The position numbers were made by a program, and so were the translations under genes. A DNA stretch of 64,000 bases from Lumbricus terrestris (Eukaryota; Annelida; Clitellata; Crassiclitellata; Lumbricidae), in NCBI GenBank assembly GCA_949752735.1, contig OX457050.1, positions 39,843,553 to 39,907,552 on the forward strand. Reading direction: 5' to 3'. Of the stretch, positions 1 to 64,000 are shown piece after piece. Position 1 is the first letter of the stretch; each line of letters begins with the position of its first letter. The notes beneath the pieces were generated by a model, which did not search any database, was not told the DNA's origin, and saw only the letters and a program-made list of their open reading frames with translations.

Positions 1-3000
1 GTGGAGAGAGGAAAACCAGCGTTTCAACAAAGAAATCAAGGAAGACGATGTTTCATCTGCGGAAAAGGAAATCATATCTCGACCAATTGTTTCCATAAGC
101 ATAAAGCAGGGGCGATGGCAGTTAATGGATTTCGATCTGGGTCATCGCATGGAGGTTTTCAAAGACAAGAGCGAGAACAGGCAACTGTTTCGAGATCGGA
201 GGAGGTAGTCCCTTCGAGGGTGGAAAGACCGAATAGAGATGGAAATATATTGGAGTCGGAGTCGGCGCGTTGTTTCGAACATCGTGGAGGGACGGTGTTA
301 AATAACGAGGTGGAGTTGGTGTGCGGGTGCAGACTGCCGGTGGTAGCTTGTGCCGCACATGCATTGGAAAAGTCGATGCCGGTGACGGATGGGTTTTTGG
401 GTGACAGGAACGTTAGAGTTTTGAGGGACACCGGGTGTTCAACGGTCGTGGTTAAGACGGATTTGGTGAGAAAAGAACAATTCACGGGAGAAAAGGTGAC
501 TTGTGTGTTAATCGATGGGACAGTGCGGCGGACACCGGTTGCTGTGATTGATTTGACTACGCCCTATTTTAGGGGATCGGTAAAAGCGTTGTGCATGAAA
601 CAACCACTGTATGACGTGATTGTTGGTAATGTTCCGGGGGCGAGGAGTCCGGATCAAGTGCTCGATGACGCCAAGACGACGAAGGAAGCCAGGGGAGTGG
701 AATCAGTGGAAGAAAGTCAAGCCGTTGAAACGAGACAACAGAAAAAGGGAGTGAGGGTGCCTCCATTGATAGTAGCCAGGGAGATAGGAAGTGATGTGTC
801 AAAGGAAGAGCTGATGAAGATGCAGAAAGACGACGAAACATTGCATAATGTGTGGACAGAAGTGACGACAGGTGAAGAAAATGGTCGGTATGTTACGGTG
901 AACGAACTGGTTTATAAAAAAATGGAGGTTGGAGGAAGTCGGGATGGCTTGAGATTGGTGGTTCCGAAAGGGTTGAGGGTTCAGGTTATGAAATTGGCCC
1001 ATGAAGCTGTTTTCAGTGGCCATCAAGGTATCAAGAAAACGGTTGACCGCATAACAATGAGTTTTTGGTGGCCCGGGCTTCAGGGTGATGTGGCAAGGTT
1101 TTGTCAATCATGTGATGCCTGTCAACGTACGATTTCTAAAGGCAGAATACCGAAAGTTCCATTGGATAAAATGCCAATCATTGATACTCCGTTTGAACGA
1201 GTGGCAGTGGACCTGATTGGTCCCATTCGGCCTCCGTCTGAAAGAGGAAATCGTTACATCTTAACGGTTGTGGACTATGCCACAAGATATCCCGAGGCGA
1301 CACCTCTTAGAGAGATAACGACAGAGTCGGTTGCAGAAGCTCTACTTGAGATCTTTACCCGAATGGGCGTGCCTCGAGAGGTGTTGAGTGACCAGGGATC
1401 ACAGTTTGTGTCGGCGACCATGAAAGAAGTAGGACGATTGTTGTCGATTCGACAATTGGTGACGACTCCGTACCATCCGATGTGTAATGGCTTGGTCGAA
1501 AAGTTTAACGGGACTTTGAAATCGATGCTTCGGAAAATGTGCGCGGAAAGACCTAAAGACTGGGACCGGTATATTGCCGCGTTGCTCTTTGCTTATAGGG
1601 AGGTTCCTCAAGAGAGCCTTGGTTTCTCTCCGTTTGAGTTGTTGTATGGACGATCGGTCAGAGGACCAGTTTCAATTTTAAAGGAGTTGTGGACCAAGGA
1701 GGAATTACAGCCAGAGGTGAAGTTGACATATCAATATGTACTGGATTTAAGAAATAAATTGGAGGACACGTGTCAGCTGGCACAAGAGGAGCTTAGGAAG
1801 TCGCAGATGAAGCAACGGAAATACTACAACATCAAGGCAAGAAATAGAGCTTTTAAAGTAGGGGATAAGGTCTTGTTGCTGCTACCGACAAGTAGCAATA
1901 AGCTTCTCATGCAGTGGCAGGGACCCTTTGAGGTCGTGGAGCACGTGTTTGAACACGACTACAGGATACAACTTCCGAGTAGAGTGAGGACGGTACATGC
2001 GAATCTGATAAAACTTTATCACGAACGTGAAAAAGAGGATGTAGGGCAAGGTTTCGAGATCCTTAATGCCGCGGTCCTCGAGTCGGATGACGAAGATGGA
2101 GAACCACTCATGACTTTGGGGCCAAAGAGAGGTACCGAGACGTATCGGGACGTTAAAATTGATCCGGACTTACCAGAAGAAGAGAAGGATGAAGTGATGA
2201 AATTGCTGTACACTTACCGGGATATTTTCACGGACGTTCCAAAAGTTACCAATTTGGGAAAACATGAAATTAAGTTGACGACGGATAACCCTGTTCAAAG
2301 CAAGGCTTATGTTTTACCGTATGCCATGAGAGATGTGGTAGAGAAGGAATTGGATGAGATGATGGAGTTGGGGGTGATCGAGCCATCGCAAGCCCCCTAT
2401 GCCTCCCCTATGGTGTTGGTGAAAAAACCCGATGGAAGTACCCGGGTGTGTATAGATTTTCGAAAATTGAATAACGTCACGATTTTTGATCCGGAACCGA
2501 TGCCAAATGCCGGGGAGATTTTTGCTGGGTTGGCAGAAGACCGGGTCTTTTCAAAATTTGACCTAAGCAAAGGTTATTGGCAAGTAGCAATGGGAGAAAA
2601 GGATAAAGATTTGACTACCTTCATTACCCATAAGGGTCTTTTCCGGTTCCGGGTCATGCCTTTTGGTCTTGTAAATGCTCCCGCTACATTTTCAAGAATT
2701 ATGCGAAGATTGTTGCAAGGGTTAACGGGCTTAAATAACTACCTTGATGATGTGTTATGTCATACGAAAGACTGGAAGGAGCATCTGTCTGCGTTGAAGG
2801 GGTTCTTTGAGCGTGTGCGGGGGGCTAATTTGGTGCTACGACCTTCAAAGTGTGAGATTGGGAGGACATGGATTGGGTTTTTGGGACACAGAGTGGGAAA
2901 AAACACTTTGGAACCTAATCCGGAATTGGTCAATAAAATCCTTTCGGCTGGTAGACCCCTAACAAAAAAACAGCTGCAGTCCTTTTTAGGTCTGGTGGGA

Positions 3001-3552
3001 TACTATCGGAAATTCATTCCAAATTTTGCGGCCATCGCTGTTCCACTGACCGATTTAATCAGGAAAGGGACGCCTAATAAGCTTGAGTGGGGCTTGGCTC
3101 AAAACAGGGCATTTGGGACTTTGAGGTATTTTGTGGCCCATCCTCCTATCTTGCAGTTGCCTGATTTCAGCCGGGGATTTATTTTACAGACAGATGCTTG
3201 TAATGAAGGAATTGGTGGGGTCCTGATTTAGGAGGGAGACGAGGGATTTAAACATCCAGTGGCTTTTATTAGCAGGAAATTGCTCCCAAGGGAGGTAAGG
3301 TTTTCTACCATTGAAAAAGAGTGTCTCGCAATTGTTTGGGGGATAACAAAGTTCCAGGAATTTCTGTATGGTCGTCATTTTATCCTGGAGACGGATCATC
3401 AGCCTCTTCAATATTTGGGAAAGTCCCAGTACCAAAATGGGCGATTAATGAGGTGGGCCCTCTCATTGCAGCCTTATCGCTTTACAATCAGAGCGATAAA
3501 GGGGAAGGATAACATTGGAGCTGATTATTTGAGTCGTAGTGTTTGTACGTAA
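1..3552 (+). pseudogene. Gmr1-like gag-pol polyprotein (PR-IN-RT-RH), one nonsense codon
   Basis: The frame is open at the window edge, so the true start is upstream. A CCHC zinc knuckle (C17, C20, H25, C30) marks the end of gag. An aspartic protease motif D-T-G follows at 143-145. The integrase H2C2 zinc domain spans about 334-374, and its catalytic core has D404, D464 and E500. A chromodomain-free C-terminal part then leads into reverse transcriptase with YLDD at 914-917, and into RNase H. A TAG codon at 3229-3231 stops translation inside RNase H. The same frame continues without another stop to 3552 and holds the rest of RNase H (TDHQPL motif). A single C-to-T change could explain the stop; the copy otherwise looks well preserved. 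The product would be the replication enzymes of the element and, as it stands, would lack complete RNase H. Confidence 0.85.
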
Positions 3553-3785
3553 GATATTTTTTAATTAAGTTAACAAAGGACAGATATAAAAAGTGTCTGT
3601 TTTTATGTTAGGAGGTTGATTTGATTATTAGTGCTTTACAAATTGTCTACATCTTGTGTTTATACGATTTTTGTTTGATCTGAGGTGCATAATTATGTGT
3701 TGTGAAAATAGTTAAGTTGTCTCTTCGTAGGAAAAGCACTAAAGAAGTGAAATTTATTTAAGTGTATCGGAAAGTGTACCGATTG

Positions 3786-4045
3786 TATTCAATTGTGATT
3801 GTTAGTTAAAGTAGAAGCAGTTAGTGAGTAATCAGATGTGATTGTTAGTTAAGCCATAAGTAGTTATTGAGAAATCTGATGTGAATATTAGTCAAATGTA
3901 GAAGCAGTATTGAGAAAACAGGTGTGATAAAGTAAAAGTAGTTGTTGAGAAATCTGAGGTGACTATTAGTTAACGTCGAAGCAGTTATTGAGTAATCGGA
4001 TGTGATTGTTAGTTCAAGAGGAAGTAGTTATTGAGGAATCGGGCA
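3786..4045 (+). repeat. Degenerate ~50-bp tandem repeats between pol and 3' LTR
   Basis: Five or so imperfect units share GATTGTTAGTTAA, AGAAGCAGTTATTGAG and ATCTGATGTG. They lie between the end of RNase H and the purine tract, so they are part of the element's 3' non-coding region. No reading frame of note is present from 3553 to 4112. Confidence 0.6.
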
Positions 4046-4112
4046 GGATATGTATTAAAGAATAAGTAGATGTCGAGAGAATTTGATGTCTCTCTTGGAA
4101 AAGAGGGAGGAG

Positions 4113-4847
4113 TGTAGCGGATAGAAATATAGCGCTACAACAAACGCAGTTGAGTCGCCCGAAGGTCAAGCGTACGTGAGCGTAGCCTACGTGACCAGAA
4201 GAAGGGATGAGCAAAGTTAGGCCTACAAGGGGGCGTTGTTGAGAGGAGTCCAGTTGACAAGAAGGATCTGCTGGAGTTCAGTCGACAAGAAGAATCTGCT
4301 GGAGTGAAGTTGAGCAGACATTCAGGCTAGGGAGAAGTAAGTGAATGTTATTTGCATTTAATGAAGCAAGTAAATGAATGATATTTGAATTTGATGAATT
4401 ATAGATATTATGTATATATATGATATTAGTTGTAGTGAAGAGTGTACTGACATATTATATTGGAACAATGTGAATTTAAACTAATTGACAAAGGAAATGG
4501 TAGAGGGGAATACTGTGCAATTAGTTATTGAAGTTGCGTCATTTATATGGATAGACTTATGAACAATAGGTGATATTTGCGATATAGGCCTATGGACGAT
4601 AGGTGATAGTTAATAGTGAATCTTCTTAGTTATTGAAGTTGTGTCATTTATATGGATAGACTTATGAACAATAGGTGATATTTGCGATATAGACCTATGG
4701 ACTATAGGTGATAGTTAATAGTGAATTTTCTTATATAATGTGCTTGTAGACCCTAGCGGTCGGTGTTGGTAAAGAAAAAGACAACGCTGAAAAGAAAAGA
4801 CGAGTGTTGAATCATTTTAATATTTTACAACTCGTCACATTAACACA
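4113..4847 (+). repeat. 3' LTR of the Gmr1-like element
   Basis: It starts TGTAGCGG directly after the purine tract GAAAAGAGGGAGGAG and appears to end ...TTAACACA at about 4847, giving TG...CA ends and about 735 bp. The partner LTR is outside the window, so the right boundary is an estimate. A 105-bp internal tandem duplication (4522-4626 and 4627-4731, with a few differences) sits in the middle of the LTR. Confidence 0.6.
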
Positions 4848-4874
4848 TCAGCCATCATCAATTCCACATTTTAT

Positions 4875-6422
4875 TTGTACGAAAATAGTGAAAACATTTC
4901 GAAAACGGACGTTCTCCTGCAATGTATCTCAATAGCATTCTGGACAAAAAGTGTGGCTAAGTTTCAAACTGCAAAACAGATAATAAGAACATCACAGGAT
5001 TCCATGTACAAACAGTTCACGAAAAATATGCCAGCCGAGAAGTTAGAGCAATTTAATAGCTACCGTTCAGCTCAAAATGATGACGCCAAACTATTGAGAT
5101 TCATTCACCTTCACAATAAGGAAGGGAAGATTGGTCCAGTGTCAGTTATTGGCATTCTGGCAGAATTACATGGAGCGCTTGACGAAGGACAGAGCATCCA
5201 GATTAATTCAGATGGAACGATTAATATTGGAGCTGCAAACTTTTCAATTGACATGCTGAATAAAGTACCAGAAAACGTAAGACTGGTTTACTTTAATATC
5301 CTGGCCTGTTTAGCGAGTAGCAGTGGTCAAGACATCGACGTTCTCCGGGAAATCAACACCAACTTGAAGACTTACATGAATGTTCACATTGCGGAAGCCA
5401 TTGTCCATGTATCAGCAAGGTTTAACATGGCACCGAAAGATGTCATGAAGGAGATGATTAATTTCTGGCGTGAAATTCAGAATAGCAGAGGAGCCAATTC
5501 GATGCCTCGCATGGAATTAACAGATGAAGGAAACTTGATCATTGGAAATGGGAATTCCTTTAGGTTGAATCAGATTGCACAGCTCACAAATCCCGAGTGC
5601 GTTCTAGCAATTAATCGAATGTCCACTTTATCCCCTTCGGCAACCACAACGTTCAGCCAACTTCGCACTCTTGTTGGAGATGAAATGGTGCTGTTGACGT
5701 GGATTGGACGTGCTCCAGATGCAGTGGGTACCAATATTGTGCCCAACATGTTGACGCTCTATAACAATGGCCTTGGCACAGTCTGCCCATTTAATCTGTT
5801 AAATGAAGGTCACGTTATGGTATCCCTCAACAACCATTTACGTGTTAGCATCAGTAACTTGTTGAGTAAACAACCCACTGACCAGTCGAACATATTTGCA
5901 CAAGTTAAAACGTTGCCCTCTGATTGCAATAGTGACGAACTCGTAGGCAAGTATGAATCTGTAAATAAGTTGGGCGTTGAAAAGTTCAGATTTTGCTTCG
6001 AATTTCAACGTTCTGAGGCTGCGAACTGGTTTCCTGAAGAAACACGCAAACTTTGTAAGCAACCGCATGAGCAAGATCGCCTTTTCACGATGATGACGAG
6101 AGCTTCTGAATACGAGCCACTGGCGAGGAATTCGAATAATGAAGTTGTTAAGTTCGCCGTGTGGATGAGACCCGAGACTGTAAGTGAGTTTGCATCCTAC
6201 ATGGAATTCTGTTTATGTTGCATTGATGATGAAAAACAGAACGCTTCCAAACTAATTGTCAATGGGAAATTCGAAGGCCAACAAATTGGAAATGTTACTG
6301 AATTCAAAGGTAAGCGAAATATTATTGCTCAATTCAATCATTCATTCGGACATTTATATAGCGCTTCTTCAAGAAAAACTACTCAGAGGCGCTCCCGACT
6401 CCAGCGCGCCCAAAAAGAATAG
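4875..6422 (+). CDS. Unrecognised 515-codon frame, probably one large exon
   Basis: I do not recognise this protein. It is soluble-looking, with no signal peptide, membrane segment or zinc-binding cluster. A weak motif seems to recur three times: a hydrophobic pair, an acidic residue plus G, then alternating hydrophobics (about residues 108-128, 214-235 and 307-327). A strong splice-donor match (AAAG|GTAAGC) lies at 6309/6310, about residue 478. After 6350 the frame runs into the 3' end of a LINE, so the last ~28 codons are not original. The real exon therefore probably ends at 6309. A possible acceptor (TTTATTTGTACGAAAATAG) lies just upstream at about 4887. The Gmr1-like LTR ends only 28 bases before the first ATG. 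It could be a host exon or part of another mobile element. Confidence 0.45.
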   Translation: MYENSENISKTDVLLQCISIAFWTKSVAKFQTAKQIIRTSQDSMYKQFTKNMPAEKLEQFNSYRSAQNDDAKLLRFIHLHNKEGKIGPVSVIGILAELHGALDEGQSIQINSDGTINIGAANFSIDMLNKVPENVRLVYFNILACLASSSGQDIDVLREINTNLKTYMNVHIAEAIVHVSARFNMAPKDVMKEMINFWREIQNSRGANSMPRMELTDEGNLIIGNGNSFRLNQIAQLTNPECVLAINRMSTLSPSATTTFSQLRTLVGDEMVLLTWIGRAPDAVGTNIVPNMLTLYNNGLGTVCPFNLLNEGHVMVSLNNHLRVSISNLLSKQPTDQSNIFAQVKTLPSDCNSDELVGKYESVNKLGVEKFRFCFEFQRSEAANWFPEETRKLCKQPHEQDRLFTMMTRASEYEPLARNSNNEVVKFAVWMRPETVSEFASYMEFCLCCIDDEKQNASKLIVNGKFEGQQIGNVTEFKGKRNIIAQFNHSFGHLYSASSRKTTQRRSRLQRAQKE

Positions 6423-7145
6423 TTTTAAGTTTAGTAAGGAAGGATCCTGGTAGAGTCCCAGGGTGTAGGCGTAGCTCAAAAGGAAGGCCATTCCAGACCA
6501 CTGGTCCAACCACAGAAAAGGCTCGATTCTTCATGGTAGTAGTACGAGCAAAAGGAACTAAGAGGACTCCCTTATCAGCAGAGCGTAGCTTACGACGTCC
6601 TTGGATACCCAATGTAGAGCTGCATAGCTCTCTGAGGTAAATTGGGGCGAGGCCCTGACACCATCGCCATACCAATGCAGCTACCATGAACAGTTACTCA
6701 ATACGCTGGCGAATAGGGAGCTAGTGAAGTACCTCAAGCATGTAGTTTGAGACATGTCCATATTTAGGGATTTTCCCAATTAGGCGCGCAGCAGAGCGCA
6801 ACACCCGGTCAAGACAAGTCAATCTGCTGGATGGGAGGCCAATGTACAGCGAAGAGCAATAGTCGATGCGAGATGTAACAAAGGAATGCACTAAAGTAAG
6901 AGTAGCAGCAGACGTAAGAGAACGGATGACAGTGCGAAGCTGGCGCAGCTGATAATAGCAGTCTCGAGCAAGACGGTGAAGTTGAGGAGCAAAAGTGAGT
7001 TCTTGGTCAAGTTGGACACCGAGGTCATGAACCGTGGTTGCAAAGACAAAGCCAGGAAATTCAGATGCAAGAGAAAATAGATCAAGCTTGGCAAGCTGCT
7101 GCCGTGTGCCCAACCAAATAAATTTTGTCTTAGATGGGTTCAAGC
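6352..7145 (-). pseudogene. L2/CR1-like LINE, 3' end with RT C-terminal region, 5'-truncated
   Basis: On the minus strand, 7145 to about 6725 encodes the end of a LINE reverse transcriptase: LNPSKTKFIWLGTRQQ, then LGVQLDQELTF, CYYQLRQLR, SRIDYCSSLY and SAARLIGKIPKYGH. The frame breaks near 6720 and resumes at 6379-6687 with the usual LINE tail (RRKLRSADKG, FSVVGPVVWNGLPFELR, FLTKLKTILF). The 3' end carries TTTATATAGCGCTTCTTCAAG, which recurs at five other places in this window as the 3' end of the same LINE group. It is non-functional, being both frameshifted and truncated. The homology resumes beyond the inserted element at 7779-7822 (minus-strand NSNRLRLN), which shows the LINE was here before that insertion. 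Confidence 0.8.
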
Positions 7146-7778
7146 GGTTCCACGACAACTGGTTCACCGACAACTGGTTCACCGACAACTCGTTCACCGA
7201 CAATAATTATTGGTTCACGGCAATATTATTGGAGCTGGATTGATGAAGATATTCTTGCTCAAATTGGAGCTGATTGACGAAAATATTCGTGCAAAAATAG
7301 AAGCTGGATTGATCAAAATGTCATCGCTTAAATTGGAGCCGGATTGATAAAAATGTTATTGATTAAATTGGAACTGAATTGATGAAAATATTCTTGCTTG
7401 AATAGGAGCTGGATTGATGAAAATGTTGATGCGTAAATCGGAGCTGGATGCATGGAAGTATATTGTGTTTAAATAGGCGCTGGATCGATGAAATGAATGC
7501 TTCAGAAATGGAGGCTGGATGAATGTTTTTCTGGCTAAAATAGAAGCTGGACTGATGAAATGAATGCTTGAGAGATGGAAGCTTGACCAAGGTCCCTTTG
7601 TAGCTTAAATAGAAGCTGGATTTGTTAAAAGATCGATTAAGAAATGGAAGCTGGATGAATGTATTTTATTGCTGAAATAGAAGCGGATTGATTGTCGTAA
7701 ACCAGTTGTCGGTGAACGAATTGTCAGTGAACCACTTGTCGGTGAACCAGTTGTCGGTGAACCAGTTGTCGTGACACC
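7146..7778. mobile_element. Foldback-type element with 15-mer tandem termini, inserted in the LINE
   Basis: Both ends consist of tandem 15-mers of the type ACAACTGGTTCACCG (left, 7154-7215) and the reverse complement (right, 7693-7772). The outer ends are GGTTCCACGACAACTGG and the complement of GGTGTCACGACAACTGG. A perfect 9-bp direct repeat GGTTCAAGC flanks the element (7137-7145 and 7779-7787). Removing the element rejoins the LINE codons for NRLRLN|PSKT. The interior (7235-7690) is the AGAAGCTGGATTGATGAA minisatellite in plus orientation, with no coding capacity. Type and target-duplication length agree with a Merlin-related non-autonomous element. Confidence 0.8.
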
Positions 7779-7787
7779 GGTTCAAGC

Positions 7788-9148
7788 GTAGTCTATTGGA
7801 ATTCTGAAGTCATAGTGAAATGTGATATTATTTTACATTGAAATCTACAAGTGACGTTCATTTTTACGCGGAAATTTAAAAAAGGTTTGAAAGTTTAAAC
7901 ACCTGTGACGTTTGCAAACATGAAATTTTTTAAAGTGAAACTTTCAGGGATTGTTGGAAATTCATTCTCCTGTAAATTGGATAATTTTCGCAGAAACATT
8001 TATATCGGTTGCGAAGATAGGCTATAGAACCAACATTTTATCCGGTGGGACTTTTTTGGAGCCACCCTGTTACATCTCTTTGCTGCTGGACCGTTCACAT
8101 TTTCTATGAGTAGCTCTGATGTGAGAAGCGAGTTACAAATGAACCGGTCCCGGTCATACTTTTATTAGATTAGATTATATATTATTTTGTGACTAAATGT
8201 CTCATGTGAGGAAATAGGGTCCCATTTATACAGCGCCAATGTGACATCGATTATAAGTTAACTGCGTGTATGGTTATGAGAGTATATGTATGTATGAGTG
8301 TGAGTAATATGTGTGAGAACTGAGCCCTGCTTAAGTAGGCCCAGCTGCAAGTGGAGAACTTAGACCTGATTTAATGGACTACGTTGACGAAGAGAGAACT
8401 TGGACCTGCATTGGAGGCCTCGGCGTCTTTACACGTCGATGGCGTGGCATACGGACAGAAACACAGGCACAGATTTTAGTGGGATGCAAGCAGACAACGA
8501 GAGATACACCATGAAATCGACAGAGCTGAGGGAAGAGAGTATAAAAGAGAGCGACGCCTGTTGCTATGGGCCAGTTTGTCGTCTTCCAGTTGCTGTCGCT
8601 AGTTGCGAGGTTGAGAGTTGCAGTTTCCGTGTGCAAGGACGATGTAACGTAGAGAAGATAAAGGCCCGTATCTGAGGACGATTGTCCAGATCCGATAACA
8701 AGCGTCGAGTTATAATAGAGAAGTTTGCGAAGCGATAAGTCTCGACTACGAAGAGAGCAGCGGCGAATGACGAGAAGTGAATCGACCGCTCGACCAAGAA
8801 TTGACGACAAGAATCGAAGGACGTTGAGGAGGAATTCGAGTCTACAGCAGATTGCGATTCTATGATTTCACGGAAGGAAGGAAGAGACACGGACGACGGA
8901 ATCCAGTGAGGACATATAGGTGAAGGAAGGACTGACACGAGCGATCCGACAGGCAGGTCTTATTATTGTTGTCATAGTGGGGAAAACCCAGGCGTGAAAT
9001 TAACCCATATCAGCTGTTGCCGTGAGCTAGACTAAGCAGAGTGAAAGAGTGAATGTTATATTAGATTCTATGATTATATAGCGCTATTTTGTATACTGAT
9101 TGTGTGAATTGACTGTATTAAAGAGATAGTTACGGCTATTAAACGAGA
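7788..9148 (+). other. Non-coding stretch upstream of the coiled-coil ORF, with a TATA-like box
   Basis: No convincing gene is seen here. A TATAAAAG box lies at 8540-8547, about 600 bases before the next ORF's ATG, in a context like that of an LTR or a TATA promoter. The section from about 8060 (TGTTACATC) to 8990 could be an LTR plus leader of a retroelement, but I found no matching partner LTR downstream. Confidence 0.3.
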
Positions 9149-10147
9149 ATGTCTCGACTTTCTGTAAGTAATGACGAAGACGAGAATGAGAGTAGAACTG
9201 GACGGGAAGAAAGGGACGGACAGCGATCCTTAGCCCTAGATTCTGGACTGATGGCCATGTTATCTAGCATAAACCAAACGCTTTCCAGTGTGAACGACAG
9301 ACAGCGACTGATAGATGACCGGGTTAGAAGGATGGACGAAGGTCAGCGACTGATAGATGACCGGGTTAGAAGGATGGATGATCGAATACGAGGAGTGGAC
9401 GAAGGACTACATGAAATGTCAGACAGACAAAGACTGTTGGAAGAAAGACTTACGGAGATGTCCAACGAGACCGACGTAGTATTTGCAGACCCAGATGAGA
9501 CGAGAGGAAGGTGCGCGACATGGACATTAGGGATGGACCATAGGCGAACGGGTTGGCAGGACGAAGTAGAGGAGAGGAGAGAAATCCGGCAGGAAGATGA
9601 AGTAAGGGGCCAGGACGTGGGGGCCTCAAGAATGGAAGAGGAGGAGGAGACAAGGACGAACCCAGGTAGTGAAGGGAAAACTATTGAAGAGCACTGCTCT
9701 TCCGCGCCAACGGCTCGGCCGATACCTCGAACGGAGGAAGAGAAGGGAACCAGTACAGATGCTATGCCAGATAGCCGGAGAAGTGCTAGGTTGATGAATA
9801 AGCCTAGGCCCGACTATGTACAACTGGATAGGCAGGGGTTCCCCTCCCGGGCCGGTTACTCCGCTGACGTAAGGGAAGGGAGTAGGGAGAGAGATGAAGA
9901 GAGGGCCTCGATGGTAAGATCCGAGGGGGTATCCAAACAACCGGGGGTAGCGCCCCAGTTGGCCCTCTCGGGGACGACAACAACGTTCAATAGGGGCCAA
10001 CCCCTTTTTGGGTCGGGCGATGGGATGGCAGACTGGGGAGAGATAGAGGACGGACGCATGGGGATCCCTCCCAGTGGTGCCAGACCAGGCGTGCCCCGAC
10101 TAAAAAGGGGGGAACGTTACACTCATAGCCGACTTTTCTTCACGTAG
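9149..10147 (+). CDS. Coiled-coil, gag-like ORF of unknown function (332 aa)
   Basis: The frame opens with an ATG after a long leader. Residues ~35-105 form a strongly predicted coiled coil with a tandem ~16-residue repeat (QRLIDDRVRRMDE, twice) and related degenerate units. The rest is highly charged and low in complexity, rich in Glu, Arg and Asp. A segment near residue 210 (RRSARLMNKPRPDYVQL) resembles the basic tail found near the ends of retroelement polyproteins. A purine tract AAAAAGGGGGGAACG at 10104-10118, near the 3' end of the frame, resembles a retroelement polypurine tract. Together these suggest a structural (gag-like) protein of a non-autonomous LTR element. No zinc knuckle, protease or RT is present, and the identification is an inference. 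A host coiled-coil gene is the alternative. Confidence 0.4.
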   Translation: MSRLSVSNDEDENESRTGREERDGQRSLALDSGLMAMLSSINQTLSSVNDRQRLIDDRVRRMDEGQRLIDDRVRRMDDRIRGVDEGLHEMSDRQRLLEERLTEMSNETDVVFADPDETRGRCATWTLGMDHRRTGWQDEVEERREIRQEDEVRGQDVGASRMEEEEETRTNPGSEGKTIEEHCSSAPTARPIPRTEEEKGTSTDAMPDSRRSARLMNKPRPDYVQLDRQGFPSRAGYSADVREGSRERDEERASMVRSEGVSKQPGVAPQLALSGTTTTFNRGQPLFGSGDGMADWGEIEDGRMGIPPSGARPGVPRLKRGERYTHSRLFFT

Positions 10148-10399
10148 GTCTAAGTTACATTATTATACGCAGGCTATGTAACGCTGCTTCCAGTTAGGCT
10201 AGTCTAGTTAGACATTGTCCGCAGCGGTTTAGGGGAGCAGAATCGCGACATAGCTTTATCTTATCACGGCATTTAATCGATCCTACGATCGTCGTGTCTT
10301 GTGTGCTGTGGCCTAAGCGTTGTTGCAAAAATACATTTTATGCACATTAACTATGCATAAAAATGGTTTCAATGATTTTTAATACGTTATAATGCAATA

Positions 10400-11664
10400 G
10401 GGTGAGTGCATATAAACCGAAACAGCAGGCAGACCGAAACAGTCCATCTTTCGGTGAGGGGGTTCAAGTTCTAGTTGTCCAATAACGATCGCGTTAAGTT
10501 GCTCTAAAAGCTCGAGAACAGACTATCTTACACATATTCATTTGTAACGCAGGGAACCAGACCTATAATGGTTAATGTTCTATTCAGATTCGACGACTAT
10601 TAGGCCTACTGTTTGTACGTAATCAGTACCGATAAATTTTACAAGTTTACACGCGGCCGTCGGCCGACATTCGAAAACAGCTGCTTTACAGCGTAGGCTG
10701 GTTCCCTGCGGTACTGATTACGGATCTGACGGTGCAGCACGCTCAACTTTTGTATAAAAACTCATGATATGATTGACTTTGCACATATTTTCGCTGTTGG
10801 TAAATAATGCATATCAATTATTGCTATGCATTATTAGAAGTAGTTTAGCATGAGCAGTAACAGAGAATTTAAAATAAATTAAACAGTCGTGTGTTTCGCA
10901 TAAAAACTTGCATCCTTTGACTGCCATTTCGTTGTATTCGTTTGCACCCCTTTGATTGCGCCATTTTGATCAGTCTTACAATATTTGTCTTTTCGCCCTA
11001 TTGATCGTGCGCTCTAAAAACAATGCGCTCTCTTGATTTTCGCCCATTTGATTGCGCCCTTTTGATTGCGCCCTTTTGAAATTCGCCCTGTTGATAGGAT
11101 ACCCTACAATTAGACTACTTTACTTAATTTCATGTTTAGACTTAATCGGTTAGCCTAATAATCTTGTCTACGCCACTGGGTGAGTGCATACCAACCTAAA
11201 CGCTTTAGCTTATTTCGATATTTCTCGCCTTTTTCTGTGTATAATGTACGTCATTCTAGTAGAAATAGATGCATTTAGACAGAGAAATCATTTAAAAACA
11301 CTATAAAGCCTAATTTGCATAAATGCAAAATTGCAGATTGAGCGAAACACTAGATTGACCGAAACGCGTTTCGCTCTCCCTGCACGGCAGAAAACCCGTT
11401 TATGGTGACCGAAATAGCGTGAGCAGATAAGACGAAACACATCTTATTAACTTACGTCAGCTAATTGGCCTACCGTCAATGGCAGGCCTATCTGATAAGG
11501 CAAGAGGTCAACATGTTAGATAGGTTTAGATAAGCTTTTTTATTGGTTCAAATGCAAACAACACACAGAGTGAAGATAAACACACAAAATGATGGAATCG
11601 CATTATGTGTCACCGATGCTAAAAAAAACTATCATAAATTCCTGGCTACGCCACTGCACTCACC
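10400..11664. mobile_element. Putative TA-flanked element with GGGTGAGTGCA termini
   Basis: GGGTGAGTGCA at 10400 is matched in inverted orientation at 11654-11664, and both ends are bordered by TA as a mariner-like element would be. A further copy of the terminal motif at about 11180 suggests nesting or internal duplication. The interior contains short degenerate repeats (TTTTGATTGCGCCC and relatives, about 10930-11100) and CGAAAC-rich text, with no open frame of note. Confidence 0.4.
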
Positions 11665-11802
11665 CTATGCTATAATATGCTATAATGTCACCTGCGATGA
11701 TTCGAGATCATCCATAGGATTTACAAATCCCGTAAACAGGCCCATATAATTTATATCAACAATTCAAAGACTTTTGGGAGCAATCAAGATGCTCTACAAT
11801 AA

Positions 11803-12222
11803 CTACAAAATTTCTAATGTGTGCTTGTACCAATTGGCAACTTTTCCGCACTTGAGTGCCCAGAATTTTTTTGCACGAACGCCCAAGCTCCATGGGGTCC
11901 GCGTGAACCCCTGCGTTTTCATGTAAATATATTGAGAAGGGATTCTTCTTCTTCGCGATCCTTGGGCTGAAAGCCCGTAGGTGTACACTGCGCATTTGAC
12001 TGCTCTCTTCCATGACTCACTGTCCCGTGCCCGGTGTGTCAGCTCCTGCGCACTCTTCCCACACCACTCTTCTATGTCCTGCAACCATTCTCTGCATGGT
12101 CTTCCTCTTATCCCCGATCCCTCCATGATTCCCGTCATTATGCTCTTTATCATTCTATCATCATTCATTCTTTGGATGTTTCCGAATAGTTTCAGCTTCC
12201 TTTCCATTATGGTTTCTACCAA
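11803..12222 (-). pseudogene. Non-LTR retrotransposon C-terminus
   Basis: The minus-strand frame reads KLKLFGNIQRMNDDR, then GRPCREWLQDIEEWCG and DSESWKRAVKCAVYTYG. This is the tail that follows the RT domain in many LINEs (RTE/Jockey-type 'GRP+REWLDDI' motif). Only the last ~100 residues are left. The frame runs on into non-homologous sequence at the C-terminus, and upstream (12223-12540) no further RT blocks are readable. Confidence 0.7.
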
Positions 12223-12547
12223 ATCTGAATTGCTGTTAGCCTAGCCTAAGTCTTCTTCCCACCTCTACGTTAATTTTTTTCTGTGTCCAGTTTATCTGTA
12301 ATATTCTTCTACAACAGTACATTTAGAACGCTATTATCCTCTGTTTGTGCTCTTTTTAGTGTCCAGATTTCGCATGCATACAACGACGTACTGAATACGC
12401 ATGTTTCTATATTATTTTCTTTGTTGAATGCGCCAATAAGAGATAGGAATATCGTAATAGAATTGAGCTCTTTTTACTGAAAAATGAATTTGAAATCGAT
12501 TGATGTATATTGTTTCAAAAATAGCACCACCTGGTAAATAATAATAA

Positions 12548-12800
12548 CTAGCATAATTACCCGGGAAATTTCGGTTTTTCGTCCCTCGCTCTCATCCCGA
12601 CCTTCTCACCCCGCTATCTTCCATCGGCCCCATCCCGGTCCCACCAAGGGGTGCACGCGGCGAGGCAGTTAAATTTAGGTTTTTTGTCCAAACCCATCTC
12701 CCAACCGCCCATGCGGGGCGGGGTCGGCACCCATCCGTGTGGCACCTTTGCCGGTGAATGTTGGTTCGTTTGCCTAAACCAGTCCCACCCTAAACAATTC
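12548..12800 (-). mobile_element. Helitron-like fragment, 3' end at 12548
   Basis: Read on the minus strand it ends ...AAATTTCCCGGGTAATTATGCTAGT, which gives CTAG followed by T. The body (CACACGGATGGGTGCC, GGTGTGTGCACCCC-like stretches) is a divergent copy of the sequence at 18105-18428. It is non-coding and its 5' end is not resolved. Confidence 0.55.
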
Positions 12801-12813
12801 ATTCATTCATTCA

Positions 12814-12885
12814 TTTCGAGAATTTGTATAGCGCCTCTTCAAGAAACCTACTCGGAGGCTCTTCCAGCCCAGTCACAGGTAAAAA
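12814..12885 (-). repeat. LINE 3'-end fragment (TTTGTATAGCGCCTCTTCAAG)
   Basis: A 70-bp copy of the 3' end of the L2/CR1-like LINE, preceded by (ATTC)n. It matches 6352-6400 and 15465-15515. Confidence 0.6.
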
Positions 12886-12919
12886 ATAGGATGTCCAGAT
12901 AGACTGCATACGATACGGT

Positions 12920-13222
12920 AGGATATTAATTATCGGCAGTCTTGCGGTGGAGGCGTGGAGCCGTCGAAGTGGCATCGCGGATGGATTCTATTTTCGCAGA
13001 TAGTTTCTCCAGAAACGCATCTGCCGTGAAGGATGTTGTGTGATTATAGGATGGATTGAACCTATATGACCAATTTCTTTTATCGAGTGCCCAAGGGGGA
13101 GGATCCGACCGGACACCAGACCCAATTTCCACGGATACCAATAACTTTGGAAAGGCTTTGGATTTGTAAAAATGGCTTTAGGACATCCTAAAGCATCCAT
13201 TTTGGTCGATGCAACTTGTTGC
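12920..13222. repeat. Dispersed repeat shared with 34290-34385
   Basis: The section TTTCCACGGATACCAATAACTTTGG ... TTTAGGACATCCTA at 13125-13200 recurs with moderate divergence at 34305-34375. It is non-coding and of unknown class. Confidence 0.5.
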
Positions 13223-13223
13223 A

Positions 13224-14116
13224 TTACCTTGTGCTTTCAGTTCCTTCAACTCTAGCGACCGTAGTGACCAGTTTTCTCCATTGCTTTCTTTCTAATGTCG
13301 CCTCCCTTAGTTCTTCAAAATTCATTCCTGTCGTTTCGTAAACCTCATCCAACCACCTTTTCCTCGGCCGCCTTGTTTTCTCTTTCCCTCTCCATATGCC
13401 AGCATCGTATCTTTTTCCAGTCCATTTGAAAACATAACATGACCAAAGAAACCCAACTTTCTTCTTAGCACTGTTCATCGTTTTCAATACCAATCTCTAT
13501 GAGTATTTCTTCATTTGTCCTTTTTTCCTTCCAAGATATTCTCAGCATCTTCCTCCAAATCCAAATCTCACAAGCGTTAATCAATTTTCACATGTTCTTG
13601 GCCATGGTCCATGTCTCACAGCCATATAATAATACTGTCGGTATTATCAAAGCCCTCACAAGTCTTTTTTCGTGTCTATACTCACATCCCTATCCTTCCA
13701 TATTTTTCCCAATCCATTCATTGCAGTTTTCCCGATCGCCACCATACGTTTTATTTCCGTACCGCACTTTGCTCTTTTTCTATTAGGCCTACCGATCCTA
13801 AAAACGTAAAGCTTGAAACCACCTCTAATAATTGCTCTCCGTCTATCACAAAATTGTCTCCCCCAACTTGGCAACTGTTGCCATAATCTTTGTCTTCCGT
13901 AGTATCGCCTGCGTATCTCAAGTTAGACAGTAGGTCTACTCTTCTTGCTATCCTTATTCTCTCCTGCATTTCCGCCAGCCGCATTATCCTTTCTGCGTAC
14001 AGGTCGTTGTACGGCAGCTTATATTTTGCGTCAGTATTGTCCCACCCTGTATTTATTTGGGTCCTGGGCACGACGTTAAACTGCATCCATCCTCCGCCAC
14101 AGGGAGCCAACAACAT
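13224..14116 (-). pseudogene. Non-LTR retrotransposon RT remnant with LRYAGDTT (YADD-type) motif
   Basis: On the minus strand, 14116-13751 carries the RT core motif LRYAGDTT, with G in place of the first catalytic D, followed by DGEQLLEVVSSFTFLGS. After frame breaks, 13493-13224 carries MNSAKKKVGFL, TGKRYDAGIWRGKEK, RRPRKRWLDEVYETTGMN and WRKLVTTVARV, the typical tail of this LINE group. The lost catalytic aspartate and the frameshifts mean it is dead. The left-hand foldback element at 14126 may have interrupted it. Confidence 0.75.
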
Positions 14117-14125
14117 CCCTGTGCC

Positions 14126-15009
14126 GGTGTAAAGGTTTCAAATTACCCCTCCTAAACATTACCCCCCGGTAACTTGAAACCGGTTTCAGATTACCCCCTG
14201 GGGGTAATCTCAAACCGGTTTCAAGTAACCCCCTACGGTTTCAGGTTACCCCCAGTGAAAACAGTTATTTAATTGAAATATCAACTGGATTGAGGGAAAG
14301 AACGTTTGAAAACAACGATCCAGCCTCCATTTCTCAAGCGTTGTTTTCGTCAATCAAGCTTCCATTTCACCTATAGAGCCTATAGAAAACCTTCATCCAG
14401 CTTCCATTTAACCTATGGAGAACCTTCATCCAGTTTCCATTTAACCTTTAGAGAACCTTCATCCAGCTTCCATTTCACCTATAGAGAATCTTCATCCAGT
14501 TTCCATTTCACCTATAGACAACCTTCATCCAGCTTCCATTTCACCTATAGGTAACCTTCATCCAGCTTCCATTTCACCTATAGATAACCTTCATCCAGCT
14601 TCCATTTCACCTATAGACAACCTTCATCCAGCTTCCATTTAACATATTCACGTCTGTACGAAGTGGTTATCTGTAGGTGAATTGGAAGCTGGATTGACGA
14701 TGGCAACGCTAGAGGAATGGAAACTGGATGAAGGCTCTCTAGAGGTGAAATGGAAACTGGATTGACCAAAACAACGCTAGATAAATGGAAGCTGGATGAA
14801 GGTTCTCTATAGGTGAAAAAGAAGCTGGATACTGTTTTCAGTGGGGGTAACTTGAAACCGTAGGGGGTAGCATGAAACCGGTTTCATATTACCCCCGGGG
14901 GTAACTTGAAACCGGTTTCATCCTACCTCCCGGTAATCTGAAACCGGTTTCAAGTTACCCCCGGGGGGGGGGTAATGTTTAGGAAGGGGTAATTTGAAAC
15001 CTTTACACC
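14126..15009. mobile_element. Inverted-repeat element, GGTGTAAAGGTTTCAAATTA termini
   Basis: The long inverted ends begin GGTGTAAAGGTTTCAAATTA and continue with alternating ACCCCC blocks and GAAACCGGTTTCA palindromes. The interior is the shared minisatellite in two opposed blocks: CATCCAGCTTCCATTT orientation at 14320-14650 and GAAGCTGGATGAAGG orientation at 14690-14835. The whole unit can therefore fold into one giant hairpin. I could not find a target-site duplication. Four other partial or complete relatives are at 15517, 40949, 44950 and 46199. Confidence 0.7.
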
Positions 15010-15019
15010 GGTCCTAAGC

Positions 15020-15420
15020 CCGGACAAAAGGAGGAAGGTTTGCCAGATGGGTGACGATACGCTGGCAGTAAAAGTCCAAAACGATTGAAATCCGCAAAAA
15101 CCACGGCACAAGTGACAATAAAGCGACCCAGATGCTTCAAGGTGTCATGATGTGGAGCTGATATGCACAGGCCGGTCAGAACAGACCAGTGGAGAGAGTC
15201 GGGGGAGAGAACGTGGGACACATACGGGCATTGACCCAGGTTGTCCTTCATGCCTCTCTCCCAATATTCTCTTCAATCAGACACGATGGTCTAGCTGCTC
15301 CAAGATGTTAATGGTATGGAGCAGACCTGCTGACCGGACAGGTTGAAGCTGGGCAGCATGACGCGAGACAGACTCAAACAGAGAGTGGCGCCGGACACCT
15401 ACGGGCGTTTAGCCCAAGGA

Positions 15421-15452
<32 letters not shown>

Positions 15453-15453
15453 T
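15020..15453 (+). pseudogene. Two LINE 3'-terminal fragments ending in (GAT)n
   Basis: Two similar tails are readable: RESGERTWDTYGH near 15190-15230 and KLGSMTRDRLKQRVAPDTYGRLAQGF ending at 15423. The latter is followed at once by (GAT)10. A simple-repeat 3' end after a C-terminal 'TYG' motif is typical of some LINE clades. Confidence 0.5.
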
Positions 15454-15464
15454 ATTTATTTATT

Positions 15465-17055
15465 TCAGAAATTTATATAGCGCCTCTTCAATGTAGGATA
15501 CTCAGAAGCGCTCCCTGTGTAAAGGTTTCAAATTACCCCCTCCTAAACATTACCCCCCCCCCCGGTAACTTGAAACCGGTATCAGATTATCTCCCGGAAA
15601 CTAGATTTGCATCAATCGTCGCATTTATTGCACTAAAAATCAGAAAAAATCATCCCGATTCTTGTTTTGGTCTGAAGATTTTCATCCCTCTTCCCACTTC
15701 GTGGTATGTTATCAATTTTTTGATCGAAAAAAAATAATAGCCTCGAAGCCATTTCTCAATTGTAACCTCAGCGGCGTTTAGTATTTTAGTTACAGGTGAA
15801 AATATTGATAACAAACCACGAAGTGGGATGACGGATGAAAATCTTTAAAAAAACAAGAAGCGGGATGATTTTTCTGATATTTCTAGTGCAATAAACGCGA
15901 TGATTGATGTAAATTACAGTTTGCAGAGGGGTAATGTTTAGGAGGGGGTAAATTGAAACCTTTACACCAGCCCAACCACGGCAAAATAAAACAGTTTTTA
16001 GATTCTTAAGAAACAGAGCGGAGTGACCCCTGGGAATTAAGCGCAGTGTAACAGGGAGACCATTCCAAACTATAGGACCCGCAACAGAGAATGAACGACG
16101 CTGTCGGATAGCAGTCCGTGAGCGGGGAACCAGAAGCTCAGCTTGGTTCGCCGATCGAAGGGTGGATCGACGCTGAACTCCCAAGGTAGAACAACAGAGT
16201 TCTCGCAGATACGGTCCAGCTAGTCCTTCAATGCACCGCCTAACCAGCGCACAGACCCTGTATGCAATCCGCTGTGGAGAAGGGACTCAAGGGAGTCAGC
16301 GTAAGATATCCGGCATATAGGATGAGACATGGCCATATTTTGGGATATGGCCAACAAGTCGCGCCGCGGAGCGGAGGACCAGTTCCAGGCAGCCAATCCG
16401 GTCAGCCGGTAGTCCATGATAGAGGGTGCTGCAGTAGTCAAGGCGGGAAACTACGAAAGAGTCAACAAGAGTAGAGGCAGTAATAAAAGACAGAGAGCGG
16501 GAGACCAACTTAAGCTGACGCAACTGGTAGTAACAGCTTCGGCATAGCAGGTTTATATGCCGAGTGAAAGTTAGCCCTTGGTCTAAAATAATACCAAGGT
16601 CCCGCACAAAATGTGAGAAACTAATCAGAGGAAACTCAAATGCTAAGGCTCTCATGTCTATTTTGGCCAGTTGTTGACGCGTCCCAAACCAGATATATTG
16701 CGTCTTGCATGGTAGGATTCAGTGGCAAACGGTTAGAAGACATCCAGGCTTCCAGGGTTTCCATAGCAAATGTCTAGAACCGCATCAGCAGCGGCAGATG
16801 CTGGACAGTGAACATATGACTGGTAGGGTATGCGATCTTTTCCTCCCAATGCGCTGGTTCCTTTTCTTTGTATTTCACAAAGTTGGCGCAGTCGGTAGAT
16901 GATTTCGTACGTCGACGTCTGTAACGACTCTCTAAGCAACGAGCATGGCGGCGGAAGGAGCGGCACTCGGCGTCAAACCAATGTGTTAGAAGAACTTGTA
17001 CCCCACAGCCACAGCATATTCCAATGATTCCGCAAGATATGCGGCTGATAGTCAT
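15465..17055 (-). pseudogene. L2/CR1-like LINE tail, interrupted by an inverted-repeat element
   Basis: On the minus strand, 16655-16296 encodes the RT C-terminal blocks LGIILDQGLTFTRHIN, CYYQLRQLKLVSRSL, SRLDYCSTLYHGLP and AARLVGHIPKYGH. The section 16184-15975 encodes the end (RRSTLRSANQAELLVP, FSVAGPIVWNGLPVTLR, FLKNLKTVLF). The LINE's 3' end (TTTATATAGCGCCTCTTCAA) lies at 15470-15515, separated from the coding part by the element at 15517-15967. The part from 16700 to 17055 is degenerate. Frameshifts are present and the copy is inactive. Confidence 0.75.
15517..15967. mobile_element. Inverted-repeat element, GTGTAAAGGTTTCAAATTA termini, short type
   Basis: Its ends match the 14126-15009 element (GTGTAAAGGTTTCAAATTACC and complement). 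The interior is different. Two arms form an imperfect palindrome of about 170 bases each (left with TTGTTTTGGTCTGAAGATTTTCATCC, right with its complement), around a centre near 15760. It sits in a LINE 3' end, and no target duplication is evident. Confidence 0.7.
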
Positions 17056-18100
17056 ACAGACGCTTGGCTACTAGCCCGTGATTAAAATGGTCAACGAACG
17101 TTAGGCCTATATGAAAGACGCACGTTATATGAAAGAAAGGTTCGTAAAATTGAACTTAGAATTAGGCCCCTACTGGAATTGTAACACTAAAAAGTCTTCC
17201 CTACTTTGAAAGTATAATTATGTGTCACAGTCAATTGCATGCAACATGCATGCTTCAAAACGGAGTGCTTAGCCAATAGGTATGGTAGGCCTATGAACGC
17301 GGCAGTTTATGCAAACTGTTGCAACCGTTCTGGCAAGGTTCCGCGTACAAAAATGTCACAGCTCTTCTTCTTAGCAAGTGGTGGTGTAGACGGCAGTGGC
17401 CTAGCCTACTCTTCATACTCGACGCACAAGTGACACCACACTGTAGGCGAATAAGACAATTCGTATTTTCCTTTTCCGCAATAGTTTGAAAATAACTCTT
17501 TCCAATCGGGATAAGGTGTTGCCAAGTCATTAACTTCTGTGAGGAGTTTCTGTTGAAGCGGCGCTATACAAATCTACGATTGCAATTGCGATTAGGATTC
17601 AGTTAGCCTAACCACAAAACTGGTCGATCGATGGCGGCAAGCGAGAGCATAACTTGTGTGCCACCTTCGGTATGTGACGCATGAAAGCAAAATAAACAAA
17701 ATATATCACGAGTTTTTGACATAATATCAGATTCTATAGGCCTGTCTATTTAAAATCGAAAAGTAGCCTAGGTAGGCCTATGTACAAAAAATACTTTTTA
17801 GCATCCGACAACAAACATGGGGGGAATCACGAAACAAAATCTTAGGCCTACCTTTTCCGAGTTTGAAACATTTAAAATTTATATCCGAAAGTTAGCTCAG
17901 TTTTTAAGCCGCCCGATCGGATTTTCAACGCACTCGTAGATTTTTGACGTCGTCGATCACTTCTTGACCCCATTTTTCACTGAGGGCTGATCTAATATCG
18001 CCCGGTTTCGCAAAATAATAATAAAAGCACTGCTAATAATCGGTTGATAGGAAGTTATAAGACAAGATAATGACAATAGATACCGATAATTAATATCGTA
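17056..18100. other. No gene seen; contains a dispersed repeat shared with 34485-34560
   Basis: This is non-coding, AT-rich text with several TAGGCCTA palindromes. The piece ACGTTATATGAAAGAAAGGTTC (17115-17140) and the 70 bases after it recur at 34487-34560. Confidence 0.4.
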
Positions 18101-18104
18101 TCGT

Positions 18105-18428
18105 GTGTAGGTAGGGTGGACATTGTTTATGGCGGGACGGGTTTAGGCAAACCAACCAAAATTCACCGGCAAACGCCGACCACACGGATGGGTGGCAATC
18201 CCGCCTCTGCGGGGAGATGGTTTGGGACGGAAAACCTTGGGTGTCGAACCAGCGTCGTAGGGGAGGTACTGCGCTGGGTTGGGACGAAAAGCTAAATTTC
18301 ACGTGCATCGTCGCGTGCACCCCAGGGTTGGGGCCGATAGAAGTAGGCGGAGTGAGAAGGTCGGAATGGGAACGGGGGACGAAATTCCGAAATTTCCCGG
18401 CCAACGTCGAATAATAATATTCAGCTAG
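18105..18428 (+). mobile_element. Helitron-like fragment, 3' end CTAG at 18425-18428
   Basis: It ends ...AAATTTCCCGGCCAACGTCG...CAGCTAGT, a decayed hairpin followed by CTAG|T as in Helitron 3' ends. The body is related to 12548-12800 on the other strand. The 5' end was not resolved. It is followed by a long (AT)n tract (18430-18487). Confidence 0.55.
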
Positions 18429-18457
18429 TTATATATATATATATTATATATATATAT

Positions 18458-18488
<31 letters not shown>

Positions 18489-18547
18489 ATTTAAAAAAAA
18501 TATAATAGATATAAAATTAGTAATAAATTTAAAGCAGTATGATGATA

Positions 18548-18580
18548 TCTATATAAATAAAGAGAAGATTCTGTAACGTG

Positions 18581-18612
<32 letters not shown>

Positions 18613-19877
18613 CGGGATGCATTTCAACAGTTTTTGAGCTTTTCACTCCAAACCTTCACTGCTGAGTAGGTCTCGGCACGAGACGCAAAGGCAAGGGGTT
18701 GGCGATTCTCTACCACCATGGGGGCCAGGGTGGGGAGCGAAACCCCCCAAATTTTTTCCAAAAAAACGCAGCTATTGATTTGAATTTTTTTTCCTAGATA
18801 GAGGTCCATCAGAACCCCCCGGATCAGTGGTTGGCAAATCTCCACCACTAGGGGGGCCATGGTGCGGGGGGTCAAAAACACTAATTTTCGCTAACAATTT
18901 TCATTCGCTTGCCACGTATAAAAGCCGTAATTTTCGCCGTTTTAGAGGTGTCTAAAGTGAAGTGGAGAGGTGGGATGGAGGTGAGGGGTGGAGGTGGAGG
19001 TGGTGCACATGGGGTGGGGTGGCGTAGGGGTCGAGGGGTGGGGTTGGGGATGGGTGGGGGGTTGGGGTGGAGTGAGGGAGTGAGGTTGAGGTGGGGGTGG
19101 GTGGAGGGGGATGGAGTGGGAGGTAGGGTGGGGTGGAGTGGGGGTGGTAGGGGGTTGGGGGTGGAGGGGTGGTGTGGAAATTTTCGTCAAACCCAAATTT
19201 CTCCGGTGGCGTACTGGTATAGAGGTCGCAGTGTGGTGGGGTGTTGTGTGGTGAAGTTGTGGCCGGAGCGGATCGAATCCTAAATTTCCCGGGCAACGCC
19301 GGGTAGCGAAACCCCCCAATTTTTCTTTAAAAAAAGCAGCTATTGATTTGAATTTTTTTCCCTAGATAGAGGTCCATCAGAACCCCCCGGATCAGTGGTT
19401 GGCAAATCTCTACCACCAGGGGGGCCAGGGTGCGGGGGGTCGAAAACACTAATTTTCGCTATAAATTTTCAGTCGCTTGCAACGTATAAAAGCAGTAATC
19501 TTAACCGTTTTAAAGGTGTCTAGCTCTTTTGCAAATACGGATTTCACGGGTCGCTTACAGGGAGAGGCGGGGTGAGGGAGGGGTGGGATGGTAGGGGGGT
19601 GGAGGGGTGGAGTTGGGGGTTGGCGAGATGTGGTGTCGAGGGGTGTGGGTGGAGGGTCGGGGAGGGGGTGTGGTGAAAGTGGATGAGGAGTGGGGTGGGG
19701 GTGGAAGGGGTGTGGGGTGGATGGGTTGGGGTGGGGGTCGGATGGGGGTGGAAATTTTCGTGAAACCCAAATTTCTCGGGTCGCGTACCGGTAGAGGTCG
19801 GAGTGTGGTAGGGTGGGGTTGTGGCCGGAGCGGATCGAACCCTAAATTTCCCGGGCAACGCCGGGTACCCCAGCTAG
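18548..19877 (+). mobile_element. Non-autonomous Helitron with an internal tandem duplication
   Basis: The 5' end is TCTATATAAATAAAGAGAAG, followed by (TGTC)n, a common start for animal non-autonomous Helitrons. The 3' end has the hairpin CCCGGGCAACGCCGGG followed by CTAG at 19874-19877 and a host T. There is no inverted repeat and no target duplication, as expected. The interior is a ~575-bp unit present twice (about 18735-19305 and 19306-19876). Each ends in the hairpin, so the first copy's internal hairpin at 19289-19304 is a second potential terminator. No Rep/helicase is encoded. The G-rich reading frames in both directions are not credible genes. Confidence 0.8.
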
Positions 19878-20264
19878 TTGAATATAAATAGATCTATTAG
19901 AATTACAAGAAAGCAATTAAAAATCATCAACTTATTTCATCCAATAGAAGTTTTCATAGACCTATAAAGCCCTATATTAGGGTGGTCGTTAGAAATGAAA
20001 GTTTGAATTGACTGTTCTCCAAGGCGCCGTTTGGTTCCATTCTCCCCAGAAACATCACACAAAAAGTTGTAAGAGAAAATATTAATATTTAGGACTAGCA
20101 CAACGCCATCAAAGTTTTACCCTTATAATAGCAAGACTTCTAATGCTCAAAAGTAGCTATATGGATGTAGTCAACCAGGAATCTTCAAACCAGGAATCAA
20201 TTCAACTACCTGTAGTTGCTCCACACTTGAACATGATAATGCTACTGTCATCGTAATCATGATC

Positions 20265-20335
20265 ATCAATTTATATAGCGCCACTTCAAGAAAAATTCCT
20301 CTAAGGCTAGAAAACCTGTACAACACACCGCATCA
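20265..20335 (-). repeat. LINE 3'-end fragment
   Basis: The text ATTTATATAGCGCCACTTCAAG is the 3' end of the same L2/CR1-like LINE seen at 6352 and 15470. No coding part remains. Confidence 0.55.
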
Positions 20336-21335
20336 CAGATAACATCTATCACATCTTTTTTCTTTACAAATAGGGGAAAGTGCCCTAAGATGGGACGGTT
20401 CCTAAGATGGGACACACCCATTATTATTGTTATTCAGCAGAGAACGCCACTGTTTAGAGTTGCGAATGATGCATCCCAACATTAGACCCCCGCGTACCAA
20501 CTATTTCTACTAGCGATGCTGTTGCCTTGATTTTATTGATTTTTTTAAGTTTTCATGCTCGCTGATGATATCTCATTTTCGTCGATTTTTCCACACAACA
20601 AGATAAATTTCATACATCGCTTTCACTTTGTGGTATATGCCAATAATAACTTCATTATAATTGTTAATTATTTATTCTACATAGCTGTAGGCTCAGTAAT
20701 AAAGGAAATATTTGTTGTGGAATGTTCTTCAATGGTGTGACATAAGATGGGACACCATAAGATTCCATAAGATGGGACACCACTGTTTAGGCTACGATGT
20801 TGTGTCATAATTATGATCTATTTGTGCAAAATAAATACAATTTTTACAAATTGTTAATGGCATTGATTTTATTTATTGATTGTAGGTAATGACTTATTCC
20901 AGAAAGTCTTGTCAAGGCTCATTGAATGAGCAACAAAAAATTTTGCAATCTGACATCATGGAAATTGTTGTCCCATCTTAGGAGCATTGGTGCTTAAAGT
21001 CTTAAAAATTATAAGACTCAACAATTTTCTCTGTTGTTGATAAATTTGAATAACAGGACCACATTTGAGTCATTCTATTGTTATTACATTGACCGCATAT
21101 TGAAATTTTCACCATCCGACGCCATGGAAATTGTTGTCCCATCTTAGGAGCATGGGTGCTTAAGATGGGACACTTTGGTACTTTTTAAAAATGGCAGCAA
21201 TACTACATTTTTAGATAGGTGCTTAAATTTTACAACCACCATTTGAAAGTTAAATGCATATGCCGTATATCAGTGCGGTTTAGGCTAACATGGTGCTTTT
21301 TGCTACGGAAAAATCGGCAGAAGCTGTTAGGTGTC

Positions 21336-21938
21336 TGTCGTGGCCGACTCTAGCCTTGTGCTCAAAATCGCTCCACGATGTTCAAACTCGAAGAAGAGAG
21401 GATGGTTTTGTTGGTTTTATTGATTATTAATAAATGACGGTTAATATACGATATCAATATTCTACGACTAAGGCGATCAGTTTAACAGAATCCCGGTCCT
21501 TTGGCCGCTCTCCCTCTCTGTCGATTTATGACCGTTGATTCAATCTTGTTCGACGATGTTACGTGTCTGTGATCATATCGAGAGCGCCCCGCGACGACTA
21601 TATGACGCGACGATTATATACCCCAGCGTGGTGGGGTAATGCCAGAGGTGGCGATTCGTTCTGGGGTAAAGTCAAAGGCTAATTGTCTCTTTCAAGTCGG
21701 TCGCAGGGTCCGTTACTGCCGCCTAGGTCGGTCGGTCGGTCAAATGTTACCCCTGCCCTGATAGCAGACCCCCAGTCGAATCACTTTAGGTGCCCTCCCT
21801 ATCTTCAGGTCCGTAAGTGTTCTGCCCATGACGAGTTCTCACAGCAGGCGTCGTTTGAAGTGGTCACCGTCGTGTTGTTGATGTGGTGCTGAAGATGACC
21901 AGATCTCGCTGCTCGGCCTTGTGGAGGCGACCGCGACA
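21336..21938 (-). repeat. LTR (3' LTR of the minus-strand element)
   Basis: TG...CA ends (TGTCGTGG ... ACCGCGACA). It is almost identical to 24818-25420; differences seen are GATGTGGTGC versus GATGAGGTGC and AGATCTCGCT versus AGATGTCGCT. Confidence 0.9.
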
Positions 21939-22199
21939 TTCCCTCCCATCGCAAGATCATGACGCATGTCGGAGATCATCGTCATTGTTTGGTCCTCAGT
22001 ATCGTGCGACCATGATGAGGAAAACACAAACATAAGAAACATTGTGTAAGTTACACAGTATGTACAAGCGCATGAGGTTCGACCCTCGTTGTGACTGGTT
22101 CACCTTCTACCTCCTCACTCAAATCCGGGACAGGAAATCGGCTGCTGATATTCCGAAGCCCGGTCAACAATATCCCAAGGAGTGGCGAGTGACATGGCT

Positions 22200-24185
22200 T
22201 TATTCGATGGACAGTCGACAGGCCGTTCTAACCATTTTGTGTCCCTTGAGTACATGATTATAGGCTGCTACGGGACTGACAATGTCAACATGGAATGGTT
22301 GGACAATCCGCAGTTCCACCATTTTATGAATCGGACGTTTCACTTCCAGTTTAAGAAGTTCTGGGAGCTTATACGCTCGCGAGCGTTTGGGTTTGAAATT
22401 GAGCATGAGACGAATCTCAGGTTTGCTGAGGGGGCAGATTTCGGGTCTATCCAAAACAATTGATGCAAGTTTAACTAGCCCCTCGAACAGCTGCTCCTGC
22501 TCCCCCTCCCATAGACTGGCTGCGGTGCGGGGATCTACCCGCACGCTGGGTGGTCCAACGGCTTCGGTAATCTGAACCCCTTTTACCACTCCAAACTCTT
22601 CGTCTCGATCAGACACAACGGCGCAACTATTTACCGTTGCCAGTTCAATGTATTTGTTACATTTCTGAAATTTGTTTAGGCCTAGGCCTATAGGTCGCAC
22701 ATTATCATCTTGTTCTCCAATGCATGAGTCAGATAGCCTGACCGTAACCGGTCCCTGCCATCGGTCACAGAGCCTCGAACCTACAAAGTCAGGTAATAGG
22801 CCTACGACAGTCGCTTTGTCTCCTAATTGATATTCTCTGTCAGTGCTTCGCATGTTGTAAAAGTCATTGTCCTGTTTCTGTTTTATGGTATGATAGTGTT
22901 CTGCGTACACTATAGCAAATTCTAGATTTTCCTTCAACGTTTGTAAGTATTTCTCCGGCTTCTTGCCGATGCTGAAGGACAACTCCCGCTCCTCCGCCCA
23001 GGATTCCTTCAGCAGACTCAGAGGTCCCTTAGGCTGGCTGTCATATACCAAAGCCAATGGACTACTATCAGTTGTCGCCGACGGCTTATCGCTGAAACTC
23101 CAGGGAGCAATGGGTTGCCGTCCCCGTAGTTCAGATGGCGCCAAGTTCCAGACGGATTTGAGCGCGGGACAATCGCGTTGTTCTTTCTGTAAGATAGGCC
23201 TACCACGCTCCGCGTCATGCTCATTACATGGTCCTTCCGGTTCTGTCGAATTTAAGAAGATAGGGATGTCGGCATCCTTCTCTTCTTCTTCTTCTCTCGC
23301 CCATGTTTCTTTCTCTTCTCCAATTACTAATGATTGCTTCTGAGTACAATGGTCACTAATCGAGTTTTCTATTTGTTTCTCTGCTTCAGTTATTGTGGGA
23401 GCGTCAATCTCTCCCTCTGGTCGCATAGGTCTGTCTACCTCCGTTCTGTCATTTATCGCACCTCCCCCTATCTTCGGGTCTAAGTTGGGCTCGGTGTCTC
23501 TCTGTTTTATGACGTCCCGCTGCTGGTCGCCGGTCCCCCCACTGGTGTGATGGGTGGTGCTCTTACCGGCATCAACCGCGCATGCGCTGACTGGTGTCTG
23601 TTTCTCTCTCTGTTCTATGACGCGTTCCCTTAATTCTCTATCTTCGTCTCCCGCCTTCTTCTCTTTTCCTCTCGCGATTCTCTCCACCTTTACTCTCCCT
23701 CTCCTATCTGCCTGCTCTTCTTTTCTTGGCCTCTTGACTTTTTCATACTCGATTCTCTCCTTCTCGTATCTTTCTTCTCTTGCCCTCTTCTCTTCTTCAT
23801 ACTCGATTCTCTCCTTCTCGTATCTTTCTTCTCTTTCCCTCTCCTCTTCTTCGTACTCGATTCTCTCCTTCTCGTATCTTTCTTCTCTTTCCATCCTCTC
23901 TTCTTCTTCTTTATACTTTCTTACTTCAAAGAAAAATATCTGTTTCTGCAGATGGTCCTCCCTCTTAATTGTTGTGGACCTGGGTGATGGTCCTTCTGGC
24001 ACTTCTGCTGTCATTGAATCAACTTTATGCCAAGCCGCTATCATATGCGACAATTTTTCCCTCAACTCAGACTCGCCCATTTCCAATACAGCTCTATCCA
24101 ATTTACACTTAAGAATGCACACCTTTAAGCGGTCCGTTGACATCTCCTTAATGTCTGCTTGTTGACTAGGCGTTAGCTGATCCAT
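22200..24185 (-). CDS. Fused gag / integrase-tail / RT-start ORF (661 aa) of a deleted Gmr1-like element
   Basis: The N-terminal part (1-200) is a gag-like region with a long charged coiled coil that includes three ~20-residue repeats of the type REERYEKERIEYEEE. The middle is low complexity. At about residue 395 the protein matches the end of integrase: GPLSLLKESWAEE aligns with GPVSILKELWTKE of the element at 1-3552, then a Y/K-rich helix, LGDKATVVGLLP and WQGPVTV. From about 590 it matches the beginning of RT (SKPEIRLMLNFKPKRSRAYKLP, ELRIVQPF, SPVAA) and stops before the catalytic motifs. Zinc knuckle, protease and the DDE core are missing. The deletion was in frame, which leaves a single uninterrupted frame; that suggests either recent origin or selection on the gag part. 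Integrase sequence before RT again points to the Gmr1 clade. Confidence 0.75.
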   Translation of the reverse strand: MDQLTPSQQADIKEMSTDRLKVCILKCKLDRAVLEMGESELREKLSHMIAAWHKVDSMTAEVPEGPSPRSTTIKREDHLQKQIFFFEVRKYKEEEERMEREERYEKERIEYEEEEREREERYEKERIEYEEEKRAREERYEKERIEYEKVKRPRKEEQADRRGRVKVERIARGKEKKAGDEDRELRERVIEQREKQTPVSACAVDAGKSTTHHTSGGTGDQQRDVIKQRDTEPNLDPKIGGGAINDRTEVDRPMRPEGEIDAPTITEAEKQIENSISDHCTQKQSLVIGEEKETWAREEEEEKDADIPIFLNSTEPEGPCNEHDAERGRPILQKEQRDCPALKSVWNLAPSELRGRQPIAPWSFSDKPSATTDSSPLALVYDSQPKGPLSLLKESWAEERELSFSIGKKPEKYLQTLKENLEFAIVYAEHYHTIKQKQDNDFYNMRSTDREYQLGDKATVVGLLPDFVGSRLCDRWQGPVTVRLSDSCIGEQDDNVRPIGLGLNKFQKCNKYIELATVNSCAVVSDRDEEFGVVKGVQITEAVGPPSVRVDPRTAASLWEGEQEQLFEGLVKLASIVLDRPEICPLSKPEIRLMLNFKPKRSRAYKLPELLKLEVKRPIHKMVELRIVQPFHVDIVSPVAAYNHVLKGHKMVRTACRLSIE

Positions 24186-24419
24186 GGTTAAAGAAGAGGA
24201 AAGACGTGATTGAAATAAAAGTAGGTAGAGTGGTCTTCAACCCGGCAATAATTAAGAAACATAAAATCAAAGTTCTCACTCAAAATCAATCTCCTCGCAG
24301 CCAATCCTGCCCCGTGATTGACACACCTGACCAATCAATTGAACACAGCCAACGAACGAAGGTCTTACCTGTGCCTGCTTCGATGCTGGATCCTCGGATC
24401 CTCTGATGCGCTGGTTCCG

Positions 24420-24755
24420 GTTGATTGGTTGCTCCGTCGGCTGCTCCCGCTTGACCGGCTGATGGCTCCGTCCTGGATCACTTGGTCCCTGATGACGAGC
24501 TGATCACCGCGTCCGTCGGTTGCTCTTCCGTTTGACCGGCTGATAGCTCCGTCCTGGATCACTTGGTCCCTGATGACGAGCTGAATCACCGCGTCCGTCG
24601 GTTGCTCTTCCACTTGACCGGCTGATAGCTCCGTCCTGGATCACTTGGTCCCTGATGACGAGCTGAATCACCGCGTCCGTCGGTTGCTTTTCCGTTTGAC
24701 CGGCTGATAGCTCCGTCCTGGATCACTTGGTCCCTGATGACGAGCTGAGTCACCG
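24420..24755 (-). repeat. ~84-bp tandem repeats in the leader of the LTR element
   Basis: About four copies of a unit containing GACCGGCTGATAGCTCCGTC, CTGGATCACTTGGTCCCTGA and TGACGAGCTGAATCACCGCG. They lie between the 5' LTR (24818-25420, minus-strand reading) and the gag start at 24185. Confidence 0.8.
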
Positions 24756-24817
24756 CGTCAGTCCTGTTCGCCCGTGTCGAAATCCTCTTCTTCTTCGTTC
24801 CACCGCTGCCACCAGAA

Positions 24818-25420
24818 TGTCGTGGCCGACTCTAGCCTTGTGCTCAAAATCGCTCCACGATGTTCAAACTCGAAGAAGAGAGGATGGTTTTGTTGGTTTT
24901 ATTGATTATTAATAAATGACGGTTAATATACGATATCAATATTCTACGACTAAGGCGATCAGTTTAACAGAATCCCGGTCCTTTGGCCGCTCTCCCTCTC
25001 TGTCGATTTATGACCGTTGATTCAATCTTGTTCGACGATGTTACGTGTCTGTGATCATATCGAGAGCGCCCCGCGACGACTATATGACGCGACGATTATA
25101 TACCCCAGCGTGGTGGGGTAATGCCAGAGGTGGCGATTCGTTCTGGGGTAAAGTCAAAGGCTAATTGTCTCTTTCAAGTCGGTCGCAGGGTCCGTTACTG
25201 CCGCCTAGGTCGGTCGGTCGGTCAAATGTTACCCCTGCCCTGATAGCAGACCCCCAGTCGAATCACTTTAGGTGCCCTCCCTATCTTCAGGTCCGTAAGT
25301 GTTCTGCCCATGACGAGTTCTCACAGCAGGCGTCGTTTGAAGTGGTCACCGTCGTGTTGTTGATGAGGTGCTGAAGATGACCAGATGTCGCTGCTCGGCC
25401 TTGTGGAGGCGACCGCGACA
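24818..25420 (-). repeat. LTR (5' LTR of the minus-strand element)
   Basis: This is the partner of 21336-21938. On the minus strand it would drive transcription of the 661-codon frame. Confidence 0.9.
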
Positions 25421-26184
25421 GTGTCCCATCTTAGGGTACTTTCCCCTATACCTGTTTTACCTTGTCTTGATTGATTATAATAGCATATTGTTCTTAGACT
25501 GTTACAGTAAGGGAGCAGCAATAGTATATATTATGGTTAAATAAAAAATTTGTGCGGTTTCATCTGTGTCCTACATAATTAATTTATTCTGCAAAATCAC
25601 CAAAATTCTTAATGAAGTCTGATTTCTGAGAAATATTTATTTTTCTACCGTCATTGTTCATGGGGTTACTGGGTACAAGGAACTGGTGTAATATTAAAAA
25701 GTAGAAATCCATTATTTTAGATGCGAATTTTTATCTCGAATTTAGGCTAAAATGTTTTCAACCTGAAGCATTATTACACTGTCTCACAATTCTGACTGCA
25801 TTTGGTTTTTGCATGGGTTTGAGCTATGGTGTAGTTTTCACGATAAACTTCCCTCAAAGTGAAATCTCTGGCATGTTGCACAAGGAAGGTGTTCATCTGC
25901 CACCAAGAGTGTAGCAATGGGTGTTGTCTTGAGGGTGCTATACTTATTCCCTTGGATTGGTTGGTGGTCTGAGATGTCCTAATGGCTACTGTAATTTCAG
26001 CTGGATCCATCGGTGAGCATGACGTAGAGATTTTGAGTTGCATATAGCTTACGTGTTTGACACCATCGCCTCTCATGCTAATTTATAATAGGTAGTTAAT
26101 TTACCATAGCTAATAAAGGCAGTGTAATTTGACTCCACTCTTGACAGCACTTTCTGTGTCAATAATATTGTTTGACTCTGTGTT

Positions 26185-26482
26185 CAAGGGCGGATACAGA
26201 AATTTTCGAAGGGGGGCCAAAATTTTTGGTGTTGCCGGCGAAATTTTTTTTTTACCGCTGAAAAAACTGATGACCTTTTTTTTTTTTTTAGTCGTCGGAC
26301 AATTTTCCGGGGAAGACATACCATTTCAACCGCCGAAAAAACTGATGACCTTTTTTTTTTTTTAGTTATCGGCCAATTTTTTTAAAAAAAGTACTTGTTG
26401 AAACCAAATGGGGGGGCCACGTCCCATGCAATTTTTAAATGGGGGGGCCATGGCCGGATTGCCCCCCCTGGATCCGCCCTTG
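26185..26482. mobile_element. hAT-type MITE, CAAGGGCGGATMCAG termini
   Basis: Terminal inverted repeats CAAGGGCGGATACAG and complement of CAAGGGCGGATCCAG enclose 298 bp. A perfect 8-bp target duplication TCTGTGTT (26177-26184 and 26483-26490) and CA...TG ends are typical of hAT. It is non-coding, with poly-T and poly-G blocks. Confidence 0.85.
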
Positions 26483-28120
26483 TCTGTGTTCATGTTTTCA
26501 ACTCTAAAAGTACACTTATACTTTTAATGGGATAACTTCTATATTATGAAATAGACAACAATGTGAGTAGGCTTCACCAGGCACTCAATTATGATGCTCT
26601 CTTTGGAAGTTGTTTAAAAGCTGCTCTTTGACTCCTATGTGGTAATAAGTAATTTCTTAGATCTATAAAAATTATGATCTCAATAATTACAACATCTATT
26701 TTAATTCATTTGTTTACAGCAGCTCTTGATAAATTTTATATGTGATGCGCTGTGTCATTCTGCTCTGCCACAATAAACGAAAATACATGTGTCATCAGTA
26801 GTTTCTCTAGTTCAACTATTATTGAGGTCCTTGTCCGTATTATATCAGAATTTGTGTTAAAGTTAAGCATGTGATAAAGAGCCTTTAGTGTAACAAAGGA
26901 TTCCTGTAGATAGAAATCAGACCTATCAAAAGAACATAGCAATGTGTTGGCTTTCTAGTAAAGGTTTATGGTCATCGATCTCAGGGACTCACGAGTCAAA
27001 TACTATTGTGATGGTCAGTTGTTCATAAAAACATATAACAAACCATTATCATCATTGTAGAAGTCAGACATACTTGTCAGTCGTGCTTGAGTAAAAGAAT
27101 GTAGCATTTCTGTTAAAACTAGTCATAGATCCAAAAATGTAGATAAATTATCATTATACTCAAAAAGACGATGATATTTCGTAAAATGCAAAACTTCAAA
27201 CACGTTGTGCTAGTCCTAAATATTTTTCTATCGGAATAATTTTTGGGCTGCATCAGTCTTTTACCAAGTGGCACCAAATGGTGGGTTGGAGAAATAATAA
27301 AAATGAAGTTGAAAATTTGCCATTACAGATGCGACCACCCTACCCTATATGGAAGCATGTGTCATATGTTGCAGTGCAAAAAGCCTATGAGCGTTTGTTC
27401 CCCGACATAAACCAACGTGAACAGATCTTCAAAACGTTGAAATTGAAATTTGAAGAATATCGACAAATAGTGAAACACAACAATCTAGTTGGAACGAGTA
27501 ATATTCAACAAAATCTAGAAGCGCAGGAGCTCATCACGGCTGTTCGGGAAATAACTGTGCGGTTTGGTTCTGAAATCTCTGCCGCGTAGGCCCTATCATA
27601 TCTTCAAGCATCCCGTGGACAACTGTGCAACTTTTCTGGACAAACTTCAAGAATGCATTCGTTCTGCTGATGTCAAAAAGCCGCCGAAGGTTGACATTGG
27701 ACAAGAGGGAGCCAGCAGATCAATAACGTTCCAGAACAAGATTGGCCGAGCTATAATCATTGAAATAAATGGACGTGTGTTTCTAGCAACATTCATGCCC
27801 TTTAATAAAAAAATTAAGTTATAAAATTGTCACATAGCAATAACTGAAGATTATTCTTACAAACACACACACCGTTTTATCCAGTGTGCCTTGGGTTAAC
27901 CGGCATTCCAGATTCTCCTTCTCCAGAAACTGCTGTCAAAAATGTACTAATCTATAGGCCTAATAGGCTTCTGATCAATATTATTACTTGTGCTGAATTA
28001 ATGCTCTCGTATAAGCTTGAGCTTATATTTGTATTACGGTATCTGATCTTAGCCAACTTTCCTTCGTGTATGCTGCCATAAAATTTAATATAAGCCTAAT
28101 TTAATTAGATTATATTACAT

Positions 28121-28474
28121 CAATGGTTCCCAACCCGTGGGCCGCGGGCCAATAGTGGCCCGCCAGGCTTCCAAAATGGCCCTCAACTGTTCAAAGAATT
28201 GAAAAAATAAATCAAAATTTATGACAATTTGGATAATTTTTATAATACATAATTATTTTCTATCACAAATTATTTTAGTTCAACATATATTAATGGCACA
28301 ATACATTCTATTTTGATTCAATTTTAACAATTTTATATGCTTTTAGTAATCTCAAGAAAATAAAGCATAAATTTAACAATAAAATATTATAAATAAGATT
28401 TAACCCTGTAGCCCCTCGTGTGCTCCAGCTTACAAAAAGTGGCCCTAAAGTAAAAAAAAGGTTGGGAACCACTG
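28121..28474. mobile_element. hAT-type MITE, CARTGGTTCCCAACC termini
   Basis: The ends CAATGGTTCCCAACC and the complement of CAGTGGTTCCCAACC are the well-known hAT (Charlie-like) terminal sequence. The flanks TATTACAT / CATTACAC match at 6 of 8 positions, a decayed target duplication. The interior is AT-rich and non-coding. Confidence 0.75.
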
Positions 28475-28880
28475 CATTACACAAAGCTTATCTAAATTAA
28501 TAAGAAAGTTGCCAGATGACAACATTATAACGTGAAGGTTATCAAATGACAACTATATTATCTGAATATCTCATGTTAGTCTTCTGTGCGTGCGTGTGTA
28601 AGTGCGTGAGTGTGTGTTTGAGTGTGTGACGGACACTGTAGACATAGTGAAGATGATTAGAGTCGGGGCTTCTCCACATAATATGATTCACGCCTACTCT
28701 CATGTACCATTATTCAGTGTCATACTCGTGCTCGAGGGCATGCCTCCATCAACCACCGGAAGACTCGCGTGACCGCTGCTGTGTACAGCTCGATGCCCAC
28801 GTAATGTTATGGTTCTATTCTACTGGCAATTAACAGAGATTTACAGACTGTTTTGAAGTTGTTTCAATGTATGATCATAG

Positions 28881-30245
28881 GGTTTTTTTCAGCTCATACA
28901 ATCAATATCATTTTGCTCTTGTAATAATATTATTCTTAACAAAAGAATAGCTCTTTTGAATTGTTGTGTCGCATACTGTTGTTTGATGGATATTCAGATT
29001 ATAATATGGACATTAATTGTAGTTTGTATTATGATAGGGTTTTTTCAGCTCATACAATCAATACCATTTTGCTCTTGTAATAATATTATTCTTAACAAAA
29101 GAATAGCTCTTTTGAATTGTTGTGTCGCATACTGTTGTTTGATGGATATTCAGATTATAGTGTGGACATTAATTGTAGTTTGTATAATGATAGGGTTTTT
29201 TCAGCTCATACAATCAATATCATTTTGCTCTTGTAATAATATTATTCTTAACAAAAGAATAGCTCTTTTGAATTGTTGTGTCGCATACTGTTGTTTGATG
29301 GATATTCAGATTATAGTGTGGACATTAATTGTAGTTTGTATTATGATAGGGTTTTTTCAGCTCATACAATCAATACCATTTTGCTCTTGTAATAATATTA
29401 TTCTTAACAAAAGAATAGCTCTTTTGAATTGTTGTGTCGCATACTGTTGTTTGATGGATATTCAGATTATAGTGTGGACATTAATTGTAGTTTGTATAAT
29501 GATAGGGTTTTTTCAGCTCATACAATCAATATCATTTTGCTCTTGTAATAATATTATTCTTAACAAAAGAATAGCTCTTTTGAATTGTTGTGTCGCATAC
29601 TGTTGTTTGATGGATATTCAGATTATAATATGGACATTAATTGTAGTTTGTATTATGATAGGGTTTTTTCAGCTCATACAATCAATACCATTTTGCTCTT
29701 GTAATAATATTATTCTTAACAAAAGAATAGCTCTTTTGAATTGTTGTGTCGCATACTGTTGTTTGATGGATATTCAGATTATAGTGTGGACATTAATTGT
29801 AGTTTGTATAATGATAGGGTTTTTTCAGCTCATATAATCAATACCATTTTGCTCTTGTAATGATATTATTCTTAACAAAAGAATAGCTCTTTTGAATTGT
29901 TGTGTCGCATACTGTTGTTTGATGGATATTCATATTATAGTGTGGACATTAATTGTAGTTTGTATGATGATAGGGTTTTTTCAGCTCATATAATCAATAC
30001 CATTTTGCTCTTGTAATAATATTATTCTTAACAAAAGAATAGCTCTTTTGAATTGTTGTGTCGCATACTGTGGCTTGATGGATATTCAGATTATAGTTTG
30101 GACATTAATTGTAGTTTGTATTATGATAGGGCTTTTTCAGTTCATATAATCAATACCATTTTGCTCTTGTAATAATATTATTCTTAACAAAAGAATTTAG
30201 CTCTTTTGAATTGTTGTGTCGCATACTGTTGCTTGATGGATATTC
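28881..30245 (+). repeat. 156-bp satellite array, about 8.7 copies
   Basis: The unit starts CAGCTCATACAATCAATA at 28890, 29046, 29202 and so on, with an exact period of 156. Copies 1-6 are nearly identical; copies 7-9 drift at the 3' side. Variants alternate (ATATCATT/ATACCATT, TATTATG/TATAATG) and copies 1 and 5 share ATAATATGG, which suggests a four-unit higher-order repeat of 624 bp. Because 156 is a multiple of three, one frame stays open for 293 codons (28956-29837) and encodes a hydrophobic, Cys-rich repeat. I treat that frame as a by-product. Confidence 0.9.
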
Positions 30246-30769
30246 AAATGATAATTTTGACATTGATTGTAGCTTAGATATTATTTTTATTAACCTTGTT
30301 TATAATTAAAAGTATCTATTTGAATCGTCTGTTTGAATATTCTATTGGCCACTGCTATACAGAGTTTGAGGTCGCGTGACAAATGGAGACTTCCTATTGG
30401 CCATTGGGTGAGGTAGAACCATAGAAGAAACATTGATAAGCAAGTGACGCGCATGCCTGTCCTTTTATTGACATGTCGTGGGCTGAAATAAGTCCCGTGA
30501 CAATCCTAAAAGTTCAAGACTATTTCAATAGAAAATCAAAGCTAACATGCGATTAAGCAGTCCAAACAAAGATATCAAGTCATATCGAGTGGCCTTCGTA
30601 CACCAGTTGTATTTCTGATTCAAGTCGATGTCATTTCAACATGAGAATCCAACGTTTTAGTGCTCAAGGATAGAAGGGCCCAGGGGGCCTGCTAAAGGAA
30701 TTCGAAAATGGGATCGCGTTAGTCGGAAAAAATTTCGTATGCTAGGTTTCGTCCACAGATATCGTTTCT
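30246..30769. other. No gene seen
   Basis: Non-coding sequence between the satellite and the exon at 30770. It shows no recognisable repeat, terminal inverted repeat or reading frame. Confidence 0.3.
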
Positions 30770-31320
30770 TTAGAACCACCACCAGTGACTAGCATGAACA
30801 CCACTAGGGATGTCCTGTTCATCTAAATCTCTGTAGCCATTGGTTATCCAGGATTTTAATTTCTTATCAAACCCACTCTCCACTTCTCCAATGTGATACA
30901 AGTCACGCAGGACAATGTCAAATTGTGAATCCAGATTGTGAAACAAATCTAGCAGATACTGGATTCCAGATCGAGTACGGCAAATATCTTCGGCTGGAAC
31001 GGCAAATTCAAAGTCCACTCTAGTTGTATAGTAGACAGAAACAAATGTCTGCAGCCACACCTGGTGTCTTGTCACTTTATCAATTATGTCTTTCACAAGG
31101 TGGCTTTCTGAGCTGTGATAGATGGACAGAAGATGACTGCTTTCAGTTGGTGGTAGTCCCAGTTCCAAAAATGTGCCAAAAACTTGGCAGCCAACATCAA
31201 GTTGAATGTTTTGCGAAACACTGCGCCCCTGAAACGGTTGACCGTCGACTTCTTGCAGTTGAAGCGCCAATTTTCTTAGTCGCTTTTTGACGATCTCAGT
31301 GGCCATGAGCATGTCTCCTG
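30770..31320 (-). CDS. Probable last exon of an unrecognised host gene (180 aa)
   Basis: The minus-strand frame has balanced, non-repetitive composition with helix-rich text (IVKKRLRKLALQLQ, VKDIIDKVTRHQVWLQTFVSVYY, GIQYLLDLFHNLDSQFDIVLRDLYH). A good splice acceptor (CAATTGCAG|GAGAC) lies just before the first ATG, at 31320/31321, so the ATG at 31312 may not be the true start. The frame ends in a stop at 30770. It has no membrane segment or known motif. It differs from every mobile element in the window, and I consider it a host exon of unknown function. Confidence 0.45.
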
Positions 31321-32235
31321 CAATTGATTCAATACATTCGTTATACGTTTTATAACGAACGTTTTAACACAATCATCACAAAAGGAAACAAGTTTTTTTG
31401 TTAAGAAAAAAACCCGTATTTAAACAATAATTATCATGTTTTAAATTCTAACATAATGAGTAATATTTGAGGTATAAAATGCTTCAATACAATAACTTCT
31501 TAATTTAAAAGTAAAAAGTTCCATGCTTGAATGAAATTTACCAGCAAACAATTATTTAACTCATTGAAATGGTGATGGAAGCATAAAACACAGTATATTT
31601 TGTCAAGATCTGACGAATGCTTAGACCTACTACAGAGAATAAACATTTGTTTCTCCTTCTCTAATCAACGATTTCCTAATGAATAAAAGAACTCAACACA
31701 TCAGATTATTTTTCACAATCAGGTTATTCACCTTATAAATTTAATTTGCTCAATCAAGAAATTCATTCTATCACTCTATTGACATCATTAATTAATATAT
31801 TTCAATAATAAACTACTTACATCCACAAGTTATTTCTGTAAATGCATAATTACTGCAATTTGAAATGGATATGTTGTATGACTGGGAGCCAGTGTAGTCC
31901 ACGCATGGCAGAGGTAACACGACGGAGAAGTCGCACAGACGGAGAGATGACGTGGACAAGAAATCTTGAATCCTCTGTAGACGGGCAAAGGTAGAGCATG
32001 GCAGATTAAAAATTATTACAAGGACTTGCAGTAAGTTAAGCTCGGATGATACCATAGACTTGGAAAGTAGGGGTGACACTGAGGATGGTTAGGAAAGAAG
32101 GAATTTGTCTGAGTTGGTGGATCTGGAGGATGCTGGATCGGCAAATATTAGAGATATGGTTTCTGAGAGAGATGTAAAGAAACGAGGGATTATAATATAC
32201 GTGTACCCAACGGAAGCAACAGTAAAACCGAAAAG
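31321..32235 (-). other. Intron-like AT-rich stretch with a possible upstream exon end
   Basis: 31321-31800 is AT-rich and non-coding. On the minus strand a donor match (GTGGAT|GTAAGT) occurs at about 31817, so 31818-32079 could hold the preceding exon. Joining it in frame to 31320 gives a stop codon, however, so the exon structure is unresolved. Confidence 0.25.
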
Positions 32236-32254
32236 AATATCTGCAATTGACGTC

Positions 32255-32645
32255 TAGTTTCACAGGTGTGTGCTAGCGACGAGGTATTCAAAATGTGTCA
32301 GGCTTCAGTTTGGTCACTCAATTCGCTTCAATCTGTGCACTCGCAGTTGCTACTACCAGCTTTGGCAACTCCGAGTTGTCTCAAGATCACTCTCTCATAG
32401 TGGTACTCTGACACTTGTCCATGTCTTTGTCACCAGCATAGAAGTGCAGTTCGGTACTCGTGGGTCTGCCACTTGGACTAATTGTGCGCCTTGAATGAGT
32501 TCTTCGTTCGGCTGCTCGTCTTATTGGTCGCATTCATAAATAATTATGCCCCCGTCTCTGCATATAATATTATGTGTGACGTTCTTCACTGGCTCCCTGT
32601 TTCACAGCGCATATCCTACCGAGTTGCTGCACTTGCTTGGAACTG
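32255..32645 (+). pseudogene. L2/CR1-like LINE fragment, plus strand
   Basis: Readable blocks are TRSCYYQLWQLRVVSRSLSH and TLTLVHVFVTS (32337-32440), then after a frame break NEFFVRLLVLL and VLHWLPVSQRISYRVAALAW (32490-32642). These are the same RT C-terminal motifs as at 6721-7203 and 16296-16655, here in the opposite orientation. It is heavily decayed. Confidence 0.7.
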
Positions 32646-32689
32646 ACAAACGGTCAATAACAGACTGCAAGGGACAAAAAGTGTGCATG

Positions 32690-33415
32690 ACGCGGCCGGG
32701 CACGAGCATTCCCTCACCTTGAGAAACCCCCTGGACAAAAGCCCCATGGTAGGACAAAACCCCACTGGTAGAACATATTGCGCTCATGAAACGGCGGCCC
32801 TAAGCAGGCAAGTTGGATTGGTGAAAAGATTTCTCGCTAAACAGAAGCCGGATTTATAAAAAAAATAATTTTTACTTAAATAGAAGCTGGATTGATGAAA
32901 ATGTTCTTGCTTAAATTGAAGCGGGATTGATGAAAATAATCTTGCTAAAATTGGAGCTGGATCGATGACAATATTTGTGCTTAAATTGGAGCTGGATTGA
33001 TGAAAATGTTCTTGCATAAATTGGAGCTGGATTGATGAAAATAATTGTTATTAAAATAGAAGTTGGATAAACCAATTTTTGCCTACATGGAAGCTGGATT
33101 GATGACAAGGGTTCATGATGTCCCAACAGGTATCAAGCTTCATATCGGAGTGACTGAACGACACCAACAAGCAATAAGTTTACGCCTGAATGACATAGAC
33201 TGGTGTTTACCCGTATGACACTAACTAGTTGACACAGCCCTGCAAAATGGATAATTAGCCTAAGTTTGAGGAAATTATACCTACATAAAATTAGGCTATG
33301 CGCAGAAAGGGGGGATTGTCCGGGGGAATTAATGTTTTAGGTAAAATCCGGGGGGAATTGTTCGGAGGGGTTTGTCATGGGAGTTTTTCCAGGAGGAAAA
33401 TGTCCTACACTCTGC
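32690..33415. mobile_element. Degenerate foldback-like element with minisatellite interior
   Basis: The left side has CCCC-ending repeats (GGACAAAAGCCCC, GGACAAAACCCC at 32732-32765). The right side has the opposite pattern (GGGGGGATTGTCCGGGGG, GGAAAATGTCCTACACTC at 33310-33410), resembling the termini of the element at 45462-46190. Between them, 32810-33110 is the shared minisatellite in plus orientation. The boundaries and a target duplication are not clear. Confidence 0.45.
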
Positions 33416-33469
33416 GCAACCAACCCTCATATCGATGATGGTTGAGAACACAGCAAAACATATGTTGCG

Positions 33470-33858
33470 GGTAAACGTGTATTTCAGCGTCGTAAATTAT
33501 TCGCCATTGCATGGGTTTCAGCATTAGTCGAGTGCAAGTCATATTGACGAAAAGAATTCTTTCTAAATAGAAGTCGGATTGATTTAAGTAATTTCTATTG
33601 AGATAAAAGAGGCGTTAATTAAAACATTCTTGCTGAAATTGAAGCTGGATTGATGAATAATAATTTTTAATTAAATATAAGTTATATTGATGAAAAATGT
33701 TTGCTGACGAAACAGAAGCGGGATTGGTCAAACAAATTCTTGCCTAAACAGAAGCCGGATCGATGAGAAGGATTCTCACCAAACAAGAAGTTGGATTGAT
33801 TAAAAATAACACTGCTGCAACGAGCGAATAATTTACGACGCTAAAATACACGTTTACC
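33470..33858. mobile_element. Inverted-repeat element, GGTAAACGTGTATTT termini
   Basis: GGTAAACGTGTATTTCAGCG at 33470 has its complement ending at 33858, with one mismatch, and the match continues through CGTCGTAAATTATT. The same terminus bounds 47353-48286. The interior is the shared minisatellite in plus orientation. No target duplication is visible here. Confidence 0.65.
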
Positions 33859-34289
33859 CTGACGTACTTTGGAAACATTGGACTATTGAACGACGTAGGT
33901 CAAAGCACCCTGTATGTCCCTATATCGGTCAGCCATATTGTTTACTCGCTGCATATTAATCCACTAAATTATTTGCACAAAATCATAGAATCTCACCAGT
34001 TGTAGATTGAAATAGATTTTCTCCTAAGACTGTCATCAACTCAAAATGGCGACCGACAAAAGTGATTCGTTACGATGACATAAAAATTATTCTGTGCTTT
34101 AAAAGTGTGCGCTGTCATCTAGCGAATAAATTGAAACCACTCAGTCTTAGATTTTGAAATTTCCCCCCATAATAATATATATTATATTGAGCTCAGGCAG
34201 CCCACAGAAATTATTTTAGTCCCTGGGCAGAGCAGCCACGGGCCATAAATTTTCCTTTACGATCTCTGAACTTATTTAACCAGTGCAAA

Positions 34290-34385
34290 AGGTGGGGCGA
34301 CCGTTTTCCACGGATAACTCTGGAAAGGTTATAAGGATTTGCAAAAATTCTTTTAGGACATCCTAGAACAACCGTTTGGATATTG
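34290..34385. repeat. Dispersed repeat shared with 13120-13200
   Basis: TTCCACGGATAACTCTGGAAAGG ... TTAGGACATCCTA matches the earlier copy at about 75%. Nothing else is recognised between 33860 and 35040. Confidence 0.45.
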
Positions 34386-35039
34386 AATGGTACTTTTTTG
34401 TGTGAATATTCTCCAACCCTGTAGGCCTACCACAAAACCACAGCATATACCATACCAAGGATACCGGCCCATAAATAAATGGTCAGCACACGTTATATGA
34501 AAGAAAGGTTCATACAATTTTTGAATTTAGAGTTACTGATTAATTATTGTAGCACTGAAGGACCTGTTTGCATCATGTTTTTTTTAAAGCCTGCAGTTAA
34601 GTCTCTGCATCACGGTTACTGTTCTAAAGATTTTCTGTCCAATTAAATTAAATTTTATTGTAGATGTATGCGACATAAGAGCATTTCGGCTAAAATCTTG
34701 CATTCCTTTTTTCAAAAACCTTACGTAATACAAACATTCTGAAAACAGCATCGATCGTGTTCCGAACATCAAATTGACAAATTCTATAGAAGTAAAAAAA
34801 GTTAAAATTTGTCCAGTGTAATTAATCCACACATTAAAACGTCCCTGTTATAATTATGATCAGTCAGGGCTGCTTGTCTGGAGAAACACTCACATTTCTT
34901 AGTAGCGGATTCAATGGGATACCGTAGAAACTTATTTTGATTAAGCAAAGAGTATGGTATACGCTAAGTGTTTTAATACATCTGTGCAACAAACATCTTT
35001 CAGGCTAGAGTCTGTTATCCTGCAAGCTGGAAAAAATCT

Positions 35040-35215
35040 TTTGATTTCTGCTCGGTTAAGTGTCTTCTTTTTGAATCAGCTATATTTCAGTTTCAAACAC
35101 TTTACATAAACTGAATTTGCCTTTTCCTTAAGTTCACTCATAGTGCATATGATATTAGGTTGATGTCCTTTAACAGATACAATAAAAACTTTCAGAATAA
35201 GGGGACAAAAATGCA
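35040..35215 (-). other. Duplicated 3' flank of a zinc-finger gene
   Basis: This stretch (TTTCTGCTCGGTTAAGTGTCTTC ... TTTCAGAATAAGG) matches 60887-61045, which lies just 3' of the zinc-finger pseudogene at 61109-62466. It is probably the 3' untranslated or flanking part of the gene at 37126-38586, displaced by about 1.7 kb of inserted DNA (35210-36925). Confidence 0.55.
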
Positions 35216-36308
35216 TCTCTGCAGTTCAAGACCAAATTTACTGACTTAGGCTTAATCTAGAATAAAAGTTGTTTATTTCAAAGTCAGTTGGATCAGCTGT
35301 TGCTAATAACTTTTGAAGGTGAAGCCGATGATGAAGTGAATGAGGAAGATCGCTTAAGCTTATATGTAGAAAATAAGGAAGCTGATGACAATGGTGTGCA
35401 TTATGATACAGTGTAGCCTATAGTTGACAAGAGACAAGACTGATCGACAAAGATGACGATCCAGCACTCAGCTGGTTGTCAAGCCTTCTTCTGTTTCTTT
35501 GCCAAAGAGATGTCAACGTCAGCCAGAGGATGATCGATAAGTCAAGTTGGTGAAACGTTCTTCCCGATAATCCGTCTGTCTCACTCTTTCTCGACTACCG
35601 GTCACAACTCATCTTAAGTTCTCAAACCGATCCACTGAATACAGCGCCACGCCTGTAGGGTGCAAGAGGCCCGCAGTTTTAAACATATTATGTGCGTTTT
35701 GCACAAATAGGTTTTCAGACGGGGTCATTATGTGGGAATCACAGCACCAGGTCTGCATCAGTCATAATGCGGTCCTGCTCACTTTCATCAGGCGCCTCTG
35801 TCCCCCACAACTCTGGCTTTCCATTCGAAATATTGAAGTCACCTCTTCAAAAATTCTTACCCCGCCTCATCCAATTACCAACTCAGACGACACCCGCCTT
35901 AGCAGCTGCTCTCCCCTCTGATGCTTTGGCAACTGGACTAAGACCTCATTTGAGCTTCTCTTATGAACAACCCTTCTGACTCGGCGCAGAGCTCGTGAAT
36001 AAGCTAGTGCCCTGCGCTTGACTTTCGAGTGGTGCTTTATAAATTCAGAGTACGCATTTACGCAGGAAGTAGCCCAGTCATTTGCAGTCCTTGAAACAGC
36101 ATAAAGCACAGGTATACGGTACTTGTTAATCCCAACAGATGTGGAACCCGGTCGAAATTCGATTCGGGGAGACGGGCCGTACCAGGCTGAATGGTGTTTA
36201 GACTGCTATATATCTGTTAAGGTACAGGCCTATGGATAGATCAATATGGCGATAACTTTATTCCATCAACAAACAAAATTTTTCATCTTGTAGCCTACTT
36301 TGACACCA

Positions 36309-36760
36309 GGAAGCATTTACCCAAATCCCAAGTCGTAGAGCATCGTAAATTATTTAAAACATGTAGGTTTTAGTCAATTTTTTAATCGCTCATCCAGTGT
36401 ATAATCCTACTATGACACAGTTCCGTTATTCATCCAGCTTCTTTTTTTCAATATTTTGATCGTTCATCCAGCCTCTAGTTTCATGGTAACAATGTAGCAT
36501 AAAACCATGATTTCCTCGCTCATCCAACCTATACTTCTGTTAATTAATATGCTCATCCAACTTCTAATGATATTGCAATACGTCAACAGTAGGCTAATAT
36601 CAAGGCGCCCTTGTAGCAGCATGGCCGCGTTACGGCGCCATAGAAATTGTCGTCATTATTATTATTATTAATATCATGTATTCATCGTTCATCTAACATC
36701 CAGTTTATGGATATAAAATATCTCTGAAGTGCTATATGGCTTGGGATTTGGGTAAATGCC
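36309..36760. mobile_element. Inverted-repeat element, GCATTTACCCAAATCCCAAG termini
   Basis: GCATTTACCCAAATCCCAAG at 36313 and its complement ending at 36759 define the element. The interior (36430-36700) is the CATCCAGCTTC minisatellite in minus orientation. The flanks share CACCAG, but a clean 8-bp duplication is not seen, so the outer ends are approximate. Confidence 0.55.
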
Positions 36761-37125
36761 ACCAGCATGACCGACCATTGAGTCACACATAGGCAATGCC
36801 AGTATTTGATGTACTGTTTGTTTCCTGCCATACTCTGAAGTGGGCCAGGATGGTAGTGTGGTCACGTCCAGTAGGCAGAATTTGCTAATAATAAGAAGGC
36901 CATGTGATTTTATGACCTCTATTCACAACAATGGATCCTTTTTTGTATGAAAGAGACACCTTTTGTTCATTGCACCAAGCTCCCGACCAACACTACAAAG
37001 CGCACTGTATATTTTCTGCTTGTAACACTCGGCACAGTAATGGCACATCCAATTTATATCATGACTATGTGTCTCAGTCTTTTCTCAGCCTTCAACTACA
37101 TTTTATGTTTATTTTTAATTACAAA

Positions 37126-38586
37126 TCAGCAAAGATTAGCAAATAGTTCGTCAACTGGAGAAAAGCGGTGGCTAGTACAATGCTCCAGAAATTCCTTCTC
37201 AATTTCAAACACTTCACCGCATATACCACATCCAAACGAAATTTCCACAAACGGTTTTGCATCCTCAGGTGATTCGATGCTGTCATTGAAATCACATTCT
37301 CGATGATGACTTTTTGGTAGAGCTATTGTAATTTCATTGCAGTCATGAGGCAATTTTCTTTGCATGCGTTCAAATGGTTTATGAATATCATCAGCACTGC
37401 ACCGAATGAATGGAACAGATAGATTAGCATTTGATTCATTTTCCAATTTATCATCCTTTCGCTGTGTTAACTCATGGCATTTATGCTGTTTAGCTGAAGA
37501 ACTGCCATTACAATAAAGTTTACTGCACATGTGTTGCATCTCATCTGTGTGAGTTCTGTGTTGATTTGGATCTATAAGTGATCGGAATCCTTTATCACCA
37601 ACTTCACAGATGTATGGTCTTTCTCCAGTAAGGGTTTCCGTATGACAAGTTAGATCACTGCCTAACTTAAATGACTTCTGACGTAAATGGCACCTGTGTG
37701 GTTTCTCATCAGTATGGGTCCTCATGTGTCTTTTCAGATAACCACCTTCAGTAAATGATTTCTGACACACCTGGCATTTGTATGGTTTTTCGCCTGTATG
37801 GGATCTATTGTGTACTTTCAGAGAACTAGCATGAGTAAATAATTTCTGACAAAACTGACATTTGTATGGTTTCTTGACAGTATGGGTTGTCATGTGTCTT
37901 TTCAGACTACCACACTCCGTAAATGATTTCTGACATAACTGACATTTGTATGGTTTATCCCCAGTGTGGATTTTCATGTGCTTTTTCAGATTACCACCTT
38001 CAGTAAATGCCTTTTGACATACCTGACATTGGTATAGTTTCTCCCCAGTATGTATTCTCATGTGCACTTTCAGATTACCACCGTGACTAAATGATTTCTG
38101 ACACAACTGACATATGCATGGTTTCTCCCCAGTATGGGTTCTGATGTGCATTTTCAGATGACCACCATGACTAAATAATTTCTGACATAAATTACATTTG
38201 TATTTTTTCTCCCCAGTGTGGATTTTCATGTGCTTTTTCAGATTACCACCTTCAGTAAATGCCTTTTGACATACTTGGCATTGGTATAGTTTCTCCCCAG
38301 TATGTATTCTCATGTGCACTTTCAGATGACCACCGTGACTAAATGATTTCTGACACAACTGACATATGTATGGTTTCTCCCCAGTATGGGTTCTGATGTG
38401 CACTTTCAGATGACCACCATGACTAAATAATTTCTGACATAAATTACATTTGTATTTGTTCTCGCCAGTATGGGTTCTCGGGTGTCTTTTCAGATCACCA
38501 CCGTGAGTAAATGATAACTGACATAACCGACATTTGTGTGGTTTCTCTCCAGTATGGGTCCTCTTGCGTACTTTCATTATGGCCAC
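37126..38586 (-). CDS. C2H2 zinc-finger protein, ten canonical fingers (486 aa)
   Basis: Ten C-x2-C-x12-H-x3-H fingers run from about residue 19 to 295, joined by TGEKPY-type linkers. This is the arrangement of sequence-specific DNA-binding transcription regulators of the poly-zinc-finger group. Two further fingers (CHLR and CEVG, about 305-350) have lost cysteines. Fingers 2-4 and 5-7 are near-identical blocks, so the array grew by internal duplication. The C-terminus carries an atypical finger, FGCGIC...EFLEHCTSHR, also present in the genes at 53358 and 61109. No KRAB, BTB or ZAD domain is visible. The frame begins within a finger-like remnant (HTGEKPHKCRLC), so upstream exons are likely. 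Nuclear location is inferred. Confidence 0.85.
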   Translation of the reverse strand: MAIMKVRKRTHTGEKPHKCRLCQLSFTHGGDLKRHPRTHTGENKYKCNLCQKLFSHGGHLKVHIRTHTGEKPYICQLCQKSFSHGGHLKVHMRIHTGEKLYQCQVCQKAFTEGGNLKKHMKIHTGEKKYKCNLCQKLFSHGGHLKMHIRTHTGEKPCICQLCQKSFSHGGNLKVHMRIHTGEKLYQCQVCQKAFTEGGNLKKHMKIHTGDKPYKCQLCQKSFTECGSLKRHMTTHTVKKPYKCQFCQKLFTHASSLKVHNRSHTGEKPYKCQVCQKSFTEGGYLKRHMRTHTDEKPHRCHLRQKSFKLGSDLTCHTETLTGERPYICEVGDKGFRSLIDPNQHRTHTDEMQHMCSKLYCNGSSSAKQHKCHELTQRKDDKLENESNANLSVPFIRCSADDIHKPFERMQRKLPHDCNEITIALPKSHHRECDFNDSIESPEDAKPFVEISFGCGICGEVFEIEKEFLEHCTSHRFSPVDELFANLC

Positions 38587-39232
38587 CGTGAGTGATTTAC
38601 CACAAAACTCTCCATTCCATCATGGTTTGTCGCTAGCAATAATCATCCAGAGCAATTGATTTCTGATATTAATGAAATTTGTGTCTTTTTTCTCCAGTAT
38701 GGATTACCGCATGAACAGTCAACCAATGTAATTCAGCAATTGTTTTTCCATATAACTGGTATTTGGCACGGCTGCCCAATATTAAGTTTTCTCACTGCAG
38801 CTCTGTGAAATATTCAGCTTTAGAGCATATAATGATTTCTCAGGTAAATAATTCTTCGTGGGTTGATCACGTAAATTAGATTTCACGCACTCTCCAAAAA
38901 CACACGAAAATTAAAACGATTCTTATTAACATAATCTTCCGTTTTTCGGGCTTTTCTTCTGCAAAAATAGCATCCACTTCAAAGTAAATTATCCATTTGC
39001 AGATAATTTCGGCTTTAGTAGATTGAAGTGAAGCTCTTCACAAATTTACTCATTTCTAATTAGCAATTTTTTTAACAATTACCCACAGAGTGAAGAAGAA
39101 AACAATAATCCTTTTGATGCAAAATCAAAGCCGTTACATACTCATGTAGAATAGTAAACCTTTGTGTTCTCCTTCAATCACAATTCTAACTGAAAAAGAA
39201 AGAATTGATTGCTTAAAAGATGTAGATAAATA
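38587..39232 (-). other. 5' region of the zinc-finger gene; degenerate finger remnants
   Basis: There are no intact frames. Short finger-like remnants are readable on the minus strand near 38690-38760. The part 39130-39232 is similar to 62800-62885 upstream of the paralogous pseudogene. Confidence 0.4.
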
Positions 39233-39720
39233 GGCATACCTGGGAACGGCGGTCCCAAATTCTGAAACATGTATTTTCGTCAGAGGAAGAGCCAACTACA
39301 GTTAAGGCTGCATTTATTCACTTATTTTCTTTATTCTTTACTTATTCACTTACTTACGAGCTTCTCGGGCTTTTTACGTCATTGTTTACGTTGTTTTGAC
39401 GGCATTCCGTTGGGAAATAAATCAACCCGACGTCGTAATAGCGCGGTGTATAGGATGGGCGCATAGAAACCACGCTTGAGAAATAGAAGCTGGATGAAGG
39501 TTCTTCTGCAGGTGAAATAGAAGCTGGATGGACGAAAATAACGCATGAGAAATAGAAGCTGGATGAAGCCATTTCTAGATCTGAAATAGAAGCTGGATTG
39601 GTGAAGAAACGCTTAAGAAATGGAGGCTGGATGAAAAACCCACACTTTTTGCCCATCCAATACTCCGCACTATCGATTTATGGAATTTTATAATTTGGGA
39701 CCGCCGTTCCCAGGTGTGCC
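39233..39720. mobile_element. Merlin-like MITE, GGCAYACCTGGGAACGGCGG termini
   Basis: The inverted ends are GGCATACCTGGGAACGGCGG and the complement of GGCACACCTGGGAACGGCGG; the match continues through TCCCAAATT. A perfect 8-bp target duplication GATAAATA flanks it (39225-39232 and 39721-39728). The interior (39475-39640) is the shared minisatellite (AATAGAAGCTGGATGAAGG). The paralogous region near 62885 lacks the insertion. Confidence 0.85.
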
Positions 39721-39780
39721 GATAAATATTTTCACTGTAATGTTATATTTTGATACGGATTAAGGATAATTATGTAGGTC

Positions 39781-40187
39781 GGTAGCGTTCTACAATGACT
39801 CGGTAAATCGTTCTAGAATGACTCGGTAGATATCGTTGCAGCGTTGTTATCTTTAATAAATCCAACTTCTAGTTTGCCGAGAATAATTTTAATCGATCCA
39901 GCTTCTCTTTAGGCAATAATTTGTTCGATAAATCCCGCTTCTATTTCGTCAGCAAAAATTTTTCAGCCATTTTTCATTGAAAATTATTGTTTATCAATCC
40001 AGCTTCAATTTCAGCATATATGACTGCACTAACCCTAAAACTAACCCTAACCGACCCTCACGGCGCCTAACCTGAGCCCTAACCGACCCTCACGCGCAAA
40101 ATCCCGCTTCAATTTCGTGAGGAAATATTTTTCATCGAATTTATAAAAATACACTTACTTGCTACCGAGTCATTGTAGAACGCTACC
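39781..40187. mobile_element. Merlin-like MITE, GGTAGCGTTCTACAATGACT termini, with telomere-like repeats
   Basis: GGTAGCGTTCTACAATGACT at 39781 and its exact complement ending at 40187 are flanked by a perfect 9-bp duplication ATGTAGGTC (39772-39780 and 40188-40196). The interior holds minisatellite units in minus orientation and a block CTAACCCTAAAACTAACCC (40030-40055) plus CCGACCCTCAC repeats. A second copy of this interior is at 49800-50060. Confidence 0.85.
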
Positions 40188-40369
40188 ATGTAGGTCTTTC
40201 AAATAACCACACTGAGAAGTTCTCACAAAAAGATGTGCATCTTCTTCTACCAGTTGTTGAATCAACTTCCTGCACCAAATAAAACACAGAACATGAACAT
40301 TTCTAATACATAAATTTCATTCATCATTTGCCAGCCCAAATGACGAGCTCAACAGATATCGTATTAAAA

Positions 40370-40560
40370 ATTTAGTTAAACGCAAATCTGAATTTACCAA
40401 TTCCTTTCGCACAAAATGGCGAGCGAATCCAGACGAGTGGTTTTATGTAATGGGACTCACAGAGGTGGATTGAGAAATATTCTTCTGCCATCTGGTGAAT
40501 ACTTGAAATTCGAAATTAACACACGGGATCAGACGCTGACCATAGGTCTTATGCATTGCC
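40370..40560 (-). promoter_or_regulatory. Possible 5' end/promoter region shared by two zinc-finger paralogs
   Basis: About 130 bases (CACAAAATGGCGAGCGA, TTCTGCCATCTGGTGAATA) match 63375-63500. In both places the block lies 2-3 kb upstream of a minus-strand zinc-finger gene of the same subfamily. The position suggests a first exon or promoter. Neither function can be shown from sequence. Confidence 0.35.
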
Positions 40561-40948
40561 ACACGGATTAATTTTCATGTGGCCCGCCCGAGATCAAAAA
40601 TCTGTTGCACTTTGTGTGCAGTGAAGTAACGGACAAGTCAGTAGTCGTCTTTAATGTAATGTAAATTCTCGAGAATTTCTCAGCGTCCACAAAAGTCACA
40701 TCAGGGAGATCAGCTAATTTATACGCCAGCACTATATCAAATCAAGTCCGCAATAGTCAGAGCTGCCTTTTTCGTTCCGGAACTGGATGAAAGGTCTTTC
40801 GCAGTTTGTACAGTTGACAAATCTTTATGGTCAGAATGGTCGTCACAATCAGTCACAGTAGGCTACTAAACCTATTGTTAAAATTCCTTCAAAGATGTCT
40901 ATTATCTGTCGTTATCAATCAATTCTCTGATGTTATTGTTCCAGTGCC

Positions 40949-41400
40949 GGTGTAAAGGTTTCAAATTACCCCCTCCTAAACATTACCCCCCGGTAGCTTG
41001 AAACCGGTTTCAGATTACCCCCCGGAAACTAGATTTCCATCAATCATCGCCTTTATTGCACTAAAAAAATCAGAAAAATCATCCCGCTTCTTGTTTTGGT
41101 CTGAAAATATCATCCGTCATCCCACTTCGTGTTTTGTTATCAATATTTTGATCCGAAAAAAATAATAGCCTCGAAGCCATTTTCTCCATTGTAACTTCAG
41201 CGGCGATTAGTATTTTAGTTACAGATGAAAATATTGATAACAAACCACGAAGTGGGATGACGGATGAAAATCTTCAGACCAAAACAAGAAGCGGGATGAT
41301 TTTTCCGATTTTATTAGTGCAATAAATGCGATGATTGATGCAATTTACAGTTTGCAGGGGGGGTAATGTTTAGGAGGGGGTAATCTGAAACCTTTACACC
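40949..41400. mobile_element. Inverted-repeat element, GGTGTAAAGGTTTCAAATTA termini, short type
   Basis: It is a full copy closely related to 15517-15967: the same ends and the same pair of opposed arms (CAAAACAAGAAGCGGGATGATTT and complement). The flanks AGTGCC / GGCGCT extend the inverted repeat slightly. No target duplication was found. Confidence 0.75.
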
Positions 41401-41678
41401 GGCGCTAAGGTACCTGAGCCCCCCCCCCAAAAAAAAAACTTGAGGCCCCCATACCTTGAGCTGTCATCTCAGCAAAATTTCTCATAATATAAATACTGAA
41501 AGACATGGTGTAAGACTTCAATAAATGTCCCATTGTCAATTTTTTTGGAATTTTCATACTGTAATGGTAGAAATTTTAAGCTGTTATCTTTTACAAAAAT
41601 AGCTCTTTTTCATTGCTGTTAGTCGTGGTTTAGGACTTCAGAGTGTCCCTCTCCATTGTTTAATATACTTATCCGATT

Positions 41679-42428
41679 TTGCAAACTGTAATGGTAATGG
41701 TAATCTCATTCAATTATCGTCTGCAAGTTCATCAAAGAACCCATAAGGCAGAGAAACCAAACGAATGTCAGGTGTGCCAAAAAACATTTGCTCGATGTTC
41801 CCATCAACAAAGTCACGCTCTAATCCATACTGGGGACAAATCACACATATGTCAGTTTTGTGACAAATTGTTTAAAAACCCTAGTGATCTAAGACGTCAC
41901 AGTAGACTGCATACTGGAGAGAACCCATACCAATGTCAGCTATGCAGAAAAAGATTTTCTCGATCATGCCATCTAAAATGTCATCTTAGAGTTCATACTG
42001 GTGAGAAACCTTATTCGTGCCAGTTTTGCTCGAGAGCGTTTTCAAGTACTTCTACTCTAAGAACTCACATCAGAAGCCATACTGGAGAAAAACCTTACAA
42101 GTGTCAAGAATGTCGTAGATGGTTCGTCGAATCTTCTTGTCTTCGAATTCATGCCATGATTCATACTGGAGAGAAACCGTACCAATGTCAGTTATGTGAG
42201 GCAAAGTATCGAAGTAACAGTCAACTAAAGAGGCATGAGAGAACACACACTGGAGATAAACCGCACTTGTGCCAAGTCTGCCGGAAAACTTTCTCACGCA
42301 ATTCATGTCTACGAATCCACGAAAGAATTCATACTGGCGAGAAACCGTTTCTGTGTGAAGTCTGTAACAAAACATTTTCTCGATCTTCATTTCTGCGGAA
42401 ACACTCTGTTAGAATTCATGCTGGATAG
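41679..42428 (+). CDS. C2H2 zinc-finger protein, eight fingers (249 aa)
   Basis: Eight fingers run almost to the C-terminus, with linkers TGEKPY and TGDKPH. The last finger has H-x4-H spacing. The protein ends six residues after the last zinc ligand and has no effector domain. The text before LQVHQRTH is the tail of an incomplete finger and the first ~15 residues look non-coding, so an upstream exon with the acceptor near 41725 is probable. From 41912 onward it is near-identical to 55040-55800 (protein and 3' flank), so the two are duplicates. A (TA)n tract and a hAT element follow it directly. Confidence 0.8.
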   Translation: MQTVMVMVISFNYRLQVHQRTHKAEKPNECQVCQKTFARCSHQQSHALIHTGDKSHICQFCDKLFKNPSDLRRHSRLHTGENPYQCQLCRKRFSRSCHLKCHLRVHTGEKPYSCQFCSRAFSSTSTLRTHIRSHTGEKPYKCQECRRWFVESSCLRIHAMIHTGEKPYQCQLCEAKYRSNSQLKRHERTHTGDKPHLCQVCRKTFSRNSCLRIHERIHTGEKPFLCEVCNKTFSRSSFLRKHSVRIHAG

Positions 42429-42646
42429 CAACATTGCGTCAATTATTTCATCGCCAGTCATTATAGATCATTATTCTCATCTGATTCACTTATGCGTAAA
42501 TTAACTGAAGATGTTAAACTGAGAAACCAATTTAGAAGCATTTCTAGAGAAACATTTGGTGAAAGGAGTTTTTCTATCTCTTCGGAATGCTAAATCATTT
42601 AAAGTGAAACTCGTTTAGCGATGCACTGAATGGTCATGAAATACTG

Positions 42647-42684
<38 letters not shown>

Positions 42685-43040
42685 GGCCTCCGACAGGGGG
42701 GCCACTGGGGCCATTTGGCCCCAGGCCTCACTTGATGAAGGGCCTCGGAATTTCGAAAGTATACGGAGTTAATTATTGAAATGAGGATTTACATAATTAA
42801 GGATGTATTGATTTGTATTCATTGAAATGTAGCGCTGTACAAATTCTAATTATGTCGTGAAGAATTCAGTTAAATGTAGCGCTATACAAATTCTAATTAT
42901 TTCGTGACGAAATCGTTGACGTTAAATCATTGCAAACTGTAAAAAATTCGTAAATCTTTTATTAGTTAATTTAGTTCTAAAATTGAAAAGTTGTCAATGT
43001 CTACACTCAGCAAGAGTCAAAATTCTAAACTCTATCATAA

Positions 43041-43544
43041 GGTAATTGGGTAGTTTAGCGTCCCAAATTATTTTGACCATTTCTTTGCAATAATAACTGA
43101 ATGACATAAACAATAACGCATATTTAATTGAGGAAATCATAAAATCTGTGCTTGAAAACCTCAAGGAAGTCCCAAACGAGGTAACTATCGCGTAGAACTG
43201 GAAGCTGGATGAGGATTTCTTATGGTTTAAAATGATGAAAAGAACGCTTCATAGATGGAAGCTGGATCAAAGTTCTGTAATAGTAGTTGAAATAGAAGCT
43301 GGATACAAGTTTTCATCGACCTGAAATAGAAGCTGGATTCACGAATAGCACGATAAAGAAAGTGGAAGCTGGATGAATGTTTTTATAGATCTAAAAAATA
43401 AAAGCTGGATTTATGAAAAGAACGATAAAGAAATGGAAGCTGGATGAAGGTTCCAGTTTTGATAAAATAGAAGCTGGATAAACGACAAATTCCAAGCCTC
43501 AGCAATAACCTGAATAATTTGGGACGCTAAACTACCCAATTACC
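43041..43544. mobile_element. Merlin-like MITE, GGTAATTGGGTAGTTTAGCG termini
   Basis: GGTAATTGGGTAGTTTAGCG at 43041 and its complement ending at 43544 (match continues through TCCCAAATTATT) are flanked by a perfect 8-bp duplication TATCATAA (43033-43040 and 43545-43552). The interior (43200-43480) is the shared minisatellite in plus orientation. It is nested inside the hAT element. Confidence 0.9.
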
Positions 43545-43760
43545 TATCATAATTCGTTGTTCGGAAGCCGTAAGTCAAACATTGAAACCTTATTACCTAA
43601 ATTATGTTTTAATATGAATATATTGTTCTTATCGGATCCGCTGTTAATTGTGTGGCCTACACAGTACACTACACAAGCAATATCAGTCAATTTGACAAAA
43701 TTGACCACATTGTCAATTTTATTGAAAAAATAGTAAAATATTCCCCATGATAGAGTCAAT

Positions 43761-44445
43761 CATTTTACAAACGGTTGGGTATGCAAACTGGATGGCGAAA
43801 GTTAAAAGGTAAAGTAATTGATCTACCTATATCTGCTGCAGATTCTGAGAGATCATTCAGTAACCAGAAAAGAACAAAGAACTACTTCCGTTCCACGATG
43901 GGTCAACAGCGTCTTTAATGGATTGGCTATGTTAAGCACTAATTCTGATATCGCTAGAACTCTAAATTATCAAAGCATTATCGATAAATTATATTATATA
44001 TAAATATTATTTTAATTTAATATCTGTAGAAAGATGAAGAGGTCATTCGAAGGTGGACGGGTCTGCTGCAAAAGAAACTTTTTAATGGCGAAACATGCAA
44101 ACGAGATTGGATATAGGCTACTGGAGTCACTCAATTAGAGCAGTTTTCTGTGCATCATTTTGGCTTTCAAGAAACAAAAGCAATCATTTTACAAACGGTT
44201 GGGTATGCAAACTGGATGGCGAAAGTTAAAAGGTAAAGTAATTGATCTACCTATATCTGCTGCAGATTCTGAGAGATCATTCAGTAACCAGAAAAGAACA
44301 AAGAACTACTTCCGTTCCACGATGGGTCAACAGCGTCTTTAATGGATTGGCTATGTTAAGCACTAATTCTGATATCGCTAGAACTCTAAATTATCAAAGC
44401 ATTATCGATAAATTCGTGGCTTTGAAGATGCGAAGAATGATGTGA
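43761..44445 (+). pseudogene. hAT transposase C-terminal (dimerisation) region, directly duplicated
   Basis: A ~230-bp block occurs at 43761-43990 and again at 44184-44413. It encodes KGKVIDLPISAADSERSFSN, KNYFRSTMGQQRL, then in another frame NGLAMLSTNSDIARTLNYQS. These are the S-ERSFS...R..M...RL..L.L motifs of the hAT dimerisation domain. Both copies share the same one-base frameshift after QQRL, so the frameshift came before the duplication. The catalytic part of the transposase is missing. Confidence 0.7.
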
Positions 44446-44530
44446 ACCTCTCTGCTGAGTTAAAAAAAGATATTTGAAAAAGTCCTTGAAAATTAGTTGT
44501 GGCCCTGGGCCTCCAAATCCTGTCCGAGGC

Positions 44531-44534
<4 letters not shown>

Positions 44535-44602
<68 letters not shown>
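44535..44602. repeat. (TA)n microsatellite
   Basis: About 34 uninterrupted TA units. Together with 42646-42680 it is probably one tract split by the hAT insertion. Confidence 0.95.
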
Positions 44603-44604
<2 letters not shown>

Positions 44605-44644
44605 AGTTGTCGTGGAACCCTATTTTCCGATGGGATTTAAATAA

Positions 44645-44956
44645 AATAAAGTTGACAATTACAATGACAGGTCCACCAAAAGCCTGCCAGTGCCCAACCC
44701 GGGAGATGTTGCCCGAGTGCGACATAACAACGAGTGGGTGAGAGGTGTGGTCGATTCCAAGCACCACACACCTCGATCGTGCAACGTGCTGACTGAAAAT
44801 GATTCGACACTCAGAAGAAATCGTCGAGATATTATAATCCAGAGAGCGGAAGACCCACCAACCGCCTCGCACTCAGCCAACATAATTATGACTTTCCTGT
44901 ATCAACTGCTAAGCCGCCTGCAGACCAACCAGCCATGCTGCCACAAAATCGTTTGA
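44645..44956 (+). pseudogene. Ty3/gypsy integrase C-terminal tail
   Basis: The plus-strand frame reads KSLPVPNPGDVARVRHNNEWVRGVVDSKHHTPRSCNVLTENDSTLRRNRRDIII. This has the layout of the small SH3-like fold and RRNRRHL tail at the end of conventional gypsy integrases. Nothing before or after it in the element is recognisable. It is distinct from the Gmr1-like elements. Confidence 0.6.
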
Positions 44957-45250
44957 AGATTTTCATCCGTCATCCCACTTCGTGGTTTGCAATCAATATT
45001 TTCATCTGAAACTAAAATACTAATCGCCCGCTTAAGCTACATGGAGAAAAGGCTTCGAGGCTATTATTTTTCTTCGGATCAAAATATTGATTACAAAATA
45101 CGATGTGGGATATGACGGACGAAATTCTTCAGACCAAAACAAGAAGCGGGATGATTTTCCTGATTTTTTCAGTGCAATAACTGCGATGATTGATGCAAAT
45201 CTAGTGTCCGTGGGTAATCTGAAACCGGGCGTAATTTGAAACTTTACACC
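44950..45250. mobile_element. Partial inverted-repeat element (GGTGTAAAG type), left end lost
   Basis: It contains the opposed arms (AAGATTTTCATCCGTCATCC and complement near 45100) and the right end (GTAATTTGAAACTTTACACC) of the family at 15517 and 40949. The left terminus is missing. Confidence 0.6.
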
Positions 45251-45461
45251 GGTGTAAAGCTGGTCTCCCTGACGTGGTTTTTTGGGCGCGGAGAAATTCT
45301 CGATGATTTGCATTACATTACATTATAAAAATAAGCGCTCAAGTCGACTACAGTAACTGACTTGTTCTTTACTTCATTGTAGCAAAGTGCAGAAAATTTT
45401 TGAGCTCTGGCGGGCCACTTGAGATCATTCATTACTATTATGTTGAAACATGTCTAATCCC

Positions 45462-46190
45462 GGGGAACGGACATTTCCCCCCCCCTGGACATTTCCCCCC
45501 CGGACATTTCCCCCCCGGACAATTCCCCCCCGGACGTTTCCCCCCTACCCTAGGACATTCCCCCCCCGCTTGCGGAAACCATTGTTTTTATGGTCTTCAA
45601 CATATGAAAAAGCGCTTGAGAAATGGAAGCTGGATGAAGACCTTTTACATGTGAAATAGAAGGTGGATTGATGAAAAAATGCAAGTTAAATAGAAGCTGG
45701 ATGAAGGTATTTTTAGATCTGAAATAGAAGCAAGCTAAATAGAAGCTGGATGAAGGTATTTTTAGATCTGAAATAGAAGCTGGATTGATGAAAAAATGCA
45801 AGTTAAATAGAAGCTGGATGAAGGTATTTTTAGATCTGAAATAGAAGCTGGATTGATGAAAAAATGCAAGTTAAATAGAAGCTGGATGAAGGTATTTTTA
45901 GATCTGAAATAGAAGCTGGATTGATGAAAAAATGCAAGTTAAATAGAAGCTGGATGAAGGTATTTTTAGATCTGAAATAGAAGCTGGATTGATGAAAAAA
46001 TGCAAGTTAAATAGAAGCTGGATGAAGGTATTTTTAGATATGAAATAGAAGCTGGATTGACTTAAGGGGGGAAATGTCCGGGGGGAAATGTCCTAGTCGA
46101 AATCGGGGGGGGGGGGGACGTCCAGGGGGGAAATGTCCGGGGGGGAAATGTCCGGGGGGAAATGTCCAGGGGGGAAATGTCCTACACTCG
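45462..46190. mobile_element. Foldback element, tandem GGACATTTCCCCCC termini (copy A)
   Basis: The left end is GGGGAACGGACATTTCC followed by five units of GGACRTTYCCCCCC. The right end consists of six units of the complement. A perfect 9-bp duplication TCTAATCCC flanks it (45453-45461 and 46191-46199). The interior (45600-46060) is a very regular array: AATAGAAGCTGGATTGATGA alternating with AATAGAAGCTGGATGAAGG, a 34-bp half unit and a 68-bp dimer. It is in the opposite orientation to the copies at 50463 and 58575. There is no coding capacity. Confidence 0.9.
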
Positions 46191-46198
46191 TCTAATCC

Positions 46199-46221
46199 CG
46201 GTGTAAAGGTTTCAAATTGCC
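46199..46221. repeat. Isolated terminus of the GGTGTAAAGG family
   Basis: GGTGTAAAGGTTTCAAATT stands alone, immediately right of the duplicated target of copy A. Copy A probably inserted beside an older element end. Confidence 0.5.
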
Positions 46222-46343
46222 AATATTCACTAGATGGCAGAACAATATTTTGTCAATCCACTTCCATGGGTTCCAATACATAAAACATTCGTCTGGAATC
46301 GTTCGCCATTTTGTACGAAGACTAGAGGTAAATTCCGATTTCC

Positions 46344-47019
46344 GGTTATTGTGACTGACCGCTCGGTAGGAAGTAAACAGTATGGCGGTCACAGATACAC
46401 GCAAAATAGAGCGGCCTCAACTCCGGCGATCGATAGCCCAATGTTTCCGCGCGAAGCATTGGGGTCCCGCTTCAGTCAGTGATGTTGTGTGAAGTAAGTA
46501 AGTAAGTGATGAAGGTATTTCTAAATCTGAAATAGAAGTCGGATTGATGAAAAAACGCTTAAGTAATGGAAGCTGGATGATGGTATTCTTATATTTGAAA
46601 TAGAAGCTGGGTTGACAAAAATAACAGGCGAGAAACAGAAGCTGTGTTAATAAAAATATTATAGCTTAGATTGGAGCAGGATTGATGAAAATGTTCTTGA
46701 TTAAATTAGAGCTGGATGGATAAGGATCTTGTTAATTAAATAGGAGCTGGATTGATTAAAATGTTTCCGATTAAATTGGAGTTGGATTGATGAAAAATAA
46801 TCATTATTGAAACAGAAGTTGGATTCATAAAACAGCTGATGCAATTGAAAAGCTGGACTTTTACTTACTTACTTATTTTTGCCTGCTGTCTTATTGCACC
46901 ATTGACTATTAAGCGGAAACATTGGGCTATCGATCGCCGGAGTTGAGGCCGCTCTATTTTGCGTGTATCTGCGACCGCCATACTGTTTACTTCCTACCGA
47001 GCGGTCAGTCACAATAACC
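46344..47019. mobile_element. Merlin-like element with ~107-bp inverted arms, GGTTATTGTGACTGACCGC termini
   Basis: The arms 46344-46452 and 46912-47019 are almost perfect inverted copies. A perfect 8-bp duplication CGATTTCC flanks the element (46336-46343 and 47020-47027). Inside the arms lie (TAAG)n / (CTTA)n and then the shared minisatellite in plus orientation. It is non-coding. Confidence 0.9.
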
Positions 47020-47352
47020 CGATTTCCGTTTAAACTCGATTTTTAATACAATAACTGTTTAGCTCTTAATTTATAATAATATGTTTGTGCCTTATTGTCT
47101 GCTGACACTTAACATTGCAAAGCTGGGTATAACTCGGTTTTTCCGGTTTACTCGTCGTATGATATTCCAGACCAACGGAAATTGGATTGATGAAAAGGAT
47201 GCATGCCAACGTAGAGTTAGGACTGATGAAAATGACTATGCGGCGCCCAGCGATTAATCTTGGGTAATCTTGCAGTTTAGGTGCTTTTATTATTTTGCAT
47301 TGCTTTCTTCAACACTACTAGTCTTTGGTCGCTGTTTTGGCGCGAGAATATG

Positions 47353-48286
47353 GGTAAACGTGTATTTTAGCGTCGTAAATTATTTTCACGCATATAACGG
47401 CACAAAAAACGCCGTACATTATTTCTGATAACGTACATTTCACCAACTGATGCAACAGCACACTTAAAATTTGATAAAGAGAAGAATATTGACAGAAAAT
47501 GTGTTTTTAAAATGTCACATTTCCCATGCGAAATCGCCGTTCGAATCGCCATTGAACCACAACATTTGCCCGGAAGTTGGTGTAGGCGCACAAACCATCG
47601 ACGTATATTGGTCCATGCGACTATAAATAACGTGTACGTCAAGACTTCGGTCTAAGTTCAAAATGAGAAATGGAAGCTGGATGAAGGTATTTCTAGATCT
47701 GAAATAGAAGTCGGATTGATGAAACTACGCTTAAGTAATGGAAGCTGGATGATGGTATTCTTAGGCTATATCTGAAATAGAAGCTGGGTTGACGAAAATA
47801 ACGGGCGAGAAATAGAAGCTGGGTTAATAAAAATATTCTAGCTTAAATTGGAGCTGGATTGATGAAAAATAATCATAATTGAAACAGAAGTTGGATTCAT
47901 AAAACAGCTGATGCAATTAAAAAAGCTAGACTTTTATGGAAATGGAAGTTGGGTGATGGTTCTCTGTAGGTGAAATGGAAGCTGGATGAAGGTTAGAGAA
48001 ATAGAAGCTGGATGAATGTTACTTACTTATTTATTTTTGCCTGCTGTCTTATTGCACACTTGACGCACGCAACTTCCGGAAAGGGTCATAATTGAATAGC
48101 AACTTCGATTGGCGGTTTGTTATGACAAAATATTACAATTTTTCAATCGATTTCCTTGTTTTTGACAAATTCTAAGTTTAATAATACATCAGTTAGGCGA
48201 TAGCACGTTGGCATAAACTTTTTAAGGCGCTTTTTGTGCCATAATAAGCGTGAAAATAATTTACGACGCTAAAATACACGTTTACC
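47353..48286. mobile_element. Nested inverted-repeat element, GGTAAACGTGTATTTTAGCG termini
   Basis: GGTAAACGTGTATTTTAGCG at 47353 and its exact complement ending at 48286 are flanked by a perfect 8-bp duplication AGAATATG (47345-47352 and 48287-48294). It belongs to the same terminal family as 33470-33858. The interior includes minisatellite at 47665-48020 in plus orientation. Confidence 0.9.
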
Positions 48287-48289
48287 AGA

Positions 48290-49450
48290 ATATGTTTTTC
48301 ATTTAACCAGCCTCTATTTCTCCCGCGTTATTTTCGTCAATCCAGGTTCTATTTAAGCAATAACACCTTCATCATGCTTCTAGTGTTAATGTGTTATTTT
48401 CGTCAATCCAGCTTCTTTGTCAGGTATAAAAACACCTCTATTCTGCTTCAATTTTTTAAGCGTCTTCTTCGTTCATCCAGCTTCGATTTCACTAATATCT
48501 CCATCATCCATCTTCTATTTTAAAAGCTTTTTATCATTCATCCAGCTTCTATTTAAAATATAGAAAACCTTCATCCAGCTTCCATCTCTTAAGCTTTTTA
48601 TCATTCATCCAGCTTCCATTTCATATATATATATATATATATACAAACCTTCATCCAGCTTCCATTTGGGTAAAACTTCAGTTTAGGTGTGTAAATTATT
48701 CAGCGATTCATTCTGCCTGGAACACATAATCATGTCTGATGGCTGGGCTTCGTACGCAAATATTGACCTTTATCCAGCTTCCATTTCACCTCTAGAGAAC
48801 CTTCATCCAGCTTCCATTTCTCAACCAGAGAACCCTAATCCAGCTTCCATTTGTCAAGCGTTTATCGTCAATCCAGCTTCTATTTCACCTACAGAAAACC
48901 TTCATCCAGCTTCTATTTAACCTCTAGAGAAACTTCATCCAGCTTCCATTTCTCAACCAGAGAACCTTAATCCAGTTCTATTTCACCTACACAGAACCTT
49001 CATCCAGCTTCCATTTCATCTACAGAGAACCTTCATCCAGCTGCCATTTCACAAAAGTTGTTTTCGTTAATCCAGCTTCTGAGTTTTTTTATGTCTAACA
49101 CTTAGTTAAATGGATTGACTGAAAACGTAGAGAACATGTGGATACGTGCGAAACGCAAACTTCGCTGCCAGTTTGGAACGTCGCAGGCACTGTTCAATTC
49201 TTATCTCCATGAATTTGTCTTCCGCAACCGATTCCGTGATGAGGACATGTTTCTTACAGTGTTAACGATAATTTCAGACAACTATCCAGCTTGAAATCGT
49301 GAGAAATAATTTACGCACCTAAACTGAAGTTTTACCTCCATTTCTTAAGAGTTTTATCATTCATCCAGCTTCTGTTTCAGATCTGTTAAAACATTAATCC
49401 AGCTTCTATTACTCATGCGTTTTTCATTAATCCAGCTTCTATTTCAGTTT
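48290..49450 (-). repeat. Minisatellite tract, CATCCAGCTTC orientation
   Basis: About 30 units of TTCATCCAGCTTCYATTTC-type sequence are spread over the tract, broken by the element at 48669-49336 and by the transposase relics. It faces the plus-oriented tract at 47665-48020, so a long hairpin is possible. An (AT)n run lies at 48626-48643. Confidence 0.8.
48669..49336 (+). mobile_element. Nested Merlin-derived element with interrupted transposase relic
   Basis: GGTAAAACTTCAGTTTAGGT at 48669 and its complement ending at 49336 are the termini; flanks TCCATTTG / TCCATTTC agree at 7 of 8 bases. Inside, 48722-48766 encodes HIIMSDGWASYANID and 49118-49291 encodes ENVENMWIRAKRKLRCQFGT through TIISDNYPA and a stop. 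Both match the transposase at 56694-57548 (HIISDGWASYRNLN; NIENVWMRAKRKFRRQFGT; TTIAENYQV). About 350 bases of minisatellite lie between them, where the intact protein has about 30 residues. The N-terminal two thirds are missing. Confidence 0.85.
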
Positions 49451-49799
49451 TCTTTTATAGTTCAAAAGGGGAAAACATTTTCAATGTCTTCCTACAAACT
49501 ATTGCTGATAACTATCCCGTATACAGTGCAAAATAATAAAAGCACCTGAACTGCAGGATTACCTAATCTTGAACGTTAAAGCAACCCGGAAAAGCAGAGT
49601 CGTACCCAAGACTGTTGCTGCTGCTAATTTTAATAATTCAAAATCTATGTTCGAGTCTCTCCTATAAAATCACAATTGAAAGTCCGTCATGCTATCAATC
49701 GATCATTGGTAAAAGTGCATTTAGCGTAGTTTATGATTTAGCCTATGTATTTACATATTTCGCTCATATTTCTATTGAAAAGTTACAAACAGACAAAAT

Positions 49800-50060
49800 T
49801 GGGTCGATCCAGCTTCTGCTTAGACAAGAATTTGTTCGATAAATCCCGTTTCTATTTTGTCAGTAAATATTTTTCATCAATTTTACATTGAAAATTATTC
49901 TTCATCAATCCAGCTTCAATTTCAGCAGAATGACTGCACTAACCCTAAAACTAACCCTAACCGACCCTCACGACGCCTAACCTGAGCCCTAGTTGACCCT
50001 CACGCGCTAAATCCCGCTTCTACTGCGTGAGGAAATATTTTTCATCGAATTTATATTTCT
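49800..50060. repeat. Second copy of the telomere-like MITE interior
   Basis: It matches 39880-40155 closely, including the CTAACCCTAAAACTAACCC block (49938-49957) and the CCGACCCTCAC units. I could not find matching inverted ends or a target duplication. Confidence 0.6.
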
Positions 50061-50099
50061 GTGGGGTCGTCAAACCCACAAGTACCCAAAATTGAGTGA

Positions 50100-50450
50100 T
50101 ATTGAAAGCTAGATTGATGAAAACTTCTTGATGAAATATAAGCTGAATTAAGGTATCTAATGGCTGACGTAGCAGCTGGATGGACAAAAATAACGCTCGA
50201 GAAATGGAAACGGAATTGATGAAAAGATTGCTTAAGAGAAATATAAGTTGGATTGATGAAAATTATTTCTCTTAAATAGGAGCGGGTTGCTGAAAGTATA
50301 CTTAATTAAATGAGAGTTTGATTGATGACAAATACTTGTTATTTAAATGGAATTTGGATTGATGAAAATTAATTGTTGCTGCAACAGATGATGGATTAAC
50401 GAATGACACATGCCAAGGTAGAAGTCGGATTGATGAAAATACCTGCGGAA
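50100..50450 (+). repeat. Degenerate minisatellite, plus orientation
   Basis: About ten diverged units (AAGCTGAATTAAGG, AATAAGTTGGATTGATGAAAA and so on). It lies immediately left of foldback copy B, whose own array is in the opposite orientation. Confidence 0.6.
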
Positions 50451-50462
50451 GTTCGAAAACGC

Positions 50463-51282
50463 GAATGGCGGACATTTCCCCCCCTGGACATTTCCCCCCC
50501 CCCGGACATTTCCCCCCCCCCGGACATTTCCCCCCTGGACGTTTCCCCCCCCGATTTCGACTAGGACATTTCCCCCCCCGGACATTTCCCCCCCCCTTAA
50601 GTCAATCCAGCTTCTATTTCAGGTCTAAAAATACCTTCATCCAGCTTCTATTTAACTTGCGTTTTTTCATCAATCCAGCTTCTATTTCAAAAAATACCTT
50701 CATCCAGCTTCTATTTAACTTGCATTTTTTCATCAATCCAGCTTCTATTTCAGATCAAAAAATACCTTCATCCAGCTTCTATTTAACTTGCGTTTTTTCA
50801 TCAATCCAGCTTCTATTTCAGGTCTAAAAATACCTTCATCCAGCTTCTATTTAACTTGCGTTTTTTCATCAATCCAGCTTCTATTTCAGATCAAAAAATA
50901 CCTTCATCCAGCTTCTATTTAACTTGCATTTTTTCATCAATCCAGCTTCTATTTCAGGTCTAAAAATACCTTCATCCAGCTTCTATTTAACTTGCGTTTT
51001 TTCATCAATCCAGCTTCTATTTCAGATCAAAAAATACCTTCATCCAGCTTCTATTTAACTTGCATTTCTTCATCAATCCAGCTTCTATTTCACATGTAAA
51101 AGGTCTTCATCCAGCTTCCATTTCTCAAGCGCTTTTTCATATGTTGATGACCATAAAAACAATGGTTTCCGCATAGGGGGGGAAATGTCCTAGGGTAGGG
51201 GGGGAAACGTCTGGGGGGGGGAAATGTCCGGGGGGGGAAATGTCCGGGGGGGAAATGTCCAGGGGGGAAATGTCCGTTTACC
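50463..51282. mobile_element. Foldback element, tandem GGACATTTCCCCCC termini (copy B)
   Basis: The left end is GAATGGCGGACATTTCC and the right end the complement of GGTAAACGGACATTTCC. Tandem GGACATTTCCCC units follow inward on both sides. A perfect 9-bp duplication CGAAAACGC flanks it (50454-50462 and 51283-51291). The interior is the 34/68-bp minisatellite in minus orientation. It is nearly identical over its whole length to copy C. Confidence 0.9.
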
Positions 51283-51559
51283 CGAAAACGCACCCAAATA
51301 ATAAAATACGCTATTTATTTTTAGCTAACCTGTTTTGAATAAAATATGCTAAAATGCACTTTTACCAAAGCAGTTCTGAAAATCCGAGTCATACTCCAAA
51401 GCTGTTGCTGCTGCTAATTTCTATGTTTAAGCCTCGCCTATAAAATCACATTTATGACCCTTCAAAGGACAATCATTTCGGGTTTAATCCGTCAGATCAA
51501 GCCAGGTCATGGCGAATTCTACTTTGATGTAAAACCTGTGCAAATTATTTTACTAATTT

Positions 51560-51840
51560 ATTTGCGATAATTTGTATAGCGATTCTTAAAAGAACTACTA
51601 TTGAGTTCTTAAAAATACAACCATGTTCAAATAAAACTGTCTTAAGATGAGAAAGGGATGATTCAGAAGGGGTTCTGTTAAGAAAACATGGCATCAAATG
51701 GAGGCCATTTGGCCCATTCCAGTTCGAACAGCCTACTACCTGAGAAGGCACAATATTATTCTGCCTAATGGACTTGCGAGCAAAGGCTATGCAGGTATAT
51801 TCGTCTATTTCCACAAAACGACAGGCAGACCGTCGTAGGT
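51560..51840 (-). pseudogene. L2/CR1-like LINE 3' end
   Basis: The minus strand reads EIDEYTCIAFARKSIRQNNI, then WNGPNGLHLMPCFLNRTPSE and LSHLKTVLF: the LINE tail motif (WN-x-LP-x-LR...FLK-x-LKT-x-LF) in decayed form, with the 3' end TTTGTATAGCGATTCTTAAAAG at 51570-51590. Confidence 0.6.
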
Positions 51841-52148
51841 GTGCATTAACAATATTGGCAGTACATAATGGCTACTTAGTATTTTTGGTTGAGTTTGTTG
51901 CTACATAATAATTTTGTGATGAAGTTCATCGAGTCTTTTTCAGGGGTATTGTGTTGAGAGTCCTTTGCTGAAGGTCATGCAATGAATACATTGAACCGGA
52001 AGTTGCAATCATTTTGAATTTAATGCGAATTTAATTTAATAATTTGAATGTAGAATAACTTCCTGTTATGAAGAAGAATTAAATGATTTTTTATGTTTTG
52101 AAACAATCTGTTACTGAGATGTTGCTTTGCTTTATTTTAATAGATGCC

Positions 52149-52570
52149 TGTGACACGAAACGGAGTATCCCCCCTGAAAGCTATCCGGGAGGATGAATTA
52201 ACCGGTCTATACTATCCGGGGGGATAAACCATTCTATCCCCTTTTTTGAAAAATGCGCATAATAAAAACAATTATGCTGTAATCAAAATTTAAAGTGACT
52301 CTAATTGTTTTAAGTGTCCTAAGCAATGCTCAGATAAAGGCAACTCGAATTTATTTGGTGACTCTTGAGTGTTTTAAAGTGTTTTAAATGTTTTAAGTGC
52401 TCTAAAAACAGGGCAAAACAAATTATCTAGTAAGAATACACATACCTGTTAGTGTCATTGTTCAAAACAAAGCAGATGAAAATTAATTTGCCACGAAAAA
52501 TACATGCAGAAGCGGTTTTTTCGACTTTTTTAATTTGGGGGATACAATTAATATGGGGATACTCTATTTC
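52149..52570. mobile_element. MITE with ACGAAAYRGAGTATCCCC termini
   Basis: GTGACACGAAACGGAGTATCC on the left has its complement on the right (GGATACTCTATTTCGTGACAC), with three mismatches. Tandem TATCCGGGGGG motifs lie just inside the left end. It is non-coding, and no clear target duplication was found. Confidence 0.5.
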
Positions 52571-52939
52571 GTGACACCGGAAGTTTTTGTTATCAAGTGC
52601 ATGTTGACATGCAACAATAATTTTTATTGTGGTATGACTTTTCAGTGAAAGTTATTTCGAATTCGTTACTGTCAATGATCTTCATCGAAAACACTGAAGT
52701 CAAAACATTAACCCGGATGTTAACAATCAGCAAATTATTTCTTCTTCTGATTAACAATGCAAGGATGTCCTATTCTACAAAGGTTTTAAGACTTGCATAT
52801 ATCATCACAAGTGACAATTTTTCTGTGTGAAGAATATTTCTTTACAAAATTCCAACAGAATTATTTTTGACCCACCAAAGACGTCAAAAGTTTGATCAGC
52901 CAAAGAGAAAATTTCTGCACATGAATATTGCTTTCAAAT

Positions 52940-53357
52940 GTAAGCAACTGCGTGTTAAAGAAAAAAGCCTTAAACCTACATATATTCGAATTATACAAAG
53001 AGTCATTTGCACATTCTGGTGATTTACAAAATCATAAATATCACTCTTGGTGTAAAAAAAACACTAAAAACTTGTGTTGGACATCATATAGGACCAAGGT
53101 GAAATTCCAGCAACTCATATGAAGAAACATTTCTAAAGTGCATCCATGTGAAGCCCAGCTATATGGCAAATCATTTACTGAAATGCTTTAGTTGACAGCA
53201 CATAATTTACTGGAAACAATGTTGAAAAAACACCAATAACCAGCATTGTCAAAGATCGTTTACTATAGAAGGTAATCATCAACGATACCATGAGAACCCA
53301 AACTCATACAAATCTCAGTTATGTCTGAAATCCTTTACCGCAGGTAGTTATTTAAAA
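52940..53357 (+). pseudogene. Degenerate zinc fingers upstream of the 53358 gene
   Basis: Remnants such as YKESFAHSGDLQNHK, EAQLYGKSFTE and SQLCLKSFTAGSYLKMHMRIH are readable, with missing cysteines and stop codons. The last one, at 53298-53370, is in frame with the following gene. The array was longer in the past. Confidence 0.6.
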
Positions 53358-54584
53358 ATGCATATGAGAATTCATACTGGGGAGAAATCACATACATGTC
53401 AGTTGTGTCAGAAATCATTTGCTCAATCTTCTGGTCTGAAAAAGCACATGAGAATCCATACTGAGGAGAAACCACATAAATGTAAGTTTTGTCAGAAATC
53501 TTTTACTACAGGTGATCACTTGAAAACTCACATGAGGACTCATACTGGAGAGAAACCATACAAATGTCAGTTATGTCTGAAATCGTTTAGCACAGGTAGT
53601 AATTTAAAAATGCATATAAAAATTCATACTGGGGAGAAACCACATAAATGTCAGTTTTGTCAGAAATCCTTTACCACGGGTGATCATCTGAAAACACACA
53701 TGAAGACTCATACTGGAGAGAAACCATACAAATGTCAGTTATGTCAGAAATCTGTTACTACAGGTAGTGATCTTAACAAGCATATGAGAATTCATACTGG
53801 GGAGAAACCACATAAATGTCAGTTATGTCAGAAATCATTTTCTAGAGGTAGTGATCTAAAAACGCATTTGAGAATCCACACTGGCGAAAAACCACATAGT
53901 TGCCAGATATGTCAGAAATCGTTTTCCATATTATATACCTGGAAGGTGCATCTGAGAATCCATACTGAAGAAAAACCATACATGTGCCAGGTCTGTCAGA
54001 AATCATTTGCTCATTCGAGTTGTCTGAAAACACACATGAGGACTCACACAGGAGAAAAACCATACATATGTGAGGTTTGTAGTAAAGGATTTACACAAAT
54101 TGGAATTCTAAAGAAGCATAGAAGAACTCATGCAACTGTGAAGCAAGATGTACATAAGAAACCTTATACAAAGAACAGTTCTTCAGCAAAACATTTTAAA
54201 GTCAAGGAAGGAACACAGACACAGGATCTTCATATGTCAAGTGAAGAAACTGCTAACAGATCTGATGATGTCAACACAAGTAGTTCTACATCTGCTGTTG
54301 ACAAACCAAATGAAGGTTTCTCAAACAGCATATATCTGGATTCCAGCGGCTTTCGACATCTTTTAGCAACAATTAGCGATGGTGAATGTCTGCATATTAT
54401 CAAATCGATTTCTACTGTGAATGAAAAAGCGTTTTTGTTGAACTCTTTTGGATGTGGTATATGTGACAAATTGCTCGAAACAAAGAAAGAATATCTAGAG
54501 CATTGCTCTAGTCATCGACTTTCTCCACCTGATGACTTAGCTGCTCAACTGCATGTGTTGAATTATGATTACAAATATCTGTGA
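53358..54584 (+). CDS. C2H2 zinc-finger protein, nine fingers (408 aa)
   Basis: Nine complete fingers (residues ~10-265) with HTGEKPHKC/PYKC linkers follow the tail of a partial one. Two finger types alternate: CQFCQKSFTTGDHLKTH and CQLC...GSDLK, a sign of pairwise duplication. A Ser/Thr-rich spacer (270-340) follows, then the same atypical C-terminal finger as in 37126-38586 (FGCGICDKLLETKKEYLEHCSSHRLSP). The first ATG (53358) lies inside a finger remnant, and the frame is open upstream, so the true start is probably in an earlier exon. It is presumably a nuclear DNA-binding protein. It faces the neighbouring gene at 54989 in the same direction. Confidence 0.85.
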   Translation: MHMRIHTGEKSHTCQLCQKSFAQSSGLKKHMRIHTEEKPHKCKFCQKSFTTGDHLKTHMRTHTGEKPYKCQLCLKSFSTGSNLKMHIKIHTGEKPHKCQFCQKSFTTGDHLKTHMKTHTGEKPYKCQLCQKSVTTGSDLNKHMRIHTGEKPHKCQLCQKSFSRGSDLKTHLRIHTGEKPHSCQICQKSFSILYTWKVHLRIHTEEKPYMCQVCQKSFAHSSCLKTHMRTHTGEKPYICEVCSKGFTQIGILKKHRRTHATVKQDVHKKPYTKNSSSAKHFKVKEGTQTQDLHMSSEETANRSDDVNTSSSTSAVDKPNEGFSNSIYLDSSGFRHLLATISDGECLHIIKSISTVNEKAFLLNSFGCGICDKLLETKKEYLEHCSSHRLSPPDDLAAQLHVLNYDYKYL

Positions 54585-54988
54585 TCAAAACAATCGTGAC
54601 TTCAGATTATGTAAAGATGTTATAGAAGTTCTTGCTGCTATTTAGCGACGCTACCATTACAGAGATGATTATTGTTGCCCTCCTCTTTCATGCAGATTTG
54701 GGACTGGCACTGTTAGAGTACAAACAGTGACGGCGTTATTGTGAAAGTCATGCGAGACAACAGACTGAAATAGTTACAATGTACCACTTTGTTCAGAATA
54801 TGTGGACAGCAGGCATTGTCATGCAGAGAAGTCAGAAGTGCTTCCTTTCAGGCACCTACATGTATAGTGTATTCATCCACTTACATTACTTACATTATTG
54901 TTGTTAGACTCAAATTGCGGAAGATTATCAGAATGAACTTTTTCTACTGTCATTCAAGACACCGCAAAGTCAGTTGTTCTGACAACTC

Positions 54989-55558
54989 TTGTTGAGTATA
55001 GTAATTATCCTATTAAGAGCTGCAATTAAACTGTGCTCTATCTTTGGAGAGAACCCATACCATTGCCAGCTATGCAGAAAAAGATTTTCTCGATCATGTC
55101 ATCTAAAATGTCGTCTTAGAATTCATACTGGTGAGAAACCTTATCCGTGCCAGTTTTGCCCGAGAGCGTATTCATATACTTCTAATCTAAGAACTCACAT
55201 CAGAAGCCATACTGGAGAAAAGCCTTACAAGTGTCAAGAATGTAGTAGATGGTTTGTCGAATCTTCATGTCTTCGAATTCATGCCATGATTCATACTGGA
55301 GAGAAACCGTACCAATGCCAGTTATGTGAGGCAAAGTATCGAAGTAACAGTCAACTAAAGAGGCATGAGAGAACACACACTGGAGATAAACCGCACTTGT
55401 GCCAAGTCTGTCGGAAAACATTCTCATGCAGTTCATGTCTAAAAATCCATGAAAGAATTCATACTGGAGAGAAACCGTTTCTGTGTGAAGTCTGTAACAA
55501 AACATTTTCTCAATCTTCATTTCTGCAGAAGCACTCTGTTAGAATTCATGCTGGATAG
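54989..55558 (+). CDS. C2H2 zinc-finger protein, six fingers, truncated duplicate (189 aa)
   Basis: Six fingers with the same order and nearly the same residues as the last six of 41679-42428. Homology begins abruptly at GENPY.CQLC (55045) and continues past the stop to about 55775. The first ~20 residues are unrelated and hydrophobic and are probably not coding. A duplicated block with a breakpoint inside a finger, or an upstream exon ending there, would explain this. Several finger residues differ (HLKCRLRIH with R for H, CPRAYSYTSN), so one finger may be damaged. It could be a gene fragment. Confidence 0.6.
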   Translation: MLSIVIILLRAAIKLCSIFGENPYHCQLCRKRFSRSCHLKCRLRIHTGEKPYPCQFCPRAYSYTSNLRTHIRSHTGEKPYKCQECSRWFVESSCLRIHAMIHTGEKPYQCQLCEAKYRSNSQLKRHERTHTGDKPHLCQVCRKTFSCSSCLKIHERIHTGEKPFLCEVCNKTFSQSSFLQKHSVRIHAG

Positions 55559-56030
55559 CAACGTTGCGACAATTATTTCATTGCGAGTCATCATAGATCT
55601 TTATTCTCATTACTTTCAGTTCTGCATAAATTAACTGAAGATGTTAAACTGAGAAACCGATTTTAGAAGCATTTCTAGAGAAACATTTGGTGAAAGGAGT
55701 TTTTCTATCTCTTCGGATTGCTAAATCATTTAAAGTGAAACTTGATTAGCGATGCACTGAATGGTCGTGAAATACTGTTCTATATAGACGCAACACTTTC
55801 CTCCCAGTCGCTTGTTCTTAATCGTAATGCAACGAAATTGATTTGATATAAATTATAGCCTTGAAATCTCCCAGGCTTATATCATGAATAAAAAAGTGCA
55901 TGCATTCTGCCATAATTATAAATTCCCTGTTCTGTTGCAGGCTACTGTATGCTTTTTCAATAGTTCTTGATCCATAGAAAATCTTTAAAAATTCGAATTA
56001 TTAATTTTTAGTTGATATCACAATGTGCGT

Positions 56031-56290
56031 GTTGTTGGGGGTGAGGAAGGGGTTGGCTGAAATTTCTGGGAGGGGGTGAAATTTTCCCCCGAAAACCTAA
56101 ATTTCACGTGTGGCGTACCGGTGGAGGTCGGAGTAAGTGGTGGCGAGTTTTTTTTTGGGGGGGTGGGGACATTCTTTTTTTTTGGGGGGGGGGTTCCCCG
56201 AAAACCAAAATTTCACGGGTGGCGTACCGGTGGAGATCGGAGTTAGTGGTGGCGTGTTGTGGGTGGGGGCAGGATGGGGCGGTGTTTTTT
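56031..56290 (+). repeat. Helitron-related G-rich fragment
   Basis: Two units of AAATTTCACGGGTGGCGTACCGGTGGAGRTCGGAG-like text match 19186-19260 and 19768-19830 inside the Helitron. Ends are not identifiable. Confidence 0.5.
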
Positions 56291-56693
56291 TCTAGTATTG
56301 CAATAAAATTTTGATGCAATGTTCACTAAGATTAAAGGGAAAAAATGTGTACTATGTCAGTCATTATGGCAAAATTAATTTCTCTCCATTGTGTCATGAA
56401 TCACCCTAATATACAGATATGGCCATAGTAGGCGTGAGCATCGTATGCATGCTTACGCCTACATAATGATGCCAATTTACAAAACAGTTTACAGAATACT
56501 ACGAACATTATTAGGCCTAACTACAATTGATATTTCCCATCTTCAGTCCCTTAACAATGATATGAGCTAAGCAGTGCTTTGGTTTTAAAAAAGTGCTTAA
56601 CAGTAATGGCAGTTGTATGTCCATTCAATTTCCAAACTATTCCAAATAATAAGATTGCGCAAGAGTTAGGCCTAAAACACTACACAATGTCAT

Positions 56694-57548
56694 TTACACT
56701 TGGTAGTTTTCGGCTATTGTAGTTAGAAAGTGTACAGACATTTTGTCTTTAGGAGTACAGCATCGATACTGGAATTCGCGCAAGTATGACGCAACCAAGG
56801 CGCTGCTTGTACCGAACTGGCGCCTAAACTTACGTTTCGCGCGCATCCATACGTTCTCGATATTCTGTGTATGGATTTCTGCATCGTCAGGTTGCACAAA
56901 GTTTTGTTCATGAATAACGACATAATGTTCATAAATGTCATTGCCTAGTTGATTAAGATTCCTGTAAGATGCCCATCCGTCAGATATTATATGCGCACCA
57001 GGCAAAATATGTTTAAGAATAAGGGACTCGAGAGTACATGCGCCTCGGTTCGGGACAATGCGCGTAAAACACCGGCCCGATTCTCTCTCGACCCTTCCGA
57101 AAACCCAATGCCCTTCATCGAAGCGCCCCCTATGGTACTTCCGATGGAAGTATTTTGTCTCGTCTATTTCTACTGTCAAAGTGTTGCCACTGGCGTCAAA
57201 GCCACCCAGCTCCGACACATTCCTATTCAAGTACCTGTCGCATTCTTCTCGGCATAAATTGAACCAGTCGATGATAGTCTTGCGCTCACCGATTTCTGAC
57301 TCGTGCTGCGACTGATCCAGAGGTAAGTCAGCTGACCAGCAGTACACCATGATTATAATGTTCCTTAACGCATGATGACTTCTGGTGAAAAAGGAACCAT
57401 CTCGAACGCTCTTCCTAATTCCACGTCTTTCACAGGACCATCTCTTACCATCAATGCCCCTCTGACAGTTTTGCAGTTGGTACTGTTGATGACATTGTGG
57501 ACAGGCTTGTGTGTTTTTCAGCAACTGACGCCGTGCCAGCCAACGCAT
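56694..57548 (-). CDS. Merlin / ISXO2-like (IS1016-type) transposase, intact frame
   Basis: The protein has an N-terminal zinc ribbon (C16, C19, C28 or H20, C39; DGKRWSC) and the catalytic core of the ISXO2-like family. D129 lies in TVEIDETKYFHRKY, D190 in HIISDGWASY, and E231 with N229 in HTQNIENVWMRAKRKFR. Strand order and spacing fit the family, and 284 residues is a usual length. The frame stays open upstream of the ATG at 57548 (SVCTKRCTSLASELSDTEAA) to a possible acceptor near 57610, so the start is uncertain. It would cut and paste Merlin elements and make 8-9-bp target duplications. I could not find terminal inverted repeats around it, so it may be an immobile or host-captured copy. 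It is the best local candidate for mobilising the non-autonomous elements. Confidence 0.85.
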   Translation of the reverse strand: MRWLARRQLLKNTQACPQCHQQYQLQNCQRGIDGKRWSCERRGIRKSVRDGSFFTRSHHALRNIIIMVYCWSADLPLDQSQHESEIGERKTIIDWFNLCREECDRYLNRNVSELGGFDASGNTLTVEIDETKYFHRKYHRGRFDEGHWVFGRVERESGRCFTRIVPNRGACTLESLILKHILPGAHIISDGWASYRNLNQLGNDIYEHYVVIHEQNFVQPDDAEIHTQNIENVWMRAKRKFRRQFGTSSALVASYLREFQYRCCTPKDKMSVHFLTTIAENYQV

Positions 57549-57609
57549 AGCTGCCTCTGTGTCACTTAGTTCGCTAGCAAGACTCGTACATCGCTTTGTA
57601 CATACACTG

Positions 57610-58560
57610 CATAAATATAATTTAGAACCTCAAAAGTTCTTATGTTTCAAACAAATATTGGCAAAAAACCGTAGAGCATTGCTTTTTAATGGCCCACACT
57701 GTATGATATGCATATTTCCAGCTCATGCTTAATTTCTGCACCGTTGATGTTCTTTTTCTTCGACTCGGCAACTTCTACTTCTTCGTCGCTCTAACCTTCT
57801 GCTGACAAATAAACAATAGAATCTACAAAAAAAAGACAACAAATAAATAAGTGGCAATTTATAAATAATGAAACCGGTCTGTTCCATTCACGTTCAGACA
57901 AGGAAACCACCACTTGGCGTAATGGAGAGTCTCAGGGAGGATAAAATGAAAGAAAATTGATACCACTTCGCTGTGTTGCACATTCAAACAATGTCAATCT
58001 TAATAGAAACTAAAAAACATAATTAACCTGAAGCATCATGCAACTCACGTACCTCACAAGTTGTAAAGCATCCAAAGCATGTGTCCAATGCAGCATGGCT
58101 TGACAATGATTGAAAGTATGAATGGCTACTTGTACCTGCAAGAGAAGTGATTCATTCAAATGCTTAGACGATAATTGTTCAGTTTGAAGTTCAGAATAAT
58201 AGCATTTTCATACAATGAATATCTCAATAGCTAGCAGTGATTGAAAGAGATGAATGATGAACGATTTGAAAGAGCATAGGAGTGTTCATTGTGCAGTTCA
58301 CATGCTATAACATAAACAGAGGGGAATAATTTTGTTTCAGATACCAATTAACATGATTTCTTGCTGTCATTTTTTCATTGGATGTTGGATTAAGCATAGT
58401 AATGTTACGGATCACCCAAGACTTCTAGGGTCCCTCCGCGAACAGGCTCATGGTAAACTATTTTACTCAATGCACATTTGAAATGCTATAACACCTCACA
58501 AAGAATAATTTATAAATTATTATAACTTACCATTGGGTTCTATTTCTTCGAGCGATTTGC
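57610..58560. other. No gene seen
   Basis: Non-coding, AT-rich sequence upstream of the transposase. On the minus strand the stretch near 58530-58560 (AGKSLEEIEPN then a GTAAGT donor) belongs to the recombinase-like pseudogene. Confidence 0.35.
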
Positions 58561-60760
58561 CAGCCCATTTTCCCGAATGGCGGACATTTCCCCCCTGGAC
58601 ATTTCCCCCCCGGACATTTCCCCCCCGGACATTTCCCCCCCTGGACGTTTCCCCCCCCCCCCCCGATTTCGACTAGGACATTTCCCCCCCCGGACATTTC
58701 CCCCCCTTAAGTCAATCCAGCTTCTATTTCAGGTCTAAAAATACCTTAATCCAGCTTCTATTTAACTTGCGTTTTTTCATCAATCCAGCTTCTATTTCAA
58801 AAAATACCTTCATCCAGCTTCTATTTAACTTGCATTTTTTCATCAATCCAGCTTCTATTTCAGATCAAAAAATACCTTCATCCAGCTTCTATTTAACTTG
58901 CGTTTTTTCATCAATCCAGCTTCTATTTCAGGTCTAAAAATACCTTCATCCAGCTTCTATTTAACTTGCGTTTTTTCATCAATCCAGCTTCTATTTCAGA
59001 TCAAAAAATACCTTCATCCAGCTTCTATTTAACTTGCATTTTTTCATCAATCCAGCTTCTATTTCAGGTCTAAAAATACCTTCATCCAGCTTCTATTTAA
59101 CTTGCGTTTTTTCATCAATCCAGCTTCTATTTCAGATCAAAAAATACCTTCATCCAGCTTCTATTTAACTTGCATTTCTTCATCAATCCAGCTTCTATTT
59201 CACATGTAAAAGGTCTTCATCCAGCTTCCATTTCTCAAGCGCTTTTTCATATGTTGATGACCATAAAAACAATGGTTTCCGCATAGGGAGGGAAATGTCC
59301 TAGGGTAGGGGGGGAAACGTCCGGGGGGAAATGTCCGGGGGGGGGAAATGTCCGGGGGGGAAATGTCCAGGGGGGGAAATGTCCGTTTACCCATTTTCCC
59401 ACTTCGCCGGGGTTTACTGCATGCTAGCAGCAATTTCGACACTGCACAATTCTATAGATGATTCCTGCAGCTTGCACCGAAATATCACGCCCAAGATGCG
59501 ATGCTAGCCACGACATTTAATTGCTGTTCAGTGCCAGTATCTGCGAAACGGTCGCAATATATTTGCGCAATTTTGTGCACTTTATTCTTTCCGAGTGCTC
59601 AAGTTCTGCATCCTGCACTACCCTACACAGAGCATCCCCACCACGGATATTAGTCAAGGTCCCTTGGCAGGCAAAGAAGTATCTGTTTTCAATATTGATG
59701 CCAGCTTGCGTTCTTATTTCCTCGTTTGCCAGTTTGTTCATTGCAATATTTGTTTGCATCAGGTGGTATAAGAATCGCAATTTTTCTAAACTCCTTTCCT
59801 TGAATTTCCACCAAATCCATTCGTTGGTACAAATCCTGCTCAATCCTGCTCATACTTTCGCGCACGTCTTCTATTCCGTCAACTTTCCAGTTCGGTCTTT
59901 CAATAAAGGCGTTTTTCTTTAGCCGTGATACAGCTCCAAGCCGTGTCTTATTAAACACAAGCAACCGGGCTAGAGTTAGTCTTTGCAGTTTCCTACAATG
60001 CTGTGCTGTATTACTGCCTTCTTTGTATTTATCTAAAATTCTGATGGCTTCTGTTGTTAAATATCATGTCAGTTTCTTTACATCGGATGTTGTGGGAAAG
60101 TTATTGGGCTTGTTGAATTTTCGCCTATTCACTGTATTCAGTGTTCTTGTTGCTGCCCCTGAAATCTGATCCGTCAAATCAGAGTCGACTCTTTCAGCAA
60201 CTTCGTCATCTGACGTCATCGCTATTCCCCTCTTTCTTTCAGCCAGCTGAACTAAGATGTGCTCTAACTTCTTGGCAACAGAAGGCTTCTCCAGTTGCAC
60301 TGCTCGATCCCGTATCCACTTCCACCAATTGGCCGGACATGCTCTCCACGGCTTCAACTATTTTAACGAATGATTGTGGGTTGATCCAGTTTGATATTTG
60401 TCCATTTGGATTGTCATCAATATCTCTCAATTTTATTAGGAGTCGAGCAGAATTCCTCATTCTGTTTGCAACACTAGCATATTTGTTGGTAACAACGTTT
60501 TTGAAGCGTAAATTTCCGATGTCAACAATGAGGGAGTCACTTTTTGCTGCCCGAGAGATGTCATCATGCCGAAATGACCTAAACACCGTGGTACGCAACA
60601 AATCAGAAGCCCCAATTTCAACGTAATCCTGCAATGCCTGTGACTCCATGACAATATCTCTTTTGCCCTTTTCATCAGAGCCAGAAGAGCCAATAGGCCT
60701 ACCCGGTACAGTGGTAGTGACAATGACGCCAAATATTGCTTAGAGCAACATAAGCCAGAC
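58530..60760 (-). pseudogene. Decayed tyrosine-recombinase-like gene, split by foldback copy C
   Basis: On the minus strand the pieces read: NRMRNSARLLIKLRDID (about 60460); after a frameshift EKPSVAKKLEHIL and NRRKFNKPNNFPTTSDVKKL (60064-60290); LVFNKTRLGAVSRLKKNAF and RMDLVEIQGKEFRKIAILI (about 59770-59960); NIENRYFFACQGT, IRGGDALCR and TKLRKYIATVSQIL (to 59520); then, past a stop, WLASHLGRDI and, past another stop, NPGEVGKW. The last piece resumes beyond copy C as AGKSLEEIEPN. The family, as I recall it, is a group of long invertebrate proteins whose end resembles tyrosine recombinases (R...HLGH...Y). Here the tyrosine region is degraded, and there are at least one frameshift and two stops. 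A donor-like GTAAGT follows EPNG. Confidence 0.55.
58575..59391. mobile_element. Foldback element, tandem GGACATTTCCCCCC termini (copy C)
   Basis: It has the same termini and interior as copy B, almost base for base. A perfect 9-bp duplication CATTTTCCC flanks it (58566-58574 and 59392-59400). Removing one duplicate and the element restores continuity of the recombinase-like pseudogene's text, so the target was coding-derived sequence. Confidence 0.9.
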
Positions 60761-61108
60761 AATCAAGACAAGGTCCGTACTGGCTAGGATCAACTTCTTG
60801 CAATTCTGTCGGTCTTCTTGCAAGTCTATATGACATACAGATTTGACCAAGCTTTCGCACACGTTCATTGTGAATGAGTGCGAAAAAAGATTTCTGCTCG
60901 GATACGTGTCTTCTTTGAATCAGCGCTCTGTCATTTTCAAAGATCTAACATGAACTGAATCTGCCATGTGCTGGAGTTCAGCCATAGTGTATATAATATT
61001 AGACTGCTGTCTTTTGACAAAAACAATATAACTGTCAGAATAACGGATCCTTTATGTATGAAAGAGACACGTCTTCAACTACATTTTATGTCTATCTTTA
61101 ATTACAAA

Positions 61109-62466
61109 TCAGCAAAGATCAGCAAATAATTCGTCAACTGGAGAAAAGCGGTGGCAAATACAATGCTCCAGAAATTCCTTCTCAATTTCAAACATTTCAC
61201 CGCATATACCACATCCAAACGAATTCTCCACAAACGGTTTTGCATCCTCAAGTGATTCGATGCTGTCAATGAAATCACATTCCTGATGACGACTTTTTGG
61301 TAGAGCTTTTGTCATTTCATTGCAGTCATGAGGCAATTTTCTTTGCATGCGTTCAAATGGTTTATCAATATCATCAGCACTGCACCGAATGAATGGAACA
61401 GATAGATTAGCATTTGATTCCTTTTCCAATTTATCATCCTTTCGCTGTATTAACTCATGGCATTTATGCTGTTTAGTTGAAGAACTGCCATTACAATAAA
61501 GTTTACTGCACATGTGTTGCATCTCATCTGTGTGAGTAACTGTTCTGTGTTGAATTAGTTCTATAAGACTTAGTGATCTGAGTCCTTTGTCACCAACTTC
61601 ACAGATGTATGGTCTTTCTCCAGTAAGGGTTCTCGTATGACGACTTAGATCAGTGTCTAACTTATATGATTCCTGACTTAACTGGCATCTTTGTGGTTTC
61701 TCTCCAGGATGGGTCCTCATGTGTCTTTTCAGATTACTACCTTCAGTCAATGATTTCTGACACAGTTGGTATTTGTATGGTTTATCGCCTATATGGGATC
61801 TATTGTGTACTAGCCTGAGTAAATAATTTCTGACATAACTGACATTTGTATGGTTTCTTGCCAGTATGGTTTGTCATGTGTCTTTTCAGAGTACCATGCT
61901 CCGTAAATGATTTCTCACATAACTGACATTTGTATGGTTTCTCCCCTGTGTGGGTTTTCATGTGGTTTTTCAGATGACCACTTTGAGTAAATGATTTCTG
62001 ACATACCTGGCATTGGAACGGTTTCTCCCTAGTATGGGTTCTCATATGTGTCATCAGAACACTTCTATGAGTAAATGATTTCTGACATAACTGACATTTT
62101 GTATGGTTTCTCTCTGGTATGTGTTCTCATGTGTGATTTCAGATTACCACAATCCGTAAATGATTTGTGACACAACTGACACTTGTATGGTTTCTCCCCA
62201 GTATGGATTCTCATGTGCCTTTTCAGACCACCATCTCGGATAAATGATTTCTGACATACTTGACATTGGTATGACTTCTCCCCAGTGTGGATTTTCATGT
62301 GGCTTTTCAGATTACCACCTGCAGTAAATGACTTTTGACATAACTGACATTTGTATGCTTTCTCTCCAGTATGTTTTTCCATATTTACAGTCACGCAACG
62401 TAATTCAGAGTTGTTTTCCCACATAACTGACATTTGGAAAGGCTGCTCTCTATTCAGTTTTCTCAC
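61109..62466 (-). pseudogene. C2H2 zinc-finger pseudogene, paralog of 37126-38586
   Basis: Three frames make up one former gene: 62466-62065, 62054-61800 and 61750-61109. An extra A in ..CATACAAAATGTCAG.. near 62100 shifts the frame inside a finger. A second break lies near 61800, where a finger is shortened. Another finger has Y in place of its first cysteine (YKYQLC). About seven good fingers remain. The C-terminal 150 residues, including FGCGICGEMFEIEKEFLEHC, match the 37126 gene closely. The slight decay suggests recent loss, though assembly errors could produce the single-base shift. Confidence 0.75.
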
Positions 62467-62469
62467 TGC

Positions 62470-63360
62470 AGGTGTCAGATTTTCACAATGAGTATATGAT
62501 TTCTCAAGTACGGTAACTAATGCAAATACGGTTTTTCACGAAAATGGATTTCTATGTCTTCAGTAAAAATTCAAGAATATGCAACTGGTTCTTAGCACAA
62601 TTTGCATTTTTGTGGCATAAAAAGTATACATTTGAAAACAAATAATGCAAGTTGTAGATTATTTTTGGTTCAGTGCATTGAAGTGCAACCTTTCTCTAGT
62701 TTCATTTCTCATGACAAACTTTTGTGCAACAAAGTATACAATTGCCCTCACAGGAAATATGAATTCTTTGGGTTGAAATGTTTAAGCCTTAAATAAACGT
62801 AGAATAGCACATCCTAGAGTTCTTCAGTCGCAATGTTTCCTGAAGAAGAAAGAATTAATGGTTTAAAATCTGCTGGTAAGTAAGTCCACTCCAATGTTGT
62901 CTTTGATGCAGATCAATGATTGTAGGTTTACTCAAATGACCACTCTGAGAAGTTCTAACATACAGCTGTTCATCTTCATGCACTTACAAAAAGAACTTGT
63001 GGCACCTATTAAGAAGAAGAAGAACATGAACAGATGTTCATTCTTAGTAAGAAACTGTGTTTCAAGATATAAAATATATTTTTTTATCACCATTCAAAAT
63101 TAAATGATAATTTCTGTTTCATTAAGGTCAGGATGATTTCTATTTTGATATGAATGAATAGTTGGTCAATGCATTAAAGCATTAATTAGTTAGTATTTCA
63201 TTTCTCAATCATGTCAATAAATCGCTAACTGTAGGCCGGGATCTGCAAGACTCAACTTTAACTTCAAACTATTCAATGATCAACACCAACAACGACCAAA
63301 ATCTGCACTGCAAACTTAGAACAAAACTGTATAAAATGAATGATAAGAAATTACCCGATG
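62470..63360 (-). other. 5' flank of the zinc-finger pseudogene
   Basis: Non-coding; 62800-63060 is colinear with 39130-39232 plus 40197-40320, the 5' region of the paralog, apart from the two MITEs inserted there. The block at 63375-63500 matches 40380-40520. No other gene is seen. Confidence 0.5.
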
Positions 63361-63559
63361 TCGTATTCTAAATTGTAGTTAAACGGAAATCTGACTTCCA
63401 CGTCCATCCGTACAAAATGGCGAGCGACACTAGATGGGTCTTGTGGTGTAATAAAAGCTGGCGTCAAAAGTATGGCTCTGCCATCTAGTGAATATCAGAT
63501 TCTGTTTATCCACATATTGACAGAATCGAAACAAGACTAAACTATGTACATAGGGGAGA

Positions 63560-63675
63560 TACGTTCCGAAATAACCACAACTGGTTCGACGACAACTGGA
63601 ACACGGACAATTCGTTCACCAACAACTGGTTCACGACAATTCGTTCACAGACAAATGGTTCAAAATAAATCGAGA
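63560..63675. repeat. Tandem 15-mers ACAACTGGTTC(A)CCG, solitary terminus
   Basis: Seven or so diverged units of the terminal repeat seen at 7146-7215. The opposite terminus is not visible before the window ends, so this is either a solo end or a truncated element. Confidence 0.6.
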
Positions 63676-63814
63676 AACCTGGGACTAATTTCGATATTAG
63701 TCCCAGATGAAACCTTTGCTGCATAAAAAACCGACGAAGACAACTTTTATTTAATGAATTAGGCCTAAGTTGCATTGATGAAAATAATACTTGTAAAATT
63801 GACAATCTAACTGA

Positions 63815-63930
63815 CTAACTGTGGCCGACTGCAGGACTAACTGACTGACTGACGGACCGACTGGCTGGCTAGATTACTTACTTACTTACCTACCTACCTA
63901 CTTACTTACTTACTTACTAATATTATAGTG
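63815..63930. repeat. (CTGA)n / (CTTA)n / (CTAC)n simple repeats
   Basis: ACTGACTGACTGACGGACCGACTGGCTGG is followed by TTACTTACTTACCTACCTAC. The (CTTA)n also occurs next to minisatellite at 46860 and 48006. Confidence 0.8.
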
Positions 63931-64000
63931 TGGCCTAAATTTCATCATTTGCTTTCGATTGTCTACTGACTGTACGCGTACTTTGAGCAAGGAAAACGTC

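Follow-up and report, generated by a model that had tools for sequence, protein, structure and literature searches.

How one short tandem repeat comes to fill the interiors of many inverted-end elements that differ in their ends is the question raised by this 64-kb stretch of the Lumbricus terrestris genome, the whole of which is referred to here as the window. Scanned with a 24-position profile, the window contains 156 units of a ~34-bp repeat in 18 clusters, compared with ~0.5 units expected (the threshold was passed 10 times across 20 shuffled windows), and the proposal of an earlier note on this DNA that a single unit is shared is thus borne out. The spacing is 30–40 bp in 117 of 135 neighbouring same-strand pairs; across the 1.056-Gb genome, the 18-bp core is matched 55,550 times and the reversed pattern 17 times. 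Fifteen inverted-end elements, A to O, hold 147 of the 156 units; of the remaining nine, eight belong to what appears to be a decayed element near 32700–33420, the left end of which was placed by eye, and one lies at 47173. The earlier note had listed 13 carriers (A to M), all of which do hold units, but it missed three: the hosts N and O and the decayed copy. The features are listed below, with strand where one is assigned.

7147..7779, element A: ends are 15-bp repeats CGACAACTGGTTCAC (T4 family); 11 units; 9-bp duplication GTTCAAGCG
14124..15011, element B: ends CCGGTGTAAAGG common to P and R; 15 units, arranged as inverted halves; a target duplication was looked for and none found
32700..33420, apparent decayed H-type element: 8 units; right end as in H over 25 bp (92%)
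33470..33858, element C: J-type ends; 6 units; no duplication; closest interior is that of F
36312..36759, element D: 2 units; CACCAGGA/CACCAGCA, one mismatch in the 8-bp duplication; ends start GC/AG, not GG
39233..39720, element E: ends GGCATACCTGGGAACGG of Merlin type, also those of L030/L031; 8-bp duplication GATAAATA; 5 units
39781..40187, element F: 4 units; exact 9-bp duplication ATGTAGGTC; starts GG; interior common to C and O
40943..41406, element P: ends of B type; inside, a diverged unit variant GAAGCGGGATGA alone, identified by eye, with 0 profile matches to the unit; no target duplication
43041..43544, element G: ends GGTAATTGGGTAG; 8-bp duplication TATCATAA; 8 units
45461..46189, element H: repeat ends CGGACATTTCCCCCC (T2); 9-bp duplication GTCTAATCC; 13 units
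46344..47019, element I: ends GGTTATTGTGAC; 8-bp duplication CGATTTCC; 9 units; interior common to J
47263..49563, element N: 2301-bp host of J and K; ends GGTAATCTTGCAG as in the Merlin copy L058; 8-bp duplication TAATCTTG; 12 own units
47353..48286, element J: ends GGTAAACGTGTATTTTAGCG; 8-bp duplication AGAATATG; 10 units
48669..49336, element K: derived by deletion from the L055/L056 Merlin, within the array of N; TCCATTTG/TCCATTTC
48769..49117, minus strand, non-Merlin insert of K: 9-unit array and a further ~35 bp, flanked by two transposase-gene remnants
49708..51366, element O: ends GGTAAAAGTGCATTTTAGC; host of L; no duplication; 11 own units
50463..51282, element L: T2 ends; 9-bp duplication CGAAAACGC; 16 units; 97% identical to M
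56694..57629, minus strand, Merlin-type transposase ORF (L036): 311 aa, with a DDE_Tnp_IS1595 domain; a look for inverted ends on either side found none
58575..59391, element M: T2 ends; 9-bp duplication CATTTTCCC; 16 units

Of the 13 elements first listed, most of which had been said to carry perfect target duplications, nine have exact duplications of 8 or 9 bp (A, E, F, G, H, I, J, L and M), two have one mismatch in 8 (D and K), and two have none (B and C). GG is present at both ends of all eight of E, K, N, G, I, J, C and O; the 8-bp duplication is exact in E, G, I, J and N and 7/8 in K. Exact 9-bp duplications are found in A, H, L and M. A scan blind to the units, using as criteria GG-starting ends, at least 16/25 end matches and an exact 8-bp duplication (8-bp duplications only), returned five elements from the window, all five with units, and none from six shuffles. 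Helentron or HINE identity does not fit the inverted ends and the exact 8–9-bp duplications; Helentrons are not known to have long inverted ends with duplications of this type.

The repeat might instead be a general satellite that simply serves elements as a place of insertion, and the earlier note had named the location of most genomic copies as the test of this reading. Exact core matches along a single stretch of one contig gave a sample of 20 consecutive genomic clusters, including one insertion present twice (L011 and L014). Inverted-end elements hold 16 of these clusters by automatic assignment (0 of 60 shuffles) and 18 after inspection, with exact 8–10-bp target duplications in 15 of the 18; L025 lacks ends, and L010 lies only in larger non-GG ends. 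On this count the sampled arrays do not fit free satellite DNA. Insertions into arrays are seen, K in that of N (duplication TCCATTTG) and L058 in unit arrays (duplication GCTGGATT, one mismatch), as a satellite would lead one to expect, and the cluster without ends points the same way. However, inverted ends bound nearly all of the sampled clusters and the great majority of window units, and the host arrays of N and O are themselves within elements. The general-satellite reading is largely refuted in the sample of 20 clusters, and we regard it as extremely improbable.

By sequence, E, K and N are Merlin derivatives, with ends that match different Merlin transposons. The genome contains at least 143 matches to PF12762 (150 of 191 candidates scored), and at 23 of 30 loci fetched the domain is bounded by GG ends and a duplication. 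Sixteen of these 23 domain copies are one family and only five come from the families of E, K and N; the ends of E (L030, L031), K (L055, L056) and N (L058, a 585-bp deleted copy) all bound a DDE_Tnp_IS1595 domain elsewhere in the genome. E has 48 terminal bp in common with L031 (97.9%), N has 104 bp in common with L058 (96.2%), and K matches L056 over 219 bp (91.3%) and 71 bp (94.4%). K is a Merlin copy without positions 33–812 and 883–962, in which transposase-frame remnants flank the array on both sides. Microhomology at the K junction amounts to only ~3 bp. None of the 23 domain copies holds units between its own ends, and the array therefore belongs to the non-autonomous derivatives. J, C, G and O are considered to be tied to Merlin through relatedness of ends only; no relation to Merlin ends was found for those of I, and a search for transposase-bearing partners of G, I, J and F found none. 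B, D, F and P are placed in no superfamily.

A second class comprises A, H, L and M and the genomic T2 and T4 families, which have ends of ~14–15-bp tandem repeats with asymmetric short tips. The genomic duplications of this class are mostly exact 9 bp (10 bp in L009, 8/9 in L028, and 7/9 in L020 and L024), and its families have in common GGT together with a GACA motif at positions 9–12 (30–34 of 38 tips per position). For PF10551, scoring 150 candidates out of 211 gave at least 143 genomic matches. The 9-bp class resembles Mutator/Foldback elements by structure only, since its ends are absent from the three MULE copies examined (L068, L069 and L070).

The ends of the 16 elements A to P are similar in 17 of 120 pairs at p<0.001, each pair being scored on whichever of its four end combinations matched best and compared with 3000 40-mers drawn at random from the window, and single linkage gives seven groups: C, G, J, K, N and O; H, L and M; B and P; F and I; and A, D and E singly. 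The earlier statement that the termini have nothing in common is thus overstated, and wholly unrelated ends are not supported. Ends may have diverged within one clan that already had the array, especially in the case of C, G, J, K, N and O. A rival explanation takes all of this as vertical descent from one array-bearing ancestor, the ends of which diverged fast without any transfer, and the related ends of that group and the motif common to the 9-bp families are both consistent with it. The interiors argue otherwise. The agreement between C and F runs as far as the end repeats and breaks off at their inner edge, and B and P, alike in their ends (79 bp at 96%), are unlike inside, the interior of P matching no other element compared. 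F and O have 253 bp in common at 91%, and I and J 412 bp at 76%, each pair with different ends. Of the 28 elements having both an end relative and an interior match, 12 have their closest interior in an element whose ends differ, with the noise in nearest-neighbour calls that interiors of tandem repeats bring. K, E and N moreover each keep sequence from a different Merlin family, and the domain-bearing copies of these families hold no units between their own ends. In the nested element L019, an E-type and a T4 element have fused inside their repeat arrays, and the match to L013 (436 bp at 94.5%) reaches the last base of the L013 element; L019 shows that array–array recombination joined the end of one family to the interior of another. 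Vertical descent is accordingly viewed as unlikely. The earlier proposal of a transferable module is supported in so far as small DNA elements of several terminal families carry the array and interiors are common to elements with different ends.

Within the unit, the high-information block is ~15–18 positions long. Units of spacer type B (68 of 156) have a core identity of 0.94 within arrays and 0.92 between array consensuses (75 pairs), while spacer identity falls from 0.60 to 0.35. These values favour a reading in which a transposase or host factor binds the ~15-bp core and the array acts as a transferable transposition enhancer, advantageous to any ends that capture it; the influence of unit ascertainment is limited, since only 12 gaps of 55–80 bp between neighbouring units suggest skipped ones. 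The contrast may, however, be partly one of method, because the unit-finding profile includes the core and spacers were compared ungapped; the core is weaker in type A (9 units; core 0.79, spacer 0.34), and 79 of the 156 units are not typable. The transposase-binding role suggested earlier is further weakened by the Merlin-domain copies, which can have the same ends (L030, L031, L055, L056 and L058) and yet hold no units inside them. We regard the enhancer as rather unlikely. A hairpin-forming or replication-expanding cassette had also been suggested. B and P do have inverted halves, and arrays do expand, as the 92–99% similarity of the 68-bp dimers inside each of H, L and M shows; array folding, however, is no better than that of shuffles in any of the six stretches tested (z-scores −0.64 to +1.62). 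This suggestion is thus very unlikely.

We propose that the ~34-bp repeat, present in several terminal families, at least three of them (E, K and N) with the ends of different Merlins, was probably installed more than once through repair-type template switching, and spread by nested insertion and array–array recombination. Nesting is direct in the window, with J and K inside N and L inside O. The first capture would have been of an array as filler DNA in gap repair following excision. Judging from the ends, Merlin transposase would act in trans on E, K and N and on elements whose ends are related to theirs, and the 9-bp class would depend on a putative, probably Mutator/Foldback-type transposase. 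Arrays would persist mainly as recombination homology, to which the conserved ~15-bp core perhaps adds a putative protein-binding function. A bolder version, offered only tentatively and as rather improbable, is that the repeat is a free-riding module with a ~15-bp putative protein-binding core, such that capture by Merlin or Mutator/Foldback-like ends makes a non-autonomous element win, and that it has swept the roughly ten terminal groups seen so far; if true, such a module ties together the evolutionary histories of unrelated transposons.

Transposons with tandem repeats inside them have been described before, and what is new here is one repeat common to many terminal families. Sea-urchin TU elements are a near system, beside the Tm1 elements of root-knot nematodes. 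Tm1 Mutator/Foldback elements have 9-bp duplications, asymmetric ~7-bp tips and ~14–15-bp repeat ends (PMC3169594), the same plan as the 9-bp class; their interiors are not described, in the part drawn on, as common to another superfamily, and the 9-bp class is without a linked MULE transposase among the three copies examined. The earlier note knew of no described family of this design, a claim that fails because E, K and N derive from Merlin (IS1595/IS1016-related), some families of which are reported to contain internal tandem repeats (PMC8101967). The published Merlins also have 5'-GG ends, 8-bp duplications, several end families per genome and a DDE_Tnp_IS1595 transposase, but their repeats, in the portion of that report used, are in particular transposase-bearing families (PMC8101967), whereas the earthworm repeat is common to derivatives of several families and absent inside the ends of the domain copies examined. 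Oyster Cg_HINE Helentrons are likewise modular, with flanks and a central satellite-like tandem array, each cluster being tied to one flank pair and unrelated arrays occurring in related flanks (PMC7492417); in the earthworm the relation is the converse, with a single repeat inside ends of many kinds. In Drosophila, the foldback elements Tetris/DAIBAM and Galileo have internal tandem repeats, those of Galileo adding transposase binding sites, but as described these sit in the ends of single families (PMC4079207). For Xenopus miDNA4, a MITE, capture of a pre-existing tandem repeat and microhomology-driven change have been proposed (PMC12628747), for one Tc1/mariner family rather than for many families with different ends.

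The literature cases compared, as far as the parts cited extend, tie internal tandem repeats to one family. Here a single repeat occurs both in several foldback-like families of the 9-bp class and in elements derived from three or more Merlin families, which makes passive repair debris and advantage to the element directly testable against each other. Nesting followed by array–array recombination is a visible route by which non-autonomous elements could change their ends, and a changed transposase dependence could follow. Nesting is also seen outside the window: L050, which holds an 86.6% copy of element J (827 bp), has a Merlin copy nested in a J-type element, and in L071 a T4 element contains T2-like and other arrays.

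The window presents a real and unusual arrangement of known parts, in which one module, an array of a ~34-bp unit, is common to small elements across families; some of the array-bearing small elements are Merlin derivatives and some are Foldback-like. Scanning with a unit profile yields 156 copies, grouped in 18 clusters; 20 shuffled windows together gave 10 hits above the same threshold. Spacing is mostly 33-36 bp, with 117 of 135 neighbouring pairs 30-40 bp apart. Fifteen elements with inverted ends, designated A to O, contain 147 of these units. Of the other nine, eight fall within what seems to be a decayed element of H type at ~32700-33420, whose left end was placed by eye, and one is at 47173. 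An earlier note, made from the sequence alone, had delimited 13 elements, most with perfect 8- or 9-bp target duplications. Its coordinates are correct within a few bases. Nine of the duplications are exact, two have one mismatch, and two elements have none. It also missed two elements that host others:

47263-49563, element N: host of elements J and K, with its own ends, its own TAATCTTG duplication and 12 units besides those of J and K
49708-51366, element O: no duplication; hosts element L

A scan blind to the unit, which looked in the window for GG ends with an exact 8-bp duplication (9-bp ones being outside its scope), returned five elements, all five with units, and none in six shuffles.

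The 1,056,305,194 bases of the genome that were searched contain 27,709 + 27,841 matches to an 18-bp core of the unit (two mismatches or fewer), compared with 8 + 9 for the reversed pattern. Contig C1 supplied a sample of 20 clusters containing exact cores, taken in listed order, except that only the first of a pair ~5 kb apart (13969092 and 13973874) was centred. L011 and L014 are two duplicated copies of the same insertion. Using automatic criteria of ends matching at 15 or more of 20 bases and an exact 8-10-bp duplication, 16 of the 20 are enclosed, compared with 0 of 60 shuffles, although in one of the 16 (L028) the called ends are not those of the array, and L010 was called on larger ends (3.2 kb) that lack an initial GG. 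By eye, the duplication is exact in L021, matches at 8/9 in L028, and at 7/9 in L020 and L024. After inspection 18 of the 20 lie inside inverted-end elements, and the duplication is exact for 15 of these; the exceptions are L010, with the larger ends only, and L025, with none. The possibility raised in the earlier note, that most copies lie outside such elements and form a general satellite into which elements merely insert, is thus rejected on this C1 sample. A search of viral contigs with a 23-base unit gave no matches, and a paper on giant-virus repeats (PMC10664404, in its accessible text) was considered and set aside.

The ends had been described as unrelated. Several kinds are indeed present, with seven groups among the 16 window elements A to P, but 17 of the 120 pairs are similar at p<0.001 relative to 3000 random 40-mers from the window. 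Four further kinds occur in the C1 sample (L015, L018/L020, L021 and L026), of which those of L021 and L026 distantly resemble the ends of families T2 and T4.

Merlin transposons are defined by terminal-GG ends of 24-462 bp and 8- or 9-bp duplications, and tandem repeats are present in several Merlin families (PMC8101967, accessible portion). The Pfam domain DDE_Tnp_IS1595 matches an open 311-aa window ORF (56694-57629) and has at least 143 genomic matches (150 of 191 candidates scored). Inverted ends were sought around this ORF and none was detected, so we reject the idea that it belongs to an element bearing the ends seen in the window; the copy may have decayed or been domesticated. Named relatives of its protein are molluscan, hydrozoan and beetle, and most relatives are unnamed; a second ORF yielded nothing on affinity. 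Thirty loci were examined: in 23, GG ends and a duplication enclose the domain within 1.5-kb flanks, and in seven, including the window's own copy, they do not. Five of these 23 copies carry ends of window elements: E ends are those of L030/L031 (48 bp, 97.9%), N ends those of L058 (104 bp, 96.2%), and K ends those of L055/L056 (32 bp, 90.6%, with further matches inside). A single family, with GGTAAATACCCATTTTAACGTCGG ends, accounts for 16 of the 23, so only 2 copies stand for the family of E, 2 for that of K and 1 for that of N. Elements J, C, G and O are putatively placed with Merlin, through related ends only, and I, D, B, P and F have no such placement. Among the 30 loci, one Merlin family (L041-L053) is present in eleven copies of full length (1199-1200 bp), each with an exact 8-bp duplication, and was probably active recently.

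Element K aligns with L056 at positions 1-32, 813-882 and 963-1181; the second and third of these segments are separated by the array plus ~35 bp of additional sequence. The transposase frame is readable on both sides, and the array thus lies inside the remains of a transposase gene; at the junctions, inspected by eye, only ~3-bp microhomologies are credited. None of the 23 Merlin-domain copies has units within its own ends (in L050, which was flagged for units, the Merlin copy sits within a J copy of 86.6% identity, and the units are in its hosts), and the array therefore seems dispensable for the movement of Merlin elements. It may give non-autonomous copies an additional advantage.

Nine-base-pair duplications are found in A (T4), in H, L and M (T2), and in most of the C1 sample. 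The ends of this class consist of ~15-bp tandem repeats, and each family has two distinct tips. Of 38 tips, 31 begin with GG, and a GACA motif at tip positions 9-12 is kept by 30-34 of the 38 at each position. A 27-bp piece of one such end has 1271 + 1264 genomic matches and the E end 227 + 230, versus 0 reversed for both. The class shares the plan of Tm1, a Mutator/Foldback family, as portrayed in the accessible part of PMC3169594. None of three Mutator-like (MULE) copies examined, from at least 143 PF10551 matches, has ends of this class. Since no transposase is linked to it, we infer from structure that the array spans two superfamilies, Merlin and the Foldback-like class. A MULE copy at L068 1-4001 has long inverted repeats built of sub-repeats and differs from the 9-bp class; its score and frame length recur at ten genomic places.

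Relationships among element interiors do not follow those among ends. C and F resemble each other over 193 bp (82%), a similarity that breaks off at the inner edge of the end repeats; F and O have 253 bp in common at 91%, and I and J 412 bp at 76%. A telomere-like CTAACCCTAA stretch lies within the interior shared by F (40010-40100) and O (49930-50015). The ends of B and P match over 79 bp at 96%, and the interior of P has no match among the other elements. P (40943-41406) belongs with R and S (15514-15971 and 44950-45262) to a family with B-type ends and a near-palindromic interior, where the unit is seen by eye only in diverged form (GAAGCGGGATGA); a target duplication was sought for P and none found. 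Of 34 elements compared, 16 find their best interior match in an element with similar ends, a figure inflated by near-duplicate T2 and T4 copies, and 18 do not. Six of the 18 (D, F, I, L015, L021 and P) are uninformative, having no end relative at the cut-off or no interior match, which leaves 12 of 28 with their closest interior in an element of other ends.

One step is directly visible in L019, which is of E type, retains both E ends and has an exact 8-bp duplication. Its positions 112-547 match a T4 element at 94.5% identity as far as the latter's last base, and are followed by other DNA and then the rest of E. The simplest history would be insertion of a T4 element beside E's array and then deletion between the two arrays; this is not a finished swap, as T4's right end is still present. 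Other arrays are nested: J and K in N, L in O, and the case of L050. L058 lies among arrays with a GCTGGATT duplication bearing one mismatch, and L071 is a T4 element holding T2-like and other arrays. Random background of 30.6 kb (nine stretches) has one array and three single hits, and the far flanks of L009-L028 (73.4 kb) have 31 units in three clusters. With several cases set against so roughly gauged a background, we do not claim a preference for insertion into arrays.

Core and spacer were compared by spacer type, 79 units being untypable. For type B (68 of the 156 units), the 15-bp core scores 0.92 and the spacer 0.35, near random, between arrays (75 array pairs), and 0.94 and 0.60 within arrays; for type A (9 units) the between-array values are 0.79 and 0.34. 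This pattern hints at a bound core, but the core is itself part of the profile by which the units were detected. The suggestion of a hairpin-forming cassette fails: single-stranded DNA folds of six 140-base array stretches give z of -0.64 to +1.62 against shuffles.

Oyster Cg_HINE Helentrons are reported to follow the reverse rule, with one repeat per pair of flanks (PMC7492417, accessible part). A literature search covering few subscription journals returned no report of one minisatellite common to several terminal families, which is not proof of absence.

Other features of the window include a 156-bp unit in tandem at 28868-30272 (nine copies, 96% matches). Element G is nested within 42682-44535, a segment between TA runs with a hAT-like C-terminal peptide, which we take to be a probable hAT element. 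C2H2 zinc-finger ORFs, recognized by eye from repeated HTGEKP linkers, lie at 37126-38619, 41664-42428, 53226-54584, 54983-55558 and 61109-62535; they surround the densest element cluster, and some are near-duplicates of one another.
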